From assembly GCF_010378095.1 (NCBI RefSeq), contig NZ_WNJL01000003.1, positions 38,548-102,547 on the forward strand: DNA of 64,000 nucleotides. Reading direction: 5' to 3'. The notes under the pieces are model-generated. The model ran no database searches, had not been told where the DNA came from, and worked only from the letters and a program-made list of their open reading frames with translations. Positions 1 to 64,000 of this stretch are shown here, piece after piece. A program made the translations under genes and the position numbers. The DNA is from Acidithiobacillus ferrianus (GTDB taxonomy: Bacteria; Pseudomonadota; Gammaproteobacteria; Acidithiobacillales; Acidithiobacillaceae). Position 1 is the stretch's first letter, and the number at the start of each line of letters is the position of its first letter.

Positions 1-633
1 CAGAAAACCATCTGGTTCAAGGCTGTCGAAACCGACGGCCACACGCTCCTGTTGTACCGCCCGGAAGGACAGGACTGGCCACGCTGGGTGGAGCAGCGCC
101 TGCGCAACGCCGGAATGCAGGCCGACAGCGCCGCCGTCCAGTTGCTCACCGAACTCAGCGCCGGCAATCTCAGTGCCTGTCATCAGGCCATTCAGCGGCT
201 GCGACAGGTCTATCCGGGGCAGAAGATCGATGTCACCGCTCTCCGCGCGGTACTGGCGGACAGCAGCCACTTCACCATTTACGATCTCGCCGACACGGTC
301 CTGCGCGGGGAGACGGAACAAACCCTGCGCATTCTCGACCGCCTGCGCGGTGGCGACGGTGAACCGGCGTTGTGTCTGTGGGTCCTGCACAAGGACCTGC
401 GCCTACTGGCTGAATTGCGGGCTGGCGGCGTGGATGCCGATGCCTTCTTCCGCCAGAACCGTATCTTCCCGCCACGGCAGGGTTGGCTGCGCAGTGCCGC
501 CCGGCGCCTGACCCGCCCAGAGCTGCAGGCGGACATTGAGGACTGCCTCGCCATCGACGCCCGCATCAAGGGGCAGGACCCCACGCCGGTCTGGCCCGCG
601 CTGACCGATCTCTGCCTGCGGATGTGCCGATGA
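1..633 (+). CDS. holA: DNA polymerase III delta subunit, C-terminal part
   Basis: This is the 3' part of holA, whose product is the delta subunit that opens the beta sliding clamp as part of the clamp loader. The frame is open from base 1 with no stop, so the start lies outside the window and 210 residues are visible. The visible part has the helical linker and C-terminal collar domain typical of HolA, including the stretch around FTIYDLADTVLRGE, where the family has its conserved F-x-L-x-D-A-like core, and the LHKDLRLLAEL helix. It ends in LTDLCLRMCR, close to where HolA normally ends. A transporter gene follows after 60 bases. The family call is secure; only the truncation by the window edge limits it. 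Confidence 0.88.
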   Translation, partial: QKTIWFKAVETDGHTLLLYRPEGQDWPRWVEQRLRNAGMQADSAAVQLLTELSAGNLSACHQAIQRLRQVYPGQKIDVTALRAVLADSSHFTIYDLADTVLRGETEQTLRILDRLRGGDGEPALCLWVLHKDLRLLAELRAGGVDADAFFRQNRIFPPRQGWLRSAARRLTRPELQADIEDCLAIDARIKGQDPTPVWPALTDLCLRMCR

Positions 634-693
634 CGATGGATTTATTGGTACCCCGACTCGCGCCGTGAAGGCGTTCCATAAGGTTTAGCACCC

Positions 694-1878
694 ATGCGCC
701 AGGTCCTGCCATTCACCGTTCTCATCCTCGGATTAGTAAGTTTTTTCAATGATCTCGCTTCGGAGATGGTGGTCCCCCTCATCCCCGTGCTCCTGGCCAC
801 CATCCTCGCCGCGGGTCCGGTGGCCCTGGGTCTGGTGGAAGGGGTGGCGGATACCGTGGCGAGCTTGCTCAAACTCTGGTCCGGACGGCACTCCGACCTC
901 ATCGGCGGACGGCGCAAGGGGCTGACGATCATCGGCTACACCATTTCCAATCTGGCCCGGCCGCTCATCGCGGTGGTGGGAAGCTGGCCCGTGCTCCTGC
1001 TCGTTCGCAGCATCGACCGGATGGGGAAAGGCATCCGCACCGCACCAAGGGATGCCTTGCTGGCGGATTCCACGCCGCCGGAACGCATCGGTTTCGCGTT
1101 TGGCTACCAAAGGGCCATGGACAATGGGGGCGCGGTGCTGGGGGCTCTGGTGGCAGCGGCGGTTTTGCATTTTTCCGGAATCCCCTTCGAGAAGGTCATC
1201 CTCCTGTCCGCCATTCCCGGCGCCATCGCCATTTTGCTGCTCGGCGGCGGTGTGCATGAGGTGCGACGACCACCTGATCACAAGACCCCAACCCGTATCT
1301 CCCTGAACCCGCACCATCTGTCACCCAACATTCGGCGCTATCTCCTTACGCTGAGCTTGTTCACCTTGGCGCGCGCCACCGAGACCTTCATTCTGCTTCG
1401 CGCGTATCAACTCGGCATGAACGTCGTCCAGGTACTCCTCCTCTGGGCCTCCATCCACGCGGCCAAGAGCAGCACCGGCGTGGGCGGCGGACGACTGGCC
1501 GACCAATTGGGGCGGCGGCCCGTTTTATTCATCGGCTGGTTGGCCTACGGCTGCAACTACGCCTTGTTCGCCATGGTGGAAAGCCTTCCGTTATTGTGGG
1601 CGGTGGCCTTGTCCTATGGTTTGTTTTTCGGCTTCAGCGAGGGGGCCGAACGGGCCCAGATCAATGATCTGACCACAGCCGACGAGCGCGGCACGGCCTT
1701 TGGCTGGTATAACCTGGCCACCGGCATCAGCGCGATCCCGGCAGGATTATTGTTCGGCTGGATATGGGAAGAGGTTGGCGCCCCTTATGCCTTCGGCTTT
1801 TCCGCCTGCATCGCCATCGCCGCCGCCACACTCCTCGCCACCTGGGTCTACCGCAGCACCCCTTGGCGGCCGTCTTGA
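694..1878 (+). CDS. MFS transporter
   Basis: A 394-residue inner-membrane protein of the major facilitator superfamily, with about twelve hydrophobic segments. The loop after the second segment carries the family signature (SGRHSDLIGGRRKG), and a conserved cytoplasmic stretch reads DRMGKGIRTAPRDALLAD, typical of the MFS subgroup often annotated as multidrug or YfkF-like exporters. The C-terminal half repeats the pattern with GRLADQLGRRP. The substrate cannot be told from sequence. The ATG at 694 has only a weak purine-rich stretch in front. It stands alone between holA and proA, and a double hairpin follows it. Confidence 0.75.
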   Translation: MRQVLPFTVLILGLVSFFNDLASEMVVPLIPVLLATILAAGPVALGLVEGVADTVASLLKLWSGRHSDLIGGRRKGLTIIGYTISNLARPLIAVVGSWPVLLLVRSIDRMGKGIRTAPRDALLADSTPPERIGFAFGYQRAMDNGGAVLGALVAAAVLHFSGIPFEKVILLSAIPGAIAILLLGGGVHEVRRPPDHKTPTRISLNPHHLSPNIRRYLLTLSLFTLARATETFILLRAYQLGMNVVQVLLLWASIHAAKSSTGVGGGRLADQLGRRPVLFIGWLAYGCNYALFAMVESLPLLWAVALSYGLFFGFSEGAERAQINDLTTADERGTAFGWYNLATGISAIPAGLLFGWIWEEVGAPYAFGFSACIAIAAATLLATWVYRSTPWRPS

Positions 1879-1941
1879 ATGCCCGCCGTCGCTGCCTGCG
1901 GATTGCCGGAATGGCTCCGGAACGGCACAATACCAACAATA

Positions 1942-1980
1942 CCCGCGCGGGTTAAGCCACGCGGGTGCCGTTTCCCGGCA
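1942..1980 (+). terminator. Double hairpin after the MFS gene
   Basis: CCCGCG at 1942-1947 pairs with CGCGGG at 1960-1965. It is followed at once by TGCCG-ttTCC-CGGCA (1966-1980). No T tract follows, so termination is only suggested by the position between the MFS stop and proA. Confidence 0.35.
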
Positions 1981-2032
1981 CGGATCAGCGGCGGGCTTTC
2001 CATTGCCCTCACGTCCGGCCCGAGCCCAGCAC

Positions 2033-2038
2033 AGGAGG
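2033..2038 (+). promoter_or_regulatory. Shine-Dalgarno AGGAGG deciding the TTG start of proA
   Basis: A perfect AGGAGG seven bases before the TTG at 2046 fixes the non-ATG start of proA and rules out the upstream start at 1965. Confidence 0.8.
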
Positions 2039-2045
2039 CTCCATC

Positions 2046-3302
2046 TTGGATTTACGTAGCGAACTGGAAAAATTTGGTGAACGCGCCCGTGGCGCCCAGC
2101 GCCGACTGCAAGGCGCGGACAGCGCCGCCAAAGACAGCGCCCTGCGCTCCATGGCGGAATTTTTGCGCCGCGACGCCGACAATCTGCAACGCGCCAACCG
2201 CAAAGATTTACGCAGCGCCGAAGAAGCGGGTAAAGATGATGCTTTCATCGACCGCTTGCGTCTGGACGAAACCCGTATCGAAGCCATGGCCAGGGGCCTC
2301 GAAGAAATTGCCGCCCTGCCCGACCCCGTGGGTGAGATCACCGACCTGCGTTACCGCCCCAGCGGCATTCAGGTGGGACATATGCGTGCGCCTCTCGGCG
2401 TGATCGCCATGATCTATGAATCGCGGCCCAACGTCACCGCCGATGCCGCCGGCCTCTGCGTCAAATCGGGTAATGCCGTCATCCTGCGTGGCGGTTCCGA
2501 GTCCCTGCACAGTAATATGGCCATCGCCGAGCGCCTGCGCGCTGCCCTGGGCAAGGCCAATCTGCCCCTCGATCTGGTCCAGTACGTCAATACCGCCGAG
2601 CGCGAAGCGGTGGGTATCCTGATCCGCATGGACCGGTACGTGGATGTGGTGATTCCCCGCGGGGGCAAAAATCTCATCGCCCGCATCAGGGCCGAAGCCA
2701 CGGTGCCCGTGATCATGCACCTGCACGGCAACTGCCATGTGTATGTGGACGCCGATGCCGATGCCCACAAGGCACTCAGGGTGGTCGTCAATGCCAAGAC
2801 CCAGCGTCTGGGCACCTGCAATACGGCAGAGAGTCTGCTCATTCATCAGGAACGGATGGATGACCTGCTCGGCCCCATCGCCGCGGCTTTGCAGGAGAAG
2901 GGGATCGAGATCCGCGCCTGTGAACGCGGTCTGCCCCGCATCCCCGGCGCCATCGCCGCCACCGAAGAGGACTACGCCAACGAGTACCTGGGGCCGATTA
3001 TTTCCGTCAAGGTGGTGGACGATTTCGATGCCGCGATCGAACACATCAACCGCTACGGCTCGCAGCATACCGAGTCCATCATCACCGAAAACTATAGCCA
3101 TGCCCGGCGCTTTCTGCGCGAGGTGGATGCCAGTTCCGTCATGGTCAATGCCTCCACCCGCTTTGCCGACGGCTTTGAATACGGTCTGGGTGCGGAGATC
3201 GGCATCTCCACCAACCGCCTGCATGTGCGCGGGCCGGTGGGACTGGAGGGCCTGACTCTGCAGAAATGGATCGTCCTGGGAGATGGCCATATCCGCTCCT
3301 GA
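2046..3302 (+). CDS. proA: Gamma-glutamyl phosphate reductase
   Basis: ProA reduces gamma-glutamyl phosphate to glutamate-5-semialdehyde with NADPH, the second step of proline synthesis. I chose the TTG at 2046 because AGGAGG (2033-2038) sits seven bases upstream and the resulting 418-residue protein has the usual family length. The frame is open further upstream to 1965, but that extension does not resemble ProA. The catalytic cysteine lies in the motif GTCNTAES (Cys258), and the N-terminal dinucleotide-binding region contains [20 protein letters not shown], as in other ProA proteins. The C-terminus overlaps birA by 20 bases, suggesting translational coupling. Confidence 0.95.
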
Positions 3303-4212
3303 CGCGCCTTCGACGGCATTACAGGTCTTATTGGCGGCGGTGGCCGATGGATTGCCCCATGCCTGGCCTGCCGATAATCCCGGTGAGCTGCTGGCGGAGG
3401 CCGGCGAATGGGGCTTTCCCCTCCATGCGCGGAATGGCGGCGTGCAACTGGAGTATCCCGCCGCGCCTCTCTCCGCCCAGGGAATTGCCGACATCGGCGG
3501 CATCGACCCGGCGCGCATCCACTTGCCACTGTGCTGCGCCTCGACCAATACCGAAGTGTTGCGGGATACCCGCATCGACGTCTGTCTGACCGAGAGCCAG
3601 TGGGCCGGGCGCGGGCGGCGCGGGCGGCGGTGGTCTTCACCTTTTGGGCGCCATCTCTACCTGAGTTATGGCTGGACTCAGCACCGCCCGGTCCATGCGG
3701 CGCTCACCATCGTTGCCGCCCTCTCCGTGTTCATCCTGCTGCAGGCGCGCCTGCCTGAGCTCTGGGTCAAGTGGCCCAATGACCTGTGGGTCGGGGGGCG
3801 CAAGCTGGGGGGCATTCTGGTCGAAGCCCGCCCGCGCAGCCACGGAGCGACCCGGCTGGTGGTGGGTTTGGGACTCAACATCCACGATGACCCCACTCTG
3901 CCCGCCACCGCCGTGAGCCTTGCCGATCTCGGCGTCGAGATCACCCGCGGCACCCTCGCCGGTACTGTTCTCCGTCAATGGCGGGAAGACTTCGCGCGCT
4001 TTGCGGAGGAAGGCTTCACCCCCTTCCTGCCCCTGTGGAAGAAGGCGGATCGCCTGATCCGTCAGACCGTTCAGATCGACGATGCCCAGAGCGTGCGTGC
4101 GGCCCGGGTGCTGGGCCTCGGCCCCGACGGGCGCCTGCAGGTATCTTATACAGATACCGGTACGGTCTGGCTCAGTGCCGGAGATGTCAGCCTGCGGCCC
4201 CGACATCCATGA
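3283..4212 (+). CDS. birA: Biotin--[acetyl-CoA-carboxylase] ligase
   Basis: A 309-residue biotin protein ligase that activates biotin with ATP and transfers it to the carrier lysine of acetyl-CoA carboxylase. The biotinyl-AMP loop GRGRRGRRW is at residues 109-117, KWPND at 163-167 and KLGGILVE at 174-181, all in the standard order. The first ~60 residues look like the winged-helix DNA-binding domain of bifunctional BirA but are divergent, so repressor activity is uncertain. The gene starts inside the end of proA and its stop overlaps the coaX start (ATGA), the common birA-coaX pairing. Confidence 0.9.
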
Positions 4213-4946
4213 TCCTCATCGCCGTCGGTAATACCCATACCCTGCTGGCACGTACCCACGATGGCGTGCATTTTGACAGTATCCGCGTGGTCACCCGACT
4301 GCCGCCCGCGGAGATCTTGCATCAGCCCGGTTTACCGTGGTCCGGCGCGCCCAACCGGGAACCCATCGCACTGGGCGGCGTGGTGCCTGCGGCGCTTAGC
4401 GCCTGGCGGGAAATCTTATCCACCGCAGAGGTCCGCGAACCCGGCCCCGGCTTTTTCCACCGCGCCGTGCCCCACGGCTACCATCCGCCGGAAAGCCTCG
4501 GCTTTGACCGCCGCTGTTGCCTCCTCGCCGCCGCCATGGACTTCCCCGGCCAGGACAGCATCGTCATCGACATGGGCACCGCCATCAAAATCGACCTGCT
4601 GGCCGGTGGACGCTTCAGGGGTGGACGCATCCTGCCGGGTGTCGCCATGAGCCTGCGCAGTCTGCATCGGGGTACCGCGCTCCTCCCCGAAGTCGCACTG
4701 GACGCCCCGGCAGAAATGCTGGGCAATGACACCCGCAGCGCCATGCAAGCCGGGGTCGTCCACCTCTTTACCGATGCCCTGCGCGGCGCCATCGCCGACT
4801 ATCGCCAGTACAGTCCCCAGGCACAGATCCTCATCACCGGCGGTGATGCCGAACATTGGCAACCCGCCATCGCCGGCAGCTTCTACCAGCCTCATCTGCT
4901 CCTGCGCGGCTTTTATCTGTGGATACACGATGGCGCCCCGCCCTGA
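4209..4946 (+). CDS. coaX: Type III pantothenate kinase, with an altered first motif
   Basis: CoaX phosphorylates pantothenate, the first step of coenzyme A synthesis. The 245-residue length, the DMGTA motif (residues 121-125, with the catalytic aspartate), LGFDRR (98-102) and LPGVAMSLRSLHRGTALLP all fit type III PanK. The start at 4209 overlaps the birA stop as ATGA. The N-terminal phosphate-binding motif, normally D-x-G-N-T, reads A-V-G-N-T here (residues 5-9), so the usual first aspartate is missing. Whether the enzyme is impaired or the residue is replaced functionally cannot be told from sequence. Confidence 0.85.
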   Translation: MILIAVGNTHTLLARTHDGVHFDSIRVVTRLPPAEILHQPGLPWSGAPNREPIALGGVVPAALSAWREILSTAEVREPGPGFFHRAVPHGYHPPESLGFDRRCCLLAAAMDFPGQDSIVIDMGTAIKIDLLAGGRFRGGRILPGVAMSLRSLHRGTALLPEVALDAPAEMLGNDTRSAMQAGVVHLFTDALRGAIADYRQYSPQAQILITGGDAEHWQPAIAGSFYQPHLLLRGFYLWIHDGAPP

Positions 4947-5013
4947 GATCGACACCACGCAAAAATGGCCGCAGCCCCTTGGCGTCCAGCCCGCCCCCAT
5001 GTACGCTAGCCCC

Positions 5014-5901
5014 ATGATAAAACCTGTTCAGCGCGTCCTGCTCGTCGGCAAATACCGTGACCCCTCGGTCCTCCCCGGATTACAACGGCTGCGGGATTTT
5101 TTGCTAACACAAGGCATCCCCACTTTTCTGGAAACCCAGTGCGCCGCGGATATTGGCGACAGCCTGGGGCTGCCGCCGCTCTCGTTCGCACAAGCAAATG
5201 CCGACACCGACCTCGTCATCACTCTCGGCGGCGACGGCACCCTGCTGGGCACCGCGCGGCAGACCGCACAAAGCGGTATCCCCATCCTCGGCATCAATCA
5301 GGGACGGCTCGGCTTTCTCGCCGATCTTTCCATCGATCAGGTCGACAAAGCCCTGCCGCCCATTCTGGAAGGCCACTACCAGCAAGACCTGCGTAGCATC
5401 CTCCATGCCGAACTGTGGCGTGGTGAGGGATGTCTCCATGCCGGTCTCGCCATCAACGAAGTCCTCATCCACAAGGGCGGCGGCGAAAACATGATCGAGT
5501 TGCGGGTGCAGATCGATGACCGCTTCGTGTACGCCCAACGCGCCGACGGTCTCATCATCGCGACACCCACCGGTTCTACCGCCTACGCCATGTCGGCGGG
5601 CGGACCCATCCTCACGCCCACCCTCGCGGCGCTCCTCCTCATCCCCGTCTGCCCGCACACCCTCACTGCGCGCCCCCTGGCAGTAGCCGATACCGTAGAA
5701 GTCCGCGCCCGCCTCATCGCCAGCCGCCAGCCCGCCGCACTCAGTCTGGACAGCCATTACAGCGTCCCCCTGGAGATCGGCGACGAAATCGTCATCCGCC
5801 GTGCGCCCTGCTCCGCCCGCCTCATCCATCCCGAAGAGGAAAACTTCTTCCAGATTCTGCGCAGCAAACTGCATTGGGCCGAATCCCCCGGAGACGACTG
5901 A
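5014..5901 (+). CDS. nadK: NAD kinase
   Basis: A 295-residue ATP-dependent NAD kinase that makes NADP. The GGDGT nucleotide-binding motif is at residues 72-76, followed by GINQGRLGFLAD, NEVLIHKG and the glycine-rich TPTGSTAYAMSAGGP, in canonical order. The ATG at 5014 begins the normal family N-terminus (KPVQRVLLVGKY); an ATG 15 bases earlier is possible but less family-like. It follows coaX by 67 bases, and its TGA shares one base with the recN ATG (TGATG). Confidence 0.93.
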   Translation: MIKPVQRVLLVGKYRDPSVLPGLQRLRDFLLTQGIPTFLETQCAADIGDSLGLPPLSFAQANADTDLVITLGGDGTLLGTARQTAQSGIPILGINQGRLGFLADLSIDQVDKALPPILEGHYQQDLRSILHAELWRGEGCLHAGLAINEVLIHKGGGENMIELRVQIDDRFVYAQRADGLIIATPTGSTAYAMSAGGPILTPTLAALLLIPVCPHTLTARPLAVADTVEVRARLIASRQPAALSLDSHYSVPLEIGDEIVIRRAPCSARLIHPEEENFFQILRSKLHWAESPGDD

Positions 5902-7577
5902 TGTTGCTCCACCTGCAAGTGCGTGACTTTGCGCTCATCGATACCGTCAGCGTCGATTTCACGGCGGGGCTGACCGTACTGACCGGCGAAACGGGCGCGG
6001 GCAAGTCCATTCTGGTCGATGCCATCGCCTTGCTGCTTGGCGATAAAGGGCATGCCGCAGATATCCGGCACGGCGCGGAGCAGGCGGAAATCAGCGCCGA
6101 AGTCGCACTCAGCCCGGAGCATCCCGCGCGCCAATGGCTGCGCGCGCAGGACATCGAGGCGGATGACGTCTGCCTGCTGCGCCGGACCATCCAGCGCAAC
6201 GGGCGCAGCCGTGCCTTCATCAACGGACGCGGAGTCACCCACGGCCAGCTGAAAGACTTTGGCGAAACCCTCATCGAGCTGTTCGGCCAACATGCCCATC
6301 AAAACCTCCTCCAGCCAGAACGCCAACTCTATCTGCTCGACCGTTTCGCCGGCTTGGAGACAACACTGACCGCCGTAGCCGACAGTCACCGGCAATGGCG
6401 GCAGTCCGTGCAACGCTATACCGTGCTGCAGGAGCGGCAGAATCACCAGCACGCGCAGGAAGATTGGCAACGTTTCCAGCTCAACGAGCTGGAGGTCGCC
6501 GATCTGCGAATCGGCGAGTGGGAACATCTGCGCGGCGAAGAACAACGCCTCGGCGCGGTGGAAAAGCTCCGCGAAAATGTGCTGGGGGCCCTTGCCAAAC
6601 TGGACGGGGAAGACGCCGCTGCCAGCCGTGCCCTCGCGGAGGCGCAACGCCACGTCGGGATCGCCCGCGCGCATGACCCCCACCTCGGCGACTGCGACGA
6701 ACTGCTGGACTCCGCCCGGATCCAGACGGAAGAGGCCATCGCCAGTCTGCGTACCTACGCCGAGGCCCTGGAAGCCGACCCCGAACGCCTGGAAAATATC
6801 GCTCAACGCCTGCAGTTGCTGCAAGATCTGCAACGCAAACACCACTGCGACATGGCTGGCCTGCTCGCCAAGCGCGAATCCCTGCGCCAGGAACTGCGGG
6901 GAGCCGAAGATCTCGCCGCCGCCCGTGGCGCCGCCGAGCGCGAAATGGCCGCCGCCCGGGCGGCGTATGCGCGGCACAGCGAGGCACTCAGCACCGCCCG
7001 CCAGCAACGGCGGGACGCGCTGGCCCAAACCATCGCCGCGCAAATCCAGCAACTGGGCATGCCTCACGCCACCATCGAGATACGCCTCTCCAGCCATGCC
7101 GACGAAGAAAAACACTGGCGCGACACCGGTTGGGACCGGGCGGAAATCTGGATCACCGCCAATCCCGGCCATCCCGCCCAGCCTCTGGCCAAGACCGCCT
7201 CCGGTGGCGAACTGTCGCGTATCGGCCTCGCCCTGCAGGTCATCCTCGCCGCACCAGAGCGTATCGACACGCTGATCTTCGACGAAGTGGATGTCGGCAT
7301 CGGGGGCGCCATCGCCGAACGGGTGGGGCGCCTGCTGCGCCGCCTCGGTGCGCGCCAGCAGGTCCTATGCGTCACCCATCTGGCACAAGTCGCGGCGCAA
7401 GGGCACCGGCATCTGCGAGTGGAAAAACAGGTCATCCACGGACAAACTCTGAGTGAGATTCACGTCCTGGATGGCGCGGCGCGTCAACGGGAAATCGCTC
7501 GCATGCTGGGCGGTATCGAAATCAGCGCGGCCGCCACCCAGGCCGCCGCCGCACTCCTGGCCAGCACCGAGGCCTGA
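5901..7577 (+). CDS. recN: DNA repair protein RecN
   Basis: RecN is an SMC-like ATPase that holds DNA ends during double-strand-break repair. The 558-residue protein has Walker A GETGAGKS at residues 29-36, a long coiled-coil middle (roughly 150-380, rich in Glu, Arg, Ala and Leu heptads), the ABC signature region ASGGELSRIGLAL, and Walker B LIFDEVDVGIGG near residue 460. The start overlaps nadK as TGATG. The nadK-recN order is common in gammaproteobacteria. Confidence 0.95.
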   Translation: MLLHLQVRDFALIDTVSVDFTAGLTVLTGETGAGKSILVDAIALLLGDKGHAADIRHGAEQAEISAEVALSPEHPARQWLRAQDIEADDVCLLRRTIQRNGRSRAFINGRGVTHGQLKDFGETLIELFGQHAHQNLLQPERQLYLLDRFAGLETTLTAVADSHRQWRQSVQRYTVLQERQNHQHAQEDWQRFQLNELEVADLRIGEWEHLRGEEQRLGAVEKLRENVLGALAKLDGEDAAASRALAEAQRHVGIARAHDPHLGDCDELLDSARIQTEEAIASLRTYAEALEADPERLENIAQRLQLLQDLQRKHHCDMAGLLAKRESLRQELRGAEDLAAARGAAEREMAAARAAYARHSEALSTARQQRRDALAQTIAAQIQQLGMPHATIEIRLSSHADEEKHWRDTGWDRAEIWITANPGHPAQPLAKTASGGELSRIGLALQVILAAPERIDTLIFDEVDVGIGGAIAERVGRLLRRLGARQQVLCVTHLAQVAAQGHRHLRVEKQVIHGQTLSEIHVLDGAARQREIARMLGGIEISAAATQAAAALLASTEA

Positions 7578-7739
7578 ACCCCGCACGCGACCCTTCCAGC
7601 AACGAGGCGCCCGCGCACGGGCTTCATGTGTAGCCCGCGCCCTACACTATGCCTTGACGCTCTGGTCGCTTACACTCCTAGCGTTGGGGTATCCGGTACG
7701 TAGGCGCGCGCGACGGACGCCGAAAACACGGAGAGGCGA

Positions 7740-9224
7740 TTGACGATAAATTTCATGGAAGGACAAAACATAAACCGCGAGACGCCCTTTCCGGCACCGG
7801 GGGAGCAGCACAAGGCCGTCTCCATCCCGCGGCGGGTGCTGGTGGCCGCCCTGACCATACTCCTGCTGGTGGGCGGCGTGGTCTACATCGCGGTCCGTGC
7901 CATTCATACCCTCGGCAACAGCAGCGACACGCTCATCCAGGTCGGTTTGCCGCTGCAGAAACGATTGCTTCAGTTGCAAAACACCCAGCATCAGGCGGAA
8001 TTTTTTCGTCAACTCGCTCTGGTACTACCCCAGGCGGGCTATGAAAAGGCCTTTGTCCAATTGGTGCATCGCGAAGAAAGCGCCCTCCAGGCCCTACAAC
8101 TCGCCACGCGTGACCACCCCTCCCTGACGATCGCTCTGCAGCAGCTACAGGGCAGTCTGGCCGCCTATGCACAGATCCCCGGCAACAGCGCCGCCCAACA
8201 AACCAGCAGAATCGCTGTCGAAGAGAAATTTCAGGCGGTGCACCAAGCGATGGCAAAACTGCTCGCCCGGCAAGGCGAAGCCGCCGCCGCCGCACGTATG
8301 CGGGCCGTTCAACTGCTCTATGCGCTCGTCTTTATCACGGCGGTACTGAGCATACTCATCCCCTTGCGGGCCGCCACCGCCCTGACCCGACCATTGAAGG
8401 ATTTCCGTCGTGCGGTGGAAGACATCGGTGCCGGCAAACTCACCAGCGTCGCCAGTGAAGGCCCTCGGGAGCTTCGTGATCTTGCACGCAGTATCGAGAG
8501 TATGCAGGCGCGGCTACAGGAGGAAGAACGCCTGCGCCATGAATTCCTCAGCCAGGTGTCCCACGAACTGAAAACTCCCCTGGCGTCGGCGCGCTCCGGC
8601 AGCGAACTCCTCTTGAGTGAACGCATCGGCCCGCTGCTGCCGCGACAACGGGAAGTGCTCGAAATCGTTGCTCGCCAGGTGAAGGAGCTATACGCCGCCA
8701 TCCAAGAGATGCTCGACATGCATGCCTTGCAGGCCCGCGCACTGGATTTCGCGCCCCAGGACCTGAGCGTGAACGAAGTGCTGACCGACCTGCAGAAACG
8801 CATGCAGCCGCTCACTGACAAAAAGCGGCAGAATCTGGACTGTATTGGTGCGGAGGGCCTTGTCGTTCATGCGGACCCCCAGAGATTGCGGCAAATTCTG
8901 ACCAATCTGGTCAGCAATGCCCACAAATACAGCCCAGCGGACGGGCGGATCAAGGTCCGCGCGCAGGCCCAGCAACAGGGTGTGCTTTTTAGCGTCAGCG
9001 ATAATGGTCCAGGCATTCCAGACGCCTTGCTGGAACGGGTCTTCGAACGCTTCTACCAAGTACCCGTCAGCAACAGCCTGCCCCGCGGCACTGGACTGGG
9101 TCTCGCCATCACCCGCGAACTGGTAGCGGCGCAAGGCGGCTGGATCCGTATGCAAAACCGTCCCACCGGTGGTCTCTGCGCGGGAATCTGGCTACCCGCC
9201 GCGCGCCCCGACGGGACCGCCTGA
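7740..9224 (+). CDS. glrK: Sensor histidine kinase, GlrK/QseE type
   Basis: A 494-residue membrane histidine kinase. A first membrane segment lies at about residues 32-55, followed by a ~140-residue sensor region and a second segment near 195-215. Then come a HAMP linker and the dimerisation box SQVSHELKTPLAS with the phosphorylated histidine at residue 275, and the ATPase boxes NLVSNAHKYSP, DNGPGIP and GTGLGLAI. It is followed by a small lipoprotein and a sigma-54-dependent regulator, the GlrK(QseE)-QseG-GlrR(QseF) arrangement of gammaproteobacteria, which in enterobacteria controls the GlmY small RNA. I used the TTG at 7740, which has a nearby GGAGAG; ATG at 7755 is the alternative. The symbol is by homology and synteny. 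Confidence 0.8.
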   Translation: MTINFMEGQNINRETPFPAPGEQHKAVSIPRRVLVAALTILLLVGGVVYIAVRAIHTLGNSSDTLIQVGLPLQKRLLQLQNTQHQAEFFRQLALVLPQAGYEKAFVQLVHREESALQALQLATRDHPSLTIALQQLQGSLAAYAQIPGNSAAQQTSRIAVEEKFQAVHQAMAKLLARQGEAAAAARMRAVQLLYALVFITAVLSILIPLRAATALTRPLKDFRRAVEDIGAGKLTSVASEGPRELRDLARSIESMQARLQEEERLRHEFLSQVSHELKTPLASARSGSELLLSERIGPLLPRQREVLEIVARQVKELYAAIQEMLDMHALQARALDFAPQDLSVNEVLTDLQKRMQPLTDKKRQNLDCIGAEGLVVHADPQRLRQILTNLVSNAHKYSPADGRIKVRAQAQQQGVLFSVSDNGPGIPDALLERVFERFYQVPVSNSLPRGTGLGLAITRELVAAQGGWIRMQNRPTGGLCAGIWLPAARPDGTA

Positions 9225-9715
9225 TGCGGCATCTCGCCCGAACCGGCCGCGCATTGAGCGCCCTGAGCCTCGCCGCAATGCTCAGCGCCTGTGCCGCGCT
9301 CATTCCCCACACACCATCCACCACAGCCACACCCACAGCCATTCCCAGCAACACGCGTCACACGCTGCTCGACGATCTCGCCCACTGTGGGACGGCCACC
9401 TCCGCGCCTTGCGCACGCATCCATGTGGCCCTTGCCGATGAATATCTGCGCAGCGAGCACCTCAACACGACCGCCCTGGATAACGCGGCGCGGGAACTGG
9501 CGCTGGCGGCACAAAACCGCGACGCTGCCATCGAGACACGCCCCCTGCGCCGCGTTATCCGGATACTGCAACAACGGTCCGCCGTTCAGGATGCCTGCCA
9601 TGCCCGCCTCAAAAGCGCACAAGCGCAAGCCGCAGCGGCACAAGCGCGGCTGGATCGCCTGGAAAACCTCCTGCGCGACCATGCCGAAAAATCTCTTGAC
9701 CACCCCCATCCTTAA
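9224..9715 (+). CDS. QseG/YfhG-like lipoprotein
   Basis: A 163-residue predicted lipoprotein. A signal peptide ends in the lipobox LSAC, with Cys23 as the lipidation site, followed by a Thr/Pro-rich linker and an alanine-rich helical C-terminal region with coiled-coil character (residues ~115-155). The start overlaps the kinase stop as TGATG. Its place between a GlrK-type kinase and a GlrR-type regulator matches the outer-membrane lipoprotein QseG, which modulates the kinase in E. coli. The sequence is short and divergent, so the assignment rests mainly on synteny. Confidence 0.6.
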   Translation: MRHLARTGRALSALSLAAMLSACAALIPHTPSTTATPTAIPSNTRHTLLDDLAHCGTATSAPCARIHVALADEYLRSEHLNTTALDNAARELALAAQNRDAAIETRPLRRVIRILQQRSAVQDACHARLKSAQAQAAAAQARLDRLENLLRDHAEKSLDHPHP

Positions 9716-9726
9716 ACGGCCCCGAT

Positions 9727-11112
9727 ATGTCGAAGCTCACGCCTACCATCCTCATCCTGGACGATGATCCCGACTTCCTGCGGCTGCTCGGTCTCTGGCT
9801 CGAGAGTGAGGGATACCGCGTCCTGGCCAGCAGTGATCCGGTGCAGGGCATACAAATTTTTCGCAATAACCCGCCCGACGTCGTCATTACCGACCTGCGC
9901 ATGCCAGGCATGGATGGCATGATGGTGCTGGAAGAAGTGCAAATGCGCGATCCCGATCTACCCGTCATCCTGCTCACCGCGCATGGCAGCATCCCCAATG
10001 CGGTGGCCGCCATGCGGGCGCAAGCCTTCGGTTACCTCAGCAAACCCTTCAGCAATGAAGAACTGCAGGAACTCACCAAAGCCGCCCTCGCGCAGCGCCG
10101 TGCCGGGCAGGAGACCCGCAAACTACGCGCCGCGCTACGCGATCAGGCCGGGCAGAGCATTCTTCACCGCAGCCCGATCATGGCAGCGCTGGTGGACGAA
10201 CTCGCCCGCGTCGCACCCTCACAGGCCAGTATTTTCCTTTCCGGCGAAAGCGGGTCCGGAAAGGAGCGGGTCGCGCGCGCCATCCACGATGCCAGCCCCC
10301 GCGGCGACGCTCCCTTCGTCGCCGTCAATTGTGGCGCCATTCCGGCCGAACTGGCCGAGAGCGAACTCTTTGGCCACGTCAAGGGCGCCTTCACCGGAGC
10401 CACTCAGGACCATGCCGGACTACTCCGCAGCGCCGACAACGGCACCTTGTTTCTGGATGAAATTGCCGATTTGCCACTTTCTCTGCAGGTCAAACTGCTC
10501 CGTGTCCTGCAGGAAGGCACTCTGCGTCCCGTCGGGGCGAAAACGGAGATCGCCGTCAACCTGCGCGTCATCAGCGCCACCCACCAGGACATTCATACCC
10601 TTACCGCCAGCGGCGCCTTTCGTGAAGATCTGTATTACCGTTTGCACGTCATCCCCCTGCGGGTCCCCAGCCTGAGTGAACGTGCCGAGGATATTCCACT
10701 GCTGGCCCAGTATTTCCTGGATCGAGAAAGTCAGCGGCTCGATCGCAATATCCAAGGCTTCAGCCCGGAGGCCCTGGACAAACTGATGCAGCGGCCGTGG
10801 CCGGGCAACGTTCGGGAACTGGAAAATGCCATCACCTTTGCCGCCGCGGTCACGGAAAGGGGCTGGGTTGCCGCCGATGCCATCCCCGACGCCGGTCGCC
10901 AGGGCGGCCAGAGCGCTTTCCCGCCCCTACAGGATGCCAAAGCGGCCTTTGAGCGCAGCTATCTGGAAAATCTGCTCCGCGCCACCGATGGCAATATTTC
11001 CCGCGCCGCACGCATAGCGGGCCGCCATCGCACGGATCTCTACAAGCTGATGCGCAAGCACAGTCTGGCTCCCCATCTGTTCAAGGGCCAAGAGGACCGG
11101 GATGAAGAATGA
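9727..11112 (+). CDS. glrR: Sigma-54-dependent response regulator, GlrR type
   Basis: A 461-residue enhancer-binding protein. The receiver domain spans residues 5-120, with the phosphoacceptor at Asp56 in VVITDLRMPG. The AAA+ domain begins near residue 145 and has Walker A GESGSGKE and the sigma-54-contacting loop GAFTGA. A C-terminal Fis-type helix-turn-helix has the core GNISRAARIAGRHRTDLYKLM. Together with the upstream kinase and lipoprotein it forms a GlrKR-type system that would activate sigma-54 promoters. It is the only sigma-54 activator visible in the window. Confidence 0.88.
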   Translation: MSKLTPTILILDDDPDFLRLLGLWLESEGYRVLASSDPVQGIQIFRNNPPDVVITDLRMPGMDGMMVLEEVQMRDPDLPVILLTAHGSIPNAVAAMRAQAFGYLSKPFSNEELQELTKAALAQRRAGQETRKLRAALRDQAGQSILHRSPIMAALVDELARVAPSQASIFLSGESGSGKERVARAIHDASPRGDAPFVAVNCGAIPAELAESELFGHVKGAFTGATQDHAGLLRSADNGTLFLDEIADLPLSLQVKLLRVLQEGTLRPVGAKTEIAVNLRVISATHQDIHTLTASGAFREDLYYRLHVIPLRVPSLSERAEDIPLLAQYFLDRESQRLDRNIQGFSPEALDKLMQRPWPGNVRELENAITFAAAVTERGWVAADAIPDAGRQGGQSAFPPLQDAKAAFERSYLENLLRATDGNISRAARIAGRHRTDLYKLMRKHSLAPHLFKGQEDRDEE

Positions 11113-11162
11113 TCCGCTCTTCTTTTCCCCCGCGCCGTACAGCCTCGCGCGCGGCAGAGGCT

Positions 11163-11190
11163 TTGCCGTCGGCGTTTATCTTGCTATGCT
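11163..11190 (+). promoter_or_regulatory. Candidate sigma-70 promoter for the DUF502 gene
   Basis: TTGCCG (11163-11168) and TATGCT (11185-11190) are separated by 16 bases. They lie in the 108-base gap before the ATG at 11221. The match is moderate. Confidence 0.35.
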
Positions 11191-11220
11191 GGCCCGACTT
11201 TAGACCTTGTCAAAAGCCCG

Positions 11221-11919
11221 ATGACACTACCCATCCCTACCGTCCAGAAATCCCTGCTGCAACGCCTCCACCTACGCCGGTGGTTCGTTCAGGGCCTGCT
11301 CATTTCCCTGCCTATCGGCCTGACCATCTATGTCGTGCTGTGGATCGGCGGCTGGCTGAACAACCTCTTCGAGGCGCCGATCCACGCGATCTTCGGCATC
11401 AACATCCCCGGTCTGGGCTTGTTACTCACCCTGCTGACCATTCTGGGTGTCGGCTTTCTGGCCTCTCATGTGCTGACGGCCTGGATTTTCGAAAGACTGA
11501 ACGTGGTATTGGAACGCATTCCCGTGCTGCACAGTCTCTACAGCACCATTCAGGAAACGGTGGGACTGCTTTTCGGCGGGACAGACCGCGGTTTCCGCAG
11601 CGCCGTGCTCGTGCGCCAGGGCGGGGACATGGGCTACATCGTGGGTCTGGTAACCCGTGACAGTCTCAGCGAGCTCCCCCATTTACCGGAGGATTGCGTC
11701 GCGGTCTTCATCCCCATGAGCTACGGGGTCGGCGGCTTCACCTGCCTCGTTCCCCGCGACAAGGTCATTCCCCTGCCCGACCTTTCCCCACAGCAGGCCC
11801 TGCGCTTCGCCATGGCGGGTGGGGTCGGGGGCGGAAAGGCCACCCGCGACCGACTCGCCGCAGGCGCCGGGGCCGCGAGACAGGCGTCCGCCGCTCCCGC
11901 CGATCCAGAGCCGGAATGA
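11221..11919 (+). CDS. DUF502 family membrane protein
   Basis: A 232-residue inner-membrane protein with two strong hydrophobic segments (about residues 22-45 and 62-85). A conserved DUF502 core follows (ERIPVLHSLYSTIQETVGLLFGG, then IPMSYGVGGFTCLVPRDKV). The C-terminal ~40 residues are Gly/Ala/Pro-rich and probably disordered. No biochemical function is established for DUF502. It stands alone between the two-component operon and galU. Confidence 0.75.
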   Translation: MTLPIPTVQKSLLQRLHLRRWFVQGLLISLPIGLTIYVVLWIGGWLNNLFEAPIHAIFGINIPGLGLLLTLLTILGVGFLASHVLTAWIFERLNVVLERIPVLHSLYSTIQETVGLLFGGTDRGFRSAVLVRQGGDMGYIVGLVTRDSLSELPHLPEDCVAVFIPMSYGVGGFTCLVPRDKVIPLPDLSPQQALRFAMAGGVGGGKATRDRLAAGAGAARQASAAPADPEPE

Positions 11920-11975
11920 CCTTCTTCCCTGCCCGCCGGCAGCGGCCCACTGAACCCCCGGAATCCGATGGCGCT

Positions 11976-12005
11976 TTGCGACAGGCCCTCGGTCTTCGTT
12001 ATACT
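11976..12005 (+). promoter_or_regulatory. Candidate sigma-70 promoter for galU
   Basis: TTGCGA (11976-11981) and TATACT (12000-12005) with an 18-base spacer lie 28 bases before the galU ATG. AAGGAG just before the start is a good ribosome site. This is the best sigma-70-like promoter in the first 20 kb. Confidence 0.6.
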
Positions 12006-12033
12006 CTCTGACGACAAAGCAAGGAGATGAGGC

Positions 12034-12936
12034 ATGGCCGAAGTGCGTAAAGCAGTCTTCCCCGTAGCAGGTTTGGGTACCCGCTTCCTCCCCGCCACCA
12101 AGGCCAGCGCCAAGGAAATGATGCCGGTAGTGGATAAACCGCTCATCCAGTACGCGGTGGAAGAGGCCATTGCGGCGGGCTGCGACCAGCTCATCTTCAT
12201 CAGCGGGCGTGGTAAGCGCGCCATCGAAGACCACTTCGACGTCTCCTATGAACTGGAAAACGAACTGGAAAAACGCGGCAAAAAAGCGTTGCTGGAACAG
12301 GTGCGCAATATTCTGCCCCCGCAGGTCAGCACGATTTTCCTGCGCCAGCCTTATCCCCTCGGCCTCGGCCATGCCGTCCTCATGGCCCGCCCCGTCGTCG
12401 GTGATGAACCCTTCGCGGTCTTGCTGGCGGACGATCTCATGCTGGGTGAACCGCCCATCCTCGCGCAGATGGTGGAACAGCACCAACGCTATCAGGCCGG
12501 CATCCTCGGCGTACAGGAAATTCCCAAGGAACACTCCGCCCGTTACGGCATAGTCGACGCGCGCCCCTGGGATGACCGCATTTACCAGGTCAGCGGCATT
12601 GTCGAAAAGCCCAAGCCCGAAAACGCGCCTTCCAACCTCGGCGTGGTCGGACGCTATATTCTCCCCGCACGGATTTTTCACTACCTGGAGCAAACCCAGC
12701 GCGGGACCGGCAACGAAATACAACTGACCGACGCCATCGCCAACCTGCTCAGCGAACGGCAGGTGCTGGCTTATCGTTTCGCCGGACAACGCTTTGATTG
12801 CGGCGACAAGCTTGGTTATCTGCAAGCGACGATCGCCTTCGGCAGGCTCCATCCCGAAGTAGGCGTGGAGTTTGGCCAGTATATGGATGGCCTCTGTCAG
12901 GACCAACCCCTCATGACTGAGAGCCACGATGCTTAA
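12034..12936 (+). CDS. galU: UTP--glucose-1-phosphate uridylyltransferase
   Basis: GalU makes UDP-glucose from UTP and glucose-1-phosphate. The 300-residue protein opens with the nucleotide-binding motif [21 protein letters not shown], and later has the VEKP sugar-nucleotide site (GIVEKPKPE) and the [12 protein letters not shown] stretch. It is the first gene of a sugar-nucleotide operon and overlaps rfbA by eight bases. UDP-glucose and dTDP-rhamnose together point to exopolysaccharide or LPS O-chain synthesis. Confidence 0.95.
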
Positions 12937-13816
12937 GCGCAAGGGCATTCTCCTCGCGGGTGGTTCCGGTACCCGCCTTTATCCATTGACCCAGGCCGTC
13001 AGCAAACAGTTGATGCCGGTCTATGACAAACCCCTGGTTTATTATCCCCTGGCGACCCTGATGCTGGCTGGCATCCGCGAAATACAGATCATTTCCACCC
13101 CCGACGACCTGCCGCGCTTCCAGCAACTGCTCGGCGATGGTAACCAGTGGGGGCTGTCCTTCCACTATGCCGAACAGGCACGTCCGGAGGGCTTGGCACA
13201 GGCGCTGCTCATCGCCGAGGATTTTCTGGCGGGCAGCCCTTCCGCGCTGGTGCTGGGTGACAACGTATTCTACGGCCATGACCTGAGTGAAACCCTGCAA
13301 GCGGCCAATACATACGATACGGGCGCCACCATTTTCGCCTACCACGTCGCCAACCCGCGCGCTTACGGCGTCGTCGAGTTCAACGCCCATGGACAGGCCA
13401 TCGGCCTCGAGGAAAAACCCGGTAGGCCCCGTTCTTCCTATGCGGTGACAGGGCTGTATTTCTATGACGGTGATGGCAGTCACCGGGCGCGACAGATTCG
13501 TCCCTCCGCGCGGGGCGAACTGGAGATCACCGACCTCAATCGTCTTTATCTGCAAGAGCAGCGCTTACGGGTGGAAGTGCTCGGTCGCGGCACCGCCTGG
13601 CTGGATACCGGTACCCATGCCGACCTCCTCAACGCCGGCCAGTTCATCCGTACACTCGAAGAACGGCAGGGGCTCAAAGTCGCCTGCCCCGAAGAGATCG
13701 CCTATCGCATGGGCTACATCGACGACGACGCCCTCATGCGCCTCGCCGCGCCCCTGCAGAAAAGTGGCTACGGCGATTACCTCTTGCGTGTCATCAGCGA
13801 AGGGCGCCAACCATGA
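12929..13816 (+). CDS. rfbA: Glucose-1-phosphate thymidylyltransferase
   Basis: RfbA (RmlA) makes dTDP-glucose, step one of dTDP-L-rhamnose synthesis. The 295-residue length is normal. It has [14 protein letters not shown] at the N-terminus, the conserved [17 protein letters not shown], the metal-binding [11 protein letters not shown], and GVVEFN. The start lies inside the galU end and the stop overlaps the rfbC start (ATGA). Confidence 0.95.
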
Positions 13817-14361
13817 AAATCGAGGCCCTACGTATACCCGAGGTGCTCCTGATCACCCCCAAGGTTTTCGGTGACGCCCGCGGCTTTTTCATGGAAAGCT
13901 GGAACCAGCGCCTCTTTGCGGAGGCGGGGCTGCATCTCCATTTTGTCCAGGACAACCATAGCCGCTCCCAGCAGGGCGTACTGCGAGGCCTGCACTATCA
14001 GATTCATCAACCGCAAGGCAAACTGGTCCGCGTCGTCGCTGGTGCGGTCTTCGATGTCGCGGTGGATATACGCCGTTCATCTCCGCACTTCGGACAATGG
14101 GTGGGCGCCACGCTTTCCGCAGAAAACCAGCAGATGCTCTGGGTACCCCCTGGCTTCGCCCATGGATTCTATGTGCTCAGCGAGTCGGCGGATTTCCTCT
14201 ATAAGACGACGGAGTTCTACGCCCCGGAAGCCGAGCGCTGCGTCATTTGGAACGACCCGGATATCGCCATCGACTGGCCCTTGCCGCGGGGCACAACGCC
14301 TCTGCTGGCCAGCAAGGACGCCGCCGGACTCCCTTTGCAAAAGGCGGAAACCTTCCCGTGA
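13813..14361 (+). CDS. rfbC: dTDP-4-dehydrorhamnose 3,5-epimerase
   Basis: RfbC (RmlC) epimerises dTDP-4-keto-6-deoxyglucose at C3 and C5. The 182-residue cupin has [23 protein letters not shown], with the catalytic histidine in RGLHYQ, and [33 protein letters not shown]. It is coupled to rfbA by ATGA. The reductase and dehydratase genes come two genes later. Confidence 0.95.
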
Positions 14362-14425
14362 CCCCCTTCATTCTCTCCGAAAGGGGCGCTATCATCGCCC
14401 GTTTCCCCGAGGAGCGCGTGCATTC

Positions 14426-14758
14426 ATGATCATCATCGACGGAGTTACCGAAAGCGGCGGCAAATTTCGCCCCTCGGCCTGGGCGGAGATGCTCATTGAA
14501 GGCGTCGGGCTAGCCCACTTCGGTGCCGATCACAAGATTCATTACCTGCCCCTCATCGAACCCGCCACGATCAACGGCAATGCCGCCATCCTCATGGACG
14601 AAAGTCTGGAGGAGATTCGTCCCGAGGCCTTCGCCGAAATCATGCGCTTCGCCGCCGAAAACCGCCTGCAGGTGCGTCGCGAAGAAGGCAGCATCGCCGA
14701 TCGTCGGACACCACCACCCACCCGGCGGCGGCACCCGACCCAGCGCCGATCTTCCTGA
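14426..14758 (+). CDS. DUF3579 family protein
   Basis: A 110-residue soluble protein of DUF3579, a small family of unknown function found mostly in beta- and gammaproteobacteria. The N-terminal core, with IIDGVTESGGKFRPS and WAEML, and the motif around MDESLEEIRPEAFAEIMRFAAENRLQV are typical. The ATG at 14426 is preceded by GAGGAG. It sits inside the rhamnose operon between rfbC and rfbD but has no recognised link to rhamnose. The basic, proline-rich tail (after residue ~92) looks disordered. Confidence 0.7.
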   Translation: MIIIDGVTESGGKFRPSAWAEMLIEGVGLAHFGADHKIHYLPLIEPATINGNAAILMDESLEEIRPEAFAEIMRFAAENRLQVRREEGSIADRRTPPPTRRRHPTQRRSS

Positions 14759-15264
14759 TGCCAAAACGTCCGTCACCCGCCGCCCGCCGCTACTTTGCCT
14801 GGATACTTGCCACCACCATCATCGGCTATGCCATGTTCGCCATCGGCCTCAGCGTTCACGTCATTGACCGGCAAAGTGGCGTGCGCATCGACCTCTATGC
14901 CGCCTTGCGAGCCCTGGATCGATTGCATCGGGAGGCCCTGTCCCAAACCACCACCGACCAGGAACGCCAGTCCGTGGAAACGGCCTGGCGCAATGAACGC
15001 GCCTTCGCCGCCGCCTCCCCGATTCAAGCCCGGCACATTGCCCAGACGCTGATATCGCATTTGAATCAGCAATATCCAGACAATGCCTGTGGCCGTAAGG
15101 ATCCTGCTTTTGTCGCCACCACGGCGCTCCCGGCCCGACCCGCGTGCATGATCGCCGTGGGGACCAAAGGCCGCATCGTTCAAGTCACCGGTTACGACAC
15201 CCAGGGCATCGCCATGGACAACTTTTATGAATATCTCTACGCCCCCGTCAGTCCCTCGGACTAG
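14758..15264 (+). CDS. Hypothetical membrane-anchored protein
   Basis: I do not recognise this 168-residue protein. One hydrophobic segment lies near the N-terminus (about residues 12-33), preceded by a basic stretch, so it is probably anchored in the inner membrane with the C-terminal domain outside. That part contains two cysteines (about residues 117 and 128) that could form a disulfide. The start overlaps the DUF3579 stop as TGATG, so the two are probably translated together. Confidence 0.6.
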   Translation: MPKRPSPAARRYFAWILATTIIGYAMFAIGLSVHVIDRQSGVRIDLYAALRALDRLHREALSQTTTDQERQSVETAWRNERAFAAASPIQARHIAQTLISHLNQQYPDNACGRKDPAFVATTALPARPACMIAVGTKGRIVQVTGYDTQGIAMDNFYEYLYAPVSPSD

Positions 15265-15291
15265 GGGAAACTACGCCAGGAGAGTGGAACG

Positions 15292-16161
15292 ATGAAACGT
15301 GTACTGCTATTGGGTGCGCAGGGCCAGGTCGGTTGGGAACTGCAACACAGCCGGCCCCCTTTCGTAGAATTACGCGCCCTGGGACGCCAAGACCTCGACA
15401 TCCGGGACGCCGCCCAGGTGCGGCACATGGCGGAATCTTTCCAGCCCGACTACCTGATCAATGCCGCGGCCTTCACCGCCGTGGATCGCGCTGAATCCGA
15501 AGCCGAGATGGCCTATGCCATCAACCGCGACGGCGCCGCCCACTGTGCGCAGGCCGCCGAGGTCTGTGGCGCCCGACTGATCCACATCTCCACCGATTTT
15601 GTTTTTGACGGCAGCCAGGCCACCCCCTATCAGCCCGCCGATCCCGTAGCCCCGCTCGGTGTCTATGGGGCCAGCAAGGCCGCTGGCGAACGGCAAGTGC
15701 GGGAAACCCTCGGCGACGCCGCCCTGATCCTGCGCACCGCCTGGGTCTACAGCGCCCATGGCAACAATTTCGTCAAAACCATGTTGCGTCTCATGGGCGA
15801 GCGGGACGCGCTGCGCGTCGTCGGTGACCAGATTGGCACCCCGACCTGGGCCGCCGGTCTCGCGCACGCCATCTGGACTACCCTCGACCACCCGGAGTTC
15901 ACCGGCATCCAGCATTGGACCGATGCCGGTGTCGCCTCCTGGTATGACTTTGCGGTCGCCATTCAGGAAGAAGCCAGAGCCGCCGGACAACTGCGGCGCG
16001 CGATCCCGATCGAGATGATCGCGACCAGCGCATATCCCACGGCGGCGCGCCGCCCCGCCTGTGCCGTGCTGGATAAGTCCGCCAGTTACGCCGCATTGAG
16101 CGCCGCGCCCCATTGGCGCGTAGCGTTGCGGCAGATGCTGATCGAATCCACAGAAGCCTGA
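15292..16161 (+). CDS. rfbD: dTDP-4-dehydrorhamnose reductase
   Basis: RfbD (RmlD) reduces dTDP-4-keto-rhamnose to dTDP-L-rhamnose. The 289-residue short-chain dehydrogenase has the nucleotide motif GAQGQVGWEL at residues 8-17, STDFVFDG, and the catalytic YGASKAAGE (Tyr-x3-Lys). AGGAGAG precedes the ATG. rfbB follows by 20 bases. Confidence 0.94.
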   Translation: MKRVLLLGAQGQVGWELQHSRPPFVELRALGRQDLDIRDAAQVRHMAESFQPDYLINAAAFTAVDRAESEAEMAYAINRDGAAHCAQAAEVCGARLIHISTDFVFDGSQATPYQPADPVAPLGVYGASKAAGERQVRETLGDAALILRTAWVYSAHGNNFVKTMLRLMGERDALRVVGDQIGTPTWAAGLAHAIWTTLDHPEFTGIQHWTDAGVASWYDFAVAIQEEARAAGQLRRAIPIEMIATSAYPTAARRPACAVLDKSASYAALSAAPHWRVALRQMLIESTEA

Positions 16162-16181
16162 CCGTTCAAGGAGCCTCCCTC

Positions 16182-17321
16182 ATGTTCGTCGCCACGGAAC
16201 CGCCTATCGAAAAACGCCTGCTCGTCACCGGAGCCGCCGGTTTCATCGGCGCCAACTTCTGTCACCACTGGCTGCATCAACATCCTCACGCCACCCTGAT
16301 CGCGCTGGACGCCCTGACCTATGCGGGCAATCGCCACAGTTTGGCGGGGTTGGAGCGACACAATGGCTTTCGCTTCGTCCAGGGTGACATCCATGACACC
16401 CTGCTCGTCGAGCGGGTAATGACGGATCATGGTATCAACGTCATCGTCCACTTCGCGGCCGAAAGCCATGTGGACCGTTCCATCCACGACCCGGACACCT
16501 TCATTCAAACCAACATTCTCGGAACCCACAATCTGTTGCGGGTGGCCAGAGGGCTCTGGCTGGACGGGCCGCAAGGCCGGATACCCCATCGTTTTCATCA
16601 TATTTCCACCGACGAGGTTTACGGTACCCTCGGCCCGCAAGACCCGCCTTTCCGCGAAAACACCCCCTACGCCCCCAACTCGCCCTATGCGGCCAGCAAG
16701 GCGGGAGCGGACCATCTGGTGCGTGCCTACCGGCATACTTACAACCTTGACACCACAACCAGCAACTGCTCCAACAATTATGGACCGTATCACTTTCCCG
16801 AAAAGCTCATTCCCCTCATTATCGTCAACATCCTCCACAACAAGCCTCTGCCCATTTATGGGGATGGCCGGCAGATCCGTGACTGGCTCTACGTGGAGGA
16901 TCACTGCCGGGGCATCGCCGCGATTCTGGACCATGGGCAGGAGGGCGCAAGTTACAATATCGGCGGCTGTAACGAATGGGCCAACATCGATATCGTCCGC
17001 TTGATCGGCGAGATCATGGATGAACTTTTCGCCCGCGATCCTCGATGGCTGCAAGCCTATCCGCAATCAGCAGCGGCGCAGGGACGGAAAAGTGCCGACC
17101 TCATCCAGCACGTGCGCGACCGCCCCGGCCATGACCGCCGTTACGCCATCGACGCCACGAAGATCACCGAGGAACTCGGCTTTCGGCCCGCCGTCGATTT
17201 TCCCACGGGCATCCGCCAGACCATTCGCTGGTATCTCGAACACCCGCAATGGTGGCAAAAAGTCATGGACGGCAGTTATCGGGACTGGTTGGATGCGCAG
17301 TATGGGGAGCGCAAGGCGTAG
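16182..17321 (+). CDS. rfbB: dTDP-glucose 4,6-dehydratase
   Basis: RfbB (RmlB) converts dTDP-glucose to dTDP-4-keto-6-deoxyglucose. It has the Rossmann motif GAAGFIGANF, HFAAESHVDRSI, the acid/base loop STDEVYG, and YAASKAGADHLVRAY. I chose the ATG at 16182, preceded by AAGGAG, rather than the longer upstream frame. This gives 379 residues, somewhat longer than the ~350-360 typical because of insertions near residues 115-125 and 275-305. It is the last housekeeping gene before the AT-rich scar. Confidence 0.93.
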   Translation: MFVATEPPIEKRLLVTGAAGFIGANFCHHWLHQHPHATLIALDALTYAGNRHSLAGLERHNGFRFVQGDIHDTLLVERVMTDHGINVIVHFAAESHVDRSIHDPDTFIQTNILGTHNLLRVARGLWLDGPQGRIPHRFHHISTDEVYGTLGPQDPPFRENTPYAPNSPYAASKAGADHLVRAYRHTYNLDTTTSNCSNNYGPYHFPEKLIPLIIVNILHNKPLPIYGDGRQIRDWLYVEDHCRGIAAILDHGQEGASYNIGGCNEWANIDIVRLIGEIMDELFARDPRWLQAYPQSAAAQGRKSADLIQHVRDRPGHDRRYAIDATKITEELGFRPAVDFPTGIRQTIRWYLEHPQWWQKVMDGSYRDWLDAQYGERKA

Positions 17322-17331
17322 AGCCACCGCA

Positions 17332-17508
17332 ACCATCCTGCGGCTTTGTGTTACATCCCACGAGTTGGAGGGTGTCTTCTGCGGCCTTCCCAGCCTTGCC
17401 CGGCATCCACACCTGGGCGCGACGGCTGAACTCCCGCTGCAGCAGGCGCTTGGCCCGGGGCGGCTGGCGCAATTTGAAAAGATAGGCTTGCTGCCTGGAT
17501 TCAATGTG
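17332..17508 (-). pseudogene. DDE transposase remnant, IS1380-like
   Basis: The minus-strand frame across these bases reads like the middle of an IS1380/IS4-type transposase. It contains QQAYLFKLRQ, then KRLLQREF and AEDTLQLVG, which match the conserved block YLFKL-KRLI-W-ED-L-L-GW of that family. There is no start, no catalytic triad and no terminal inverted repeat nearby. It is a fragment that starts just after the rfbB stop and marks the edge of the AT-rich scar. The family assignment is from memory of the motif. Confidence 0.55.
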
Positions 17509-18250
17509 GATCGTTACATTAAATGAGCAAACATAACTCATGAGCACCATAACGGGGCATAAATTGGTTGATCCTGGTGCAAGCAGGCGGATAATAAGCA
17601 TTGTGCTGTTTCCCAATTAATTATGCAACACTATGTTTTCATGAGAACTTTTTAAATTCCTTGCGTGGACTATGCGAGGTATAAAATTTGCGTCTATAGT
17701 TTGCTGTTTGTAATCGCTACAGACGCACGATTAAGTATGTCATTATAACTTTTGCAATTGAGATATAGCAATTGATAAACTAATATTCAATTCATGCAGT
17801 GTATTTAATGTGGTCGGAATTGATGGTATATCGCAGGGTATCACCAACAAAGTTGTGGCAAGATGTGCTGATCAATCATTATCTGGTAATGAATTCATCA
17901 TGCTTTCTATAGAACTAAGTAAAGATGGATATGAGCTTGTAATGCAAAGTTAGCATAGCCATATTAAAATGCATATTTTTCGTTGTAACAATAAACTTAT
18001 GTCAAATTAAACACGGCTAAAAACAGATCTAGTAATTAGTAAAAAAAACGAATACCATACAAATTTTTGTAGGACATTCGTTCACTGAGTTGATCTATAA
18101 TTAAGTTATTTTTGTAATTTCAAGCTTTGTGTTGAAATGATTTCAATGGCTGTTCTGAACGCATTATTAACAATAACGTTACGTGGTTATTAACCAGACC
18201 AAGTACGCCCCTATAAAAAATTTAAACTTACCCATGTGTGGAGAAGTTAA
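17509..18250. other. AT-rich intergenic stretch without a clear gene
   Basis: About 740 bases of clearly AT-richer sequence than the flanks. It holds the decayed short frame at 17762-17953, an imperfect 10-bp inverted repeat (17690-17699 with 17717-17726, one mismatch, 17-base loop), and an 18-codon frame at 18136-18192 with no ribosome site. I see no tRNA and no intact gene. It looks like degraded foreign DNA. Confidence 0.5.
17762..17953 (+). pseudogene. Decayed short reading frame
   Basis: A 63-codon open stretch ends at TAG 17951-17953. Its translation has normal-looking protein composition (core NVVGIDGISQGITNKVV, then MLSIELSKDGYELVMQS). The only start candidate is a GTG at 17810 without a ribosome site. 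It is probably the tail of a lost gene. A small peptide gene is possible but unsupported. Confidence 0.25.
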
Positions 18251-18691
18251 ATGAAGCTTACTAAGGCATCTAAATTATATGACGAGGAAACCATTCACCA
18301 ATATAATGAAGAATATGAAATAGATTTTTTTGAACTAGGAATGGAACTTAGAAGATCTCATAAATGGAAAAAAGCGGTGCCATTTCTTTTAAAGTCAACA
18401 ACGTATCAACAGCCAAGCGCAGAGAAATTTTTTTTCCTCGCGGCTACTCTAGACCATCTGGGCGAAGAGAGCAGGGCAATAGAATATTATAGAACGGCTC
18501 TGGAACTTGGGCTCTCGGATGAGCAAACAGTTAAGGCGCTAACATGGCTTGCAAGCTCATATTCAAAGACGGGAGATAAGGCTAGTGCAATTGAATGTAT
18601 AGAATCAGCCATTAGTCTTGGCGGATATGAGCCAAAAATAGAATTCATTAATATTGCTTATCGTGTGTACCGTCGGACAAATAGTAAATAA
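18251..18691 (+). CDS. TPR-repeat protein of the AT-rich islet
   Basis: A 146-residue soluble protein with two to three tetratricopeptide-like helical hairpins (roughly residues 30-65, 70-100 and 103-125; for example AATLDHLGEESRAIEYYRTA and ASSYSKTGDKASAIECIESA). The ATG is preceded by GGAGAAG, a good ribosome site. Codon use is AT-rich, unlike the neighbours, which points to transfer. It lies just upstream of a broken MFS exporter, and the two may once have been a unit. No specific function can be assigned. Confidence 0.6.
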   Translation: MKLTKASKLYDEETIHQYNEEYEIDFFELGMELRRSHKWKKAVPFLLKSTTYQQPSAEKFFFLAATLDHLGEESRAIEYYRTALELGLSDEQTVKALTWLASSYSKTGDKASAIECIESAISLGGYEPKIEFINIAYRVYRRTNSK

Positions 18692-18847
18692 TAGAAGTCT
18701 ATTATAATAATTAATAATTTTCTGGAACGTCATTAGCATGGATCAGTGTTTACCAAATAACAAATGCATGTACACTGCCGATATACTACCGAGTTTCTAG
18801 CAACATAAAGAGATTTATATCGCGCAACCAACAAGTAAGATAGAAAG

Positions 18848-20062
18848 ATGAAAAACAACTTCAATCGTTTCTTAATAGCTGAGACAATATCTGCCATCGG
18901 CACTCAGGTTACCCGGGTTGAATTACCATTGATTGCAGTTATTATGCTACACGCAACTCCTTTATATATGGGTTTAATTCAGGTCACAGAAATTTTACCC
19001 ATATTAGTTCTCAGCATCATCACAGGAAAAATAATAGAAAAAATATCAAAACGCACTGTTTTAGTTTTGGCGAATATTTTCTGCGCACTAATACTATTAG
19101 TGATACCAATAGCTAATTATTGCGGCCTGTTATCAATGCCAATTTTGATATCTTCAGCATTTCTGTTAGCCAGCATAGAAAACATTGAAAACATTTCTCA
19201 ATTAAGTTATGTGCCCACATTGGTTGAGCCGGATGGGTTCCAAGCAGCTAATGCAAAAATCTCGGCAAGCATATCTTTAAGCACAATCATTGGGCCAACC
19301 ATCTTCGGATTATTGATAGCAATCATGAAAGCGCCAGCAGTAGTGCTTGTTGATGCGATTTCTTTTTTAATTTCGGCATTTGTTATACATGGAAACATTG
19401 ATAAGACTATAAACAATCCAGAAAACATCATTAGCAATTCTTGCGAGACTACTGGTAACCTTTCTGGAGCATCCCTCATAATTAAAAACAAAAAATATTT
19501 AATATCGTTATAGTTGCTGCCATAATTAATTTTTTTGGAATTATTTTTAGTACTCTTGAACCATTATTTATAGTTCACGATTTGGGCGTATCTCCTGCAT
19601 GCTTCGGCGTCGGCATTGCCGCTGGCGGTGTTGGTAGCGTCATTGGTGCTTACGGTGCCACGAGATTGTGCAGCGCTTATATTACAAAGACAATGGCTGT
19701 TGGGGTTTTTTTGATTTCAGCAGGACTCTGCGGTATAAGCCTTCTTAAAGGTAATTATGTCGTTTCTTTGTTCTCTGTATATAGCCTTGTTAGTGGAGCC
19801 GGATCGGATATTATTCAATATTAGTATTGTATCATTTATACATAATAATATTCAAAAAGACATAATGTCCAGCGTTGTTAGAGCTACGTTTTCTTTTTCA
19901 ACAATGTTTATTCCAGCTGGCGCACTTATAGGTAGCGCTATGGCAACAGCGATTGGAAATAGGCTAGCACTAATAACTTCATCAATCGGCATGGCATCTT
20001 TGTTTATTGTAATGAGTTCTAGGATTATTTATAACAGTAATGGTTTCCAGGCAACAAATTAG
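18848..20062 (+). pseudogene. MFS exporter (MFS_3/EntS-like), two frameshifts
   Basis: Three overlapping frames together encode one ~400-residue MFS protein of the EntS-like type. Part one (18848-19513) starts with FNRFLIAETISAIGTQVTRVELPL and stops early. Adding one base to the A6 run at 19490-19495 restores the frame into part two (19501-19824), which reads NIVIVAAIINFFGIIF. A second shift near 19807-19816 moves into part three, which reads FNISIVSFIHNNIQKDIMSSVVRATF. The gene is AT-rich and has no RBS of note. Homologues often export peptides or siderophores, but here it is probably dead unless the homopolymer is a sequencing error or a slippage site. Confidence 0.7.
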
Positions 20063-20322
20063 CCAACATATTTTTTTCTATATCGCGGTAGAGATGCCCA
20101 TTACTGGACACCCCCTGTGCCTGGCTGGGTCGCGCCGTACCACTCATGTAACGGCCATTGCCACTTCAACTGCGGCGAGCCCCGCGCCTTTGCCATACCC
20201 GAACCGCCTAGCCACGGGTCATGAAATCCATCGATATTTGGCGTATCCGCTGAACATGAGAAGCCTCCCCGTTTATAACCCACTGCGCGGGCTGAAGCAT
20301 TGAGAAAACGAAAGCTCAGCGG
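20063..20322. other. GC-richer gap before the receptor gene
   Basis: About 260 bases between the dead MFS gene and the convergent receptor gene. I see no gene with a ribosome site or family match. Confidence 0.4.
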
Positions 20323-22686
20323 TCAATCAAAACGAACACGCGCGTTGCTTCCTATAAAGACTGGCGCCCCAGCCTGTCCCCGATAATACGGGAACGGCTT
20401 CATGACCTGCTCTGCATAGACCAAGTAGTTATTGTCGAGAATATTGTCGGCGAACAGACTAAACTTGACCGACTTCACATAGGCAGAATGAACGGGCATC
20501 TCATAGGATGTCGAAAAATCGAGTGTATCGTATGCAGGTAGAGTGACGCCTATCGTCTGCCCCTTGTTGGTCGCCATGTATTGACGCCCGACAAAATGCC
20601 CGGTGAGCGCAGCGTAAAGGCCGCCATGCTCATAGCGGATACCTGTCGTTGCGGTATACATCGGAATATAAGGCCGGTATTCTCCGGGATACGCAGTCCC
20701 ATTCACTCCCGAGGAAAGGCTACTATATTTAGCACTGGTATAGTTGTACGATCCAAACAGCGAGAAATCATCCTGAAGGGGCACATCCAAACCCAAAGTG
20801 ATGCCCTGATACAGCGCCGATCCATTATTATACTCAAAAGTCATACCAGTGGCAGGATCGTAGTATTCGCTGAATATATTGCTGAAGTTGCGCCTAAAGA
20901 CCGCCAAATTACCGGACACAACGTCACTGGTATACCTCACGCCAGCATCATAACTGATGTCTCCCTCGGGCTTGACGGTGATTGCCGCCGGGGTGGGCGC
21001 GGACCCGATGGCCGAATAGAAGGCGCTAATGTTGGGTACCTTATTCGTCTTACCTACGCTGAAATATAGATTTACGTTGTGCACCGGAGAGTATGAAAAT
21101 CCGAGAGATGGCTCCCAGAAATAATATGTATTATTTACATGTCCGCCATAATTATAATAGTAACCCGTCATATCATTACACCCAGTGGATACGACATTAT
21201 ACTTGACTCCGGGATATATGTGAAGGGCACCATCCAACAAATCGATATTATCCTGGAGATAGACATAGTTGTAGTTACGCGTATCATACTCGTCCCAGGC
21301 ATTGTTATACCCGTCGACATTCGGTACCGGACTGCTGCCGTACCAGTATTCAGCGCTGTGATCCTGACTGTAATCCACCATCGCGCCCAGTTCGATGGTG
21401 TTGTGCGGCGCAAAGAACGTCATCGATGGCAAGAAACCCACACTTTGAATGTCATCGATATAGTTGTGGAACTGCGTGCCCGCCGCTCCCGAGCCAAACA
21501 GGGCCACCGGATCATAGCTGTTGTTCACCGACGGGTATGCTGTCCAGGGCTCGAGGTTGGTCCCCACCGGATAGCCCTCATAGGTGGCGTATCCATAGTA
21601 AGCGGGGTTATAGTACGCCGCGTTGGTGAATGACGTTCTGTTCGCCGCCTGTTGCTGGATAAAGACTTTCGTCTTGGCGAGCATGTAATCATTCAATATG
21701 CTTTTCCACGACAAGATCACGTTCAGCGCGTGGGTATTCGTGCTACTGGACGCCACACCCAGCGGCGGCTGGTAAGAACGTCCGTTCTGGGCAATCAAAG
21801 TCAGCGGCACCAGAGACGGCTGACGCGCCGCCTCATTGTTATACACGGCAACCAGTTTCAATTGAGACAACCCGTTATTATATGGCTGAAGCAACGCAAA
21901 ATAATAAGAATTTATTTTGGCGAAGATGTTGTTCATAAAACTGGGAGCATGCGTGTAGGAGTATTTGAACAGCATTTCGGTGCCCGTTCCTGGCAGCGCC
22001 CCACTATTCACCGCAATACCCGTTGTGTAGTTGCCGCCACGATAGCCATACTTTCCGCCAGAGGCGTCGACATCCAGATAATACTTGGATGTGGGCAATG
22101 CGGGCTCGTAAGAAATCGTGCCACCGAGCGAGTTTATCCCATTCTGCGAGGGTTGATTGGCGCCACTGTACACCTTCACCGTCGAGATCTGACCCATCGT
22201 CAGTGGCGTATAGGCACGATCATCACCCGTACCGCCGGCACCACCGCGAAACGTATTGATAATGGGCACCCCATCAAAGTTCGACGCCATCTGCGCGCTC
22301 GTGAAGCCTTGGTAGGTGAACTCGTTATTCGTAGCGGACAGGTTCCCCGGTCCTTGGGAAATGACGTTCATTCCAGGCACGTGCTTCAATACGGACTGAA
22401 AGTTCTGCGCCGGTGACGCATGGGTCACGGTTTTCTTACTTACCGAGGTCACCGCTTTTTCCGGAGGCGCGATTTTTTTCACGGAGCCGACCTTTGTCAC
22501 CGTCCCGGAAGGGCTTCGACTTTCGGTAGAGGCGACGACACCGTCATCATCGGCATAAGAGAGTGTGGTAACAGATACGCTGGCCGCTGCGACTACCGCC
22601 GCATACAGCATTGCCGGTGCCATCGTGGAGACGGCGACGCTCATTCGTTTGGTGACAAGGATTTTATTACTCTGTCTGGTTTTCAT
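20323..22686 (-). CDS. TonB-dependent outer-membrane receptor 1
   Basis: A 787-residue TonB-dependent receptor. A long n-region precedes a hydrophobic signal segment (about residues 17-45). The plug domain spans roughly 85-210, with conserved elements around FQSVLKHVPGMNVISQGPG and NFDGVPI, and is followed by a 22-strand-type barrel very rich in Tyr, Asn, Gly and Ser. GGGAGAAAC precedes the ATG. The ligand is unknown, but the gene lies directly downstream of an exported phosphorylase-fold protein and a pyrimidine catabolic operon, so a nucleoside or nucleobase is the best guess. A related receptor lies at 35340-37676. The C-terminus ends VRFD, with Phe next to last. Confidence 0.85.
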   Translation of the reverse strand: MKTRQSNKILVTKRMSVAVSTMAPAMLYAAVVAAASVSVTTLSYADDDGVVASTESRSPSGTVTKVGSVKKIAPPEKAVTSVSKKTVTHASPAQNFQSVLKHVPGMNVISQGPGNLSATNNEFTYQGFTSAQMASNFDGVPIINTFRGGAGGTGDDRAYTPLTMGQISTVKVYSGANQPSQNGINSLGGTISYEPALPTSKYYLDVDASGGKYGYRGGNYTTGIAVNSGALPGTGTEMLFKYSYTHAPSFMNNIFAKINSYYFALLQPYNNGLSQLKLVAVYNNEAARQPSLVPLTLIAQNGRSYQPPLGVASSSTNTHALNVILSWKSILNDYMLAKTKVFIQQQAANRTSFTNAAYYNPAYYGYATYEGYPVGTNLEPWTAYPSVNNSYDPVALFGSGAAGTQFHNYIDDIQSVGFLPSMTFFAPHNTIELGAMVDYSQDHSAEYWYGSSPVPNVDGYNNAWDEYDTRNYNYVYLQDNIDLLDGALHIYPGVKYNVVSTGCNDMTGYYYNYGGHVNNTYYFWEPSLGFSYSPVHNVNLYFSVGKTNKVPNISAFYSAIGSAPTPAAITVKPEGDISYDAGVRYTSDVVSGNLAVFRRNFSNIFSEYYDPATGMTFEYNNGSALYQGITLGLDVPLQDDFSLFGSYNYTSAKYSSLSSGVNGTAYPGEYRPYIPMYTATTGIRYEHGGLYAALTGHFVGRQYMATNKGQTIGVTLPAYDTLDFSTSYEMPVHSAYVKSVKFSLFADNILDNNYLVYAEQVMKPFPYYRGQAGAPVFIGSNARVRFD

Positions 22687-22853
22687 CTCAGTTTCTCCCT
22701 CGATAGTTGGTAACGCAACAAAATATCCGCAAGATACATGTCATCCGCACAAGCCATGTGATGCTCTGTTCTCTTTGATCTGCAACAAATCACCTCATAG
22801 CGCCACCCTGTATTCCCGCACCAGGACCATGCACATTATTCTTGTAATAATAA

Positions 22854-23912
22854 TCACCCGGCGTTTCCGGAGCGCACACCCGTCGCCACGGAGGTGCGCG
22901 GCTTCGCCCGGCAGTTATCGGTCAATCCGCGAGGATCAGTTGGTGTTTCATAAAATTGAACTGGATATGGATTTCGCGATGGATAGACATACTTTCTGTT
23001 TAGAAGATCGCCGCCATATAATTCAATCACCCTAAGCATTATTTTGTCACTGATGTCTTGAGTAATTTGCGCCGCACTCTGCCGATGCCCATCCCGCGGC
23101 GGGACCCCGTTTCCGCTGAATTCAAATACACTATCGGATATGGTACTCACCTCGATGAAAGGGATGCCTTCCAGTTTTGCGACCGTGGCAGAAAACCAGT
23201 CACCATCCTCATCCACCTCATGAAAAACGTCATCGGTCTTCTTGATAAATGATTTATCGGCAAGCCACATCGTAGAGGTGCCCTGTATTCCATAATAATA
23301 TATTGTTGGATTCGCTGTTTTGAATTTGCCATTAATCCAGGATGGCAACTTTTCTCTGTCAACCACCTGTTGCGCCGCACAGGCCGTATATTTTTCTAGC
23401 TTCTTATTTAGATAAAAATACTGATAATCCTGAAGACTTGACTTTCCAGAAAATTCGTCCGGCGTTATTTTACCTGTTGGTGACATATAAAAATCGGTAA
23501 AGTTCACCTGTTTCGTTCCTATGATAACATCTCCTACATGCATCTTTCCCGGCGGAAGATGGGCGCCCGATGTCCCCGGGTACAACAGCGCTTTTATCTT
23601 AAAGTGATCCACCATGACTTGGGCAGTAATCGCGCGCGTATACTCTCCACCAAATGGCTGAACGCAAATCACCACAGGGATACCGTAAATATGCCCGATC
23701 TGATACTTGAAATGGCCTATCTGTACGGATCTATTCTTTTTGAACTCCTTCATGATCACTGCGTAATGCGCGGGTCCAACGGGAATGAGCAACCCGAGGT
23801 AAGCATTATTGCCCCTTCCGGGTTTTTGTGGACCGGCCTGCGCGCCGCCCACAGAAAAAAACAGGAAACAAACCGCAGAGATGATATGCGCGGCACGTCG
23901 CCAGAATCTCAT
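22854..23912 (-). CDS. Exported phosphorylase-superfamily protein
   Basis: A 352-residue protein with an N-terminal signal peptide (MRFWRRAAHI, then a hydrophobic stretch ending GGAQAG) and a nucleoside-phosphorylase/nucleosidase fold. LGLLIPVGPAHYAVIMKEF, the IYGIPVVICVQPFGG strand, LLYPGTSGAH and IPFIEVSTISDSVFEFSG correspond to the core strands and the ribose/purine site of the PNP_UDP superfamily. A longer upstream start exists but would bury the signal peptide. It would act in the periplasm, perhaps cleaving nucleosides to bases before uptake. A second, different exported protein of this general kind lies at 49459-50484. The conserved 48-bp element lies just upstream. Confidence 0.7.
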   Translation of the reverse strand: MRFWRRAAHIISAVCFLFFSVGGAQAGPQKPGRGNNAYLGLLIPVGPAHYAVIMKEFKKNRSVQIGHFKYQIGHIYGIPVVICVQPFGGEYTRAITAQVMVDHFKIKALLYPGTSGAHLPPGKMHVGDVIIGTKQVNFTDFYMSPTGKITPDEFSGKSSLQDYQYFYLNKKLEKYTACAAQQVVDREKLPSWINGKFKTANPTIYYYGIQGTSTMWLADKSFIKKTDDVFHEVDEDGDWFSATVAKLEGIPFIEVSTISDSVFEFSGNGVPPRDGHRQSAAQITQDISDKIMLRVIELYGGDLLNRKYVYPSRNPYPVQFYETPTDPRGLTDNCRAKPRTSVATGVRSGNAG

Positions 23913-24027
23913 GAATTCCACTTCTTTTTTTCGCTTCACCGGAAAGCTCCCATCCAGTCCCGCACCCATGCCGATTCTCCACGCAAAATTCAAGGGTGCG
24001 ATCATGATCGCGATAAGCTGCGTAGTT

Positions 24028-24075
24028 TTAAAGTGCTATTTTTTTGTGAGAACGTGTCATAAAACGCAACGCTCA
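24028..24075. repeat. 48-bp island element, copy A
   Basis: The first of three near-identical, gap-free 48-bp sequences in the island (others at 37904-37951 and 56535-56582). All begin TTAAAGTG and share a T-rich run, a central CGT and AAAA-nRC-AACG. Copy A matches copy B at 39 of 48 positions and copy C at 36 of 48. It lies upstream of the exported phosphorylase-fold gene, in reverse orientation to that gene. Confidence 0.7.
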
Positions 24076-24195
24076 GATTCGGCGTGGAATCATGATGATT
24101 ACTCCGCGACAGCAGCGGAAAAATCACAGGAGCCCATGCATCCTTGGTTCAAGCACGGTTTTCCGGCATTCGACCTTGCATCAGCACGGTCTCCT

Positions 24196-24999
24196 TCACC
24201 CGCATCGCGCTCCCGCCCATGCGGCATGACGTCTGACGGTCTCGCGCGCCACCCGCGCGAGGCGCTCCTTCACCTGCGCGTAAACGCCTTCCCGCACGGA
24301 CTCGCCCTGTGTCCGCACGGCGATGACCCCGCACAGCGAAGCCGCATGCAACCCGAAGGTACGGGCGATGGTAAAGAGGGCCGAAGTCTCCATCTCGAAA
24401 TTCAACACGCCCAAATGCTGCCACTCCTCCAGACTGCCCTGGAAGCGCCGCTGAACGTAACCTGAGAAAGAGTCATAGCGTTCCTGCCCCGGCCAGAAAC
24501 TGTCGGAGGAACAGCAAATCCCGGTCTGATACGAAAAGTGATGATGCAAAGCCGCTTCCACCACTTTCTGAGTCAAAGGCAGGGAGGCCACCGCCGGAAA
24601 CTCCACCGGCGCATAATGACCGGACGTACCTTCTAGACGCACCGCTCCTTCGCTGATGATGAGGTCGCCCAGGGCGATGTGGGGCTGAATGGCGCCCGTG
24701 GTTCCCAGACGCAGGAAATAGGTGACGCCCAGGCGGGCCAGTTCTTCGATGGCGATACCCGTGGAGGGAGCGCCAATTCCGGTGGACATCACCAGAACGG
24801 GGATATTGCCCACGTAGCCCAGGGCGGAGCGATATTCGCGATGCTGGACGAGCTCCATGGATCGGTCCAAGAAACTTGCGATAGGCCCCACCCGGTCAGG
24901 GTCGCCTGGCAAAAAGACATAACGGGCCCCACACAGCATCGCCCGGGATAGCCCGATGTGATACTGCACCGCCTCCATATCCCCGACCACGCCCGTCAT
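24196..24999 (-). CDS. udp: Uridine phosphorylase
   Basis: A 267-residue nucleoside phosphorylase that splits uridine (and perhaps thymidine) with phosphate into base and ribose-1-phosphate. LPGDPDRV is at residues 30-37, STGIGAPSTGIAIEEL and RLGTTGAIQPHIALGDL follow, and NFEMETSALFTIA is the ribose-binding glutamate motif. All are typical of Udp. An AGGGGGTA-like ribosome site precedes the ATG. It has no signal peptide, so it acts in the cytoplasm, just after cytidine deaminase in the same operon. Another nucleoside as substrate is possible. Confidence 0.88.
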   Translation of the reverse strand: MTGVVGDMEAVQYHIGLSRAMLCGARYVFLPGDPDRVGPIASFLDRSMELVQHREYRSALGYVGNIPVLVMSTGIGAPSTGIAIEELARLGVTYFLRLGTTGAIQPHIALGDLIISEGAVRLEGTSGHYAPVEFPAVASLPLTQKVVEAALHHHFSYQTGICCSSDSFWPGQERYDSFSGYVQRRFQGSLEEWQHLGVLNFEMETSALFTIARTFGLHAASLCGVIAVRTQGESVREGVYAQVKERLARVARETVRRHAAWAGARCG

Positions 25000-25075
25000 G
25001 CCCTACCCCCTGAGATCAAGAGATCCGTCCGTCGGGCGAGATCCAGCGGATCGGTGCATTGGGCGATAGGGAGAC

Positions 25076-25525
25076 TCATTGGCAGCCTCCTTTCTGCAGA
25101 TTCATCGCTCCGAAACTATTGGGCAACAGATCGCTGAAGGCCATGCGCTGCGGACTGCCCGCCAGCGTCGCCGTATAGACCCACATCGTAGGCGACGCAA
25201 ATTCGTTGAGCCGCTGACGACAGCTACCGCAAGGCCAGGCCGGGGAGTGTCCCTTGCAAGCAATATAGGCCGCCCGAATAGGCCTCGAGCCGAGGGTGGC
25301 GATCATCTGGCCAATCGCCACCGCTTCGGCACAAAGTCCGGAAGGGTATGCCGCATTTTCAATATTGCAGCCCTGAAAAATACGCCCGGACCCGGTCAGC
25401 AGCGCCGCACCCACCGGAAAATGGGAGTAAGGCGCGTAGGCACGTTGCAGCATCTCTTCCGCCGCCTTGCGCAATTGGGCGAGAACCGCCTCAGAAATCT
25501 CTGACGCTATCAGGGGGGTGTTCAT
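25076..25525 (-). CDS. cdd: Cytidine deaminase
   Basis: A 149-residue homotetrameric-type zinc cytidine deaminase converting cytidine to uridine. It has the substrate motif CNIENAAYPSGLCAEAVAI with zinc ligand Cys65 and catalytic Glu67, and PCGSCRQ giving Cys99 and Cys102. The ATG at 25525, preceded by GGAGA, overlaps the permease stop as ATGA. With udp it channels cytidine to uracil for the PreTA pathway encoded upstream in the same operon. Confidence 0.93.
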   Translation of the reverse strand: MNTPLIASEISEAVLAQLRKAAEEMLQRAYAPYSHFPVGAALLTGSGRIFQGCNIENAAYPSGLCAEAVAIGQMIATLGSRPIRAAYIACKGHSPAWPCGSCRQRLNEFASPTMWVYTATLAGSPQRMAFSDLLPNSFGAMNLQKGGCQ

Positions 25526-26883
25526 GCCATCTTTCTCCGTTGCACACGTTGTTCCATAACGCGGAGGCCACTGTAATAAATCACCGCGGTCATCAGGGCG
25601 GAGCACACCTGCCAGGGCAATATATGGATGAGTGCCGGGGGGATTAGAACGCCCAGCTGCGCCAGTACAATCCCGAAGATCAACGCGCCGAGTGCCCAGG
25701 GTGCTGGCCACAGAAAATAATCTCTCCAGGTATGGGCTCGTTGATAAAATAGGGAAATGGCATCGTCATAGCGCTTGCCGTGAAACCAGTCGACCACCAG
25801 AATGAAGCTGAAGGGAAAAAGCAAAGACCCCAGCATGGAAAGAAACCCCTCGATAAGATTCAGAATCCCTGCAATTGCCAGCAGCGTGGCGAAAACACCG
25901 AGCAGAATGACGATGGCAGGCTGCATGAATCGAGGTGGTTTACCGGCGACACTGATGACGGCAAGCAGCTTGGTCACCGCTGGATACAAGTTCATGGCGT
26001 TGGTATGGGCGATGGCGAGAATCACCCCGATGGCGGAGACTTCTCCCCAGAATGGAAGGTTTTTACCGAGCAAGGCGATATTCCAGTCCCCCGTCATCCG
26101 CAGCGATACCAGACCCAAGAGGCCCATGAAAAGTACCGCGGACATCACGCCTATGGCGGGGGAAAGTAGGTAAAGCGCCCGGTCTGAAGGTTTTTCCTGT
26201 GCCGTCCACGGAACACAAAAACGGGTGACCGTGGGGAAATCATAGGCCCAGGCCAACAGACTGAAACTCAGCACCCAATCGATATCCTGGCCCCAATCCA
26301 CACGTTGAGTCGCTACCGGAAACACAAAGGGATGTCGGGTAAACAGATAATAGGCCAGCACGGCATAGCAGAGCAGAAAAAGCAGGGCCGTGTACTGATA
26401 AAACTTTTCCAGCATCTCCATGCCAAAAAATACCAGGACCATTTGCAGTACGCCCAAAACGATATACCAGAGTATGCCGAAGCCCGGAAACAAGGTGCCG
26501 AGAATATTCCCGCCGACGTCCGTATTCAGACCGAACCATCCGGCACCGAGGACGGTATACAAAATAGCCAGCAGGGTGGCGCCCCCGATACCGAAAGTAC
26601 GCCGCGCCATCACCATGGAGATGATGGGGGTCTGACGGCCCATATGCGATAGCAGCATCGCCGGGATCAGCCCGATACCGGTGGCGAGCAATACGATCAG
26701 GATGAAATTCCACAGTCCGATACCATGGAGCAGTAAACCAATCACCGGTGTCGTTGCCGAAGCCGAGGCCAACGCCCAGATCAGAAATAACATGCCGGGA
26801 CGCATGGTACGGTCCACGCCGGGGACTGGCGCCACCCCCAAGGTTTCCACATGAGGGGTCTCCGAATGCGCCGCTTCAGTCAT
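25522..26883 (-). CDS. NCS1-family cytosine/purine permease (first)
   Basis: A 453-residue inner-membrane protein with about twelve hydrophobic segments of the nucleobase:cation symporter-1 family. The early motif ASASATTPVIG, SLLAWAYDFPTVTRFC and the late LFPFSFILVVDWF are in the positions expected for CodB-like permeases. It overlaps both neighbours (8 bases with the preceding NCS1 gene, ATGA with cdd). Cytosine, a purine or a ureide are all possible substrates. Confidence 0.82.
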   Translation of the reverse strand: MTEAAHSETPHVETLGVAPVPGVDRTMRPGMLFLIWALASASATTPVIGLLLHGIGLWNFILIVLLATGIGLIPAMLLSHMGRQTPIISMVMARRTFGIGGATLLAILYTVLGAGWFGLNTDVGGNILGTLFPGFGILWYIVLGVLQMVLVFFGMEMLEKFYQYTALLFLLCYAVLAYYLFTRHPFVFPVATQRVDWGQDIDWVLSFSLLAWAYDFPTVTRFCVPWTAQEKPSDRALYLLSPAIGVMSAVLFMGLLGLVSLRMTGDWNIALLGKNLPFWGEVSAIGVILAIAHTNAMNLYPAVTKLLAVISVAGKPPRFMQPAIVILLGVFATLLAIAGILNLIEGFLSMLGSLLFPFSFILVVDWFHGKRYDDAISLFYQRAHTWRDYFLWPAPWALGALIFGIVLAQLGVLIPPALIHILPWQVCSALMTAVIYYSGLRVMEQRVQRRKMA

Positions 26884-28429
26884 GTGTCACGCCCTCGGGT
26901 CTTGGTTCCGACTGGCCGCTGCGAATACCGGCATTACCCAGAAAATACTGGAGCCCCGCGTAACTGAAACCAGCCACTGAAAAGGTCCAGAACCAGCCGT
27001 AGACATAGAGTCGATCGAAAAATCCGGGGTGCGCGACGATTCCACCGGGGGCCTGCGCCGCCGCCACGAAACCCGGCAGGATAGGCAGAATGGCGATGGC
27101 CATGGCGACGAAAGCCCAACCGTTCCAACGTGGATAAATGCCATCCCGGAGATAAAGATCGCGCAACGACAACTGACGCCGGCGCACCCACCAGTAGTCG
27201 GTGAGCATGATCCCGGCGATAGCGCCGAGCAGACTACCGTAGCCCGCGAGCCAAGTGAAAATATAGGCGGAGGCATTCGCCATGAGCAGCCAGGGGCACA
27301 TCAATATCCCCATCACCCCGGTGATGATACCGCCCGCCCGAAAACTGATCGCCCGGGGTGCCAGATTGGAGAAATCATTGGCGGGAGACACCACATTGGC
27401 ACCCATGTTGATACTGGTTTGCGCCAGTAAAATGGTTCCCATGGCGATCACCAGAATCCAGCCGTTCTGACTGATGGCCGTGATCAGCGTGATGGGATTC
27501 CACAGGGGTTTATGAAAAATACCCATGGCCGCGGCCGTCACAAAAATACCGATGAAACTGGTGCCCATCATCCCCAGCGGCAAACCGATGGACTGCCCCA
27601 GTATCTGTGCCTTCTGCGAGCGGGCGAAGCGGGTGAAATCCGGGATATTCAGACTCAGGGTCGCCCAATAGCCTACATTGGCGGCGAGACCGGGCCAGAA
27701 TATTTCCCAGAAGGTGTGCGTAGAGGGTTTTGCCAGTAGATCCGAGTGACGTAACACCGCCGTAAAACCCTGTCCGGCGATCAGCGCCCAGAGGAAGAGC
27801 AGTAAAAGCAGTACGATCAGTACCGGCGCGGCCATAGTTTCAAAGCGCTTAATCGCGCGCATTCCCCGCAGGACGATGGCCATTTGCAGCATCCAGAACA
27901 GGCCAAAGGCGATCAACTGATGGCCACGGATCTGCGCCCACGAACTCCAGAAATGAGTCATGAGCGCTGACAGCGCCAGTCCGCCCAGCCAGGTCTGAAT
28001 ACCGAACCAGCCACAACCCACCAGACCGCGCGCCATGGCCGCTGCCTTGGCACCCGTGGTTCCGAACGATGCGCGGACAAAAACCGGGAAAGGAATGCCA
28101 TAGCGCACACCCACATAAGCATTGAGCAACATGGGCATCAGCACCAGCAGGTTGCCAAGCGTTACGGTGCACAATGCCTGCCACCAGGTCATCCCCGCCA
28201 TCATCAATCCGGACGCCAGGGTATAGGTAGTAAGAACGGCGGACATGCTGATCCAGAGCGCCGTGATATTCCAGGTGTTCCAGGTCCGCTCCGCGGCACC
28301 CACGGGGGCGAGATCCGGATTGTAGAGAGGAGAACCTGCCACCTCCGCCTTCAGGCTGGTCAGCGCTGCCCCTTCCGGGACGTCAATTGCCGACCAAGCG
28401 GTCTGCCGGGTATCGCGCGACGCGGTCAT
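26876..28429 (-). CDS. NCS1-family uracil/allantoin/hydantoin permease (second)
   Basis: A 517-residue NCS1 transporter of the larger PucI/HyuP/FurD-like type. It opens with the hallmark YNPDLAPVGAAERTWNTWN before the first membrane segment, continues with ALWISMSAVLTTYTLASGLM and RASFGTTGAKAAAMARGLVGCGWFGIQTW, and has LTDYWWVRRR late. I used the ATG at 28429, one base after the dihydropyrimidinase stop; a GTG at 28450 would extend it by seven residues. Next to dihydropyrimidinase, uracil or a dihydropyrimidine is the likeliest cargo. Confidence 0.85.
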   Translation of the reverse strand: MTASRDTRQTAWSAIDVPEGAALTSLKAEVAGSPLYNPDLAPVGAAERTWNTWNITALWISMSAVLTTYTLASGLMMAGMTWWQALCTVTLGNLLVLMPMLLNAYVGVRYGIPFPVFVRASFGTTGAKAAAMARGLVGCGWFGIQTWLGGLALSALMTHFWSSWAQIRGHQLIAFGLFWMLQMAIVLRGMRAIKRFETMAAPVLIVLLLLLFLWALIAGQGFTAVLRHSDLLAKPSTHTFWEIFWPGLAANVGYWATLSLNIPDFTRFARSQKAQILGQSIGLPLGMMGTSFIGIFVTAAAMGIFHKPLWNPITLITAISQNGWILVIAMGTILLAQTSINMGANVVSPANDFSNLAPRAISFRAGGIITGVMGILMCPWLLMANASAYIFTWLAGYGSLLGAIAGIMLTDYWWVRRRQLSLRDLYLRDGIYPRWNGWAFVAMAIAILPILPGFVAAAQAPGGIVAHPGFFDRLYVYGWFWTFSVAGFSYAGLQYFLGNAGIRSGQSEPRPEGVTHD

Positions 28430-28430
28430 T

Positions 28431-29888
<1,458 letters not shown>

Positions 29889-31211
29889 CTAGTCTCCCTG
29901 GCGTTCGCCACTCGGGCACGGTGCCACCGGATTGTTGGGGTGTTGCGCCCAGTTCATGGGCTGCGTGGTGATGGGAACACCCGTCCGCGGATCGACACCG
30001 CTGTCCAGGGTTTCCATGCTGATGCAATCGCTGACCGGGCAGACCGCAACACAAAGATTACAGCCGACACAGTCTTCGGCGCGCACCTGGTAACGTCCGG
30101 TATCCGCGACGCGCCCGATGGCCTGATGGGAAGTATCCTCACAGGCGATATAGCAGCGCCCGCAACCAATGCAGCGATGGGCGTCAATTTGAGCTTTCGT
30201 GACAAAATTGAGATTGAGCTGGCTCCAGTCGCGGACGTTGGGGACCGCCCGCCCGATAACATCTTCCAGGCGGGTATGACCCTGCCCGGTCATCCAGCTC
30301 CGCAGACCGCCCACCAAGTCCTCGACGATGCGAAACCCATAGAGCATCGCCGCCGTACACACCTGAATATTGGTTGCACCCAAGGCCATGAACTCGGCAG
30401 CGTCGCGCCAGGTACCGACGCCCCCGATGCCCGAGATGGGAAGGCCGGCAAGGCTGGGGTGCCGAGCGATTTCCGCCACCATGTTCAGGGCGATGGGTTT
30501 GACCGCCGGCCCGCAGTAGCCGCCATGGGTCCCTTTGCCATCCACGGTCGGCATGGGGGCCATCCGCTCCAGATCGACGCTGACGATAGAGTTGATGGTA
30601 TTGATCAGCGATACCGCATCGGCGCCACCCGCCCGCGCCGCCGCTGCGCTCCAGGTGATATCGGTCACGTTGGGCGTCAGCTTGACGATCACTGGCAGGC
30701 GCGTGTGCGCCTTGGCCAGGCGCGTTACCCTCTCGACCAGTTCGGGCGCCTGCCCCATGGCGGAGCCCATGCCGCGCTCCGACATCCCATGGGGACAACC
30801 CAGATTGAGCTCAATCCCGTCGGCGCCCGTGGCCTCGATGCGCGGCAGCCATTCCGCCCATACCGACGCCTCCAGCGGGAACATCACCGACACCACCACC
30901 GCCCGATCCGGCCACTGCGCCTTGATCTCCGCAATCTCCCGCAGATTGATCCGGATGGGACGATCGCTGATCAGTTCGATATTGCTGAAACCCTGCACCC
31001 GGCGATTATCGCCCTGCCAAAAACCATAGCGAGGACCACTGACGTTCACCACCGGCGGATCGACGCCCAGCGTCTTCCACACCACCCCGCCCCACCCCGC
31101 CGTGAAAGCCCGCTGCACATTCACCGCGCGGTCCGTGGGCGGCGCCGAGGCCAGCCAGAAGGGGTTGGGCGAGCGGATACCGGCAAACTCGGCGCTTAAA
31201 TCAGGTGTCAT
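29889..31211 (-). CDS. preA: Dihydropyrimidine dehydrogenase, PreA subunit
   Basis: A 440-residue FMN/iron-sulfur subunit that reduces uracil or thymine to the 5,6-dihydro form. The N-terminal TIM barrel has NPFWLASAPPTD, ELNLGCPHGMSERGMG with the active-site cysteine loop, VIVKLTPNV, and GIGGVGTWRDAAEF. The C-terminus carries two 4Fe-4S motifs, CIGCGRC and CVGCNLC. The start overlaps the end of preT by 11 bases. It matches the fused-domain order of the C-terminal half of eukaryotic DPD. Confidence 0.95.
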   Translation of the reverse strand: MTPDLSAEFAGIRSPNPFWLASAPPTDRAVNVQRAFTAGWGGVVWKTLGVDPPVVNVSGPRYGFWQGDNRRVQGFSNIELISDRPIRINLREIAEIKAQWPDRAVVVSVMFPLEASVWAEWLPRIEATGADGIELNLGCPHGMSERGMGSAMGQAPELVERVTRLAKAHTRLPVIVKLTPNVTDITWSAAAARAGGADAVSLINTINSIVSVDLERMAPMPTVDGKGTHGGYCGPAVKPIALNMVAEIARHPSLAGLPISGIGGVGTWRDAAEFMALGATNIQVCTAAMLYGFRIVEDLVGGLRSWMTGQGHTRLEDVIGRAVPNVRDWSQLNLNFVTKAQIDAHRCIGCGRCYIACEDTSHQAIGRVADTGRYQVRAEDCVGCNLCVAVCPVSDCISMETLDSGVDPRTGVPITTQPMNWAQHPNNPVAPCPSGERQGD

Positions 31212-32562
31212 GACGCCGATCCCCGGCTAGCATGGTCGCGTCTTCACGCAGCGCAGCGCGTATGGATCGCACCGCGCGTTTGGCGTCAGCGACGGCGTGC
31301 ACGGTGAGATCCGCGCTGCGCCCCACGCAATCACCGCCCGCCCAAACACCCGGCAGGCTGGTACGAAAACTTTCATCCACGGCAATTCTTCCGTGCGCGT
31401 CCAGCCGCGGGGACGCGCCGTCCTCACCCCAGACTTCCGGGTTGAAACACTGGCCAATCGCCGTAAATACCTGATCTACCGCCCAACGCAGGGGTTGCCC
31501 CTGATCGACGCAGCGCCCCCCCTGCAATACGGTGGGCTGCAGCCAGATCGCCACACAGTCACCGCCCTCTCCTTCAATCCGCAATGGACGCCGGTAATGA
31601 TGAATGCGGACCCCCTGATCCCGGGCCAGTCGCTGCTCCCTGGCGCTGGCGCCCATCGCCTCGGGACCACGGCGATAGCACAGATGCACCTCCTCGGCCC
31701 CCAACAAGCGAATTTGCACCGCGATATCCATGGCGGTCATCCCCCCGCCAACAACCACCACTTTTTGTCCGACCGGCACAGGTTCACCCCGGCGCATCCA
31801 GGCGATGAAAGGCACCGCGGGGAATACCCCGGCAAGATCTTCACCAGGAATCCGAAGGCGGTGCTGCCCCTGTAATCCGAGGGCCAGAAAAACGGCGTCA
31901 TAGTCGCTGCGCAATTGCGCGAGGGTGATATCCCGGCCCAAAGCCATACCGCAACGCACTCGGATGCGGTCCCCGGCCAACAGGTGCGCGACTTCGCGCT
32001 GCGCCGCGTCATCCAGCATCTTGTAGGCAGCAATGCCACTTTCATTGAGGCCGCCGGCCTGCGCTTGCGCCTCGAAGAGATCCACCGCGAAACCCTCGCG
32101 AGCCAGCAAATGGGCGCCGGTAAGCCCGGCTGGACCCGCGCCCACTACCGCGATTTTTTGCGCGCGCACCACTGTCGTGGCCGCGGGAAAGAGGTCAGGC
32201 GACGCCTGCGCCATAGATAGACGCTGCAACAGCCCAATGCGCACCGGCCCCCCCTCCTCGCCCTGGCGCACGCAGAACTGCTCGCAAAGGGTTTCCACGG
32301 GACAGACCCGCGCGCAGGCTCCTCCCAGCGGATTCGCCTGGAGGATACGCTCCGCCGCCCGTGCGGGCTGCCCCACGGCAATCGCCCGGATAAAGCCGGG
32401 GATGTCGATATCCGTCGGGCAAGCGGCCACGCAAGGGGCAGCATGACAGTAGTAACAACGCTCCGCCTCCGTCAGTGCTTCACTCGCCGGAAGCGCCTCC
32501 TCCAGCGGACGGAACCGCGCCTCCAGCAACTCCGGGCCAAGTATGACGGTGGATAAAGACAT
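31201..32562 (-). CDS. preT: Dihydropyrimidine dehydrogenase, PreT subunit
   Basis: A 453-residue GltD-like flavoprotein that feeds electrons from NAD(P)H to PreA. N-terminal cysteines bind two Fe-S clusters (CYYCHAAPCVAACP and GGACARVCPVETLCEQFC). Then come the FAD motif VVGAGPAGLTGAHLLA and the NAD(P) motif VVVVGGGMTAMDIAV. The ATG at 32562 is preceded by GGAGGGAG; the frame is open further upstream, but that stretch overlaps the amidohydrolase gene and is not PreT-like. Confidence 0.94.
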   Translation of the reverse strand: MSLSTVILGPELLEARFRPLEEALPASEALTEAERCYYCHAAPCVAACPTDIDIPGFIRAIAVGQPARAAERILQANPLGGACARVCPVETLCEQFCVRQGEEGGPVRIGLLQRLSMAQASPDLFPAATTVVRAQKIAVVGAGPAGLTGAHLLAREGFAVDLFEAQAQAGGLNESGIAAYKMLDDAAQREVAHLLAGDRIRVRCGMALGRDITLAQLRSDYDAVFLALGLQGQHRLRIPGEDLAGVFPAVPFIAWMRRGEPVPVGQKVVVVGGGMTAMDIAVQIRLLGAEEVHLCYRRGPEAMGASAREQRLARDQGVRIHHYRRPLRIEGEGGDCVAIWLQPTVLQGGRCVDQGQPLRWAVDQVFTAIGQCFNPEVWGEDGASPRLDAHGRIAVDESFRTSLPGVWAGGDCVGRSADLTVHAVADAKRAVRSIRAALREDATMLAGDRRHDT

Positions 32563-32575
32563 CGCTCCCTCCGAC

Positions 32576-33445
32576 TTATGGCCGACAGAGATCGCCGTAC
32601 ATATCCGGCCGCCGATCCCGATAAAATTGCCAGAGGTCCCGCACTTCCGCAATCTGCCCGAGATCCAGGTCACTGACCAGCACCTCTTCCTGGTCGCGAC
32701 TCGCCTTGGCGATAATCTGTCCGCGCGGATTGGCGAAATAGCTCTGCCCGTAAAATTCGCCGATATTCCACGGCGCTTCCGTACCGATGCGATTGATCGC
32801 GCCCACGAAATACCCATTGGCGGCGGCATGGGCCGGTTGCTCCAGCGTCCAGAGGTATTCGGACAAGCCGGCCACCGTCGCCGAAGGATTCAGCACGATT
32901 TCCGCCCCATGCAGGCCCAAAGCCCGCGCACCCTCCGGGAAATGGCGGTCATAACAGATGTACACACCGATTTTGGCGTAAGCCGTCTGGAAAACCGGAT
33001 ACCCGAGATTCCCGGGCCGAAAAAAGAATTTCTCCCAAAACCCCTGCACCTGGGGGATGTGGGTCTTGCGATATTTACCGAGATAGCGGCCATCCGCATC
33101 GATCACCGCCGCCGTGTTGTAATAAACTCCAGCCATTTCCCGCTCATATACCGGTACGACGATCACCATCTGGTGCTTCTTGGCAAGCTCCTGCATCAGG
33201 CGGATCGTCGGACCATGGGGGACTTCCTCGGTCAAACCATACCAGCGAATATCCTGACTTGGGCAAAAATACGGTCCATAAAACAATTCTTGCATACATA
33301 AGATCCGTGCCCCCCGCGCCGCCGCCGCCTCGATGTGTTGCAGGTGGCGTGCGATCATTTCTTCCTTGATTTGTGCCGGTGACAGCGATTCGGCCCCCGC
33401 CGTTTGCGCGGCTTGAATGAGGGCGGTAGGAACGATTTGACCCAT
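32576..33445 (-). CDS. Beta-ureidopropionase (N-carbamoyl-beta-alanine amidohydrolase)
   Basis: A 289-residue nitrilase-superfamily enzyme that hydrolyses N-carbamoyl-beta-alanine to beta-alanine, CO2 and ammonia. The triad is Glu53 (MQELFYGPYF), Lys127 (GKYRKTHIP) and Cys164 (GVYICYDRHFPEGARALGL), with NPSATVAGLSEYLW and INRIGTEAPWNIGEFYGQSYF as in the eukaryote-like UPB1 group. The ATG at 33445 has AGGAAGG upstream. It is the first gene of the pyrimidine operon, and a sigma-54-type promoter lies at 33516-33531. Confidence 0.92.
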   Translation of the reverse strand: MGQIVPTALIQAAQTAGAESLSPAQIKEEMIARHLQHIEAAAARGARILCMQELFYGPYFCPSQDIRWYGLTEEVPHGPTIRLMQELAKKHQMVIVVPVYEREMAGVYYNTAAVIDADGRYLGKYRKTHIPQVQGFWEKFFFRPGNLGYPVFQTAYAKIGVYICYDRHFPEGARALGLHGAEIVLNPSATVAGLSEYLWTLEQPAHAAANGYFVGAINRIGTEAPWNIGEFYGQSYFANPRGQIIAKASRDQEEVLVSDLDLGQIAEVRDLWQFYRDRRPDMYGDLCRP

Positions 33446-33515
33446 GGCTGACCTTCCTGAGAGGCGAAGACGATATCCTGGTTTAAAAATTGCCCATAGC
33501 TTTCTAAAATAATCA

Positions 33516-33531
33516 TGCAATGCGCATGCCA
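33516..33531 (-). promoter_or_regulatory. Sigma-54-type promoter for the pyrimidine operon
   Basis: Read on the minus strand the sequence is TGGCATGCGCATTGCA, with GG and GC separated by ten bases. It differs from TGGCACG-N4-TTGCW at one defined position. Transcription would start about 60 bases before the beta-ureidopropionase ATG. Confidence 0.75.
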
Positions 33532-33681
33532 AGGCTGAAAAACTCACAGAGCGATCAATAAATCGTGCCTATGATTCTGTTTTAAATGCTTTAATGTTAC
33601 ATGTGGCCTTGCCGGGTCCGCCTCCGGCAAAAAGCCATAGGCATAACGTGAATATTTTTTTCATCAACGGGGCGCCGTGTT

Positions 33682-33698
33682 TGCACCAACGAAAAGCG
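33682..33698. promoter_or_regulatory. NtrC-like box, weak member of the pair
   Basis: TGCACC-N5-AAAGCG matches TGCACC-N5-GGTGCA at 8 of 12 positions, with one perfect half. Its centre is 31 bp from the strong box at 33713-33729. Confidence 0.5.
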
Positions 33699-33712
33699 GG
33701 CCCGCCCCGCAT

Positions 33713-33729
33713 TGCACCAACATGGTGCG
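33713..33729. promoter_or_regulatory. NtrC-like box, strong
   Basis: TGCACC-AACAT-GGTGCG matches 11 of 12 positions of the NtrC consensus. It lies between the divergent pyrimidine operon and the aminotransferase remnant. It overlaps a sigma-70-like TTGCAC (33712-33717) that pairs with TATAAT (33736-33741) over 18 bases, so it could also block a basal plus-strand promoter. Confidence 0.72.
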
Positions 33730-33799
33730 GAACATTATAATAAACGATGCACACTTGTCCGACGTGCGCATTGAATAAACGCTGGCATCCCCTCTATTG

Positions 33800-33815
33800 A
33801 GGCATAAATTTTGCT
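33800..33815 (+). promoter_or_regulatory. Sigma-54-like promoter toward the aminotransferase remnant
   Basis: AGGCATAAATTTTGCT has GG-N10-GC and matches 9 of 12 defined positions. It lies 48 bases before the ATG at 33864. Confidence 0.5.
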
Positions 33816-33863
33816 TAATATCATCAACATCCTTAGCAGCCCCACTACATCAATGGATAGATC

Positions 33864-34633
33864 ATGGACGAACTGACGAACACCGCGCCGCTCGTTGATC
33901 CGGCCTGCTGGTTACCCTTCACGGCAAATCGCGCCTTCCTGCAACAGCCCAGGCTCCTGAACCGGGCTCAGGGCATGCATTACTGGACTCCTGACGGACG
34001 TCCCGTGCTAGACGGCACCGCCGGCCTCTGGTGCGTCAATGCCGGACACTGCCGCCCGGAAATCAGCGCGACCATTGCCCGACAAGCCGCGGAAATGGAT
34101 TTCGCACCCACTTTCGAGATGGGGCATCCCCTGGTGTTCTCTTTAGCGAAACGCCTGATCCAATGGATGCCGCCCACGCTGAGTCATGTGTTCTTCACCA
34201 ACTCCGGCTCGGAATCCGCGGATACGGCCTTAAAAATTGCGCGCGCCTGCCACTTCAACCGGGGCGAACCAAAGCGCACACTCTTCATTGGCCGCGAGAA
34301 GGCTTATCACGGCGTCGGTTTCGGCGGGCTCAGTGTCGGTGGCCTGCCGCGCAACAAGGAAGCCTTTTTGAGGAAGCCCTCCATAGCCTGCGCGGTCTCC
34401 CCCATGTCATCGACATCCGCAACATCGGCATGATGGGCGCTATCGAGATGGCAAGCCGTCCCGACGCTGCCGGGGCGCGCGGGAGGGCCGCCTTGCACAG
34501 CGCCTTCGAAAAAGGTCTGCTGATTCGCACAACAGGGGACACCATCGCCTTGTCTCCCCCTCTGATTATCCAGGCCGATGAAATCGATGAAATCGTCGAC
34601 ACGCTCCGCAACGTGCTGCGGCTGCTGAAATGA
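33864..34633 (+). pseudogene. Beta-alanine/omega-amino acid:pyruvate aminotransferase, internally deleted
   Basis: The first ~170 codons encode the N-terminus of a class III omega-amino acid:pyruvate aminotransferase (NRAFLQQPRLLNRAQGMHYW, FTNSGSESADTALKIARA, GRxKAYHGVGFGGLSVGG). The frame then shifts and resumes at about 34365 with the family C-terminus (FEEALHSLRGLPHVIDIRN, FEKGLLIRTTGDTIALSPPLII), ending at 34633. Around 170 residues, including the PLP-binding lysine, are missing, so the protein cannot be active. AGGAAGCC occurs on both sides of the junction region. It would have converted beta-alanine to malonate semialdehyde, the step after the adjacent reductive pathway. Confidence 0.85.
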
Positions 34634-34672
34634 AGGCTACGCCACCCCAGAATCATTGGATGCAGAGCAATA

Positions 34673-34692
34673 CCCCTTCCCTCGGAAAGGGG
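34673..34692 (+). terminator. Hairpin after the aminotransferase remnant
   Basis: CCCCTTCC pairs with GGAAAGGGG, with one bulged base. There is no T run after it. It is positioned between the remnant and the XRE-cupin gene. Confidence 0.3.
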
Positions 34693-34759
34693 CGTGCCGA
34701 TGCGTCACTTCTCCCGCTATCCGACAAGGCAAATATTCTTATCCCCTGGATGTATACTC

Positions 34760-35317
34760 ATGAGCAATAGCGACGATATAGGCCAGCGCCTCCTGCTGGT
34801 CCGCAAAATTTATGGCTTGACCCAGCGTGAGTTGGCCCGGCGCGCGGGGGTCACCAACGGCGCCATATCCCTGATCGAACAAAACCGGGTCAGCCCTTCT
34901 ATCAGTTCTCTTAAAAAGATTCTGGATGGTATCCCCATGTCCATCGCCGAGTTCTTTACCTTGGACTTGGTACCTTCCGATGAAGTTTTTTTCCGTGATG
35001 ATGAACTGCCCGACATCGCCATGGATCCCAAAATCATCATGAAGCTTTTAGGGCGCCGATCCAAAGGCAGAGCCATCCAGATCATGCACGAATATTATGA
35101 ACCGGGCGCAGACACCGGTGAAGCCATGCTGCGCCATAACGGTGAAGAAGGTGGCATCGTCGTCCGGGGCACGATCCAACTGACCATTGGGGATAAGGTA
35201 CAAAGCCTTGCTCCCGGTGATGGATACTACTTCGACAGCCAGCTCCCACATCGTTTTGTCAATACGGGCGATGAGATATGCGAAATAGTCAGCGCGAACG
35301 CACCCCCCAGCTTTTGA
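34760..35317 (+). CDS. XRE-cupin transcriptional regulator
   Basis: A 185-residue regulator with an N-terminal XRE helix-turn-helix (residues ~8-62: GLTQRELARRAGVTNGAISLIEQNRVSPSISSL) and a C-terminal cupin (residues ~110-180: GGIVVRGTIQLTIGD, PGDGYYFDSQLPHRFVNTGD). The length and layout match PuuR, which senses amino compounds in E. coli. Following an aminotransferase remnant and facing a pyrimidine operon, it may sense beta-alanine or another omega-amino acid. The ATG at 34760 starts the family N-terminus; a longer upstream start is unlikely. Confidence 0.82.
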   Translation: MSNSDDIGQRLLLVRKIYGLTQRELARRAGVTNGAISLIEQNRVSPSISSLKKILDGIPMSIAEFFTLDLVPSDEVFFRDDELPDIAMDPKIIMKLLGRRSKGRAIQIMHEYYEPGADTGEAMLRHNGEEGGIVVRGTIQLTIGDKVQSLAPGDGYYFDSQLPHRFVNTGDEICEIVSANAPPSF

Positions 35318-35339
35318 ATATCGTTACGCTCAAACACCC

Positions 35340-37676
35340 CTAAAACACCATTTTCACCGTACCAAAAAACGCGCGCGGCATCATCGGCTCCGCTACGAGA
35401 TAGTTGCCGGGCTGATTATTCATATAGGGGAACTGCTTTTCCAGCACCGAGGCTTCGGAATTCAAGAGATTCACCCCGCTCAGGCTGAGCGTCACGTTTT
35501 TTATTCCGTAACGGTATATCTGAAAGGTATGCGCAAGATTGAAGTTCATCGTCGCGTAGGCGGGCATGCTGAAAGCGGTCGGCGCACCCGTACTGGCCTC
35601 GATATATTGCGGACCGACCAGATTGCCGTACAATCGGGCGCGTGTGCCCATGTAATGCCCTTCTATCCCCATACCCGCCAGGTAGGTCGGGGTATTGGCC
35701 CGCGGTTCGCCGACGCTGGTGGCAACGCCATAGGCGCTTGCCGAGTTTGCGGTGTAATGCGCCTCCTGCACTGAATAATTTCCATAAAGCGATACAAAAT
35801 TATCCAGCGCGTAAGCCGTCGCAATATTAATACCCTGATACGCGGAAGAACCAATGTTGTATTCGTAAGTCAGCCCGGTCGTCGCATCGTAGTAGGAACT
35901 GAAGGTATTCCCAAAATCTGCACGATAAAACGAGATGCTCGCGTCAATATCGCCCCGCTTGTAAGCCGCCCCAATCTGATAGGTATTGACCCACTCTGGT
36001 TTTATTGTCACCGGCGTCGAAGGTGACGTCGATGTGGCGTTGCTGTCAGCCGCATAGAACGCGGTGATGTTCGGATACTTGTACCCGACGGCGTAGTTGG
36101 CATACAGGGTTACCGCCCTCATCGGCTTATATTGGATGCCCACGTAGGGACTCACCTCACTGTAGGAGCGGCCACTGCTCGCACCCACGGTGTAGTAGTA
36201 CCCCGGCACGTCATTGATATGCGTGCTTACCGTCTCGTATTTCAAACCGGGGGTGATGGCCAAGGAACGGGTCGGCTTGATTTTGGCTTGCGCATAGAGT
36301 TTGCCATAGAGACGCCAGGCGTGCTCGTCCCAGAGGTCATTGTAGCCAGCCACTTCGGGGACATTTGGACTTCCGTACACATAATTCCGCGAGTGGTACA
36401 AAGAAACCGCGCCCAGTCCTCCGGCCTTCAAGTCCACATAGCGGTTGAGCCATTCGACAGAAGGGTTGAAGCCGAACGTACTTGTGGTGTAACTATAACT
36501 ATGGTAGTTATCGCCGTTGATGGTTTGCGCCTGACATGCTGCGGAAGGATTACCCGAAAAGTCGTTGCCCGAATATTGGCAGACGGTTTGCGCCGGATTC
36601 AGATAAAAGGTGACAAAGCTGTTGTAAGGCGTATTAACGGCAGGGTTCACATATTCCAATCGTTGCGAGTTGGTATATGCGTAAAATCCCTTGAAGCCAA
36701 ACACGGCATGGGAAGATATGAGCGTTTTATTTTGCAGAATGGTCATCATGTGCTCCGCTGTGCTATTTGCATAGGTAAAAGACCGCGGCCACTGGTAATA
36801 GGGTCCATATTGCTGCAACAGCGCAATCGGCATCCGCGCGGCGGTGGCGCCCTGATTTTTATTCAGCAAAAATATGACAGACCATTTCGACGTCGGAGAA
36901 ATTTGCGGTAAATCATAGGCCGCGTAATAGGAATACTCCCGGTCCGGACTGTGATTCAGGTAGCCCGCGGTTTGGCGCGAGGAGAATCTCAGCAAGAGGT
37001 TGCCATAACCAGGCGTTGCGCCCGTATTGATCTCCGTTCCATAGCTGCGCGTATCAAAAGAACCATAACCGGCAAACACGGACGCGTACGGTTTCGCCGA
37101 GGGAATCTTCGGCAGGTAATCAATGTTTCCGCCAATAGCCCCAATGGCGTTGATATCCGGAGCCGGGGTACCGTAAGTCACCCGGATACCCGAGGTTTCA
37201 CCCAATGTGACGGGGATGAGATTCGTCAGATCCGCATAGTTGTTATTTCCTCCGGACAAACCGCCATTGAACAGATCCGCAATCGGCAGATTATCAAAGG
37301 TGTATCCTACTTGCGTCTGCGAAAAACCGCGCACGGAAATATGCGTCTTCACACCTATCGGGTTCGTACTGGTCGCATTGACGCCAGGCACGAAACTCAG
37401 AATGGTGGAGGCATTTTGCGTAGACTCCTGGCCTTCCAGGAATTTTTTGGGGATCAGCGCCGTTTCAGCACCATATACGGGCCTGACGTGGGTAAGCGCC
37501 GACTTTTCCACCGTGCGCAGCAAAGCTTTGGACACCGATTTTATCTTGTACACTTTTTTAGCCGGTGGCGGTGTAGTGGTGGCCGCACTCGCGTACGTTG
37601 GCAGCGGCACGCTGCCCAACAACCCTGTTGCGACCAGCAAGCTCTGCCTCAGAAAGTGTTTATGGACTTTGTGCAT
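35340..37676 (-). CDS. TonB-dependent outer-membrane receptor 2
   Basis: A 778-residue receptor with a signal peptide (hydrophobic to about residue 30, TYASA cleavage region). The plug domain spans roughly 65-200 (STILSFVPGVNATSTNPIG, SVRGFSQTQVGYTFDNLPI), followed by a Tyr/Asn/Ser-rich barrel. It resembles receptor 1 in the repeated barrel patterns around YKYPNITAFYA and the VxTHINDVPGYYY region. AGGAGC lies before the ATG, with a sigma-54-type promoter and two NtrC-like boxes upstream. It converges with the XRE-cupin gene (22-base gap). A nitrogen-controlled receptor in this island most likely takes up a nucleobase, nucleoside or related ureide. Confidence 0.85.
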   Translation of the reverse strand: MHKVHKHFLRQSLLVATGLLGSVPLPTYASAATTTPPPAKKVYKIKSVSKALLRTVEKSALTHVRPVYGAETALIPKKFLEGQESTQNASTILSFVPGVNATSTNPIGVKTHISVRGFSQTQVGYTFDNLPIADLFNGGLSGGNNNYADLTNLIPVTLGETSGIRVTYGTPAPDINAIGAIGGNIDYLPKIPSAKPYASVFAGYGSFDTRSYGTEINTGATPGYGNLLLRFSSRQTAGYLNHSPDREYSYYAAYDLPQISPTSKWSVIFLLNKNQGATAARMPIALLQQYGPYYQWPRSFTYANSTAEHMMTILQNKTLISSHAVFGFKGFYAYTNSQRLEYVNPAVNTPYNSFVTFYLNPAQTVCQYSGNDFSGNPSAACQAQTINGDNYHSYSYTTSTFGFNPSVEWLNRYVDLKAGGLGAVSLYHSRNYVYGSPNVPEVAGYNDLWDEHAWRLYGKLYAQAKIKPTRSLAITPGLKYETVSTHINDVPGYYYTVGASSGRSYSEVSPYVGIQYKPMRAVTLYANYAVGYKYPNITAFYAADSNATSTSPSTPVTIKPEWVNTYQIGAAYKRGDIDASISFYRADFGNTFSSYYDATTGLTYEYNIGSSAYQGINIATAYALDNFVSLYGNYSVQEAHYTANSASAYGVATSVGEPRANTPTYLAGMGIEGHYMGTRARLYGNLVGPQYIEASTGAPTAFSMPAYATMNFNLAHTFQIYRYGIKNVTLSLSGVNLLNSEASVLEKQFPYMNNQPGNYLVAEPMMPRAFFGTVKMVF

Positions 37677-37710
37677 TACATGCTCCTAATACTTATGCAA
37701 GATGTCAACA

Positions 37711-37726
37711 AGCAGCATACGTGCCA
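37711..37726 (-). promoter_or_regulatory. Sigma-54-type promoter for receptor 2
   Basis: The minus strand reads TGGCACGTATGCTGCT. GG and GC are ten bases apart, and all defined positions except one agree with TGGCACG-N4-TTGCW. It ends about 35 bases before the ATG at 37676. Confidence 0.72.
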
Positions 37727-37776
37727 GAATGACGCAACCATGTTCTTGCCCAGGCCGCGAATTCCTTCACAGCAAT

Positions 37777-37793
37777 TGCACCGTTGTAGTGCG
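37777..37793. promoter_or_regulatory. NtrC-like box upstream of receptor 2
   Basis: TGCACC-GTTGT-AGTGCG matches the consensus at 10 of 12 positions, about 70 bp upstream of the sigma-54-type promoter. Confidence 0.6.
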
Positions 37794-37806
37794 AGATGGC
37801 ATTTCC

Positions 37807-37823
37807 CGCCCCAAAAAAGGGCA
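37807..37823. promoter_or_regulatory. NtrC-like box, weak partner
   Basis: CGCCCC-AAAAA-AGGGCA matches 8 of 12 positions. Its centre is 30 bp from the box at 37777-37793, the same spacing as in the other two pairs. Confidence 0.4.
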
Positions 37824-37903
37824 TTCCGATCGTTCTACTGACGACGGCTTTCCAAACTCGGCCTATGGCGCATGCCGTTATAGTGGTCATATACAACGCG
37901 TGA

Positions 37904-37951
37904 TTAAAGTGTTATTTTCTTGTGCGCGCGTTACATAAAACACAACGGTCA
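37904..37951. repeat. 48-bp island element, copy B
   Basis: Second copy of the element described at 24028. It ends ten bases before the LysR start codon, so it lies in the leader or promoter of that gene. Confidence 0.7.
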
Positions 37952-37961
37952 AGACCCGATC

Positions 37962-38873
37962 ATGAAGCATCTGCGCCTGTTTACTTATATCGATACGATC
38001 GTGCGGGAGGGCTCGGTTCGCCGTGCGGCCGAAAAACTGCACATCACCGCGTCGGCTCTGGATCGTCGCGTTCAGGACCTGGAAGAGGAACTCGGCACCA
38101 GCATTTTTGAACGGCATCCGCGCGGGATGCGTCTCTCCGCCGCAGGAGAAGTGTTCCTGGGCTATGTGCGTCGGCACCTTTCCGACATGCAGCGCTTGCG
38201 ATCGGAAATAGATAGCCTCAACGGATTACGCCGCGGGCATGTCGCCCTCGCGGTCAGTCCCGCTCTGGCCACCGATTTCATCCCAAGGGTGATCAACCTA
38301 TTCAGAGCGCGGTATCCGGGGGTGTCCTTCTCCGTGACCGTGGCGAAGCACGGTGATGCGATTCGTGCGCTACTGGCGTTTGAAGCAGATTTGGTGGTTA
38401 TCGTGGCGCCACCCAGACATCCGGACGTCATCGATCTCGCCGTATCCGAACAGCCTCTGATGGCGACCATGGCCCATGCACACCCCCTCGCCAATCAGGG
38501 CGCGCTCCGCTTGAGTGACTGCATCCAGTATCCGTTGGTATTACCCGCGCCAGGGCTTACCTCGCGCGAGATGCTGGAGTCCGCACTACATGGTCGACGC
38601 TCGGAAACGCACATCGCCGCCGAGACCAACTCCTATGAGGTGATGCGCGGCCTGCTACCCGGAACCCAAAATATCGGCTTTGTCATCGCCACGGGAAGAC
38701 CCCAAGACCATCCCAACGAACATATCGTTTACCGGCCGATTTCCGCCGTGGACATACGCCCCGTACCGCTGGTGTGCGCCCAACTCAAAAACCGCGGGAT
38801 TTCGGTCTCTGCCGCCCGTTTTTCCAATTGCATCGCGGAAGAGCTCAACCATATGGATCTCACGGAGGAATAG
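37962..38873 (+). CDS. LysR-family transcriptional regulator
   Basis: A 303-residue LysR regulator. The N-terminal winged helix (residues ~2-60) has VREGSVRRAAEKLHITASALDRRVQDLEEELGTSIFERHPRGMRLS, and the effector-binding domain runs from about residue 90. The start at 37962 gives the standard N-terminus. It is divergent from receptor 2 and convergent with the long right-arm operon (10-base gap to the gamma-glutamyltransferase gene), so it is a candidate local regulator. The ligand is unknown. The 48-bp element directly abuts it. Confidence 0.87.
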   Translation: MKHLRLFTYIDTIVREGSVRRAAEKLHITASALDRRVQDLEEELGTSIFERHPRGMRLSAAGEVFLGYVRRHLSDMQRLRSEIDSLNGLRRGHVALAVSPALATDFIPRVINLFRARYPGVSFSVTVAKHGDAIRALLAFEADLVVIVAPPRHPDVIDLAVSEQPLMATMAHAHPLANQGALRLSDCIQYPLVLPAPGLTSREMLESALHGRRSETHIAAETNSYEVMRGLLPGTQNIGFVIATGRPQDHPNEHIVYRPISAVDIRPVPLVCAQLKNRGISVSAARFSNCIAEELNHMDLTEE

Positions 38874-38883
38874 CGGGCACACC

Positions 38884-40503
38884 TCATGGCACCGCCACGC
38901 CCCCGTCACTACGGGGATCGGCCGCGCCCGCGAACTCCCCTGCGGAATCACGCGCCACCATGCCCGCGTGACCCATGAAATCACTGTAACGCGGCACCCA
39001 CGACACCTGATGCCCCCATCGGCCCAGATCCTGAAAGACCGTTTCCGGATATCGCCGCTCCACACGCAGACCCGCCGAGGCTTCTCCCCAGGTCCGCCCG
39101 TACAGCCAGCGCGGGCTGGATACCGATTCGGCGAGGGAAAGTCCGTAATACTTGGCGCGCATGAGCAGTGCCGCCTGAGTTTGGGGCTGGCCATCCCCTC
39201 CCATACTGCCGTAAGCGAGTTGCACTCGCTCCTGCTCGGCATAGAGCGCGGGGTTCAGGGTATGAAAGGGACGCTTTCCGGGCTCCAGCACATTGATGTG
39301 TCCCGGCGCCAGAGAAAAAGCGCAACCGCGGTTGTTCCACAGCACCCCGGTATCCCCTGCCACCACGCCGGTGCCAAACTCATGGTAGAGGCTCTGAATC
39401 ACACTCACCATACGCCCCCGCCCGTCCACCACGCCAAACCAGACGGTATCCCCTTTGGCAAGACCCATCGGTGGCGGCGGAGCCGCCGTGCGGAAATTCA
39501 TCCCTTTGATACAGTCATCCAGAAAAGCGGGGGTCAGCAGAGGGGCAACGTCCACATCGCCAAAGTCGGGATCGGCCACCAGCCGGTCCCGGTATTTAAA
39601 GGCCAGTTTGGTGATTTCCACCGTGTGGTGAATCAACTCGGCACCCAGATGATCCCCACTGCCCAGTCCACGACGATGGAGCAGGGCGAGGATCATCAGC
39701 GAGGCCACCCCTTGCGTGGGCGGTGGCAGGTTGATGACCTCTCCCACACCGAAGCTGGTCCGCAACGGTTCCACCCAACGGGGCCGGAAAGTCTGCAGAT
39801 CGGCTTCCGTCAGCAAACTGCCGGCCGCTTTGAGCCCCTTCGCCATTTGCCGGGCCAGCGGGCCGTGATAGAAAGCCTCCGCGCCGTTCTCCGCCAAGTG
39901 TCCCAAGGTTTGCGCCAGCGCCCGCTGAGTCCATAATCGCCCCACTGGCGGAACTTCTCCCCCCGGCAGGTATTGCGCCGCGAAGCCCGGCTGGAGACGA
40001 AGCACCTCACCGAATCTGGCGAGGGTACGGCTCTGGTTAGGACTGAGCGGAAAACCGGCGGCGGCATGGCAATACGCGCTGTTCAGCAAGTCGGACCAGG
40101 ACTTGCGGCCTTGCCAGTTATTCCGTGAGAAGTTGAACGCCGCCCCCCATCCTCCCACTGCGCCCGACACCGTCAAGGCGGACAAGCCGCCACGAAACGG
40201 AATCTCACGCAGCCCCCGCTCACGAAACAGTGCCGCTGAATAATGTCGTCCTGCCGGACCGGCAGCGGCCAGTCCACGTACGTTACGTGCATCACCATCC
40301 GATATCAGCCAGAACGCGTCACCGCCCAACCCGTTCATGTGGGGGTAGACCACGGAGAGGACCGATGCCACCGCAATGCCCGCTTCTATGGCATTACCGC
40401 CGCTACGCAAAACAGCGGCTCCGGCCTCGGCGGCCAGGGCGTGAGGGGCACTCACGGCGCCGCCCTTCGAACTGGCCACCAGAGAGATTTGAGTCACGTC
40501 CAC
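38884..40503 (-). CDS. Gamma-glutamyltransferase family protein, no signal peptide
   Basis: A 539-residue Ntn-hydrolase of the GGT family. The N-terminal core (AVSAPHALAAEAGAAVLRSGGNAIEAGIA, GLGGDAFWLI) and the autocleavage region GDTVWFGVVD are present, with Thr353 as expected nucleophile; the usual TTH reads T-V-W here. The GTG start is supported by GGAGGC seven bases upstream. There is no signal peptide, unlike periplasmic GGT, so it probably works in the cytoplasm. It is the last gene of the right-arm operon. Its substrate is unknown; an acyl or amide transfer in the ureide pathway is a guess. Confidence 0.82.
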   Translation of the reverse strand: MDVTQISLVASSKGGAVSAPHALAAEAGAAVLRSGGNAIEAGIAVASVLSVVYPHMNGLGGDAFWLISDGDARNVRGLAAAGPAGRHYSAALFRERGLREIPFRGGLSALTVSGAVGGWGAAFNFSRNNWQGRKSWSDLLNSAYCHAAAGFPLSPNQSRTLARFGEVLRLQPGFAAQYLPGGEVPPVGRLWTQRALAQTLGHLAENGAEAFYHGPLARQMAKGLKAAGSLLTEADLQTFRPRWVEPLRTSFGVGEVINLPPPTQGVASLMILALLHRRGLGSGDHLGAELIHHTVEITKLAFKYRDRLVADPDFGDVDVAPLLTPAFLDDCIKGMNFRTAAPPPPMGLAKGDTVWFGVVDGRGRMVSVIQSLYHEFGTGVVAGDTGVLWNNRGCAFSLAPGHINVLEPGKRPFHTLNPALYAEQERVQLAYGSMGGDGQPQTQAALLMRAKYYGLSLAESVSSPRWLYGRTWGEASAGLRVERRYPETVFQDLGRWGHQVSWVPRYSDFMGHAGMVARDSAGEFAGAADPRSDGGVAVP

Positions 40504-40528
40504 CGAGAGCCTCCTGATAAAAACCCGT

Positions 40529-41137
40529 TCATGGCTTCCGCCTCAGCCTACGGCGCGCCGACCGCCATTCCCGGCCGGTATTCAGCCGGGGATAACGCAA
40601 AAAATGATTCCACGGCAAGCGGACATGCGCCGTCGCCGGCAAGTGGTCCAACTGCCGATCCAACCTTGCATCGGCCGCCTCCACAGACACGGCGTGGAGT
40701 GACTGCGCCCAACGCCGCGACACCATCACCGGATGCCCGCCGCCATCCCAACGATCTATCGGGCTGGCCGCCAGAATATCCCGGGCATGAACGATACGTC
40801 GCAATCGCCTGAGCCAGGGCACTGGCGGTAAAATCGTATCTACCGGTACGACCAGCGCGGCCCCGGATAGATTATGCAGGCCAACCTGCAGCGTCGAAAA
40901 GGGTCCATGCCTTCTCTTGAAATTGTGTCGCCTGACCACACGCTGGTGCAGGCAATTCAAAACCCGCCTGGGTCGATACCCCGTCAGCAGATACACCGGC
41001 GCAAAACCCGCCCGCCGCAAGCATTCCACCTGTCGATCGATCCAGCTCCGGCCCTCCCCGGGCAAACGCCGGCACGCTTTGTGCCCTCGCCCGGAGCGCC
41101 GGGACCGGCCGCCTGCCAGAAGGAGGGCCGCATCCAT
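40529..41137 (-). CDS. MobA-like molybdopterin nucleotidyltransferase
   Basis: A 202-residue NTP-transferase-fold protein. It opens with LLAGGRSRRSGRGHK, the LAGG-x-S-x-R-x-G-x2-K signature of MobA/MocA proteins, followed by AGFAPVYLLTGYRP and VVPVDTILPP, where the metal-binding aspartate sits. Clustered with XdhC and a three-subunit molybdenum hydroxylase, it probably adds the nucleotide (CMP or GMP) to molybdopterin for that enzyme. The start at 41137 begins the fold; a longer frame upstream is not homologous. Confidence 0.7.
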   Translation of the reverse strand: MDAALLLAGGRSRRSGRGHKACRRLPGEGRSWIDRQVECLRRAGFAPVYLLTGYRPRRVLNCLHQRVVRRHNFKRRHGPFSTLQVGLHNLSGAALVVPVDTILPPVPWLRRLRRIVHARDILAASPIDRWDGGGHPVMVSRRWAQSLHAVSVEAADARLDRQLDHLPATAHVRLPWNHFLRYPRLNTGREWRSARRRLRRKP

Positions 41138-41145
41138 GCCGTCGC

Positions 41146-41532
41146 TCAAGTCCCTTTTGGCATCAGGCTCACATGCGCCGCGACGACCCGCCAGCCTTCC
41201 GTGGTACGGAGCCAGGTCTGGCTCTGCCGACCATGCACCTGGTCCCGCCGGAACTCCGTGTTGGCGGTCGCGAAACTTCGTCCATAAGTGGTGATGGTCG
41301 TGTTGACCAACTCCCGATTCAATGCCGGGACCGGACGGGATGCCCGAAACTCGGCAATGGCTGCATAACCGTAGAGATTCTCCGCCACGCCGTAACGCAA
41401 GGTGTATGCGCTCTTCCAAAACAACTCGTCCAATACACGAACATCGTTTTCAACCAATGCTTTTTCATAGCGGAAAAAAGCGGCCCGCACTTCTTTCAGG
41501 ACTTCTGGCGCATTGATTTCGACGTCTTCCAT
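41146..41532 (-). CDS. AtzH-like (DUF3225, SnoaL-fold) protein
   Basis: A 128-residue protein of the family containing AtzH, which in cyanuric acid catabolism hydrolyses 1,3-dicarboxyurea to allophanate. The core motifs [46 protein letters not shown] and [15 protein letters not shown] are clear. AGAGGAAA precedes the ATG at 41532. It follows the AtzE-type amidase by 13 bases. The substrate here may differ, since no allophanate hydrolase is in the window. Confidence 0.82.
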
Positions 41533-41545
41533 AAGGACTTTCCTC

Positions 41546-42943
41546 TTAGATAGGGGGGATTGGACTGGTAAATCCTTGTAGCTCAAGCTGTCTGGCCACT
41601 TTGAGCGCATGCGCCTCCTGCCAGGGCGCGGCAATGATCTGGACCCCGATGGGCATCGCTCCCGCACTGATCACGGGCACCACCACCACCGGGAGACCGA
41701 TAAAGGAAAACGGTTGGGTGTATAGCCCCAAATGGGGACGCACCATCATCTGCTCGCCGTCCAGCGCCATGTACCGCTGGCCGATGACGGGCGCCGACAT
41801 GGGTGTGGCTGGTGCCAGCAGCAGGTCGTAGCGGGCGAAAATCTTTAATACCTCCGCCCTGTACCAATGGCGAAAACGCTGGGCCTGGATATTCCAGGAA
41901 GCGGGCAACAGCATACCGGCCAGCATACGATCCCTGACATCGGGATCGTAGTCGGCCGCACGATGGCGCAGACGGTCCAGGTGCAGATTGCTGCTTTCCG
42001 CATTCGTCATGAGATAGGCGGCGGCACGCGCCTGCGCGGTTCCGGGAATGTCCACGTGATCCGTCACGTTCAGCGCCGCCGCCACCCGCGCCAGCGCCTG
42101 CGCCGCCGCCGGTGTCATCTGCTGCGCGAAATAGCCGCCGGCAATGGCGATGTTCAAACCAGCGATATCGTCCGCCAGCTGTCCACTGACCGGTTCGCTG
42201 GGCCTATCCGTGCAAACGGGGTCCGCGGCATCCGCCCCCTGCATGGCATCATAAGCCAGCGCGATGTCCGTCACATCGCGTGCCAGAGGGCCGATATGAT
42301 CGAGGCTGGGGCAGAAGGGAAAGGTCCCGGCCCGGGACAGGCGGCCATAGGTCGGCTTCAGTCCAAAAATACCGCAAAGGGAGGATGGCACCCGAATAGA
42401 ACCATTGGTATCTGAACCCAGGGCGATAGGCACCATACCGCCAGCCACGGCCGCGCCGCTGCCGCCACTGGAACCACCGGTCATCCGCGAGAGGTCGTGA
42501 GGATTGCGGGATGCGCCATAGTGAATATTCTCACCCGTAAAATCATAGGCGTATTCCCCCATATTCAGAGCGCCCACCAGGATGGCGCCCGCCGCCGTCA
42601 GGCGCCGGACGGCGGTGGCATCGGCTGCGGCGGGCGCATCCCCCCGATTGATCTTGGACCCCGCGAGGGTAATCTCGCCTTGGAGATCAAAGAGATTCTT
42701 GACGGCAAAGGGCACGCCGGCCAGAGGTCCGGGGTCCTCGCCACAGGCCACCTTCCGGTCGACCGCCTCGGCCTCCCGCAAGGCGCGCGCCGCCGTGATG
42801 CGTGTGAAGGCGTTGATCTCGCCATCATTGGCCTGAATATGATGGAGCGTGTCCTGCAACACCTCCGCTGCGCGCCACTCACCGCGACGGACTCGCTGCG
42901 CGATTTCCGCCGCCCGCGGAAATACGTCGCCCCCGGTTTTCAT
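41546..42943 (-). CDS. AtzE-family amidase
   Basis: A 465-residue amidase-signature enzyme with the Ser-cisSer-Lys triad: Lys82 ([10 protein letters not shown]), the cis-serine in [10 protein letters not shown] (about residue 158) and Ser182 ([11 protein letters not shown]). It resembles GatA and AtzE, which removes an amide from 1-carboxybiuret. Its start overlaps the AtzG-like gene as ATGA, as expected for subunits made together. In this operon the likely substrate is the acyclic ureide released by the ring-opening amidohydrolase. Confidence 0.87.
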
Positions 42944-43140
42944 GGGCGGAATACCGGGGCCAATGCTTCCGTCATCTCCAGCGGATGCGCCTCCAACACC
43001 TTGGCCATCCCTGCGCTCAGCATGAAATAACGCTTCACGTCGGCGCGCCATTCTTCGCGGATATCAAGCCCCAAAACATCGAAGAGATAGTCCATATAGG
43101 TATCCACGGATGTGTCAGCATCCGTTTTGGATGAATTCAT
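42940..43140 (-). CDS. AtzG-like small subunit (DUF4089)
   Basis: A 66-residue GatC-like helical protein. The core reads YMDYLFDVLGLDIREEWRADVKRYF and ends [13 protein letters not shown]. AtzG binds and stabilises AtzE in a GatCA-like complex, and the gene order and ATGA overlap here match that. GGAGAAACGGG precedes the ATG at 43140. The start lies inside the end of the XdhC gene. Confidence 0.8.
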   Translation of the reverse strand: MNSSKTDADTSVDTYMDYLFDVLGLDIREEWRADVKRYFMLSAGMAKVLEAHPLEMTEALAPVFRP

Positions 43141-44098
43141 CCCGTTTCTCCTTCTGTGAGCGACCCGCTTTTTGTGGCCGTAACTGCAGTAACTCCGCCA
43201 ACACGCTGATGGCGATCTCCGGCGGTTTTTTACCCAATCCGGGTAAACCCATGGGCATATGCAAATGGTCCGGAATATCGTATCCGGCGCGGGACAGGGC
43301 ATGACCAAAACGCGCCGCCTTGGACCGGCTGGCAATCACCCCCAGATAAGCCAGCGGTTTCTCGATGAAATGCTCCAGCAACGCATAGTCCATGGCGTGG
43401 CTGTGGGTCACGATCAGTACCATGGCATCGGTTGCCGGAGTCCGCAAATCGGCCCAGGTCCATGCGTCCACCAGGACGGCCTCCGGCGGGAAGGCGGCGG
43501 GATCGGCCCACTCGGGGCGCCGATCGAATACGGACAACTCAAAATCCAGCGCGCGGGCCATCGCCGCGATCGCCCGCCCCACATGACCGGCACCGAAGAT
43601 CCACAAAGCCGGACGGTGAGGCGTGGGGAGCGCAAAGCAGCACCCATCAGCATCCCACTCGGGCGCGGCGGCGCGCAAAAGAGCGGCCAGGGCTTCGGGA
43701 GCGCCGATTTGTCGTCCCCGGCTGGTGATCCCGGCCGCCAACCGCAATCGGCCCGCCGCATCCCGCTGATAAGCCCGGGAGGCACCGGCCCGATACAATT
43801 CCGAAAAAAACCGGGGAACCTCCAGCACACTGATTTCCACCTGTCCACCGCAGCACTGATCATCCGCCGTGCCCAGCGTAAAACTCAGGGATACCGAGGA
43901 CGCATCGGATCGTGGCACGCGCAGGGCCTGACAGATCCGATATTCCATGTGTCCGCCACCCACCGTGCCCAACAGGGAGCCATCTTCCAACAGACACATG
44001 CCAGCACCGACCGCCGTGGGCGCGGACCCCCGCACGCGGGTCACGATGGCTTCCCGTACTGGACGCCCTGGCCGCTGGCGGTTGGCGAGGGCCTTCAT
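43115..44098 (-). CDS. xdhC: XdhC-family molybdenum cofactor chaperone
   Basis: A 327-residue XdhC/CoxI protein that binds, protects, sulfurates and inserts the molybdenum cofactor into xanthine dehydrogenase-type enzymes. The N-terminal part has GSAPTAVGAGMCLLEDGSLLGTVGGGHME, and the C-terminal Rossmann part has LWIFGAGHVGRAIAAMA and YLGVIASRSKAARF. It lies between the ring-opening amidohydrolase and the AtzG/AtzE genes and serves the hydroxylase encoded upstream. Confidence 0.9.
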   Translation of the reverse strand: MKALANRQRPGRPVREAIVTRVRGSAPTAVGAGMCLLEDGSLLGTVGGGHMEYRICQALRVPRSDASSVSLSFTLGTADDQCCGGQVEISVLEVPRFFSELYRAGASRAYQRDAAGRLRLAAGITSRGRQIGAPEALAALLRAAAPEWDADGCCFALPTPHRPALWIFGAGHVGRAIAAMARALDFELSVFDRRPEWADPAAFPPEAVLVDAWTWADLRTPATDAMVLIVTHSHAMDYALLEHFIEKPLAYLGVIASRSKAARFGHALSRAGYDIPDHLHMPMGLPGLGKKPPEIAISVLAELLQLRPQKAGRSQKEKRDEFIQNGC

Positions 44099-45189
44099 GA
44101 CGCGTAGCCGATCACGGCTACCGGCCCGCCCCCTTGAGGGCCCTGATGCTCCGCACGCGTCGAGACATAGACCCCGGTCTCACCGGTGATTCCGGCCAGC
44201 AGGGCCGAAACTACGCAGCGGGAGTAACGCATATCGGAAATATCCGCGTCTGTCCACATGGTATGGCGGCGATGGCGAATGCTGCCTCGCGGATCGGCAT
44301 CGGATTTGGCGAAGACCGCCAGCACCCTCTCCGCGTCGGCGGGCATCAACTGCCCATGGATGGGCTGCAGTCCCAACTGATTCAGTACAACATGGATCGC
44401 CGGAACATCGATGATGTCTCGCATCACCCCGTGGGCAATAACCAGATCACCCTCCCAATGGCAGGAATTGGCGAATAGCACGATTTCGGAACGCCGCAAT
44501 AAGGGCTTGGCGGAAACGCTGGCCCGGCTGGAGTATAGAGACCAGTCCTGATTGATCGCGGCATCGGACAATCGAGATTCGGCCACCTCCCCCAATGCGA
44601 GCGCCACGCCCAAGGCGGATGCACCGCGCGACCAGGCCATGTCACAGCGCAGTTGCCCGGCGTCCGCATCACCGGCTATCGCAGGCGCCGGTATCGCCCC
44701 TTTGACCTGCACCAGATGCACATCTTCGGACGCTATGCGCAACGCGTGCATGAGCCCGGTAACCGCGCGTGCCGTTTCCCGCACCATCGCCATCCGTCCT
44801 ACTTCCTGCGCATGGAAGGATCGGGTATGGCCGGTGGCGACGGCCAGTCTTTTCACCGGGTATGGCTGCTCCACCGCCCGACCCGATACCGTGAAAACCA
44901 GTATGTGCGGAGCCGTAACCCCCTCACTGCCACCGGAGAGGGACAAGACGATGCGATCTTCCACCACCTCCGGACGGCAATCCAGATATGCGGCCAGCAT
45001 CTGGCTCAACGCCATGGTCGCCAGAACCCGGGTGAAATCGTTCCCCCCCCCGTTGCCCTCGGTTTTCCCGATAATCGCGACAATATCCATGGGATTTACC
45101 GTTCCCTCGGCAATCGCCCGCGACAAACCGGAGACATCGGCGGGGTCCGTAGTAAAAAACCGGTGGAGCGTGGTGCGCATGGCGTTCAC
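44095..45189 (-). CDS. Ring-opening amidohydrolase (barbiturase/cyanuric acid hydrolase family)
   Basis: A 364-residue protein of the AtzD/barbiturase family, which has three pseudo-repeats, each with a Lys-Ser pair. Visible are IIGKTEGNGGGNDFTR with LSLSGGSEGVTAPH, VQVKGAIPAPA with SRGASALGVALALGE, and VFAKSDADPRGS with VYVSTRAEHQGPQGGGPVAVIG. The characteristic RHRRHTMWTDADI is also present. Members open trioxo rings: cyanurate gives carboxybiuret and barbiturate gives ureidomalonate. Next to a molybdenum hydroxylase and nucleobase genes, barbiturate or an oxidised pyrimidine/purine is more likely than cyanurate. Confidence 0.88.
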   Translation of the reverse strand: MNAMRTTLHRFFTTDPADVSGLSRAIAEGTVNPMDIVAIIGKTEGNGGGNDFTRVLATMALSQMLAAYLDCRPEVVEDRIVLSLSGGSEGVTAPHILVFTVSGRAVEQPYPVKRLAVATGHTRSFHAQEVGRMAMVRETARAVTGLMHALRIASEDVHLVQVKGAIPAPAIAGDADAGQLRCDMAWSRGASALGVALALGEVAESRLSDAAINQDWSLYSSRASVSAKPLLRRSEIVLFANSCHWEGDLVIAHGVMRDIIDVPAIHVVLNQLGLQPIHGQLMPADAERVLAVFAKSDADPRGSIRHRRHTMWTDADISDMRYSRCVVSALLAGITGETGVYVSTRAEHQGPQGGGPVAVIGYAS

Positions 45190-45198
45190 TCCGCGGGA

Positions 45199-45783
45199 TT
45201 AAAAAGGGACCCGGAGCACCCGGCCGGTGCGGCGGCGAATGTCGATCTTGTACACGTCACCGTCATCCATTTCATCGGCCGACCGGGCATTGGCCAGGGC
45301 GGTTACCACCTCATCGGAATTCATGGTCATGACGGTCACCGGATCGCCGATAGACATCGGGAAATCATGCCAGGTGCCGGCATGGATCATCACTCCCTGG
45401 CCCGCCGGAATGCGAAAAGCGCGCACCTCTTCCAGACGGGGAAGATTTTCTCCGCTGTCCTGGTTCGGCTTACCCAGCACCATGGCAAAAGGCACACTAC
45501 CCAGACCGACAAAAATCTGCGTCATATGGAGGTGCCGCTCCAGCCAAATCACCTCGGGACTGCGGTGCGATATTCGCGCCGTGCGTACCACCGCGCGACC
45601 GGTATAGACAAAGTCGAGATTTTGTCCTTCCTCGACACTCCCCTGGTAAAAGGGAATCGAAAGTCCCGGTCGATGCACCGCCTCACCGATCATCACTCCA
45701 TATTCCGCGAGGTTCTCCGGGGTGGCCTCCCATAAAGGCACTTCCACATAAACCGTATCCGACTGATTCGCATAGGCCTTCAT
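45199..45783 (-). CDS. Ureidoglycolate lyase (AllA)-family protein
   Basis: A 194-residue cupin-like protein of the AllA family, which splits ureidoglycolate into glyoxylate and urea. Recognisable parts are PENLAEYGVMIGEA, ISHRSPEVIWLERHLHMTQIFVGLGSVPFAMVLG and IPAGQGVMIHAGTWHDFPMSI. No uricase, allantoinase or allantoicase is nearby, so a different ureido acid is possible. It overlaps the next upstream gene by four bases and the ring-opening hydrolase follows after nine. Confidence 0.78.
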   Translation of the reverse strand: MKAYANQSDTVYVEVPLWEATPENLAEYGVMIGEAVHRPGLSIPFYQGSVEEGQNLDFVYTGRAVVRTARISHRSPEVIWLERHLHMTQIFVGLGSVPFAMVLGKPNQDSGENLPRLEEVRAFRIPAGQGVMIHAGTWHDFPMSIGDPVTVMTMNSDEVVTALANARSADEMDDGDVYKIDIRRRTGRVLRVPF

Positions 45784-46652
45784 ACTCCATCCTCCTTCTT
45801 TCGCGCAGCGCGCGGGTCAATGGCCTCCAACACCAGCCGGGAGGCTATCTCCAAACGATAGGCCGCCGTCGAGCGGATATCCTTGACCGGTGCGATATCC
45901 TGCCTCACCCCCCGCCGAACGGGTGCCTCCGCAATGTCGCGGACAGCGCGTCCCGCCAGATATTGGCTCACGGACGGCAAGGCGCACGGGACCGCCGCCA
46001 CGCTCGCCATGCCGAAGCGCGCGCACTGAATCATCCCCTCGCGCTCTGCCTCGATGAGCGCCGCGATACTCACTTTCGCGATCGCCTGCGCCGCCCGTGT
46101 CCCGACCTTCCGAAAATAGCCGCGGCTGCGTGGGGGGGGATAAGGGATCCAAACAGCGCCGAGCAGTTCTCCGGCCTGCAAGGCCGTCTTGCGGTAGCCT
46201 TGATGAAAATCCGCATAAGGCAACCATCGCGTGCCGTGATGGTGCACGATTTCCAGACGCGCCCCATACGCCAGCAACACCGGCGCGTTGTCCGCGGCCG
46301 GGGAGGCGTTGCAGAGGTTGCCACCCAGCGTGGCCCGGTTTTGGATGGGCGGCGCCCCGGTCACCGCCGCCGAAGCGGCCAGCATCGGCCAGTGGGCGGC
46401 CACTTCCGCATGCCGGCGAATCGCTTCCAGGGAAGTGGCGGCGCCAATCCGGAGACCCTCTTCCGTAATCTGCAGCCCCTGCAGCTCCCACAGTCCGCTG
46501 ATATCCAGCCAGGCGTCCGGGCGCCGCTCCGGGGCGAGATGACGTTCCACCATAAGATCGGTCCCGCCTGAAATCACCCGATATCGGCCGGGGGCTGCCG
46601 CCAATATCTCCAGGGCTTCCGGCAAATGCCGGGGCCTCGTCCACTCAGACAT
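45780..46652 (-). CDS. Molybdenum hydroxylase, FAD-binding medium subunit
   Basis: A 290-residue FAD subunit of the xanthine dehydrogenase/CO dehydrogenase family. It has the two FAD motifs, VISGGTDLMVERH (residues ~27-38) and NRATLGGNLCNASPAADNAPVLLA, and the C-terminal CoxM-type domain. The ATG at 46652 lies inside the end of the Fe-S subunit gene. FAD passes electrons to NAD or another acceptor. Confidence 0.9.
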   Translation of the reverse strand: MSEWTRPRHLPEALEILAAAPGRYRVISGGTDLMVERHLAPERRPDAWLDISGLWELQGLQITEEGLRIGAATSLEAIRRHAEVAAHWPMLAASAAVTGAPPIQNRATLGGNLCNASPAADNAPVLLAYGARLEIVHHHGTRWLPYADFHQGYRKTALQAGELLGAVWIPYPPPRSRGYFRKVGTRAAQAIAKVSIAALIEAEREGMIQCARFGMASVAAVPCALPSVSQYLAGRAVRDIAEAPVRRGVRQDIAPVKDIRSTAAYRLEIASRLVLEAIDPRAARKKEDGV

Positions 46653-47109
46653 CAGCAGGCCCTCCGGCAGCCTGGGCAATGGCCGCATAAATGCGGCCAT
46701 ACCCGGTACAACGACAGAGATTACCGCTCAGGCCCCAGCGAATCTCCTCCAGGGTCGGGTGGGCATGTTCCGCCAACAGGGCGGTCGCCGCGAGCATCAT
46801 ACCCGGCGTACAAATCCCGCACTGGGTAGCGCCGCACCGAACAAAGGCCCGTGCCAGGGCACTATCTTCGGGAAGACCCTCCACCGTGGTAATTTCCGCC
46901 CGCTCCATTTGCCCGAGAGGCACCAGACAACTGTTCACCAGCTTGCCATTCACCAGTACCGCGCAGGCGCCGCATTCTCCTTCGCCACACCCTTCCTTCG
47001 TCCCCTTGAGATGGCAGTCATTACGCAATACATCCAGTAAACGGGCTGTCGGCGCTGAGTGGCTCTGAAATACCTTACCGTTGATACGCATCGTTGTCGG
47101 CATGGTCAA
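46645..47109 (-). CDS. Molybdenum hydroxylase, 2Fe-2S small subunit
   Basis: A 154-residue subunit with two [2Fe-2S] clusters: a plant-ferredoxin-type site (GTKEGCGEGECGACAVLVNG with SCLVPL) and a helical site (RCGATQCGICTPGMM with GNLCRCTGYGRI). All eight cysteines are present. It carries electrons from the Mo centre to FAD. The start overlaps the large-subunit stop as ATGA. Confidence 0.93.
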   Translation of the reverse strand: MTMPTTMRINGKVFQSHSAPTARLLDVLRNDCHLKGTKEGCGEGECGACAVLVNGKLVNSCLVPLGQMERAEITTVEGLPEDSALARAFVRCGATQCGICTPGMMLAATALLAEHAHPTLEEIRWGLSGNLCRCTGYGRIYAAIAQAAGGPADV

Positions 47110-49397
47110 TACTCCCGGCGCACAGTCGGTATCTCTTGCGCGGGTGGTTTGGCCGCGCAGCGTTCCAGCAGATATTCAGGCAGGACCGGAATCTGGCAGA
47201 TATCGATATCCAATGCTTGTTGAATGGCATTGACGACAGCCGGGGCGGGGCCATCCATGGGCAATTCGCCCACGCCCTTCGCCCCTTTGGGGCCCGCCCC
47301 TAGTCCGCCTTCCAGCAACACCACATGGATATCTCCCAAATCCGCGCTGGTCGGAATGATGTAGTTGGTCAGGCGATCGTTGGCCATCACCCCGCGTGCA
47401 TTCCAGAGCACCGCCTCATAGAGCGCGAAACCCAGGCCCTGAGCCACGCCGCCTTCAATCTGACCCCGCACGATCACCGGATGCACCGCCTTGCCGATTT
47501 CCTGGACCGCGGTGAAATCGAGCACGCGCGTTTCCAGAGTCAACACATCCACTTCCACTTCGGCAATGTAAGTCGCCCAGGCATAACTTGCGTAAGCCCG
47601 TCCCCAAAAAGTCTGCTCATCCCAGAGCATACCCGCTGGAGGGTGGTAGTGCGCGGTCACCAGTGCATCACCCTTGGCGGCGTGAAGACGACCACAGGCC
47701 GCCGCAAAGTCCTGTGCATCATAGGACGCGGGTAAATCCGCCGCTTCCCGCAGCCGCCGCAACAACCGCTCCGCGGCCTTCTGGATGAGGTCACCGACCA
47801 CCATGCAGGTACGGGAAGCTACCGTCGGCCCGGAATTGGGCACTCTGGAGGTATCCGTCTGCGCCAAATACACGCTGTCCATGGGCAGGCCCAGCGCTTC
47901 GGCAGCGATTTGCACCAGCGTGGTCGCCGCGCCCTGCCCCATTTCCGTGTTGGAGCAAAGAATCTCGACATGGCCATGGGCAAGGACCTGGAGGGAAACC
48001 CGGGAGGCCAAATGCAGTTCGCCATTACCGGTGAACCCGGCACCATGCGCGAAAGTCGCCAGCCCGATTCCCTTACGGGTCGGGTGTCCGGCGGCGTTCC
48101 AGGCCTTGTACTCCGCCAGCCGCTGGTGATAATGCGTTCGCTCCAGCGCCACATCGAGCGTTGCATGCGCGAAGCAATCGGCCCCCACCACCTCTCCGGT
48201 CGCGTGCACATCACTGCTCCGCAGCAGATTCTTTCTGCGTAGCTCGGCGGGGTCCATGCCCAGTTTTTTCGCCAAACGATCCATGGCGACTTCCATGGCA
48301 AAAATGCTTTGCGGTGCACCAAATCCGCGAAAGGCCCCAAAAGGGGGGTGGTTGGTCGCGACCGCACGCCCCCTGACCCGGATATTGGGGCACTTATAGG
48401 GCCCAGGGGCATGGATGACCCCCCGTGAGAGCACCACCGGACTCAACGTGCGATAAGCGCCACCATCGATGGCGAAATCCATGTCGATAAACTGTAGTGT
48501 TCCGGCCTTGTTGGCCCCCAAACGGATCAGGGTGCGGGAAGGGTGGCGCTTCGGGGTCACCCGCAAATCCTCGCCCCGTGTATAGATAAGTTTTACCGGA
48601 CGACCGCCCGCCTTGAGCGCCAGCAGGGCGGCATGGCAGGCAATCATCGAAGGATAATCCTCTTTGCCGCCAAAGGCCCCACCCGTGGTACTTTGCACTA
48701 CCCGCAGGCGATTCTTATCCATCCCCAGGCACTGCACCAAGGCATCCAGCACGTAATAGGGGCATTGCAGGGAACCTTCTACCAGAATATCACCATTCGC
48801 CTGCACACGCGCCAACATGCCTTGCGGCTCAATATAGAGCTGTTCCTGAGCAGGCGTGCGCAGACACGCCTCGATGACCACTTCGGCGCGACGTTCGCCC
48901 TCCGCAAGATCACCGCGGTTCAACAGATAATCCGCGTACAGATTTCCGGGAATCATCTCCCGCTCGGCTTGCAGGGCCTCGTCTATGTCAAAGATCGGGT
49001 CCGGATTCAGCTGTTCCACCAAGGAAACCCGCTTCAGCGCCATCCCGAGCACTTCGCGGTCCGCGTGGGCCAGCAACACCACAGCTTCCCCGGCGTGACG
49101 GAACGTACGCTCCACCAGGACGATCTGATCATTTTCCAGGAGTTTTACCGCGTTGACCCCCGGGATATCTTTCGCGGTGACGATGACAAAATCCGACCAG
49201 TCCATGGCGGGATCGAAGATCACTTCCTGCAGGATTCCACCGGCCATTGCGGTGCGTACCGTGGCCCCGAAAAGCCCTCCCGCGCAGGGCAGATCATCCA
49301 CATAGAGCGCCGATCCCGTTATTTTGGCAAAGCCATCGACGCGGGCTGGACTATCCGCGCGCTGATCACGTTGCGCAGGCGCGCCGGTCAAAGACAT
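47106..49397 (-). CDS. Molybdenum hydroxylase, molybdopterin-binding large subunit
   Basis: A 763-residue XdhB-type catalytic subunit. It has TTGGAFGGKED, AFRGFGAPQ (equivalent to the substrate arginine in xanthine oxidase), LRTPAQEQLYIEPQG (position of the second active-site acid), SNTEMGQGAATTLVQIAAEALG and the catalytic glutamate in GAKGVGELPMDGPAP. These residues favour a purine-type oxidase over CO dehydrogenase or aldehyde oxidase. Since adenine and guanine deaminases are just upstream, hypoxanthine/xanthine is the natural substrate; uracil, giving barbiturate for the neighbouring hydrolase, is the alternative. Confidence 0.92.
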   Translation of the reverse strand: MSLTGAPAQRDQRADSPARVDGFAKITGSALYVDDLPCAGGLFGATVRTAMAGGILQEVIFDPAMDWSDFVIVTAKDIPGVNAVKLLENDQIVLVERTFRHAGEAVVLLAHADREVLGMALKRVSLVEQLNPDPIFDIDEALQAEREMIPGNLYADYLLNRGDLAEGERRAEVVIEACLRTPAQEQLYIEPQGMLARVQANGDILVEGSLQCPYYVLDALVQCLGMDKNRLRVVQSTTGGAFGGKEDYPSMIACHAALLALKAGGRPVKLIYTRGEDLRVTPKRHPSRTLIRLGANKAGTLQFIDMDFAIDGGAYRTLSPVVLSRGVIHAPGPYKCPNIRVRGRAVATNHPPFGAFRGFGAPQSIFAMEVAMDRLAKKLGMDPAELRRKNLLRSSDVHATGEVVGADCFAHATLDVALERTHYHQRLAEYKAWNAAGHPTRKGIGLATFAHGAGFTGNGELHLASRVSLQVLAHGHVEILCSNTEMGQGAATTLVQIAAEALGLPMDSVYLAQTDTSRVPNSGPTVASRTCMVVGDLIQKAAERLLRRLREAADLPASYDAQDFAAACGRLHAAKGDALVTAHYHPPAGMLWDEQTFWGRAYASYAWATYIAEVEVDVLTLETRVLDFTAVQEIGKAVHPVIVRGQIEGGVAQGLGFALYEAVLWNARGVMANDRLTNYIIPTSADLGDIHVVLLEGGLGAGPKGAKGVGELPMDGPAPAVVNAIQQALDIDICQIPVLPEYLLERCAAKPPAQEIPTVRREY

Positions 49398-49458
49398 GGC
49401 GACACCCCTGGTTCCCGAAGCGGAACTTCGCCACCGGATGTCTGGATGATGCGAGCGC

Positions 49459-50484
49459 TCACGCCGGGGCCCGCAAAAGGTGGGCGATGACGGCCTTGGT
49501 GACGATCACCGCATTCCGCTCGGCGAGCGCGCCAGCGTACAAGTCGCCCGTTTTCCAGATTTCCTCTTCGGTCTTCCCGGGGGGCGGGAGATCCACATCG
49601 GAGATCCCCCGTATGGACAGATAATGATCCGCCAGACCGAATCGAGAGAGTGCGGCCACGTCCCCGAGGTCCTCCATGGCCGTATTGGTATATTGCGCCT
49701 CGCCATGGGTATAGAGGCGCACGATCCGTTCGGCAATGGTCTGCTCCTCTTTACCGATCCAGAAATCATCGCCGGTGATCGTGGCACCCACCATCACCTT
49801 CGGCGACGTGGAGACACCGAAGAGTTTATCCAGCTTTCTGGCTTCCGGTGAGTCTTCCAGTTGTACGTTGGCCGAGGCCTTGACCGCCATGCTCAAGAGG
49901 GCCGGATTGATTTTATAGGCCAGGTTCTCGTAGAGATTACGGGTGTACGCCCCGCAATGGCCCGGAGCCGCATAGTCCGCACAGCCCGGAGGCAACCACG
50001 CCAATTGCTTCCGGTCATTCAAATAGTGATGCCCGAAAGCCCAGGATATTACCCAGCTATTGATGTATACGCTGCCCAATGCAGAGGATTCGGCCTGCAC
50101 ACCGCCCGCAATCCCGCTCCGGATGAAAATGGTTTTCCGCACGTCCAGAGCAACATCCTTCACCAAACTCGCAACGGTTACCGCGGCATTGATTTCTCCT
50201 TCCCCGGTTTCGGTGACACAGACGCCCTGACTGTCGCAAATCAGGGGCGTCATGAGGCCAGGCACATGCGCCACCCGATGATCGAACGACTTTTGCTCCG
50301 TCCACGCGTGCCACTCGGGGGGAAATGCCGTCAATATGATGACTTTTGGACGCATCTTTGGGGCCACCGGGAGAACGTGCGCGTGCGCCAGCGGCGCGAT
50401 GAACGAAAGTCCCACGGCAGCGCATAACGCCATATTTCCCCGCACCATATGTTTCTTCACGAGCATTCTCCCTGGTTTTTTCAT
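49459..50484 (-). CDS. Exported NUP-family purine nucleoside permease-like protein
   Basis: A 341-residue protein of the NUP family, related to the fungal purine nucleoside permease and to the phosphorylase fold. The signal peptide runs to about residue 35 (ALCAAVGLSFIAPLAHA). The mature part has VIILTAFPPEWHAWTE, TETGEGEINAAVTVASLV, FIRSGIAGGVQ and YTNTAMEDLGDVAALSRFG. The ATG at 50484 overlaps the adenine deaminase stop as ATGA; later ATGs are possible. It has no membrane segments beyond the signal, so in bacteria it may bind or cleave nucleosides in the periplasm rather than form a channel. Confidence 0.82.
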   Translation of the reverse strand: MKKPGRMLVKKHMVRGNMALCAAVGLSFIAPLAHAHVLPVAPKMRPKVIILTAFPPEWHAWTEQKSFDHRVAHVPGLMTPLICDSQGVCVTETGEGEINAAVTVASLVKDVALDVRKTIFIRSGIAGGVQAESSALGSVYINSWVISWAFGHHYLNDRKQLAWLPPGCADYAAPGHCGAYTRNLYENLAYKINPALLSMAVKASANVQLEDSPEARKLDKLFGVSTSPKVMVGATITGDDFWIGKEEQTIAERIVRLYTHGEAQYTNTAMEDLGDVAALSRFGLADHYLSIRGISDVDLPPPGKTEEEIWKTGDLYAGALAERNAVIVTKAVIAHLLRAPA

Positions 50485-51524
50485 AGTCCGTTCTGTGGTG
50501 AAGCGCCGTACTCGTCCAACTCCTTGAGCAGGGACTGTTTTCGCTGATCACTGCAAAACGCGGCCGTAACGGCGTTACGCTCCAGAATCAGCGCGTCTCT
50601 CGCGGTCAAATTCAGACAGGAAAGGGTATCGATCATGTTTTCATTCAGATATCCGCCAAAGTACGCCGGATCATCCGAATTGATGGTCACCCACAGACCG
50701 GCTTTCAATAACCGGGCCAGATTGTGTGTGGATAATTGGTCAAATACCTTGAGGGCGACATTGGAGAATGGACAGACCGTCAGGGGAACACGGTCATCCA
50801 CCAGGCGATGCACCAGTACCGGGTCCTCCAAACAACGCACCCCATGATCTATGCGTTCTACGCCAAGCACATCCAGCGCTTGCCAAATATAGGCGGGCGG
50901 ACCCTCTTCCCCGGCGTGGGCAACGCGATGCAGACCCAGGGACCCAGCCACCGCAAACACCTCCTGAAACCGCCCTGGCGGATGGCCCAACTCCGCGGAA
51001 TCGAGGCCGATGCCCACGATGCCCCCCAAGCGACACGCACGCTCCAACAGCGCCACTGCGGGTTCTGGATCGCGATCCCGCTCAAAACAGAGAATCAGTG
51101 CACTGGAAATATCCCAGTCACGCTCGGCATCCCGCAATGCCGCATGGATGCCACCGATCACCGCCTCCAAAGCCACGCCATTGGCGAGGTGCGTCTGCGG
51201 GTCGAAAAACAGCTCCGCATGCCGGATCCGCTGGACTTTACAGCGCGCCAAATAGGCCTGAGTCAACTCATAAAAGTCCCGCTCTTTCCGTAATACCGAA
51301 CCACCCAGATAATAGACCTGCAGAAAACTTTGCAAGTCGGCGAACTGATACGCCGCTCGCGCGGCATCTATCGTCCGATACGGAATGTGCACGCCGTTAC
51401 GACGGGCGAGGGTAAGCAACATTTCCGGTTCCAGAGTGCCCTCGATGTGCAGGTGCAACTCGACCTTGGGAAGAGATTGCACAAAATCGGGGAGCGTCGC
51501 TGCCGTGTTCGTCATGCTTTCCAT
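50481..51524 (-). CDS. Adenine deaminase (AAH type, adenosine deaminase superfamily)
   Basis: A 347-residue zinc aminohydrolase. KVELHLHIEGTLEPEML gives the HxH metal site (His24, His26). GIGLDSAELGHPPGRF, HAGEEGPPAYIWQALDVLGVERIDHGVRC and TINSDDPAYFGGYLNEN follow in canonical order. The GLDSAE-GHPP form is typical of the adenine deaminase branch rather than adenosine deaminase. It would convert adenine to hypoxanthine and ammonia. AGGAAG precedes the ATG at 51524. Confidence 0.85.
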   Translation of the reverse strand: MESMTNTAATLPDFVQSLPKVELHLHIEGTLEPEMLLTLARRNGVHIPYRTIDAARAAYQFADLQSFLQVYYLGGSVLRKERDFYELTQAYLARCKVQRIRHAELFFDPQTHLANGVALEAVIGGIHAALRDAERDWDISSALILCFERDRDPEPAVALLERACRLGGIVGIGLDSAELGHPPGRFQEVFAVAGSLGLHRVAHAGEEGPPAYIWQALDVLGVERIDHGVRCLEDPVLVHRLVDDRVPLTVCPFSNVALKVFDQLSTHNLARLLKAGLWVTINSDDPAYFGGYLNENMIDTLSCLNLTARDALILERNAVTAAFCSDQRKQSLLKELDEYGASPQNGL

Positions 51525-51568
51525 AAAAAGGCTCTTCCTGTGTTGTGGTCGCATGTGGCGTGTTTTTC

Positions 51569-52795
51569 CTACGCGGCGCGTTCGCCGCTTAACCAAGTGC
51601 CCAGCGGGCGGTGTTCCAAATCGGCCGGCGCGCCGCTCAGGCAAGCCTCAAACCAGGCCTCCACAGAATCCGCGGCCGATTTTTGCGGCAAGAGCACAAA
51701 GTCGGCCCGCTTTCCTACCGTCAACTCGCCACCAGAAGCCCCTCTGCCCATGCACTCGGCACCCGCCTTGGTAGAACGATACAAGGCCTCTTGCGGCGTA
51801 ACGGGAACACCGGCATCCCGATGCACCCCCAAAAACCGTTGCATGACATGCAGCATGCTGTGACTGGGGCCCCCGCCTATGTCGCTCGCCAAGGCAAAGG
51901 GAATATGATGGGCACGCAATTGCTCCAGTGGCATGCGCCGATTACCCAACGCCTCATTACTGGTGGGGCAGTGCGCGACCCACGCGCCACGCGCCCGGAC
52001 GCAGCGCCATTCCTCGTCACGCATTTCAACGCAGTGCCCCAATATCGTCCTGGGTGTCAGAAGACCCGCGCGATCATAGACTTCGGTATAATGCGCGGCG
52101 TCCGGAAACAGTTCTTTGACCCATCGCAGTTCCGTCAGAGATTCCGCGAGGTGCGTCTGGATTAGACAGGGATGCTCCGCCGCCACCCGGCCCAGCATCT
52201 TCAGCGATTTTGCGGTCAAGTTCGGTGCAAAGCGGGGGGTCAGCGCATAATGTGCCATATCCGTCCGCTGCAGGAAGGCGCGTAACGCCCCGGGATCATG
52301 CAGACTATGATCGGTCAATGTGTGCGGCGCGTGGACCGCCATGAGGACATTGCCAACCACCCAATCACCCCGCATGGACGCCAACGCAATCTGGGTAGCC
52401 TCGGCATGCGGACTGGAATAACTCATGCCCATCACCGTCCCCGCGCGCAGCAGATCGGCATAGAATCGGACCGCCGCCACGCGAGCCAGATCCGTATCCG
52501 CATAACACGCCTCTTCAGGCCAGATGTGCTCCTGCAGCCAGGTCAGGAGATCTCCGGAAAATTGTCCGCTGACACGGTGCTGTACCCAATGCAAATGCAC
52601 ATCCACGAAGCCCGGAACGATCACGCCGTCTAGATGTTCGATGTCTGGATTGGCACCCATCTGGCCAGCGATCACGCAAAAATCATCGAGACCCATAATG
52701 ACGCCATGGTCCACCCACAGCGCTCCGTCCCGATAAAATCTCCAGGTATTCACATCTATCGGGTTGAGTATCGATGCCCTGAATATCTTTCGCAT
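51569..52795 (-). CDS. guaD: Guanine deaminase
   Basis: A 408-residue amidohydrolase converting guanine to xanthine and ammonia. It has PGFVDVHLHWVQHRVSG with metal ligands His67 and His69, LTWLQEHIWPEEACY, YALTPRFAPNLT, LIQTHLAES, LGHCVEM and ALASDIGGGPSHSML. All are in GuaD positions, including the aromatic-Q after HLH. It lies five bases after the NCS1 permease and 44 before adenine deaminase. Confidence 0.88.
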   Translation of the reverse strand: MRKIFRASILNPIDVNTWRFYRDGALWVDHGVIMGLDDFCVIAGQMGANPDIEHLDGVIVPGFVDVHLHWVQHRVSGQFSGDLLTWLQEHIWPEEACYADTDLARVAAVRFYADLLRAGTVMGMSYSSPHAEATQIALASMRGDWVVGNVLMAVHAPHTLTDHSLHDPGALRAFLQRTDMAHYALTPRFAPNLTAKSLKMLGRVAAEHPCLIQTHLAESLTELRWVKELFPDAAHYTEVYDRAGLLTPRTILGHCVEMRDEEWRCVRARGAWVAHCPTSNEALGNRRMPLEQLRAHHIPFALASDIGGGPSHSMLHVMQRFLGVHRDAGVPVTPQEALYRSTKAGAECMGRGASGGELTVGKRADFVLLPQKSAADSVEAWFEACLSGAPADLEHRPLGTWLSGERAA

Positions 52796-52800
52796 ATCCG

Positions 52801-54180
52801 TTACCCACCGAGACGCTGGTCTCGGACTTCGCCGACGGCAACATTAGGCGAAAACAACAGCTTGTACAGTAGCGACATAACGATGGTCGTAGACACGCCA
52901 ATTAATGGCGATATATCTGTACCGTGCAATAATCGCGCCCCATATCCCTCCCAAATCGGATTATTCGAGAACAACACGGTGACAATGATTCCTAACGCCA
53001 GGATCCCGGCATTCGCAGGCGTGCTATGCAGTCTGCCGGGTCCTCCACGCGCTTCCGGAACCACATCCCACAAAACATAAATGATCATTGCCCCGGTCCA
53101 GGGGGCAGCCACGACAATCAGCAAATCCAAAAAGGTTTGAAACGAATCCCAAAAAGAAGGAGCCACAAAAAGCATGTAGAGGCCCAGCAGCGTTGCCAAC
53201 AGGGCGTCCAGAATCGTAAACTTCTTGCGATCCAGATCCTGGCCCACCACCACCGCCAGACTAAAAGCGGAACTGTAGGAATTCAAAAAATTAGAGGCCA
53301 ACAAACCTAATATGGCGAACAGACAAAAACCCAGATAAAGTACCGGGGTGCCTAATCCGGTGGCAGTGATGGTAATGCCGGATGCGCCCACCTGAATGCC
53401 GCCACGGACGTAAAGCGTAATCGCCAGCGCAAGGATGAGTCCTCCACCCAGAAATCCTCCCAGGCTGGGCCACAACGCCATCTTGCCGAGAGGCGTGTCA
53501 CGGCGCACATACCGGGAGTAATCAGAGGCAAACATCGTCCATGAGAACGCGCCGCCCATGAGGGCCAGTGAAATCCCACCCAAGGCTTGGAGCCCGTCAA
53601 CATGACCGACAGCGGGAGCCAGCGAAAGCGCCTGCCCGCCATGCAGGTGCATCAGTATCGCTAGCGCAAACAGCGCCAGAAACAGTGCCCCTACCGTCTG
53701 CGCGGCCACGATGGCCTTATATCCGATAATGGGCACTACAAAATTGCCCAGAATGGCCAATGCCAATGCATAATAAATACTGCCGTTCGTGGGCACCACT
53801 CCATAATTGTCAAAAACACTGCGGAGAATGTAGACCACCAGCACCAATACCACAGCCTGCCAACCCAATTGAGACAACCAGTTACTTAGGGAAATCAATT
53901 TATTGACCGACTTTCCAAAAACGCGCGCAGACACGGCCATCGTCGGAATCCCATACACAAAGCCCGGGATACTGAGGATACCCACGGTGGCGAACAGCGC
54001 GGAAGCCAGCAGTACGACCCATAAAAACGGTGCCAAGGGAAACCACTGAGCGATGAGGACTCCGACCGGCAAACTGGAAGCGGTCATGGTCGCAGCTAGC
54101 CAAATCAGGGCGACATGGGGCGCCGAACTGGTGCGTTCCACTTCTGTCGTGGCACTGATCGAATGCCGGTCACCCATCAT
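52801..54180 (-). CDS. NCS1-family purine/cytosine permease (third)
   Basis: A 459-residue inner-membrane transporter with about twelve hydrophobic segments and NCS1 features: ATMTASSLPVGVLIAQWFP, FSWTMFASDYSRYVRRDTP and a late LLASNFLNSYSSAFSLAVV. It begins the catabolic part of the right-arm operon, directly before guanine and adenine deaminases, so purine bases are the likely cargo. Two ATGs in tandem (54180, 54177) follow GGGAGAAAG. Confidence 0.82.
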   Translation of the reverse strand: MMGDRHSISATTEVERTSSAPHVALIWLAATMTASSLPVGVLIAQWFPLAPFLWVVLLASALFATVGILSIPGFVYGIPTMAVSARVFGKSVNKLISLSNWLSQLGWQAVVLVLVVYILRSVFDNYGVVPTNGSIYYALALAILGNFVVPIIGYKAIVAAQTVGALFLALFALAILMHLHGGQALSLAPAVGHVDGLQALGGISLALMGGAFSWTMFASDYSRYVRRDTPLGKMALWPSLGGFLGGGLILALAITLYVRGGIQVGASGITITATGLGTPVLYLGFCLFAILGLLASNFLNSYSSAFSLAVVVGQDLDRKKFTILDALLATLLGLYMLFVAPSFWDSFQTFLDLLIVVAAPWTGAMIIYVLWDVVPEARGGPGRLHSTPANAGILALGIIVTVLFSNNPIWEGYGARLLHGTDISPLIGVSTTIVMSLLYKLLFSPNVAVGEVRDQRLGG

Positions 54181-54234
54181 CTTTCTCCCTTAGAGCTATC
54201 ACCCTGAAACACACCATGAATGACCCGTACCACA

Positions 54235-55023
54235 CTAATTTGATCCCGCGCTCACTTCGACATCAATTTGAAAAACCGTATTTTGTTTGGGCATCTTTTT
54301 CAGAAAGGGCGGGAAGCCCCCCGCTTTAACCGCGGCAAGCGCCGCACGATTTACCGCGCCCAGGGGACTCGCTTTGATGATTTTCTCCCAGAGCAATCGA
54401 CCCGAAGGAGAAATCTCGAATTCCACGGTCGCCTTGCCACTCAGTCCCATCGCCTTCAACTCGGCCGGAACACGCAGGTTCTGCTGAATCATCGGCCGCA
54501 ACAATCCGACATAGCGCCCCATCAATGACGCCGTTTGCTGAGCCGACATCGGCGGGGGTGCCGGTGGTGGCGTCACCACCGGCTTAGGTGCCGGTACCGT
54601 TGGCGCCGGCGTTGGCGGCGTGACCGTCCTTGCGGGTGGCGTTGGCGCCGGCTTTGGTGGCCTCTCCACCTGCGGGTGGGGACGCGGCGGAGGCGGTGTC
54701 ATTCGATGCATCACCGGCTTGGGTGGAACCGGCTTGGGTGGAACCGGCTTGGGTGGAACCGGCTTGGGTGGAACCGGCTTGGGTGGAACCGGCTTGGGGA
54801 TGGCCTTCGAGGGCGGCTGCGGCAGGGTAACCATCTGCACCGCCATCACGTGCTGCTTTGGTTTCACCGGTTTTACCGGGGGAGTACTTTGTCCAAACCA
54901 TATCAAACCCAGCACCAACAAGGCTTCAACCGCCACGGCACCGGCGAGGGCATACTTGAAATGGCGGTCATTCGGCTCAGGGACAGGTGAATTATTCACC
55001 GTCATGAACATCGTGGTAGTCAT
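54235..55023 (-). CDS. tonB: TonB energy-transducing protein
   Basis: A 262-residue TonB. It has one N-terminal membrane segment (about residues 24-44), a long Pro/Lys/Val periplasmic spacer containing five exact KPVPP-type repeats, and a C-terminal domain with LRVPAELKAMGLSGKATVEFEISPSG and FPPFLKKMP. It transmits energy from ExbB-ExbD to outer-membrane receptors. The ATG at 55023 has AGGA upstream. The location implies a dedicated partner for the island's two receptors. Confidence 0.92.
   Translation of the reverse strand: MTTTMFMTVNNSPVPEPNDRHFKYALAGAVAVEALLVLGLIWFGQSTPPVKPVKPKQHVMAVQMVTLPQPPSKAIPKPVPPKPVPPKPVPPKPVPPKPVPPKPVMHRMTPPPPRPHPQVERPPKPAPTPPARTVTPPTPAPTVPAPKPVVTPPPAPPPMSAQQTASLMGRYVGLLRPMIQQNLRVPAELKAMGLSGKATVEFEISPSGRLLWEKIIKASPLGAVNRAALAAVKAGGFPPFLKKMPKQNTVFQIDVEVSAGSN
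54716..54790 (-). repeat. Five 15-bp tandem repeats in tonB
   Basis: Five identical copies of ggcttgggtggaacc (plus-strand reading) encode the five-residue repeats of the TonB proline spacer. The copies are identical at DNA level, which suggests recent expansion and possible length variation. Confidence 0.95.
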
Positions 55024-55114
55024 GTGAATGGATCCTGTTTTCGAGTATGGCAACATGCGCCAGATACACCATGTTTATTCCCTATATTTTTTCTCGTTAA
55101 TATCCTTACGGCGT

Positions 55115-55513
55115 TCACGTCGGCTTCGCCGCAATACCAATGCTGGTCACTCCGGCTTTTTGACACGCGCCCATCACCTGCACGAAATCCTTGAAGGGAA
55201 CCATTTTATCGGCCGCGATCGTCACTTGCGTCCGTTTGCTATCGCCGTCCCCCGCCAGGAAATTCTGTAATTGCTCTAAACTCATTTTTTTACCCTTCAC
55301 CACGACACCACCATCCTTCACCAGGTTGATCACGAAATGCGGATGTGGCAACACTTTGGTTGCGCTGGATGTGGGCAAATCAAGCTTTAACCCCTTATCC
55401 GTGATCATTTGCAAAGTAATCATGATGAAAAAGACGAGCAAAAATAGCATCACGTCGATCATCGGAATAATTTCGACACGTCCTTTTTTACGGGAGCGGC
55501 GTTGGGGTAGCAT
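55115..55513 (-). CDS. exbD: ExbD, TonB-system proton channel subunit
   Basis: A 132-residue protein with one membrane segment carrying the essential aspartate (Asp20 in EIIPMIDVMLFLLVFF) and a C-terminal periplasmic domain (TQVTIAADKMVPFKDFVQVM). It partners ExbB to harness the proton gradient for TonB. It lies 21 bases after exbB and 91 before tonB. Confidence 0.93.
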   Translation of the reverse strand: MLPQRRSRKKGRVEIIPMIDVMLFLLVFFIMITLQMITDKGLKLDLPTSSATKVLPHPHFVINLVKDGGVVVKGKKMSLEQLQNFLAGDGDSKRTQVTIAADKMVPFKDFVQVMGACQKAGVTSIGIAAKPT

Positions 55514-55534
55514 ATGGTCCTCCTTACCGTGACA

Positions 55535-56242
55535 TTATGCGGTGACCTTGACGGTTACGGGAACGGGCGGGGGATTGACCGCAGCCGTCTCATCCAACAC
55601 CACCGGCGCGCCGTCCAAACGGTTCATGAGCACCAGCTTCAGGGATTCGAGCTGAAAAATGGTCTTCTCTATAGCGTTATTGAACGCATTGAAACTCAGC
55701 AATCCGATCATCGCGATGAAAAGCCCGGAAGCGGTGGCAATCAGTGCATCGGCCACACCACCCGTGACTGCGGTAGGGTTGTGACCCGGAGCCGCAAGAA
55801 CGGAAAAGGCATGGAACATGCCGAGAATGGTCCCGAACAGACCGAGAAGGGGTGCCAGGGTCACTATGGTATCCAGAACCCAAAGGCGCTTGTCCAGCGT
55901 CGGCATGGTCAGGAAGATGGCTTCGTCCAAGCGGTTCGCAAACGCTTCTCCACGGGCGCTGCCGTAATGATGAATCAAATTGAAATGCCGGAGGGCCACG
56001 CCCAGCAAGGACTCTTCCGGCAATCCTTTCGCCAAGACAACCAGTTCTTCCAGATCGGGACGCCGCAACTTGCCACGGGCGGATATTCCCCATAGAATCT
56101 TTTTGCCTTTGCGAATAGCGTTACGCAGATACCAGCTCCGATCGAAGATCACGGCCAATTCAATGACCAAAAGAAGCATCAACAAGTACAAAACACCATC
56201 CGAATAATTGGCGAGGTGTATGAGATAGCCCAACGAAATCAT
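55535..56242 (-). CDS. exbB: ExbB, TonB-system proton channel subunit
   Basis: A 235-residue MotA/TolQ/ExbB-type protein. The first membrane segment is near residues 15-33, and the conserved pair spans about 125-190 (LDTIVTLAPLLGLFGTILGMFHAF, VADALIATASGLFIAMIGLLSFN). It is the first gene of the ~17-kb right-arm transcription unit. A sigma-54-type promoter and two NtrC-like boxes lie upstream. Confidence 0.93.
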   Translation of the reverse strand: MISLGYLIHLANYSDGVLYLLMLLLVIELAVIFDRSWYLRNAIRKGKKILWGISARGKLRRPDLEELVVLAKGLPEESLLGVALRHFNLIHHYGSARGEAFANRLDEAIFLTMPTLDKRLWVLDTIVTLAPLLGLFGTILGMFHAFSVLAAPGHNPTAVTGGVADALIATASGLFIAMIGLLSFNAFNNAIEKTIFQLESLKLVLMNRLDGAPVVLDETAAVNPPPVPVTVKVTA

Positions 56243-56292
56243 CCAATAGACTCCTGCTCAGCGTGATCAAAAAAACAGCATTGCTTCATCGT

Positions 56293-56308
56293 AGCGATAA
56301 TCGTACCA
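56293..56308 (-). promoter_or_regulatory. Sigma-54-type promoter for exbB
   Basis: The minus strand reads TGGTACGATTATCGCT. GG and GC are ten bases apart and 10 of 12 defined positions match. A competing sigma-70 reading (TTGGTC, 16 bases, TATATA at 56348-56375) lies further upstream. Confidence 0.6.
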
Positions 56309-56371
56309 GCTCGGGTAAACATGGTTTTCTTTTTTCATACAATCGGTTATATAATCTTGAAAAGATCCTGA

Positions 56372-56388
56372 CCAACCACTTTGGTGCA
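56372..56388. promoter_or_regulatory. NtrC-like box, proximal
   Basis: CCAACC-ACTTT-GGTGCA matches 9 of 12 consensus positions. It lies about 86 bp upstream of the exbB sigma-54-type promoter. Confidence 0.55.
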
Positions 56389-56401
56389 TACCATCGTCAT
56401 A

Positions 56402-56418
56402 TGCACCAAACCGGTGCA
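56402..56418. promoter_or_regulatory. NtrC-like box, perfect
   Basis: TGCACC-AAACC-GGTGCA matches all 12 defined positions. The palindrome extends to 10-bp arms (56398-56422). Its centre is 30 bp from the proximal box. Confidence 0.75.
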
Positions 56419-56534
56419 TATGGGCCATATCCGTCGGAACCCTTCGCTTCCTTGCCCCCTCGGGTAGGAGACGCGGGTTCGCGAACATCGATCGGCTCTG
56501 GCACCCCGACCATCATGCCAGTTTCAACATATCG

Positions 56535-56582
56535 TTAAAGTGCTATTTTTTCGCTAATGCGTTTCTAAAAAGGCAACGCTAC
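56535..56582. repeat. 48-bp island element, copy C
   Basis: Third copy of the element described at 24028. It ends 41 bases before the start of the APC permease gene. Confidence 0.68.
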
Positions 56583-56623
56583 TGCTGACGCTGAAGCAGC
56601 GCCAAAAACGAGGGAACTTCATC

Positions 56624-58210
56624 ATGGTCAACCAGTTGAAAAGAGAAGTGGGGTTTTCGGGGCTTATTTTTGCCAGTCTGGGCGGCATTATTGGTTCTGG
56701 TTGGCTCTTCGGTCCGCTCAATGCCGCGCGGGTCGCGGGCCCCCTCAGTATCTATTCATGGCTGATCGGAGCGGTCACCATTCTGTTTCTGGGTCTGACT
56801 TACGCTGAAGTGGGGCCGCTATTTCCCCGCGCCGGCGCGGCTACCCACATCGCGAACGTCGTCCACGGCAACCTGCTCGGTAAAATCTGGGCTTGGCTCC
56901 TGTTCATGTTTTACATCGCCATTGCCCCGGTAGAGGTGGTCGCGGTACTCACCTACGCCAACAACTACATCCCCGGGCTTCTGATAAGCAATACCGGCCT
57001 GCTCAGCGGGCCAGGGATACTTGCCGCCATCGCTTTATTGGGTGTGATGTTTCTGCTCAACTTCCTCGGCATCCGGCGCGTAGCGAAGGTTTTTACCGGG
57101 TTGGGCTGGTGGAAGTTAGCCATACCCATTCTGACGATCGTGCTACTGGTAGCCTTTTCCTACCACCCGGAGAATCTCCACATCGTGCACTGGCATGAGA
57201 ATGTGCATGGCATGTTCGCGGCGGTGGCTTCTTCCGGCATCGTCTTCAGCTATCTGGGCTTTCGGCAAGCCATCGAACTGGGCGGAGAAAGTCGTGAGCC
57301 CGGCAAGCATATCCCCATGGCGGTCATCGGCTCTATCCTGATCGGCGCGATCATCTATGTCGGATTGCAATGGGCCTTTCTGGTCAGCATGCCCCCGTCA
57401 GAATTGACCCAAGGCTGGGCCAAGTTGAGTTTCACCGGAATCTTCGGGCCATTTGCCGCTATAGCCTCCCTGATTGGCATCAGCTGGCTGGCGGTACTGA
57501 TTTATATCGATGCCTTGCTCTCACCGGGGGGCACGGCGCTCGTCTATGCCACCTCGGCGGCACGCGCAGTGGTCGCCAACGGCGAAGTGGGGGCCGGGCC
57601 CCGCGCCTTCACCAAGATCACCGAAGGCGGCGTTCCCTGGGTCGGCATCATTGTCGCCTACGTTATCGGGTGTCTGTATTTTCTGCCCTTTCCTTCCTGG
57701 CAAAAACTGGTGGGTTTCATCACCACCATTTCCGTCATCACCTATGGCATCGGGCCTATCGTTCTGCTGCAGTTGCGTCATTCCGTCCCGGATATGGAAC
57801 GTCCGTTCCGCTTGTGGGGTGCCCACGTCATTGCGCCCATCGCCTTCATCCTCTCTTCCCTGGTCGCTTACTGGGGAGGCTTTCAGGCGCTTTCTTATAT
57901 CTTTGGAACCTTGTTTGGCGTGCTCACCCTCTATGGCATCCAGCATAGGATACGTGGCAACAGCGATGGCCAGATTTTGGGGTTTCGACACATCACCTGG
58001 ATATTTCCCTACTTCGGCGGACTCTGGGTGCTCTCCTGGTTTGGACCCAAAGTGCTGGGAGGAACCGGCGGCATCCCTTTCTACTGGTCGATGGCGGCAG
58101 TGGCCGTGCTGGCGAGTATTTGCATGGTCTGGGCCTTGAAGGTAACGGTTCCCGATAGTCAGGTAACGGACTATTTTTCCGCCATGGATCAAGAAGGCAT
58201 CGAACTGTGA
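56624..58210 (+). CDS. APC-family amino acid permease
   Basis: A 528-residue inner-membrane permease with about twelve to fourteen segments. The first has the APC signature GLIFASLGGIIGSGWLFGPLNAARVAG, followed by PRAGAATHIANVVHGNLLG and SSGIVFSYLGFRQAIELGGESREPGKHIP. It is nearest in style to aspartate/glutamate or amine:proton symporters. GAGGGAAC precedes the ATG. In this setting beta-alanine import or export is a reasonable but unproven guess. It diverges from exbB and converges with the RND operon. Confidence 0.82.
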   Translation: MVNQLKREVGFSGLIFASLGGIIGSGWLFGPLNAARVAGPLSIYSWLIGAVTILFLGLTYAEVGPLFPRAGAATHIANVVHGNLLGKIWAWLLFMFYIAIAPVEVVAVLTYANNYIPGLLISNTGLLSGPGILAAIALLGVMFLLNFLGIRRVAKVFTGLGWWKLAIPILTIVLLVAFSYHPENLHIVHWHENVHGMFAAVASSGIVFSYLGFRQAIELGGESREPGKHIPMAVIGSILIGAIIYVGLQWAFLVSMPPSELTQGWAKLSFTGIFGPFAAIASLIGISWLAVLIYIDALLSPGGTALVYATSAARAVVANGEVGAGPRAFTKITEGGVPWVGIIVAYVIGCLYFLPFPSWQKLVGFITTISVITYGIGPIVLLQLRHSVPDMERPFRLWGAHVIAPIAFILSSLVAYWGGFQALSYIFGTLFGVLTLYGIQHRIRGNSDGQILGFRHITWIFPYFGGLWVLSWFGPKVLGGTGGIPFYWSMAAVAVLASICMVWALKVTVPDSQVTDYFSAMDQEGIEL

Positions 58211-58214
58211 CGCC

Positions 58215-58237
58215 TGCCGGCGCCCCCATCACCGGCA
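58215..58237. terminator. Hairpin between convergent APC and RND genes
   Basis: TGCCGG (58215-58220) pairs with CCGGCA (58232-58237) over an 11-base loop, five bases after the APC stop. No T run follows. Confidence 0.35.
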
Positions 58238-58254
58238 TAGGAGGTCCGTACGTC

Positions 58255-58326
58255 ATGCGCACGAAAAACTATGCCCTATCCGCCGCACGCGCCATACGAC
58301 GGCTAAAACCCTCCAGAACGGTATAG
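58255..58326 (+). other. Short frame with a strong ribosome site, antisense to the RND gene end
   Basis: AGGAGG at 58239-58244 is followed by an ATG at 58255 and a 23-codon frame. Nearly all of the frame lies antisense inside the 3' end of the RND gene. It may be the truncated start of a lost gene once downstream of the APC permease, or chance. Confidence 0.25.
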
Positions 58327-61310
58327 ATACCCGGCATCACGATCAGAACCAGCGGCAACTCCGCCAGCAGTCCGGAAATAATGGCGATGGCAAGGGGAGC
58401 TTGCATCTGGGCCCCGGCACCGAGGCCCAACGCGAGCGGCAGGAGGGCAAGAATAGCGATGATAGCGGTAATCAGGATAGGCCGCAGACGCGCCCGCCCC
58501 GCCCGGACCAGTTCCACGGTGTCGCTGGTCCGCGCCTCCGCGAAAAAGAAGATAGCGGTTTCCGTGACGATACCGACGATCATGGTCATACCGATCATGG
58601 CGGTGATATTACGCTCGGTGCCCGTCAGCCAAAGACCCACAAAGACGCTGCCCAGCGCCAGCAATGCCGTCGCAAGGATGCTGAGCACAATGGTAAAACG
58701 CTCATAGAGGAAGAGCAGCAGGACGGCTACCAGCAGAATGGCGGCCAGCAGTACCAATGCCAAGTCATGCATGGCCTGCTGTTGTTCCCGATAGAGACCG
58801 CCGTACTGCAGATATACCCCATGCGGCAGCGATAGACGGGCCAGTCGGGCCTCAACCTCACCCATGACCGTACCCATGGCCCGTCCCTCGATACGCGCCG
58901 TAACGGCCACCATGGGTTTCAGATTCTCGGTATGCAACTCGGCCTGCCCGGCTTTGACCCGTATCCGAGCGACTTGTCCCAATGCCAGATAGTGGCCGTC
59001 CGGCGCAATGATGGGCAATTGCCGCAGACGCCGGATTTCGTTCCAAAGCTCGTGGGGCGCGCGGACCCGCACCCCAACCCGCTCTTGCCCTTGAGGGATG
59101 AAGCTGACCACCCGGCCCTCCATCAGGCTTTGTAACTGAGCGGTCACCTGGCCCGGTGTCATCCCCGCCAGCGCCGCCTTCACCGGATCCACATGGATAT
59201 CCACCGCATCCCCGGCAATGGTCACCCCGTCAAAAACCTCCACCACACCCGGGACCGTCCCAATCCGTTGCGCCACCTGTCCGGCGACTTTTTCCAGCGT
59301 CCGCGGATCTGCGCCGAATACCTTGACTTCGATAGGCTGCGGCACGGCGGTCAGGTCACCGATCAGATCCTCCATCAACTGTCCGGTTTCCACACGCAGG
59401 CCGGGTACCCGGCTATCGATCTCATCGCGAACACTGTGCATCACCTGCCAGATATTGCGCCGGCGGTGGGATTTCAAGCGAATGAAGAAATCCCCGGTAT
59501 TGGCCTCGGTGATACCGCCACCCAGTTGCAACCCCGTCCGTCGGGAATAACTCGCCACTTCCGGTGTTTTGGCGAGAATCTGCTGCACCTGGTCCAGCAA
59601 ACGGTCGGTTTCGGCGAGCGAGGTGCCTGGGGCCGCCTTGTAATCGAGCACAAAACCGCCTTCATCCATGGCGGGCATGAAACCGCTGCCCACCTGGGTA
59701 TAGGACCAACCCCCGAAAGCCAGGAAAACCAATAAAACAGGGAGCAGCAATATGGGACGCCGTAAAAGCCTCTCCAGGATCCGACCATAGTGCAGACTGA
59801 CCCAGCCCAAAAAATGGCCCTGCCGCTCGACCCTTTCGGCATCCCGGCGGGTGAGCAGGACGTCCGCCAGAATCGGCACCGCCAGATAAGCCACCAGAAA
59901 GGAGATCACCAGCGCCGCGGCAATGGAGAGCGCCAGCGCCTGAAAAAAGGCCCCGGTCACCCCTGACAGGAAGGCCAGTGGTGCGAAAATCACGACGGTG
60001 GCCGCCGATGACCCCGCCAGGGGCCGGCTCATTTCCAGTGCAGAATGCAGCACGGGGACGCGTTCCCCAGGATGTTCGCTGATGCGCCGCATAATATGTT
60101 CGAGCATGACCACGGCGTCGTCCACCACCAGCCCCACGGCCGCCGCCATGCCGCCCAGGGTCATGATGTTAAAACTCTGGTGGAGCACATGGAGGATCAG
60201 CACACTGGCCAGCAGCACACTGGGCAGAACGACAGCGACGATGAGCGTCAATCGCAGATTACGGAGAAAAACGAGAAGCACCAATGCCGCCAAGCCGGCG
60301 CCGATAAAAATGGCGTCGCGGACACTGGACGCCGCCGCGGTGATCAACCGACTCTGGTCATACCATATGCTGATCTTTACCCCGGTTGGGATATTGCGGG
60401 CATTCTGACGCAACAAGGCACGGATAGCGTGATCAATGGCCACCGTGTTCCCTCCCAACTGCTGTTTGATATTGACCAGCACCGCAGGCTTGCCGTTGGC
60501 GGTCACGGTCGTCCACTGGGGGACGACGCCGGAACGGATTTGCGCCACATCACGGAGATCGACCACACCGTCGGCACCTGTTTTGAGGATCGTGTGGCCA
60601 ATGTCCTGGGCATTTTTCAGGGGGCTATCACTGAGAATCTGATAGAGGCGGTAGTGACGCTGGAGGCGCCCCACCGCAGTGATGATATTACTATTGGCGA
60701 GGGCATGTTCCACCTCGGTGAGGCTGAGACCATAGCTTTGCAGACGCATGGGGTCGACGATCACCTGGTATTCCGCCTGCGCACCACCTTGAATATTCAC
60801 CTGCCCTACGCCATGAACCGCCAGCAGCAGGGGACGCAAATCGTAGTACGCGTAATGCCGCAAGGCTACCGGATCGAGGCGATTCGAAGTCAGGGAAAGG
60901 CCGAGAATGGGGAAAACCGTCGGATCCATACGGCGGGCATTGAAGCGGGTGCCGGGTGGCAAAACCGGAAGTACGCGGTTGACGGCTGACTCCGCCTGCA
61001 GCAAGGCTGAAGTCATGTTGGTACCCCAGGCAAACTGCACGGAGATCTCCGCCGCGCCGCGCGCTGTCGTGGCGCGAATGCGCTCGACACCCGGTACCGC
61101 GCGCAGAGCCTGTTCCAATGGCTGGGTGACGGCAATCTGCGTCTGCGAGATGGGCATATTGCCCGAATCCGCGGAAACCACGATGCGCGGAAAGGTGATA
61201 TTGGGGAACAAGGCAACGGGCATTTTCAACGCCGCCATCAACCCGGCCAGCACCAGCACCACCAGCATGAACAACAGGGAGCGGCGGTGCCGTTGCAACC
61301 AGTCACCCAT
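58269..61310 (-). CDS. RND efflux pump, inner-membrane permease
   Basis: A 1013-residue proton-driven RND pump with twelve membrane segments and two large periplasmic loops. It starts WLQRHRRSLLFMLVVLVLAGL, has FPNITFPRIVV and the segment-four charged pair GLVVDDAVVMLEHI, and repeats the fold in the second half. The DD in segment four favours an AcrB-like or nodulation/solvent type over CusA/CzcA metal pumps, though length and adaptor style are also close to metal pumps. The start shares one base with the adaptor stop. Confidence 0.85.
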   Translation of the reverse strand: MGDWLQRHRRSLLFMLVVLVLAGLMAALKMPVALFPNITFPRIVVSADSGNMPISQTQIAVTQPLEQALRAVPGVERIRATTARGAAEISVQFAWGTNMTSALLQAESAVNRVLPVLPPGTRFNARRMDPTVFPILGLSLTSNRLDPVALRHYAYYDLRPLLLAVHGVGQVNIQGGAQAEYQVIVDPMRLQSYGLSLTEVEHALANSNIITAVGRLQRHYRLYQILSDSPLKNAQDIGHTILKTGADGVVDLRDVAQIRSGVVPQWTTVTANGKPAVLVNIKQQLGGNTVAIDHAIRALLRQNARNIPTGVKISIWYDQSRLITAAASSVRDAIFIGAGLAALVLLVFLRNLRLTLIVAVVLPSVLLASVLILHVLHQSFNIMTLGGMAAAVGLVVDDAVVMLEHIMRRISEHPGERVPVLHSALEMSRPLAGSSAATVVIFAPLAFLSGVTGAFFQALALSIAAALVISFLVAYLAVPILADVLLTRRDAERVERQGHFLGWVSLHYGRILERLLRRPILLLPVLLVFLAFGGWSYTQVGSGFMPAMDEGGFVLDYKAAPGTSLAETDRLLDQVQQILAKTPEVASYSRRTGLQLGGGITEANTGDFFIRLKSHRRRNIWQVMHSVRDEIDSRVPGLRVETGQLMEDLIGDLTAVPQPIEVKVFGADPRTLEKVAGQVAQRIGTVPGVVEVFDGVTIAGDAVDIHVDPVKAALAGMTPGQVTAQLQSLMEGRVVSFIPQGQERVGVRVRAPHELWNEIRRLRQLPIIAPDGHYLALGQVARIRVKAGQAELHTENLKPMVAVTARIEGRAMGTVMGEVEARLARLSLPHGVYLQYGGLYREQQQAMHDLALVLLAAILLVAVLLLFLYERFTIVLSILATALLALGSVFVGLWLTGTERNITAMIGMTMIVGIVTETAIFFFAEARTSDTVELVRAGRARLRPILITAIIAILALLPLALGLGAGAQMQAPLAIAIISGLLAELPLVLIVMPGIYTVLEGFSRRMARAADRA

Positions 61311-62353
61311 CAGGACTTCCCTGCCACACGCAGGGCCATGCCCTCCTGCAATTCATAGTTGCCTAGACTAACGACCTCCTCTCCCGCCTGAAGCCCCTCC
61401 CTGACCGCAATCCAGCCCCCTTCGCGCCAGCCGGTTTCAATCCAGCGCCGCTGCGCTTTACCGTGAACGTCCACAAAACAATAGGCGCGATCCCCCTGCC
61501 GCAGAACGGCGCTATCGGGAATGGCCAAGGCTTTCTGGCGTCCCAGGACGATCTCCGCGCGCACCATGGCCCCGGGGAGCAGACCGGGGGCCGCGGCCAT
61601 GGGAACGACCACCTGGGCGAGACGCGTTTTAGGATCGACCTGCCAATAAATCTGCTGAATCGTGCCAGACAACGGAGACCGGGTGCCGTAAACGGGACGG
61701 ATCCGCACGCTGTCGCCTACCTTGACACGGGGTAAATCTTCCGGTTCGACACCCAGCACAATACGCAAGGCATTGCCGGTGCTGAGGTGCAGCAAGGGCT
61801 GTCCGGCGGCGATCAGATCACCCTGGTGGACGGATACCGTCTCGACAACGCCGTTGATAGGCGCACGTACCACCCCGGCTTGCAGAGTCCTCAGGCGCAC
61901 CCGCAGGTCGTGAAGGGTAGCTTGCGCCTTGGCGAGAGTCTGCCGGGCGACCTGCACCTCGGCATTGGTCGCCAGTTGCCGGGCGCGCAGAGATTCCAGA
62001 CGCTGCTGGTCCACGAGGGCGAAACGCACGGCGATTTGCGCCTGCTGCAACTGCAGCCGATCACTGATGGAGGGCGCCACCCGTAAGAGTACCTCCCCCT
62101 GACGCACCCGCTGCCCGCTGGCCACCAGCACCTGACTGATCAAACTCTCGGCTTCCAGCGATAGGGTCCGTCCACCCTCTGGCGCGAACTCTACGGTACC
62201 ATAGGCTCGCAGACGTTCCGCCAAAGGCATCACGCGCGCGGGAGTCAACTGGACCAAGGCCGATACCGTCGCCGCTGCGGGGGGTGGTGTCAGCATCCCC
62301 AGACCCCATCCTAGGCATAGGCATCCCCATAGCCACCCCGGTATCTGTCGCAT
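61310..62353 (-). CDS. RND efflux periplasmic adaptor
   Basis: A membrane-fusion protein of 347 residues from the ATG at 62353 (TGATG overlap with the outer-membrane gene) or 353 from 62371. A signal segment is followed by the lipoyl half-motif LISQVLVASGQRVRQGEVLLRV, a coiled-coil hairpin (about residues 85-160), the second lipoyl half VRAPINGVVETVSVHQGDLI, and beta-barrel and proximal domains. It links the pump to the outer-membrane factor. The cargo is unknown. Confidence 0.85.
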   Translation of the reverse strand: MRQIPGWLWGCLCLGWGLGMLTPPPAAATVSALVQLTPARVMPLAERLRAYGTVEFAPEGGRTLSLEAESLISQVLVASGQRVRQGEVLLRVAPSISDRLQLQQAQIAVRFALVDQQRLESLRARQLATNAEVQVARQTLAKAQATLHDLRVRLRTLQAGVVRAPINGVVETVSVHQGDLIAAGQPLLHLSTGNALRIVLGVEPEDLPRVKVGDSVRIRPVYGTRSPLSGTIQQIYWQVDPKTRLAQVVVPMAAAPGLLPGAMVRAEIVLGRQKALAIPDSAVLRQGDRAYCFVDVHGKAQRRWIETGWREGGWIAVREGLQAGEEVVSLGNYELQEGMALRVAGKS

Positions 62354-63750
62354 CACCGCCGTGTTGCCCATTGTTGCCAGGGCAGGCCCACCGCCATTTC
62401 CAGGGCCGCCTGTTGTTCGGCATCCGCCTGCTTCAGAGCCAGCAACTGCAGGTTCTTGGCAAGGGCCTGACTGCGTACCGTCTCATAATCGATCAAAGTT
62501 ACGTTGTGCTCCGCCGCCGCCCCGCGCAGTTGCCGCTCGGCACGCTGCAATTGCGGCACCTGTTGCTCCAACGGCCTGATCTCCTGACGTAATCGGTGCA
62601 AATCGGCCACCAGGGCGCTGATTTCGGCGCGCGTCTGAAACAGGCGGGCCGTATAGGCGGCGCGCAGTTGTGCGCGGGTGGCCTCGGATTCAGCGATCAC
62701 GCCGCGATTCCGATTCCAGAGCGGGATATCGAGACTGAGACTAGGCCCGATGGTTTGGATGTTCGAGGTGTCAGCCGCCCTGGAAATACCGATGGTAAAG
62801 CCCGGATATTGACCGAGAATGGCGCGGCGCACCCGCGCTTCCTGCGCGGTGTAGCCCGCGCGCAGAGCGAGCAGGTCGAGACGATGGCTGTCAGCCAGCG
62901 CTACCAGATGCGCCGTGTCCGGAACCTCCGACAGCAGATGCGGCGCCCGGAGGGGAACCCGCATCTGCGGCGGTAACCCCATGGATTTATTGAGATCATA
63001 CCGCACTTTGGTCACCTGTCGCCGCAGTGCGAGTTGACGATCTCGGCTGTCCAGCCAGGCAATCTGGCGCAGGGTGGTGGTGGTAATGGTGGCGTCTCCC
63101 CGTCGCAGGTTTTCCGCCGAAACCAGGTAGAACCGGTCCGTGGTGCTGGCGGCGGTTTTTGCCACGGTTTCCTGCTGCCGCAAATAATAGAGTCGGCGCG
63201 CAAGAATCCTGGTCTGATTGGCAATCAGCCATTCCTGCCAGGCCACCTGATAGTGGACCGCACGCGCCTGTGCCTGTGCGATGTGCAGGTTGGCGGAGCG
63301 GGTGAAGAGACTGGCGAGACTCCAACTCAAACCGATGCTGTAGGCGTTGTAGTAACCTGAGACGACATCGCTGGGCAGATCGGCGCTGAGGGCGAGTCGC
63401 GGGTCAGGCAGCAGACCGGCGGCGAAAACCTGCGCCTGCGCGACACCAATCTGTGCCCGCATCGCCCGCAGGTCCGGATTGAGCAACACGGCGAGCTCGC
63501 CGAGCGTCTCGCCAGACAGGGGGGCATGCAGATTCACCGCTCGGGTAGAAGAGACGGGGGGCTCCCGATGCAGGGCCGTGGCAATTTTCTGCGCGACCTG
63601 CGCCATGCCGGGCAGGCGGTCGTTCAGGGGTAACGTGTGATAACTGGCACAACCCGTCAGGAACCACAACGGCAGCGCCATGCCTACGCCATACACCGCA
63701 AGCACCCATCCGCCCAGGCCGTTAGCGATCTTCAAAAACATAAATCCCAT
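62353..63750 (-). CDS. Outer-membrane efflux lipoprotein (TolC/CusC family)
   Basis: A 465-residue outer-membrane factor. The signal peptide ends in the lipobox LTGC. Two OEP repeats follow (about residues 70-260 and 270-460), with long coiled helices such as AQARAVHYQVAWQEWLIANQTRILA and ALAKNLQLLALKQADAEQQAALEMAVG. It is the first gene of the efflux operon. ATG at 63741 is an alternative start. TTGGCG and TATCCT 16 bases apart upstream on the minus strand may be the promoter. Confidence 0.85.
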   Translation of the reverse strand: MGFMFLKIANGLGGWVLAVYGVGMALPLWFLTGCASYHTLPLNDRLPGMAQVAQKIATALHREPPVSSTRAVNLHAPLSGETLGELAVLLNPDLRAMRAQIGVAQAQVFAAGLLPDPRLALSADLPSDVVSGYYNAYSIGLSWSLASLFTRSANLHIAQAQARAVHYQVAWQEWLIANQTRILARRLYYLRQQETVAKTAASTTDRFYLVSAENLRRGDATITTTTLRQIAWLDSRDRQLALRRQVTKVRYDLNKSMGLPPQMRVPLRAPHLLSEVPDTAHLVALADSHRLDLLALRAGYTAQEARVRRAILGQYPGFTIGISRAADTSNIQTIGPSLSLDIPLWNRNRGVIAESEATRAQLRAAYTARLFQTRAEISALVADLHRLRQEIRPLEQQVPQLQRAERQLRGAAAEHNVTLIDYETVRSQALAKNLQLLALKQADAEQQAALEMAVGLPWQQWATRR

Positions 63751-63890
63751 GCTCTGTGTCAGGATACGGTACCGGTGCGCCCCGCCAAGATACCTTGCGC
63801 CGCAGACAGTATGCCATCATGGGTTATCGGGTGACCAGCAAGTCATGCCGAAAAGATCCCCATTCGACACGCGATCTCCTTCATTCACCT

Positions 63891-64000
63891 TCAGTCGTCA
63901 ATATTGCCACTGGGGTAATCAATATCGGGGCGTTCGATTTCTGGGCTACTGACCTCTGGTCGTTCTTCCTCGTTTTCGGGTCGCTCCAATGCCTCCGCCA
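63891..64000 (-). CDS. 3' end of an acidic, ERP-rich protein
   Basis: The minus-strand frame entering at the window edge ends at TGA 63891-63893. It gives 35 residues with repeated E-R-P units (ALERPENEEERPEVSS, then IERPDIDYP) and a final GNIDD. The repeat makes coding likely, but the protein cannot be identified from this tail. Confidence 0.4.
   Translation of the reverse strand, partial: AEALERPENEEERPEVSSPEIERPDIDYPSGNIDD

Follow-up and report, generated by a model that had tools for sequence, protein, structure and literature searches.

The question raised by this locus was whether the nucleobase genes in the window (the whole 64,000-nucleotide stretch of Acidithiobacillus ferrianus DNA that was analysed) form one scavenging island covering every step from the outer membrane to ammonia, as the original prediction held. 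The named genes were indeed present as open reading frames, each matching its family, several of them with scores below the curated NCBIfam cut-offs. They comprised two TonB-dependent receptors, a TonB with ExbD- and ExbB/TolQ-type proteins, two exported phosphorylase-superfamily proteins, three NCS1-type permeases, udp, cdd, adenine-deaminase-type and guanine deaminases, dihydropyrimidinase, PreA, PreT, xanthine dehydrogenase (XDH), AtzD, and AtzE. The single island, however, was not upheld. Positions 20323-56242 hold two separable modules, pyrimidine and purine, with separate receptors. Since genomes G011 and G014 carried the purine module with its receptor, TBDR2, but without the pyrimidine genes, of which only short NCS1a remnants were left, these are two modules and not one. 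The pyrimidine module and the two plus-strand genes next to it had the following features.

20323..22686, minus strand: TBDR1, TonB-dependent receptor, 787 aa (PF00593 102 bits, PF07715 39 bits)
22854..23912, minus strand: NUP1, exported phosphorylase-superfamily protein (PF01048 39 bits, cut-off 25; part of the conserved set)
24196..24999, minus strand: uridine phosphorylase, udp (NF008383 289 bits, cut-off 262)
25076..25525, minus strand: cytidine deaminase, cdd (TIGR01354 135 bits, cut-off 114)
25522..26883, minus strand: NCS1-type permease a (TIGR00800 78 bits, below cut-off 353)
26876..28450, minus strand: NCS1-type permease b (TIGR00800 333 bits, below cut-off 353)
28431..29885, minus strand: dihydropyrimidinase/D-hydantoinase (TIGR02033 577 bits, cut-off 393)
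29889..31211, minus strand: PreA, dihydropyrimidine dehydrogenase subunit (NF006183 668 bits, cut-off 335)
31201..32562, minus strand: PreT-like reductase (adjoins PreA; glutamate-synthase-small-subunit-like families, none listed above cut-off)
32576..33445, minus strand: beta-ureidopropionase-like carbon-nitrogen hydrolase (TIGR03381 267 bits, below cut-off 410; pathway position)
33864..34433, plus strand: truncated omega-aminotransferase, AptA type (beta-alanine aminotransferase; 189 aa here, while six relatives have 439-479 aa)
34694..35317, plus strand: PuuR-type regulator (NF007408 145 bits, below cut-off 211)

As in known reductive pyrimidine catabolism (PreTA, dihydropyrimidinase, and beta-ureidopropionase), all four enzyme types were present and contiguous, PreT and the ureidopropionase being assigned by family and position only. 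The locus differs from that pathway in the TonB receptor and the exported phosphorylase-like protein joined to it, and in its truncated AptA-type aminotransferase, which is probably inactive in this strain. NUP1, the start and signal peptide of which were assigned by eye, weakly matched MTA/SAH nucleosidases. The purine module contained the following features.

35340..37676, minus strand: TBDR2, TonB-dependent receptor, 778 aa (PF00593 85 bits, PF07715 34 bits)
37920..38873, plus strand: LysR-type regulator, divergent from TBDR2 and co-conserved beside it
38884..40503, minus strand: HpxW-like gamma-glutamyltransferase-family (GGT) protein, candidate amide hydrolase (TIGR00066 349 bits, cut-off 358)
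40529..41137, minus strand: MocA/MobA-like molybdopterin nucleotidyltransferase (PF12804 76 bits, cut-off 27)
41146..41532, minus strand: AtzH/HpxZ homologue (NF033625, HpxZ, 191 bits, cut-off 135; PF11533 180 bits)
41546..42943, minus strand: AtzE/HpxY-type amidase (NF006631 710 bits, cut-off 461; 6c62 477 bits)
42940..43140, minus strand: AtzG/HpxX-like small subunit (PF13318 45 bits, cut-off 24)
43115..44098, minus strand: XdhC-type molybdoenzyme maturation protein (TIGR02964 152 bits, below cut-off 162)
44095..45189, minus strand: AtzD-family ring-opening amidohydrolase (NF052395 386 bits, cut-off 360; PF09663 429 bits)
45199..45783, minus strand: ureidoglycolate-lyase-like protein (PF04115 48 bits, cut-off 23; NCBIfam models below cut-off)
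45780..46700, minus strand: XDH FAD subunit (NF043083 167 bits, below cut-off 310)
46645..47109, minus strand: XDH [2Fe-2S] subunit (TIGR03198 160 bits, below cut-off 254)
47106..49397, minus strand: XDH molybdopterin subunit (TIGR03196 451 bits, below cut-off 784)
49459..50484, minus strand: NUP2, exported PF06516 (NUP) protein (168 bits, cut-off 27; signal peptide by eye)
50481..51515, minus strand: adenine-deaminase-type protein (NF006850 478 bits, cut-off 419, NCBIfam name adenosine deaminase)
51569..52795, minus strand: guanine deaminase (NF006679 317 bits, below cut-off 351)
52801..54180, minus strand: NCS1-type permease c (PF02133 45 bits, cut-off 23.5)
54235..55056, minus strand: TonB (TIGR01352 43 bits, cut-off 27)
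55115..55513, minus strand: ExbD/TolR-type protein (TIGR02801 74 bits, below cut-off 127)
55535..56242, minus strand: ExbB/TolQ-type protein (TIGR02796 78 bits, below cut-off 221)

The 18 genes from the GGT to ExbB lie on one strand with gaps of -56 to +61 bp; two of them, AtzG-like (42940-43140) and AtzH/HpxZ (41146-41532), were absent from the earlier gene list and lie in other frames beneath longer ORFs. Among the Hpx-type proteins, HpxZ exceeded its cut-off, HpxX fell below its own (20 bits, cut-off 70) but passed PF13318, HpxY was recognized as an AtzE-family protein, and the HpxW-like protein was tentatively assigned through two chains of 5hft, which we take to be Klebsiella HpxW (chain A 224.5 bits, chain B 210.9 bits), with the single-chain 2nlz ranking first at 253 bits. 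In the alignment, the XDH molybdopterin subunit kept the GGKE, YRTLS, and VGE positions of the xanthine-binding Glu/Arg/Glu, presumably Glu802, Arg880, and Glu1261 of bovine XOR. The best solved relatives of the adenine-deaminase-type protein were 3ou8 (354 bits) and 3rys (349 bits), both of which we assume to act on adenine, and NUP2 had no significant homologue among solved structures. TonB was one of eight TonB_C matches above the cut-off in the genome. The two receptors were 31% identical to each other, and both exceeded the cut-offs for the plug (PF07715) and barrel (PF00593) domains. An amino-acid-type permease occupies 56624-58210; it also adjoins ExbB in G008 and lies about 9 kb from TBDR1 in G022.

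TBDR2 orthologs with 74-92% identity were found in 12 other Acidithiobacillaceae genomes and adjoined purine-module genes wherever the flank was readable, the contig of G007 beginning inside TBDR2. Among 25 Acidithiobacillaceae genomes, 12 had both TBDR2 and AtzD (at least 61%), 2 had only one, and 11 had neither (Fisher p 3.3e-5, ignoring shared ancestry). TBDR1 occurred in 10 copies in nine Acidithiobacillaceae genomes, and its orthologs adjoined NUP1-type and pyrimidine genes, with NUP1 or NUP1b near 9 of the 10 copies and the tenth (G022) accompanied by cdd and NCS1a. In A. caldus SM-1, the TBDR1 copy was followed by NUP1b and then NUP1, while the purine module with TBDR2 (72%) was located on the megaplasmid, and the portion read of the MTH-04 plasmid ran from TBDR2 to LysR. 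Two MAGs carried the purine module with 39-71% likeness. In YF3.bin57, a single stretch held TBDR2 (48%), NUP2, HpxW-like, GUD, XDH, UGL, AtzD, XdhC, MocA, ExbB-ExbD-TonB, and NCS1c, and SKS1.bin40 had the same set over a pair of contigs, both of which break off within the HpxW-like gene; AtzGEH and adenine deaminase were not found in the stretches read of either MAG. The TonB-ExbBD set was co-conserved with the purine module, including on the SM-1 megaplasmid and in both divergent MAGs, so the dedicated motor of the original prediction belongs to this module. G005 had the block from XDH to HpxW and lacked TBDR2, which indicates that a different way across the outer membrane can go with this block. 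G022 kept AtzD, AtzGEH, the HpxW-like protein, and the deaminases, and XDH had no match in G022 or in G007, an 85% complete draft. Since the gene order was kept in many genomes, chance is excluded, and the association of receptors with nucleobase genes is strong.

A transport role of the receptors is probable. The proposed comparison of their neighbourhoods gave a divided answer, as they recurred with nucleobase genes in Acidithiobacillaceae, whereas receptors of about 30% identity were mostly without them in the stretches read, and 67 of the 96 labelled relatives had no nucleobase gene nearby. Nucleobase context required four changes on the receptor tree, against a shuffled mean of 25.1. The original prediction had named recurrence without such genes, together with kinship to siderophore or metal receptors, as speaking against it; the distant receptors mostly show the former, but nothing found marks them as siderophore receptors. 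They often adjoin an exported protein related to phosphoesterases. It is conceivable, though somewhat doubtful, that the receptors import phosphorylated ligands (nucleotides, oligonucleotides, or other organophosphates), which exported phosphoesterases would dephosphorylate before NUP frees the base, scavenging both nitrogen and phosphorus. Many receptors have close by a relative of an exported protein of about 930 aa that matches PF04185, or a relative of PLC-type PF04185 proteins; 25 of the 96 labelled tree rows have a PF04185-type neighbour without nucleobase genes, several nucleobase-linked rows have both, and such a gene adjoins TBDR1 itself in L016, L018, L021, L025, L028, and L030. However, PF04185 substrates are diverse, none of these genes was seen in the window (copies lie on contig C29 beside other receptors), and none was near the Acidithiobacillaceae TBDR2 rows.

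Within the purine module, the claim that every step was covered was not upheld at ring opening, where searches for urate-opening enzymes gave no match above the cut-off. A search for uricase (PF01014) found none in any of 25 genomes, 16 of which belong to Acidithiobacillaceae, while 2 of 14 control genomes matched. Neither PF00576 (HIUase-type; matched in 4 of 14 control genomes) nor PF06181 was found in the A. ferrianus genome, which reached 31 of 500 bits with the HpxO model, a model that no control genome passed either. With no uricase found, some other means of opening the purine ring must exist, and the AtzD-family enzyme is the most likely candidate. It kept the Ser-Lys dyad and Arg positions, as judged from the alignment to 6bum and from motif positions, and was 99% identical to a protein named as that of A. 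ferrianus, in agreement with the source organism. Acid favours an alloxan/barbiturate-like product from oxidised purine. We tentatively propose a complete TonB-driven acidophile purine route in which XDH would feed an AtzD-fold cyclic amidohydrolase, not uricase; hydrolytic opening of an oxidised purine or alloxan/barbiturate-like product would yield an acylurea, from which AtzG-AtzE, HpxZ, and HpxW would form ammonia and a small dicarboxylate, and the route would spread among species on megaplasmids with its own receptor and TonB motor.

The Klebsiella hpx purine pathway, with HpxW, HpxX, HpxY, and HpxZ, converts oxalurate to oxalate. The purine module shares its purine oxidation context and holds HpxZ, an HpxW-like protein, and AtzG/AtzE (HpxX/HpxY) homologues in one operon, but it differs from hpx in lacking matches to uricase, PF06181, HIUase-type, and HpxO above the cut-off, and in having the AtzD-family protein, a TonB receptor, and ExbB-ExbD-TonB attached. 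Homologues of AtzD, AtzG, AtzE, and AtzH in one operon likewise recall the cyanuric acid operon atzDGEHF of Pseudomonas sp. ADP (PMC6219798), in contrast to which XDH, purine deaminases, and the HpxW-like protein are linked here and AtzF lies elsewhere. An operon on enterobacterial plasmids, AtzD-NCS2-DUF2877-FdrA-DUF1116-carbamate kinase, likewise places an AtzD relative (about 45%) next to a nucleobase symporter and AllFGH-type genes; AllFGH, an oxamic transcarbamylase (PMC11326118), replaces AtzGEH/HpxW there, and the stretches read had no XDH or TonB receptor.

Two such plasmids, pairing the AtzD relative with the NCS2 symporter, AllFGH-type genes, and carbamate kinase, are consistent with a second, oxidative route for pyrimidines alongside the reductive pathway, though we consider such a route unlikely. 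The XDH-like enzyme would then be a uracil dehydrogenase and AtzD barbiturase-like, taking uracil via barbiturate to ureidomalonate, and AtzGE, HpxZ, and HpxW would lead on to malonamate and malonate. The chemistry of the oxidative uracil route fits each enzyme class, and barbiturases are AtzD family members (PMC4051656). Against this, most of the genomes read have the block linked to NUP2 and to adenine and guanine deaminases, the aligned residues for xanthine binding are retained in XDH, and at the position that probably corresponds to Arg188 AtzD carries Arg where barbiturases have Gln. A role for AtzD as a genuine cyanuric acid hydrolase, with AtzDGEH and a distant AtzF degrading cyanuric acid, is improbable. 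AtzD keeps the signature of that enzyme, and allophanate hydrolase (795 bits) is encoded elsewhere in the genome, so a cyanurate-like substrate is conceivable; AtzD also passes the NCBIfam cyanuric acid amidohydrolase model, AtzG, AtzE, and AtzH are present, and AtzE and AtzH relatives lie near an AtzD relative in G203 and G132. Yet AtzD accompanies ureidoglycolate-lyase-like and HpxW-like proteins in the family genomes read, and XDH as well except in G022, AtzGEH is missing from the MAG stretches, and HpxW would have no task.

The claim that TonB-linked uptake of this kind was new proved too strong. The Bacteroides Rus locus joins TonB-type outer-membrane uptake, of the SusC/SusD type, to nucleoside use, and is aimed at ribose carbon. 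That ribose/nucleoside PUL is treated in PMC12596196; here, by contrast, nucleobase nitrogen is catabolized, and no SusD-type surface lipoprotein matched among the island ORFs scanned. Import of a metal complex or cofactor, with nucleobase neighbours by chance or co-regulation, is highly improbable: the weak NCBIfam matches are siderophore, haem, and transferrin receptors and many solved relatives of the receptor profile are iron or metal receptors, but across many genomes, and on a megaplasmid as well, the two receptors consistently accompany different catabolic modules, and among solved structures the TBDR1 profile scores highest, at 52 bits, with YncD and the PQQ transporter and lower, at 38 bits, with FecA, these matches being weak and confined to the later barrel.

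The analysis established gene content, module limits, co-inheritance, location on megaplasmids, and the lack of the urate enzymes searched for, and we infer receptor ligands, NUP activity, AtzD substrate, and direction of flow as follows. In each module, nucleosides, nucleobases, or products of nucleotide breakdown would enter the periplasm through a TonB-energised receptor, exported NUP1 or NUP2 would release the base, and NCS1-type permeases would carry it inwards. In the TBDR1 module, pyrimidines would be deaminated and then broken down reductively through PreT-PreA, dihydropyrimidinase, and beta-ureidopropionase, with beta-alanine, ammonia, and CO2 as the products. In the TBDR2 module, adenine and guanine deaminases would act on purines before oxidation by XDH, the AtzD-family enzyme would open the oxidised heterocycle without uricase, and AtzG-AtzE, HpxZ, HpxW, and ureidoglycolate-lyase-like proteins would dismantle the ureido product. 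The uricase-free purine route is the newest and least certain part. Both gene sets appear to serve nucleoside or nucleobase capture and ring breakdown for nitrogen. Taken as a whole, it is likely that A. ferrianus has two linked nitrogen-scavenging modules, each with a TonB-energised receptor, an exported phosphorylase-family protein, base permeases, and ring catabolism, with the purine module's own ExbB-ExbD-TonB as the putative power source of at least TBDR2.

All components named in the original prediction, which had placed one self-contained nucleobase and nucleoside scavenging island of 38 kb in this part of contig C23 (genome size 3.17 Mb), were found as ORFs with family matches at window positions 20323-56242, several of them under curated cut-offs. 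Two extra genes, encoding an AtzG-like protein (42940-43140) and an AtzH/HpxZ protein (41146-41532), were concealed in other frames. The 18 genes from GGT to ExbB shared one strand, with -56 to +61 bp between neighbors, and this run was adjoined by the purine-module receptor gene TBDR2 and a LysR gene divergent from it. The pyrimidine genes from ureidopropionase to cdd were spaced by -20 to +13 bp, and udp, the exported phosphorylase-family gene NUP1, and the receptor gene TBDR1 came after them in the same orientation, separated by 76 to about 283 bp. The aptA-type aminotransferase beside PuuR (window 33864-34433) was truncated, with 189 aa versus 439-479 aa for the full-length proteins of six relatives.

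The reading of the whole 38 kb as one system was rejected, since the purine module also occurs by itself. In the genomes G011 and G014, it was present with TBDR2 and without pyrimidine genes, save for short NCS1a permease remnants. TBDR1, NUP1, cdd, and NCS1a were directly joined to TBDR2 without ring-reducing genes in G006 and G015, the cdd and NCS1a of G015 being partial. The contig of G013 stopped after NCS1a, and deoC and a phosphomutase gene were additionally present in G007 and G010.

Among 25 Acidithiobacillaceae genomes (G000-G024), with AtzD counted at an identity of at least 61%, TBDR2 orthologs and AtzD were each found in 13. Both occurred in 12 genomes and neither in 11 (Fisher p = 3.3e-5, with shared ancestry ignored). 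The two exceptions were G005, with AtzD only, and G007, with TBDR2 only, whose genome is 85% complete and whose contig starts inside TBDR2. In 11 of the 12 genomes carrying both, a single contig held the two genes, no more than about 16 kb apart; in G015, they were on two contigs, both cut at their ends. TBDR1 was present in 10 copies across nine family genomes, and NUP1 or NUP1b was close to nine of them, while the copy in G022 had cdd and NCS1a as neighbors. Each receptor was strongly associated with its own module.

Related loci were searched with a closer receptor alignment. From the receptor tree, receptors below 600 aa, duplicates (115 rows reduced to 94), and doubly represented loci were left out, which omitted L110, a 39% receptor at the position of TBDR1 in a pyrimidine module. 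The tree contained 109 receptors with 96 labeled rows. To earn the nucleobase label, a row had to have one or more of 23 genes no farther than 8 kb away; labels for the two receptors of the window were assigned by hand. On this quick tree, which carried long-branch warnings, the 29 of 96 nucleobase-linked rows required 4 changes versus 25.1 in shuffles. They comprised the TBDR1 clade (11/11, with locus L036 counted through one NCS1-type gene), the TBDR2 clade (15/15 labeled), a pair from metagenome-assembled genomes (MAGs), and L123, a Steroidobacteraceae MAG locus with a 28% receptor adjoining a reductive pyrimidine set. The remaining 67 of the 96 labeled rows had no nucleobase gene near. These rows included receptors of Acidiphilium, Rhodanobacter, Burkholderiales, and more, as well as other receptors of the same genome, and 25 of the 67 lay near a PF04185 phosphoesterase relative. 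Both receptors are therefore drawn from a broader family, possibly one that acts on phosphorylated ligands. The top-scoring solved relatives of the TBDR1 profile were YncD and the PQQ transporter, weakly, above iron receptors. When proteins were searched with TBDR2, 17 matches were obtained, 13 at 42% identity or more. The simplest reading is TonB-dependent uptake of nucleosides or bases by the predicted receptors.

Three further observations concern this receptor family. In Acidithiobacillus, Acidiphilium, and Rhodanobacter, its receptors repeatedly neighbor an exported protein of about 930 aa whose end matches PF04185, for example:
L045:6163-8958, PF04185 protein of about 930 aa
L025:8850-11663, PF04185 protein of about 930 aa
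L077:7247-10021, PF04185 protein of about 930 aa
A third receptor type (46%), at L036:883-7215, is accompanied by an NCS1-type permease, a ureidoglycolate-lyase-like protein, and an FAD oxidoreductase; this group may be a further unit for the uptake of heterocycles. A receptor paralogue (53%) in G000, on contig C15 (162022-163718), was broken, with an internal stop.

The purine module is also borne by the megaplasmid of A. caldus SM-1. Its first part contains ExbB, ExbD, TonB, the permease, guanine and adenine deaminases, NUP2, and insertion elements, after which follow TBDR2 (72%), XDH, the ureidoglycolate-lyase-like gene UGL, AtzD, XdhC, AtzG, AtzE, HpxZ, MocA, the HpxW-like gene, and LysR. 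The stretch read of MTH-04 plasmid p1 carries the TBDR2-to-LysR part, with TBDR2 interrupted by ISAtc1. The SM-1 TBDR1 ortholog, also interrupted by ISAtc1, has a separate location on the megaplasmid, after ExbB-ExbD and followed by NUP1b and NUP1, the only nucleobase genes found in that stretch. In G005, the XDH-to-HpxW block, without TBDR2, was flanked on both sides by ORFs that looked transposase-like by eye. Two proteobacterial MAGs, YF3.bin57 and SKS1.bin40, carry TBDR2 (48% and 46%) head to head with a 34% receptor, plus NUP2, HpxW-like, guanine deaminase, XDH, UGL, AtzD, XdhC, MocA, ExbB-ExbD-TonB, and NCS1c, their purine-module proteins showing 39-71% identity; neither AtzGEH nor adenine deaminase was found in the stretches read. 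The set formed one stretch in YF3.bin57 and two contigs, both ending inside the HpxW-like gene, in SKS1.bin40.

AtzD matched cyanuric acid hydrolases best (282 bits), with barbiturase at 170 bits. Since AtzD is accompanied by XDH, UGL, and HpxW-like genes, a plain cyanuric acid operon is retained only as a rival reading. A standard barbiturase is weakened by an Arg at the inferred Arg188 position, where barbiturases have Gln according to PMC4051656. The classical hpx pathway was rejected because the tested urate enzymes were absent: no uricase was found in any of the 25 genomes searched, of which 16 are family members, PF00576 and PF06181 were not found in the own genome, and HpxO reached 31 of 500 bits in a search without a positive control.

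Of the proposed readings, ring opening of purines without uricase goes furthest and is the least secure. The aligned xanthine-binding residues of XDH were kept, and its NCBIfam XDH matches were under cut-off. AtzD turns cyclic acylureas into acylureas, and HpxW removes the final amide. The proteins predicted to act downstream, AtzG-AtzE, AtzH, and HpxW, resemble those that dismantle acylureas; AtzG-AtzE takes off an amide nitrogen and AtzH a carboxyl, as described in PMC6219798. Separately, G022, which gave no XDH match, has two VanA-type Rieske oxygenases beside TBDR1 (L030:13023-17775), one fused to a flavodoxin/CysJ-like reductase, and these might stand in place of XDH.

A profile search found the PF09663 family of AtzD in 14 of 398 genomes of the phylum. 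Contexts in the 13 other genomes were read widely for eight and to about 1.5 kb per side for five. Among these, only G039, which belongs to the same class but is distant, had AtzD (55%) next to a UGL-like gene (59%), as a pair at L141:5698-7502 and with no other module genes close by; AtzE and AtzH relatives lay near AtzD in G203 and G132. Of 132 matching plasmid records, the two read were enterobacterial and dissimilar, and linked an AtzD relative to a nucleobase symporter and AllFGH-type genes:
L166:5995-13086 (NZ_OQ821180.1), AtzD relative, NCS2 symporter, DUF2877 (AllH type), FdrA (AllF), DUF1116 (AllG type), carbamate kinase
L172:6995-14636 (NZ_CP056596.1), same gene set as L166
This run looks like a transferable operon for cyclic-ureide nitrogen sources; AllFGH splits oxalurate, according to PMC11326118. 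On a Rhizobium plasmid, another AtzD relative adjoins a cysteine hydrolase and an allophanate hydrolase. Since two unrelated acylurea-degrading systems lie beside AtzD relatives, an acylurea is the likely product of AtzD. A protein search with the AtzD of the window gave 4867 hits, including one with 99% identity that is named Acidithiobacillus ferrianus; its close relatives include proteins named Acidihalobacter. A second AtzD (41%) was observed in G005 (L154:9505-15565, contig C46) with a related FAD oxidoreductase, a glyoxalase-family protein, and an NMT1/THI5-type ABC transporter.

Known parts are combined in a new way in this system. In their titles and abstract openings, the best literature matches on TonB uptake of nucleosides or nucleobases, on Acidithiobacillus with such genes, and on AtzD/HpxW contexts describe no such system. 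If the reading is true, TonB-dependent transporters of Proteobacteria would gain a new ligand class, and the AtzD fold, studied in the past mainly with cyanuric acid, would gain a natural role. Purines would have an additional uricase-free means of being opened, and autotrophic, mineral-oxidizing acidophiles would recycle nucleic acid debris for nitrogen. With the A. caldus copies on megaplasmids, this would matter for communities in bioleaching and acid drainage.
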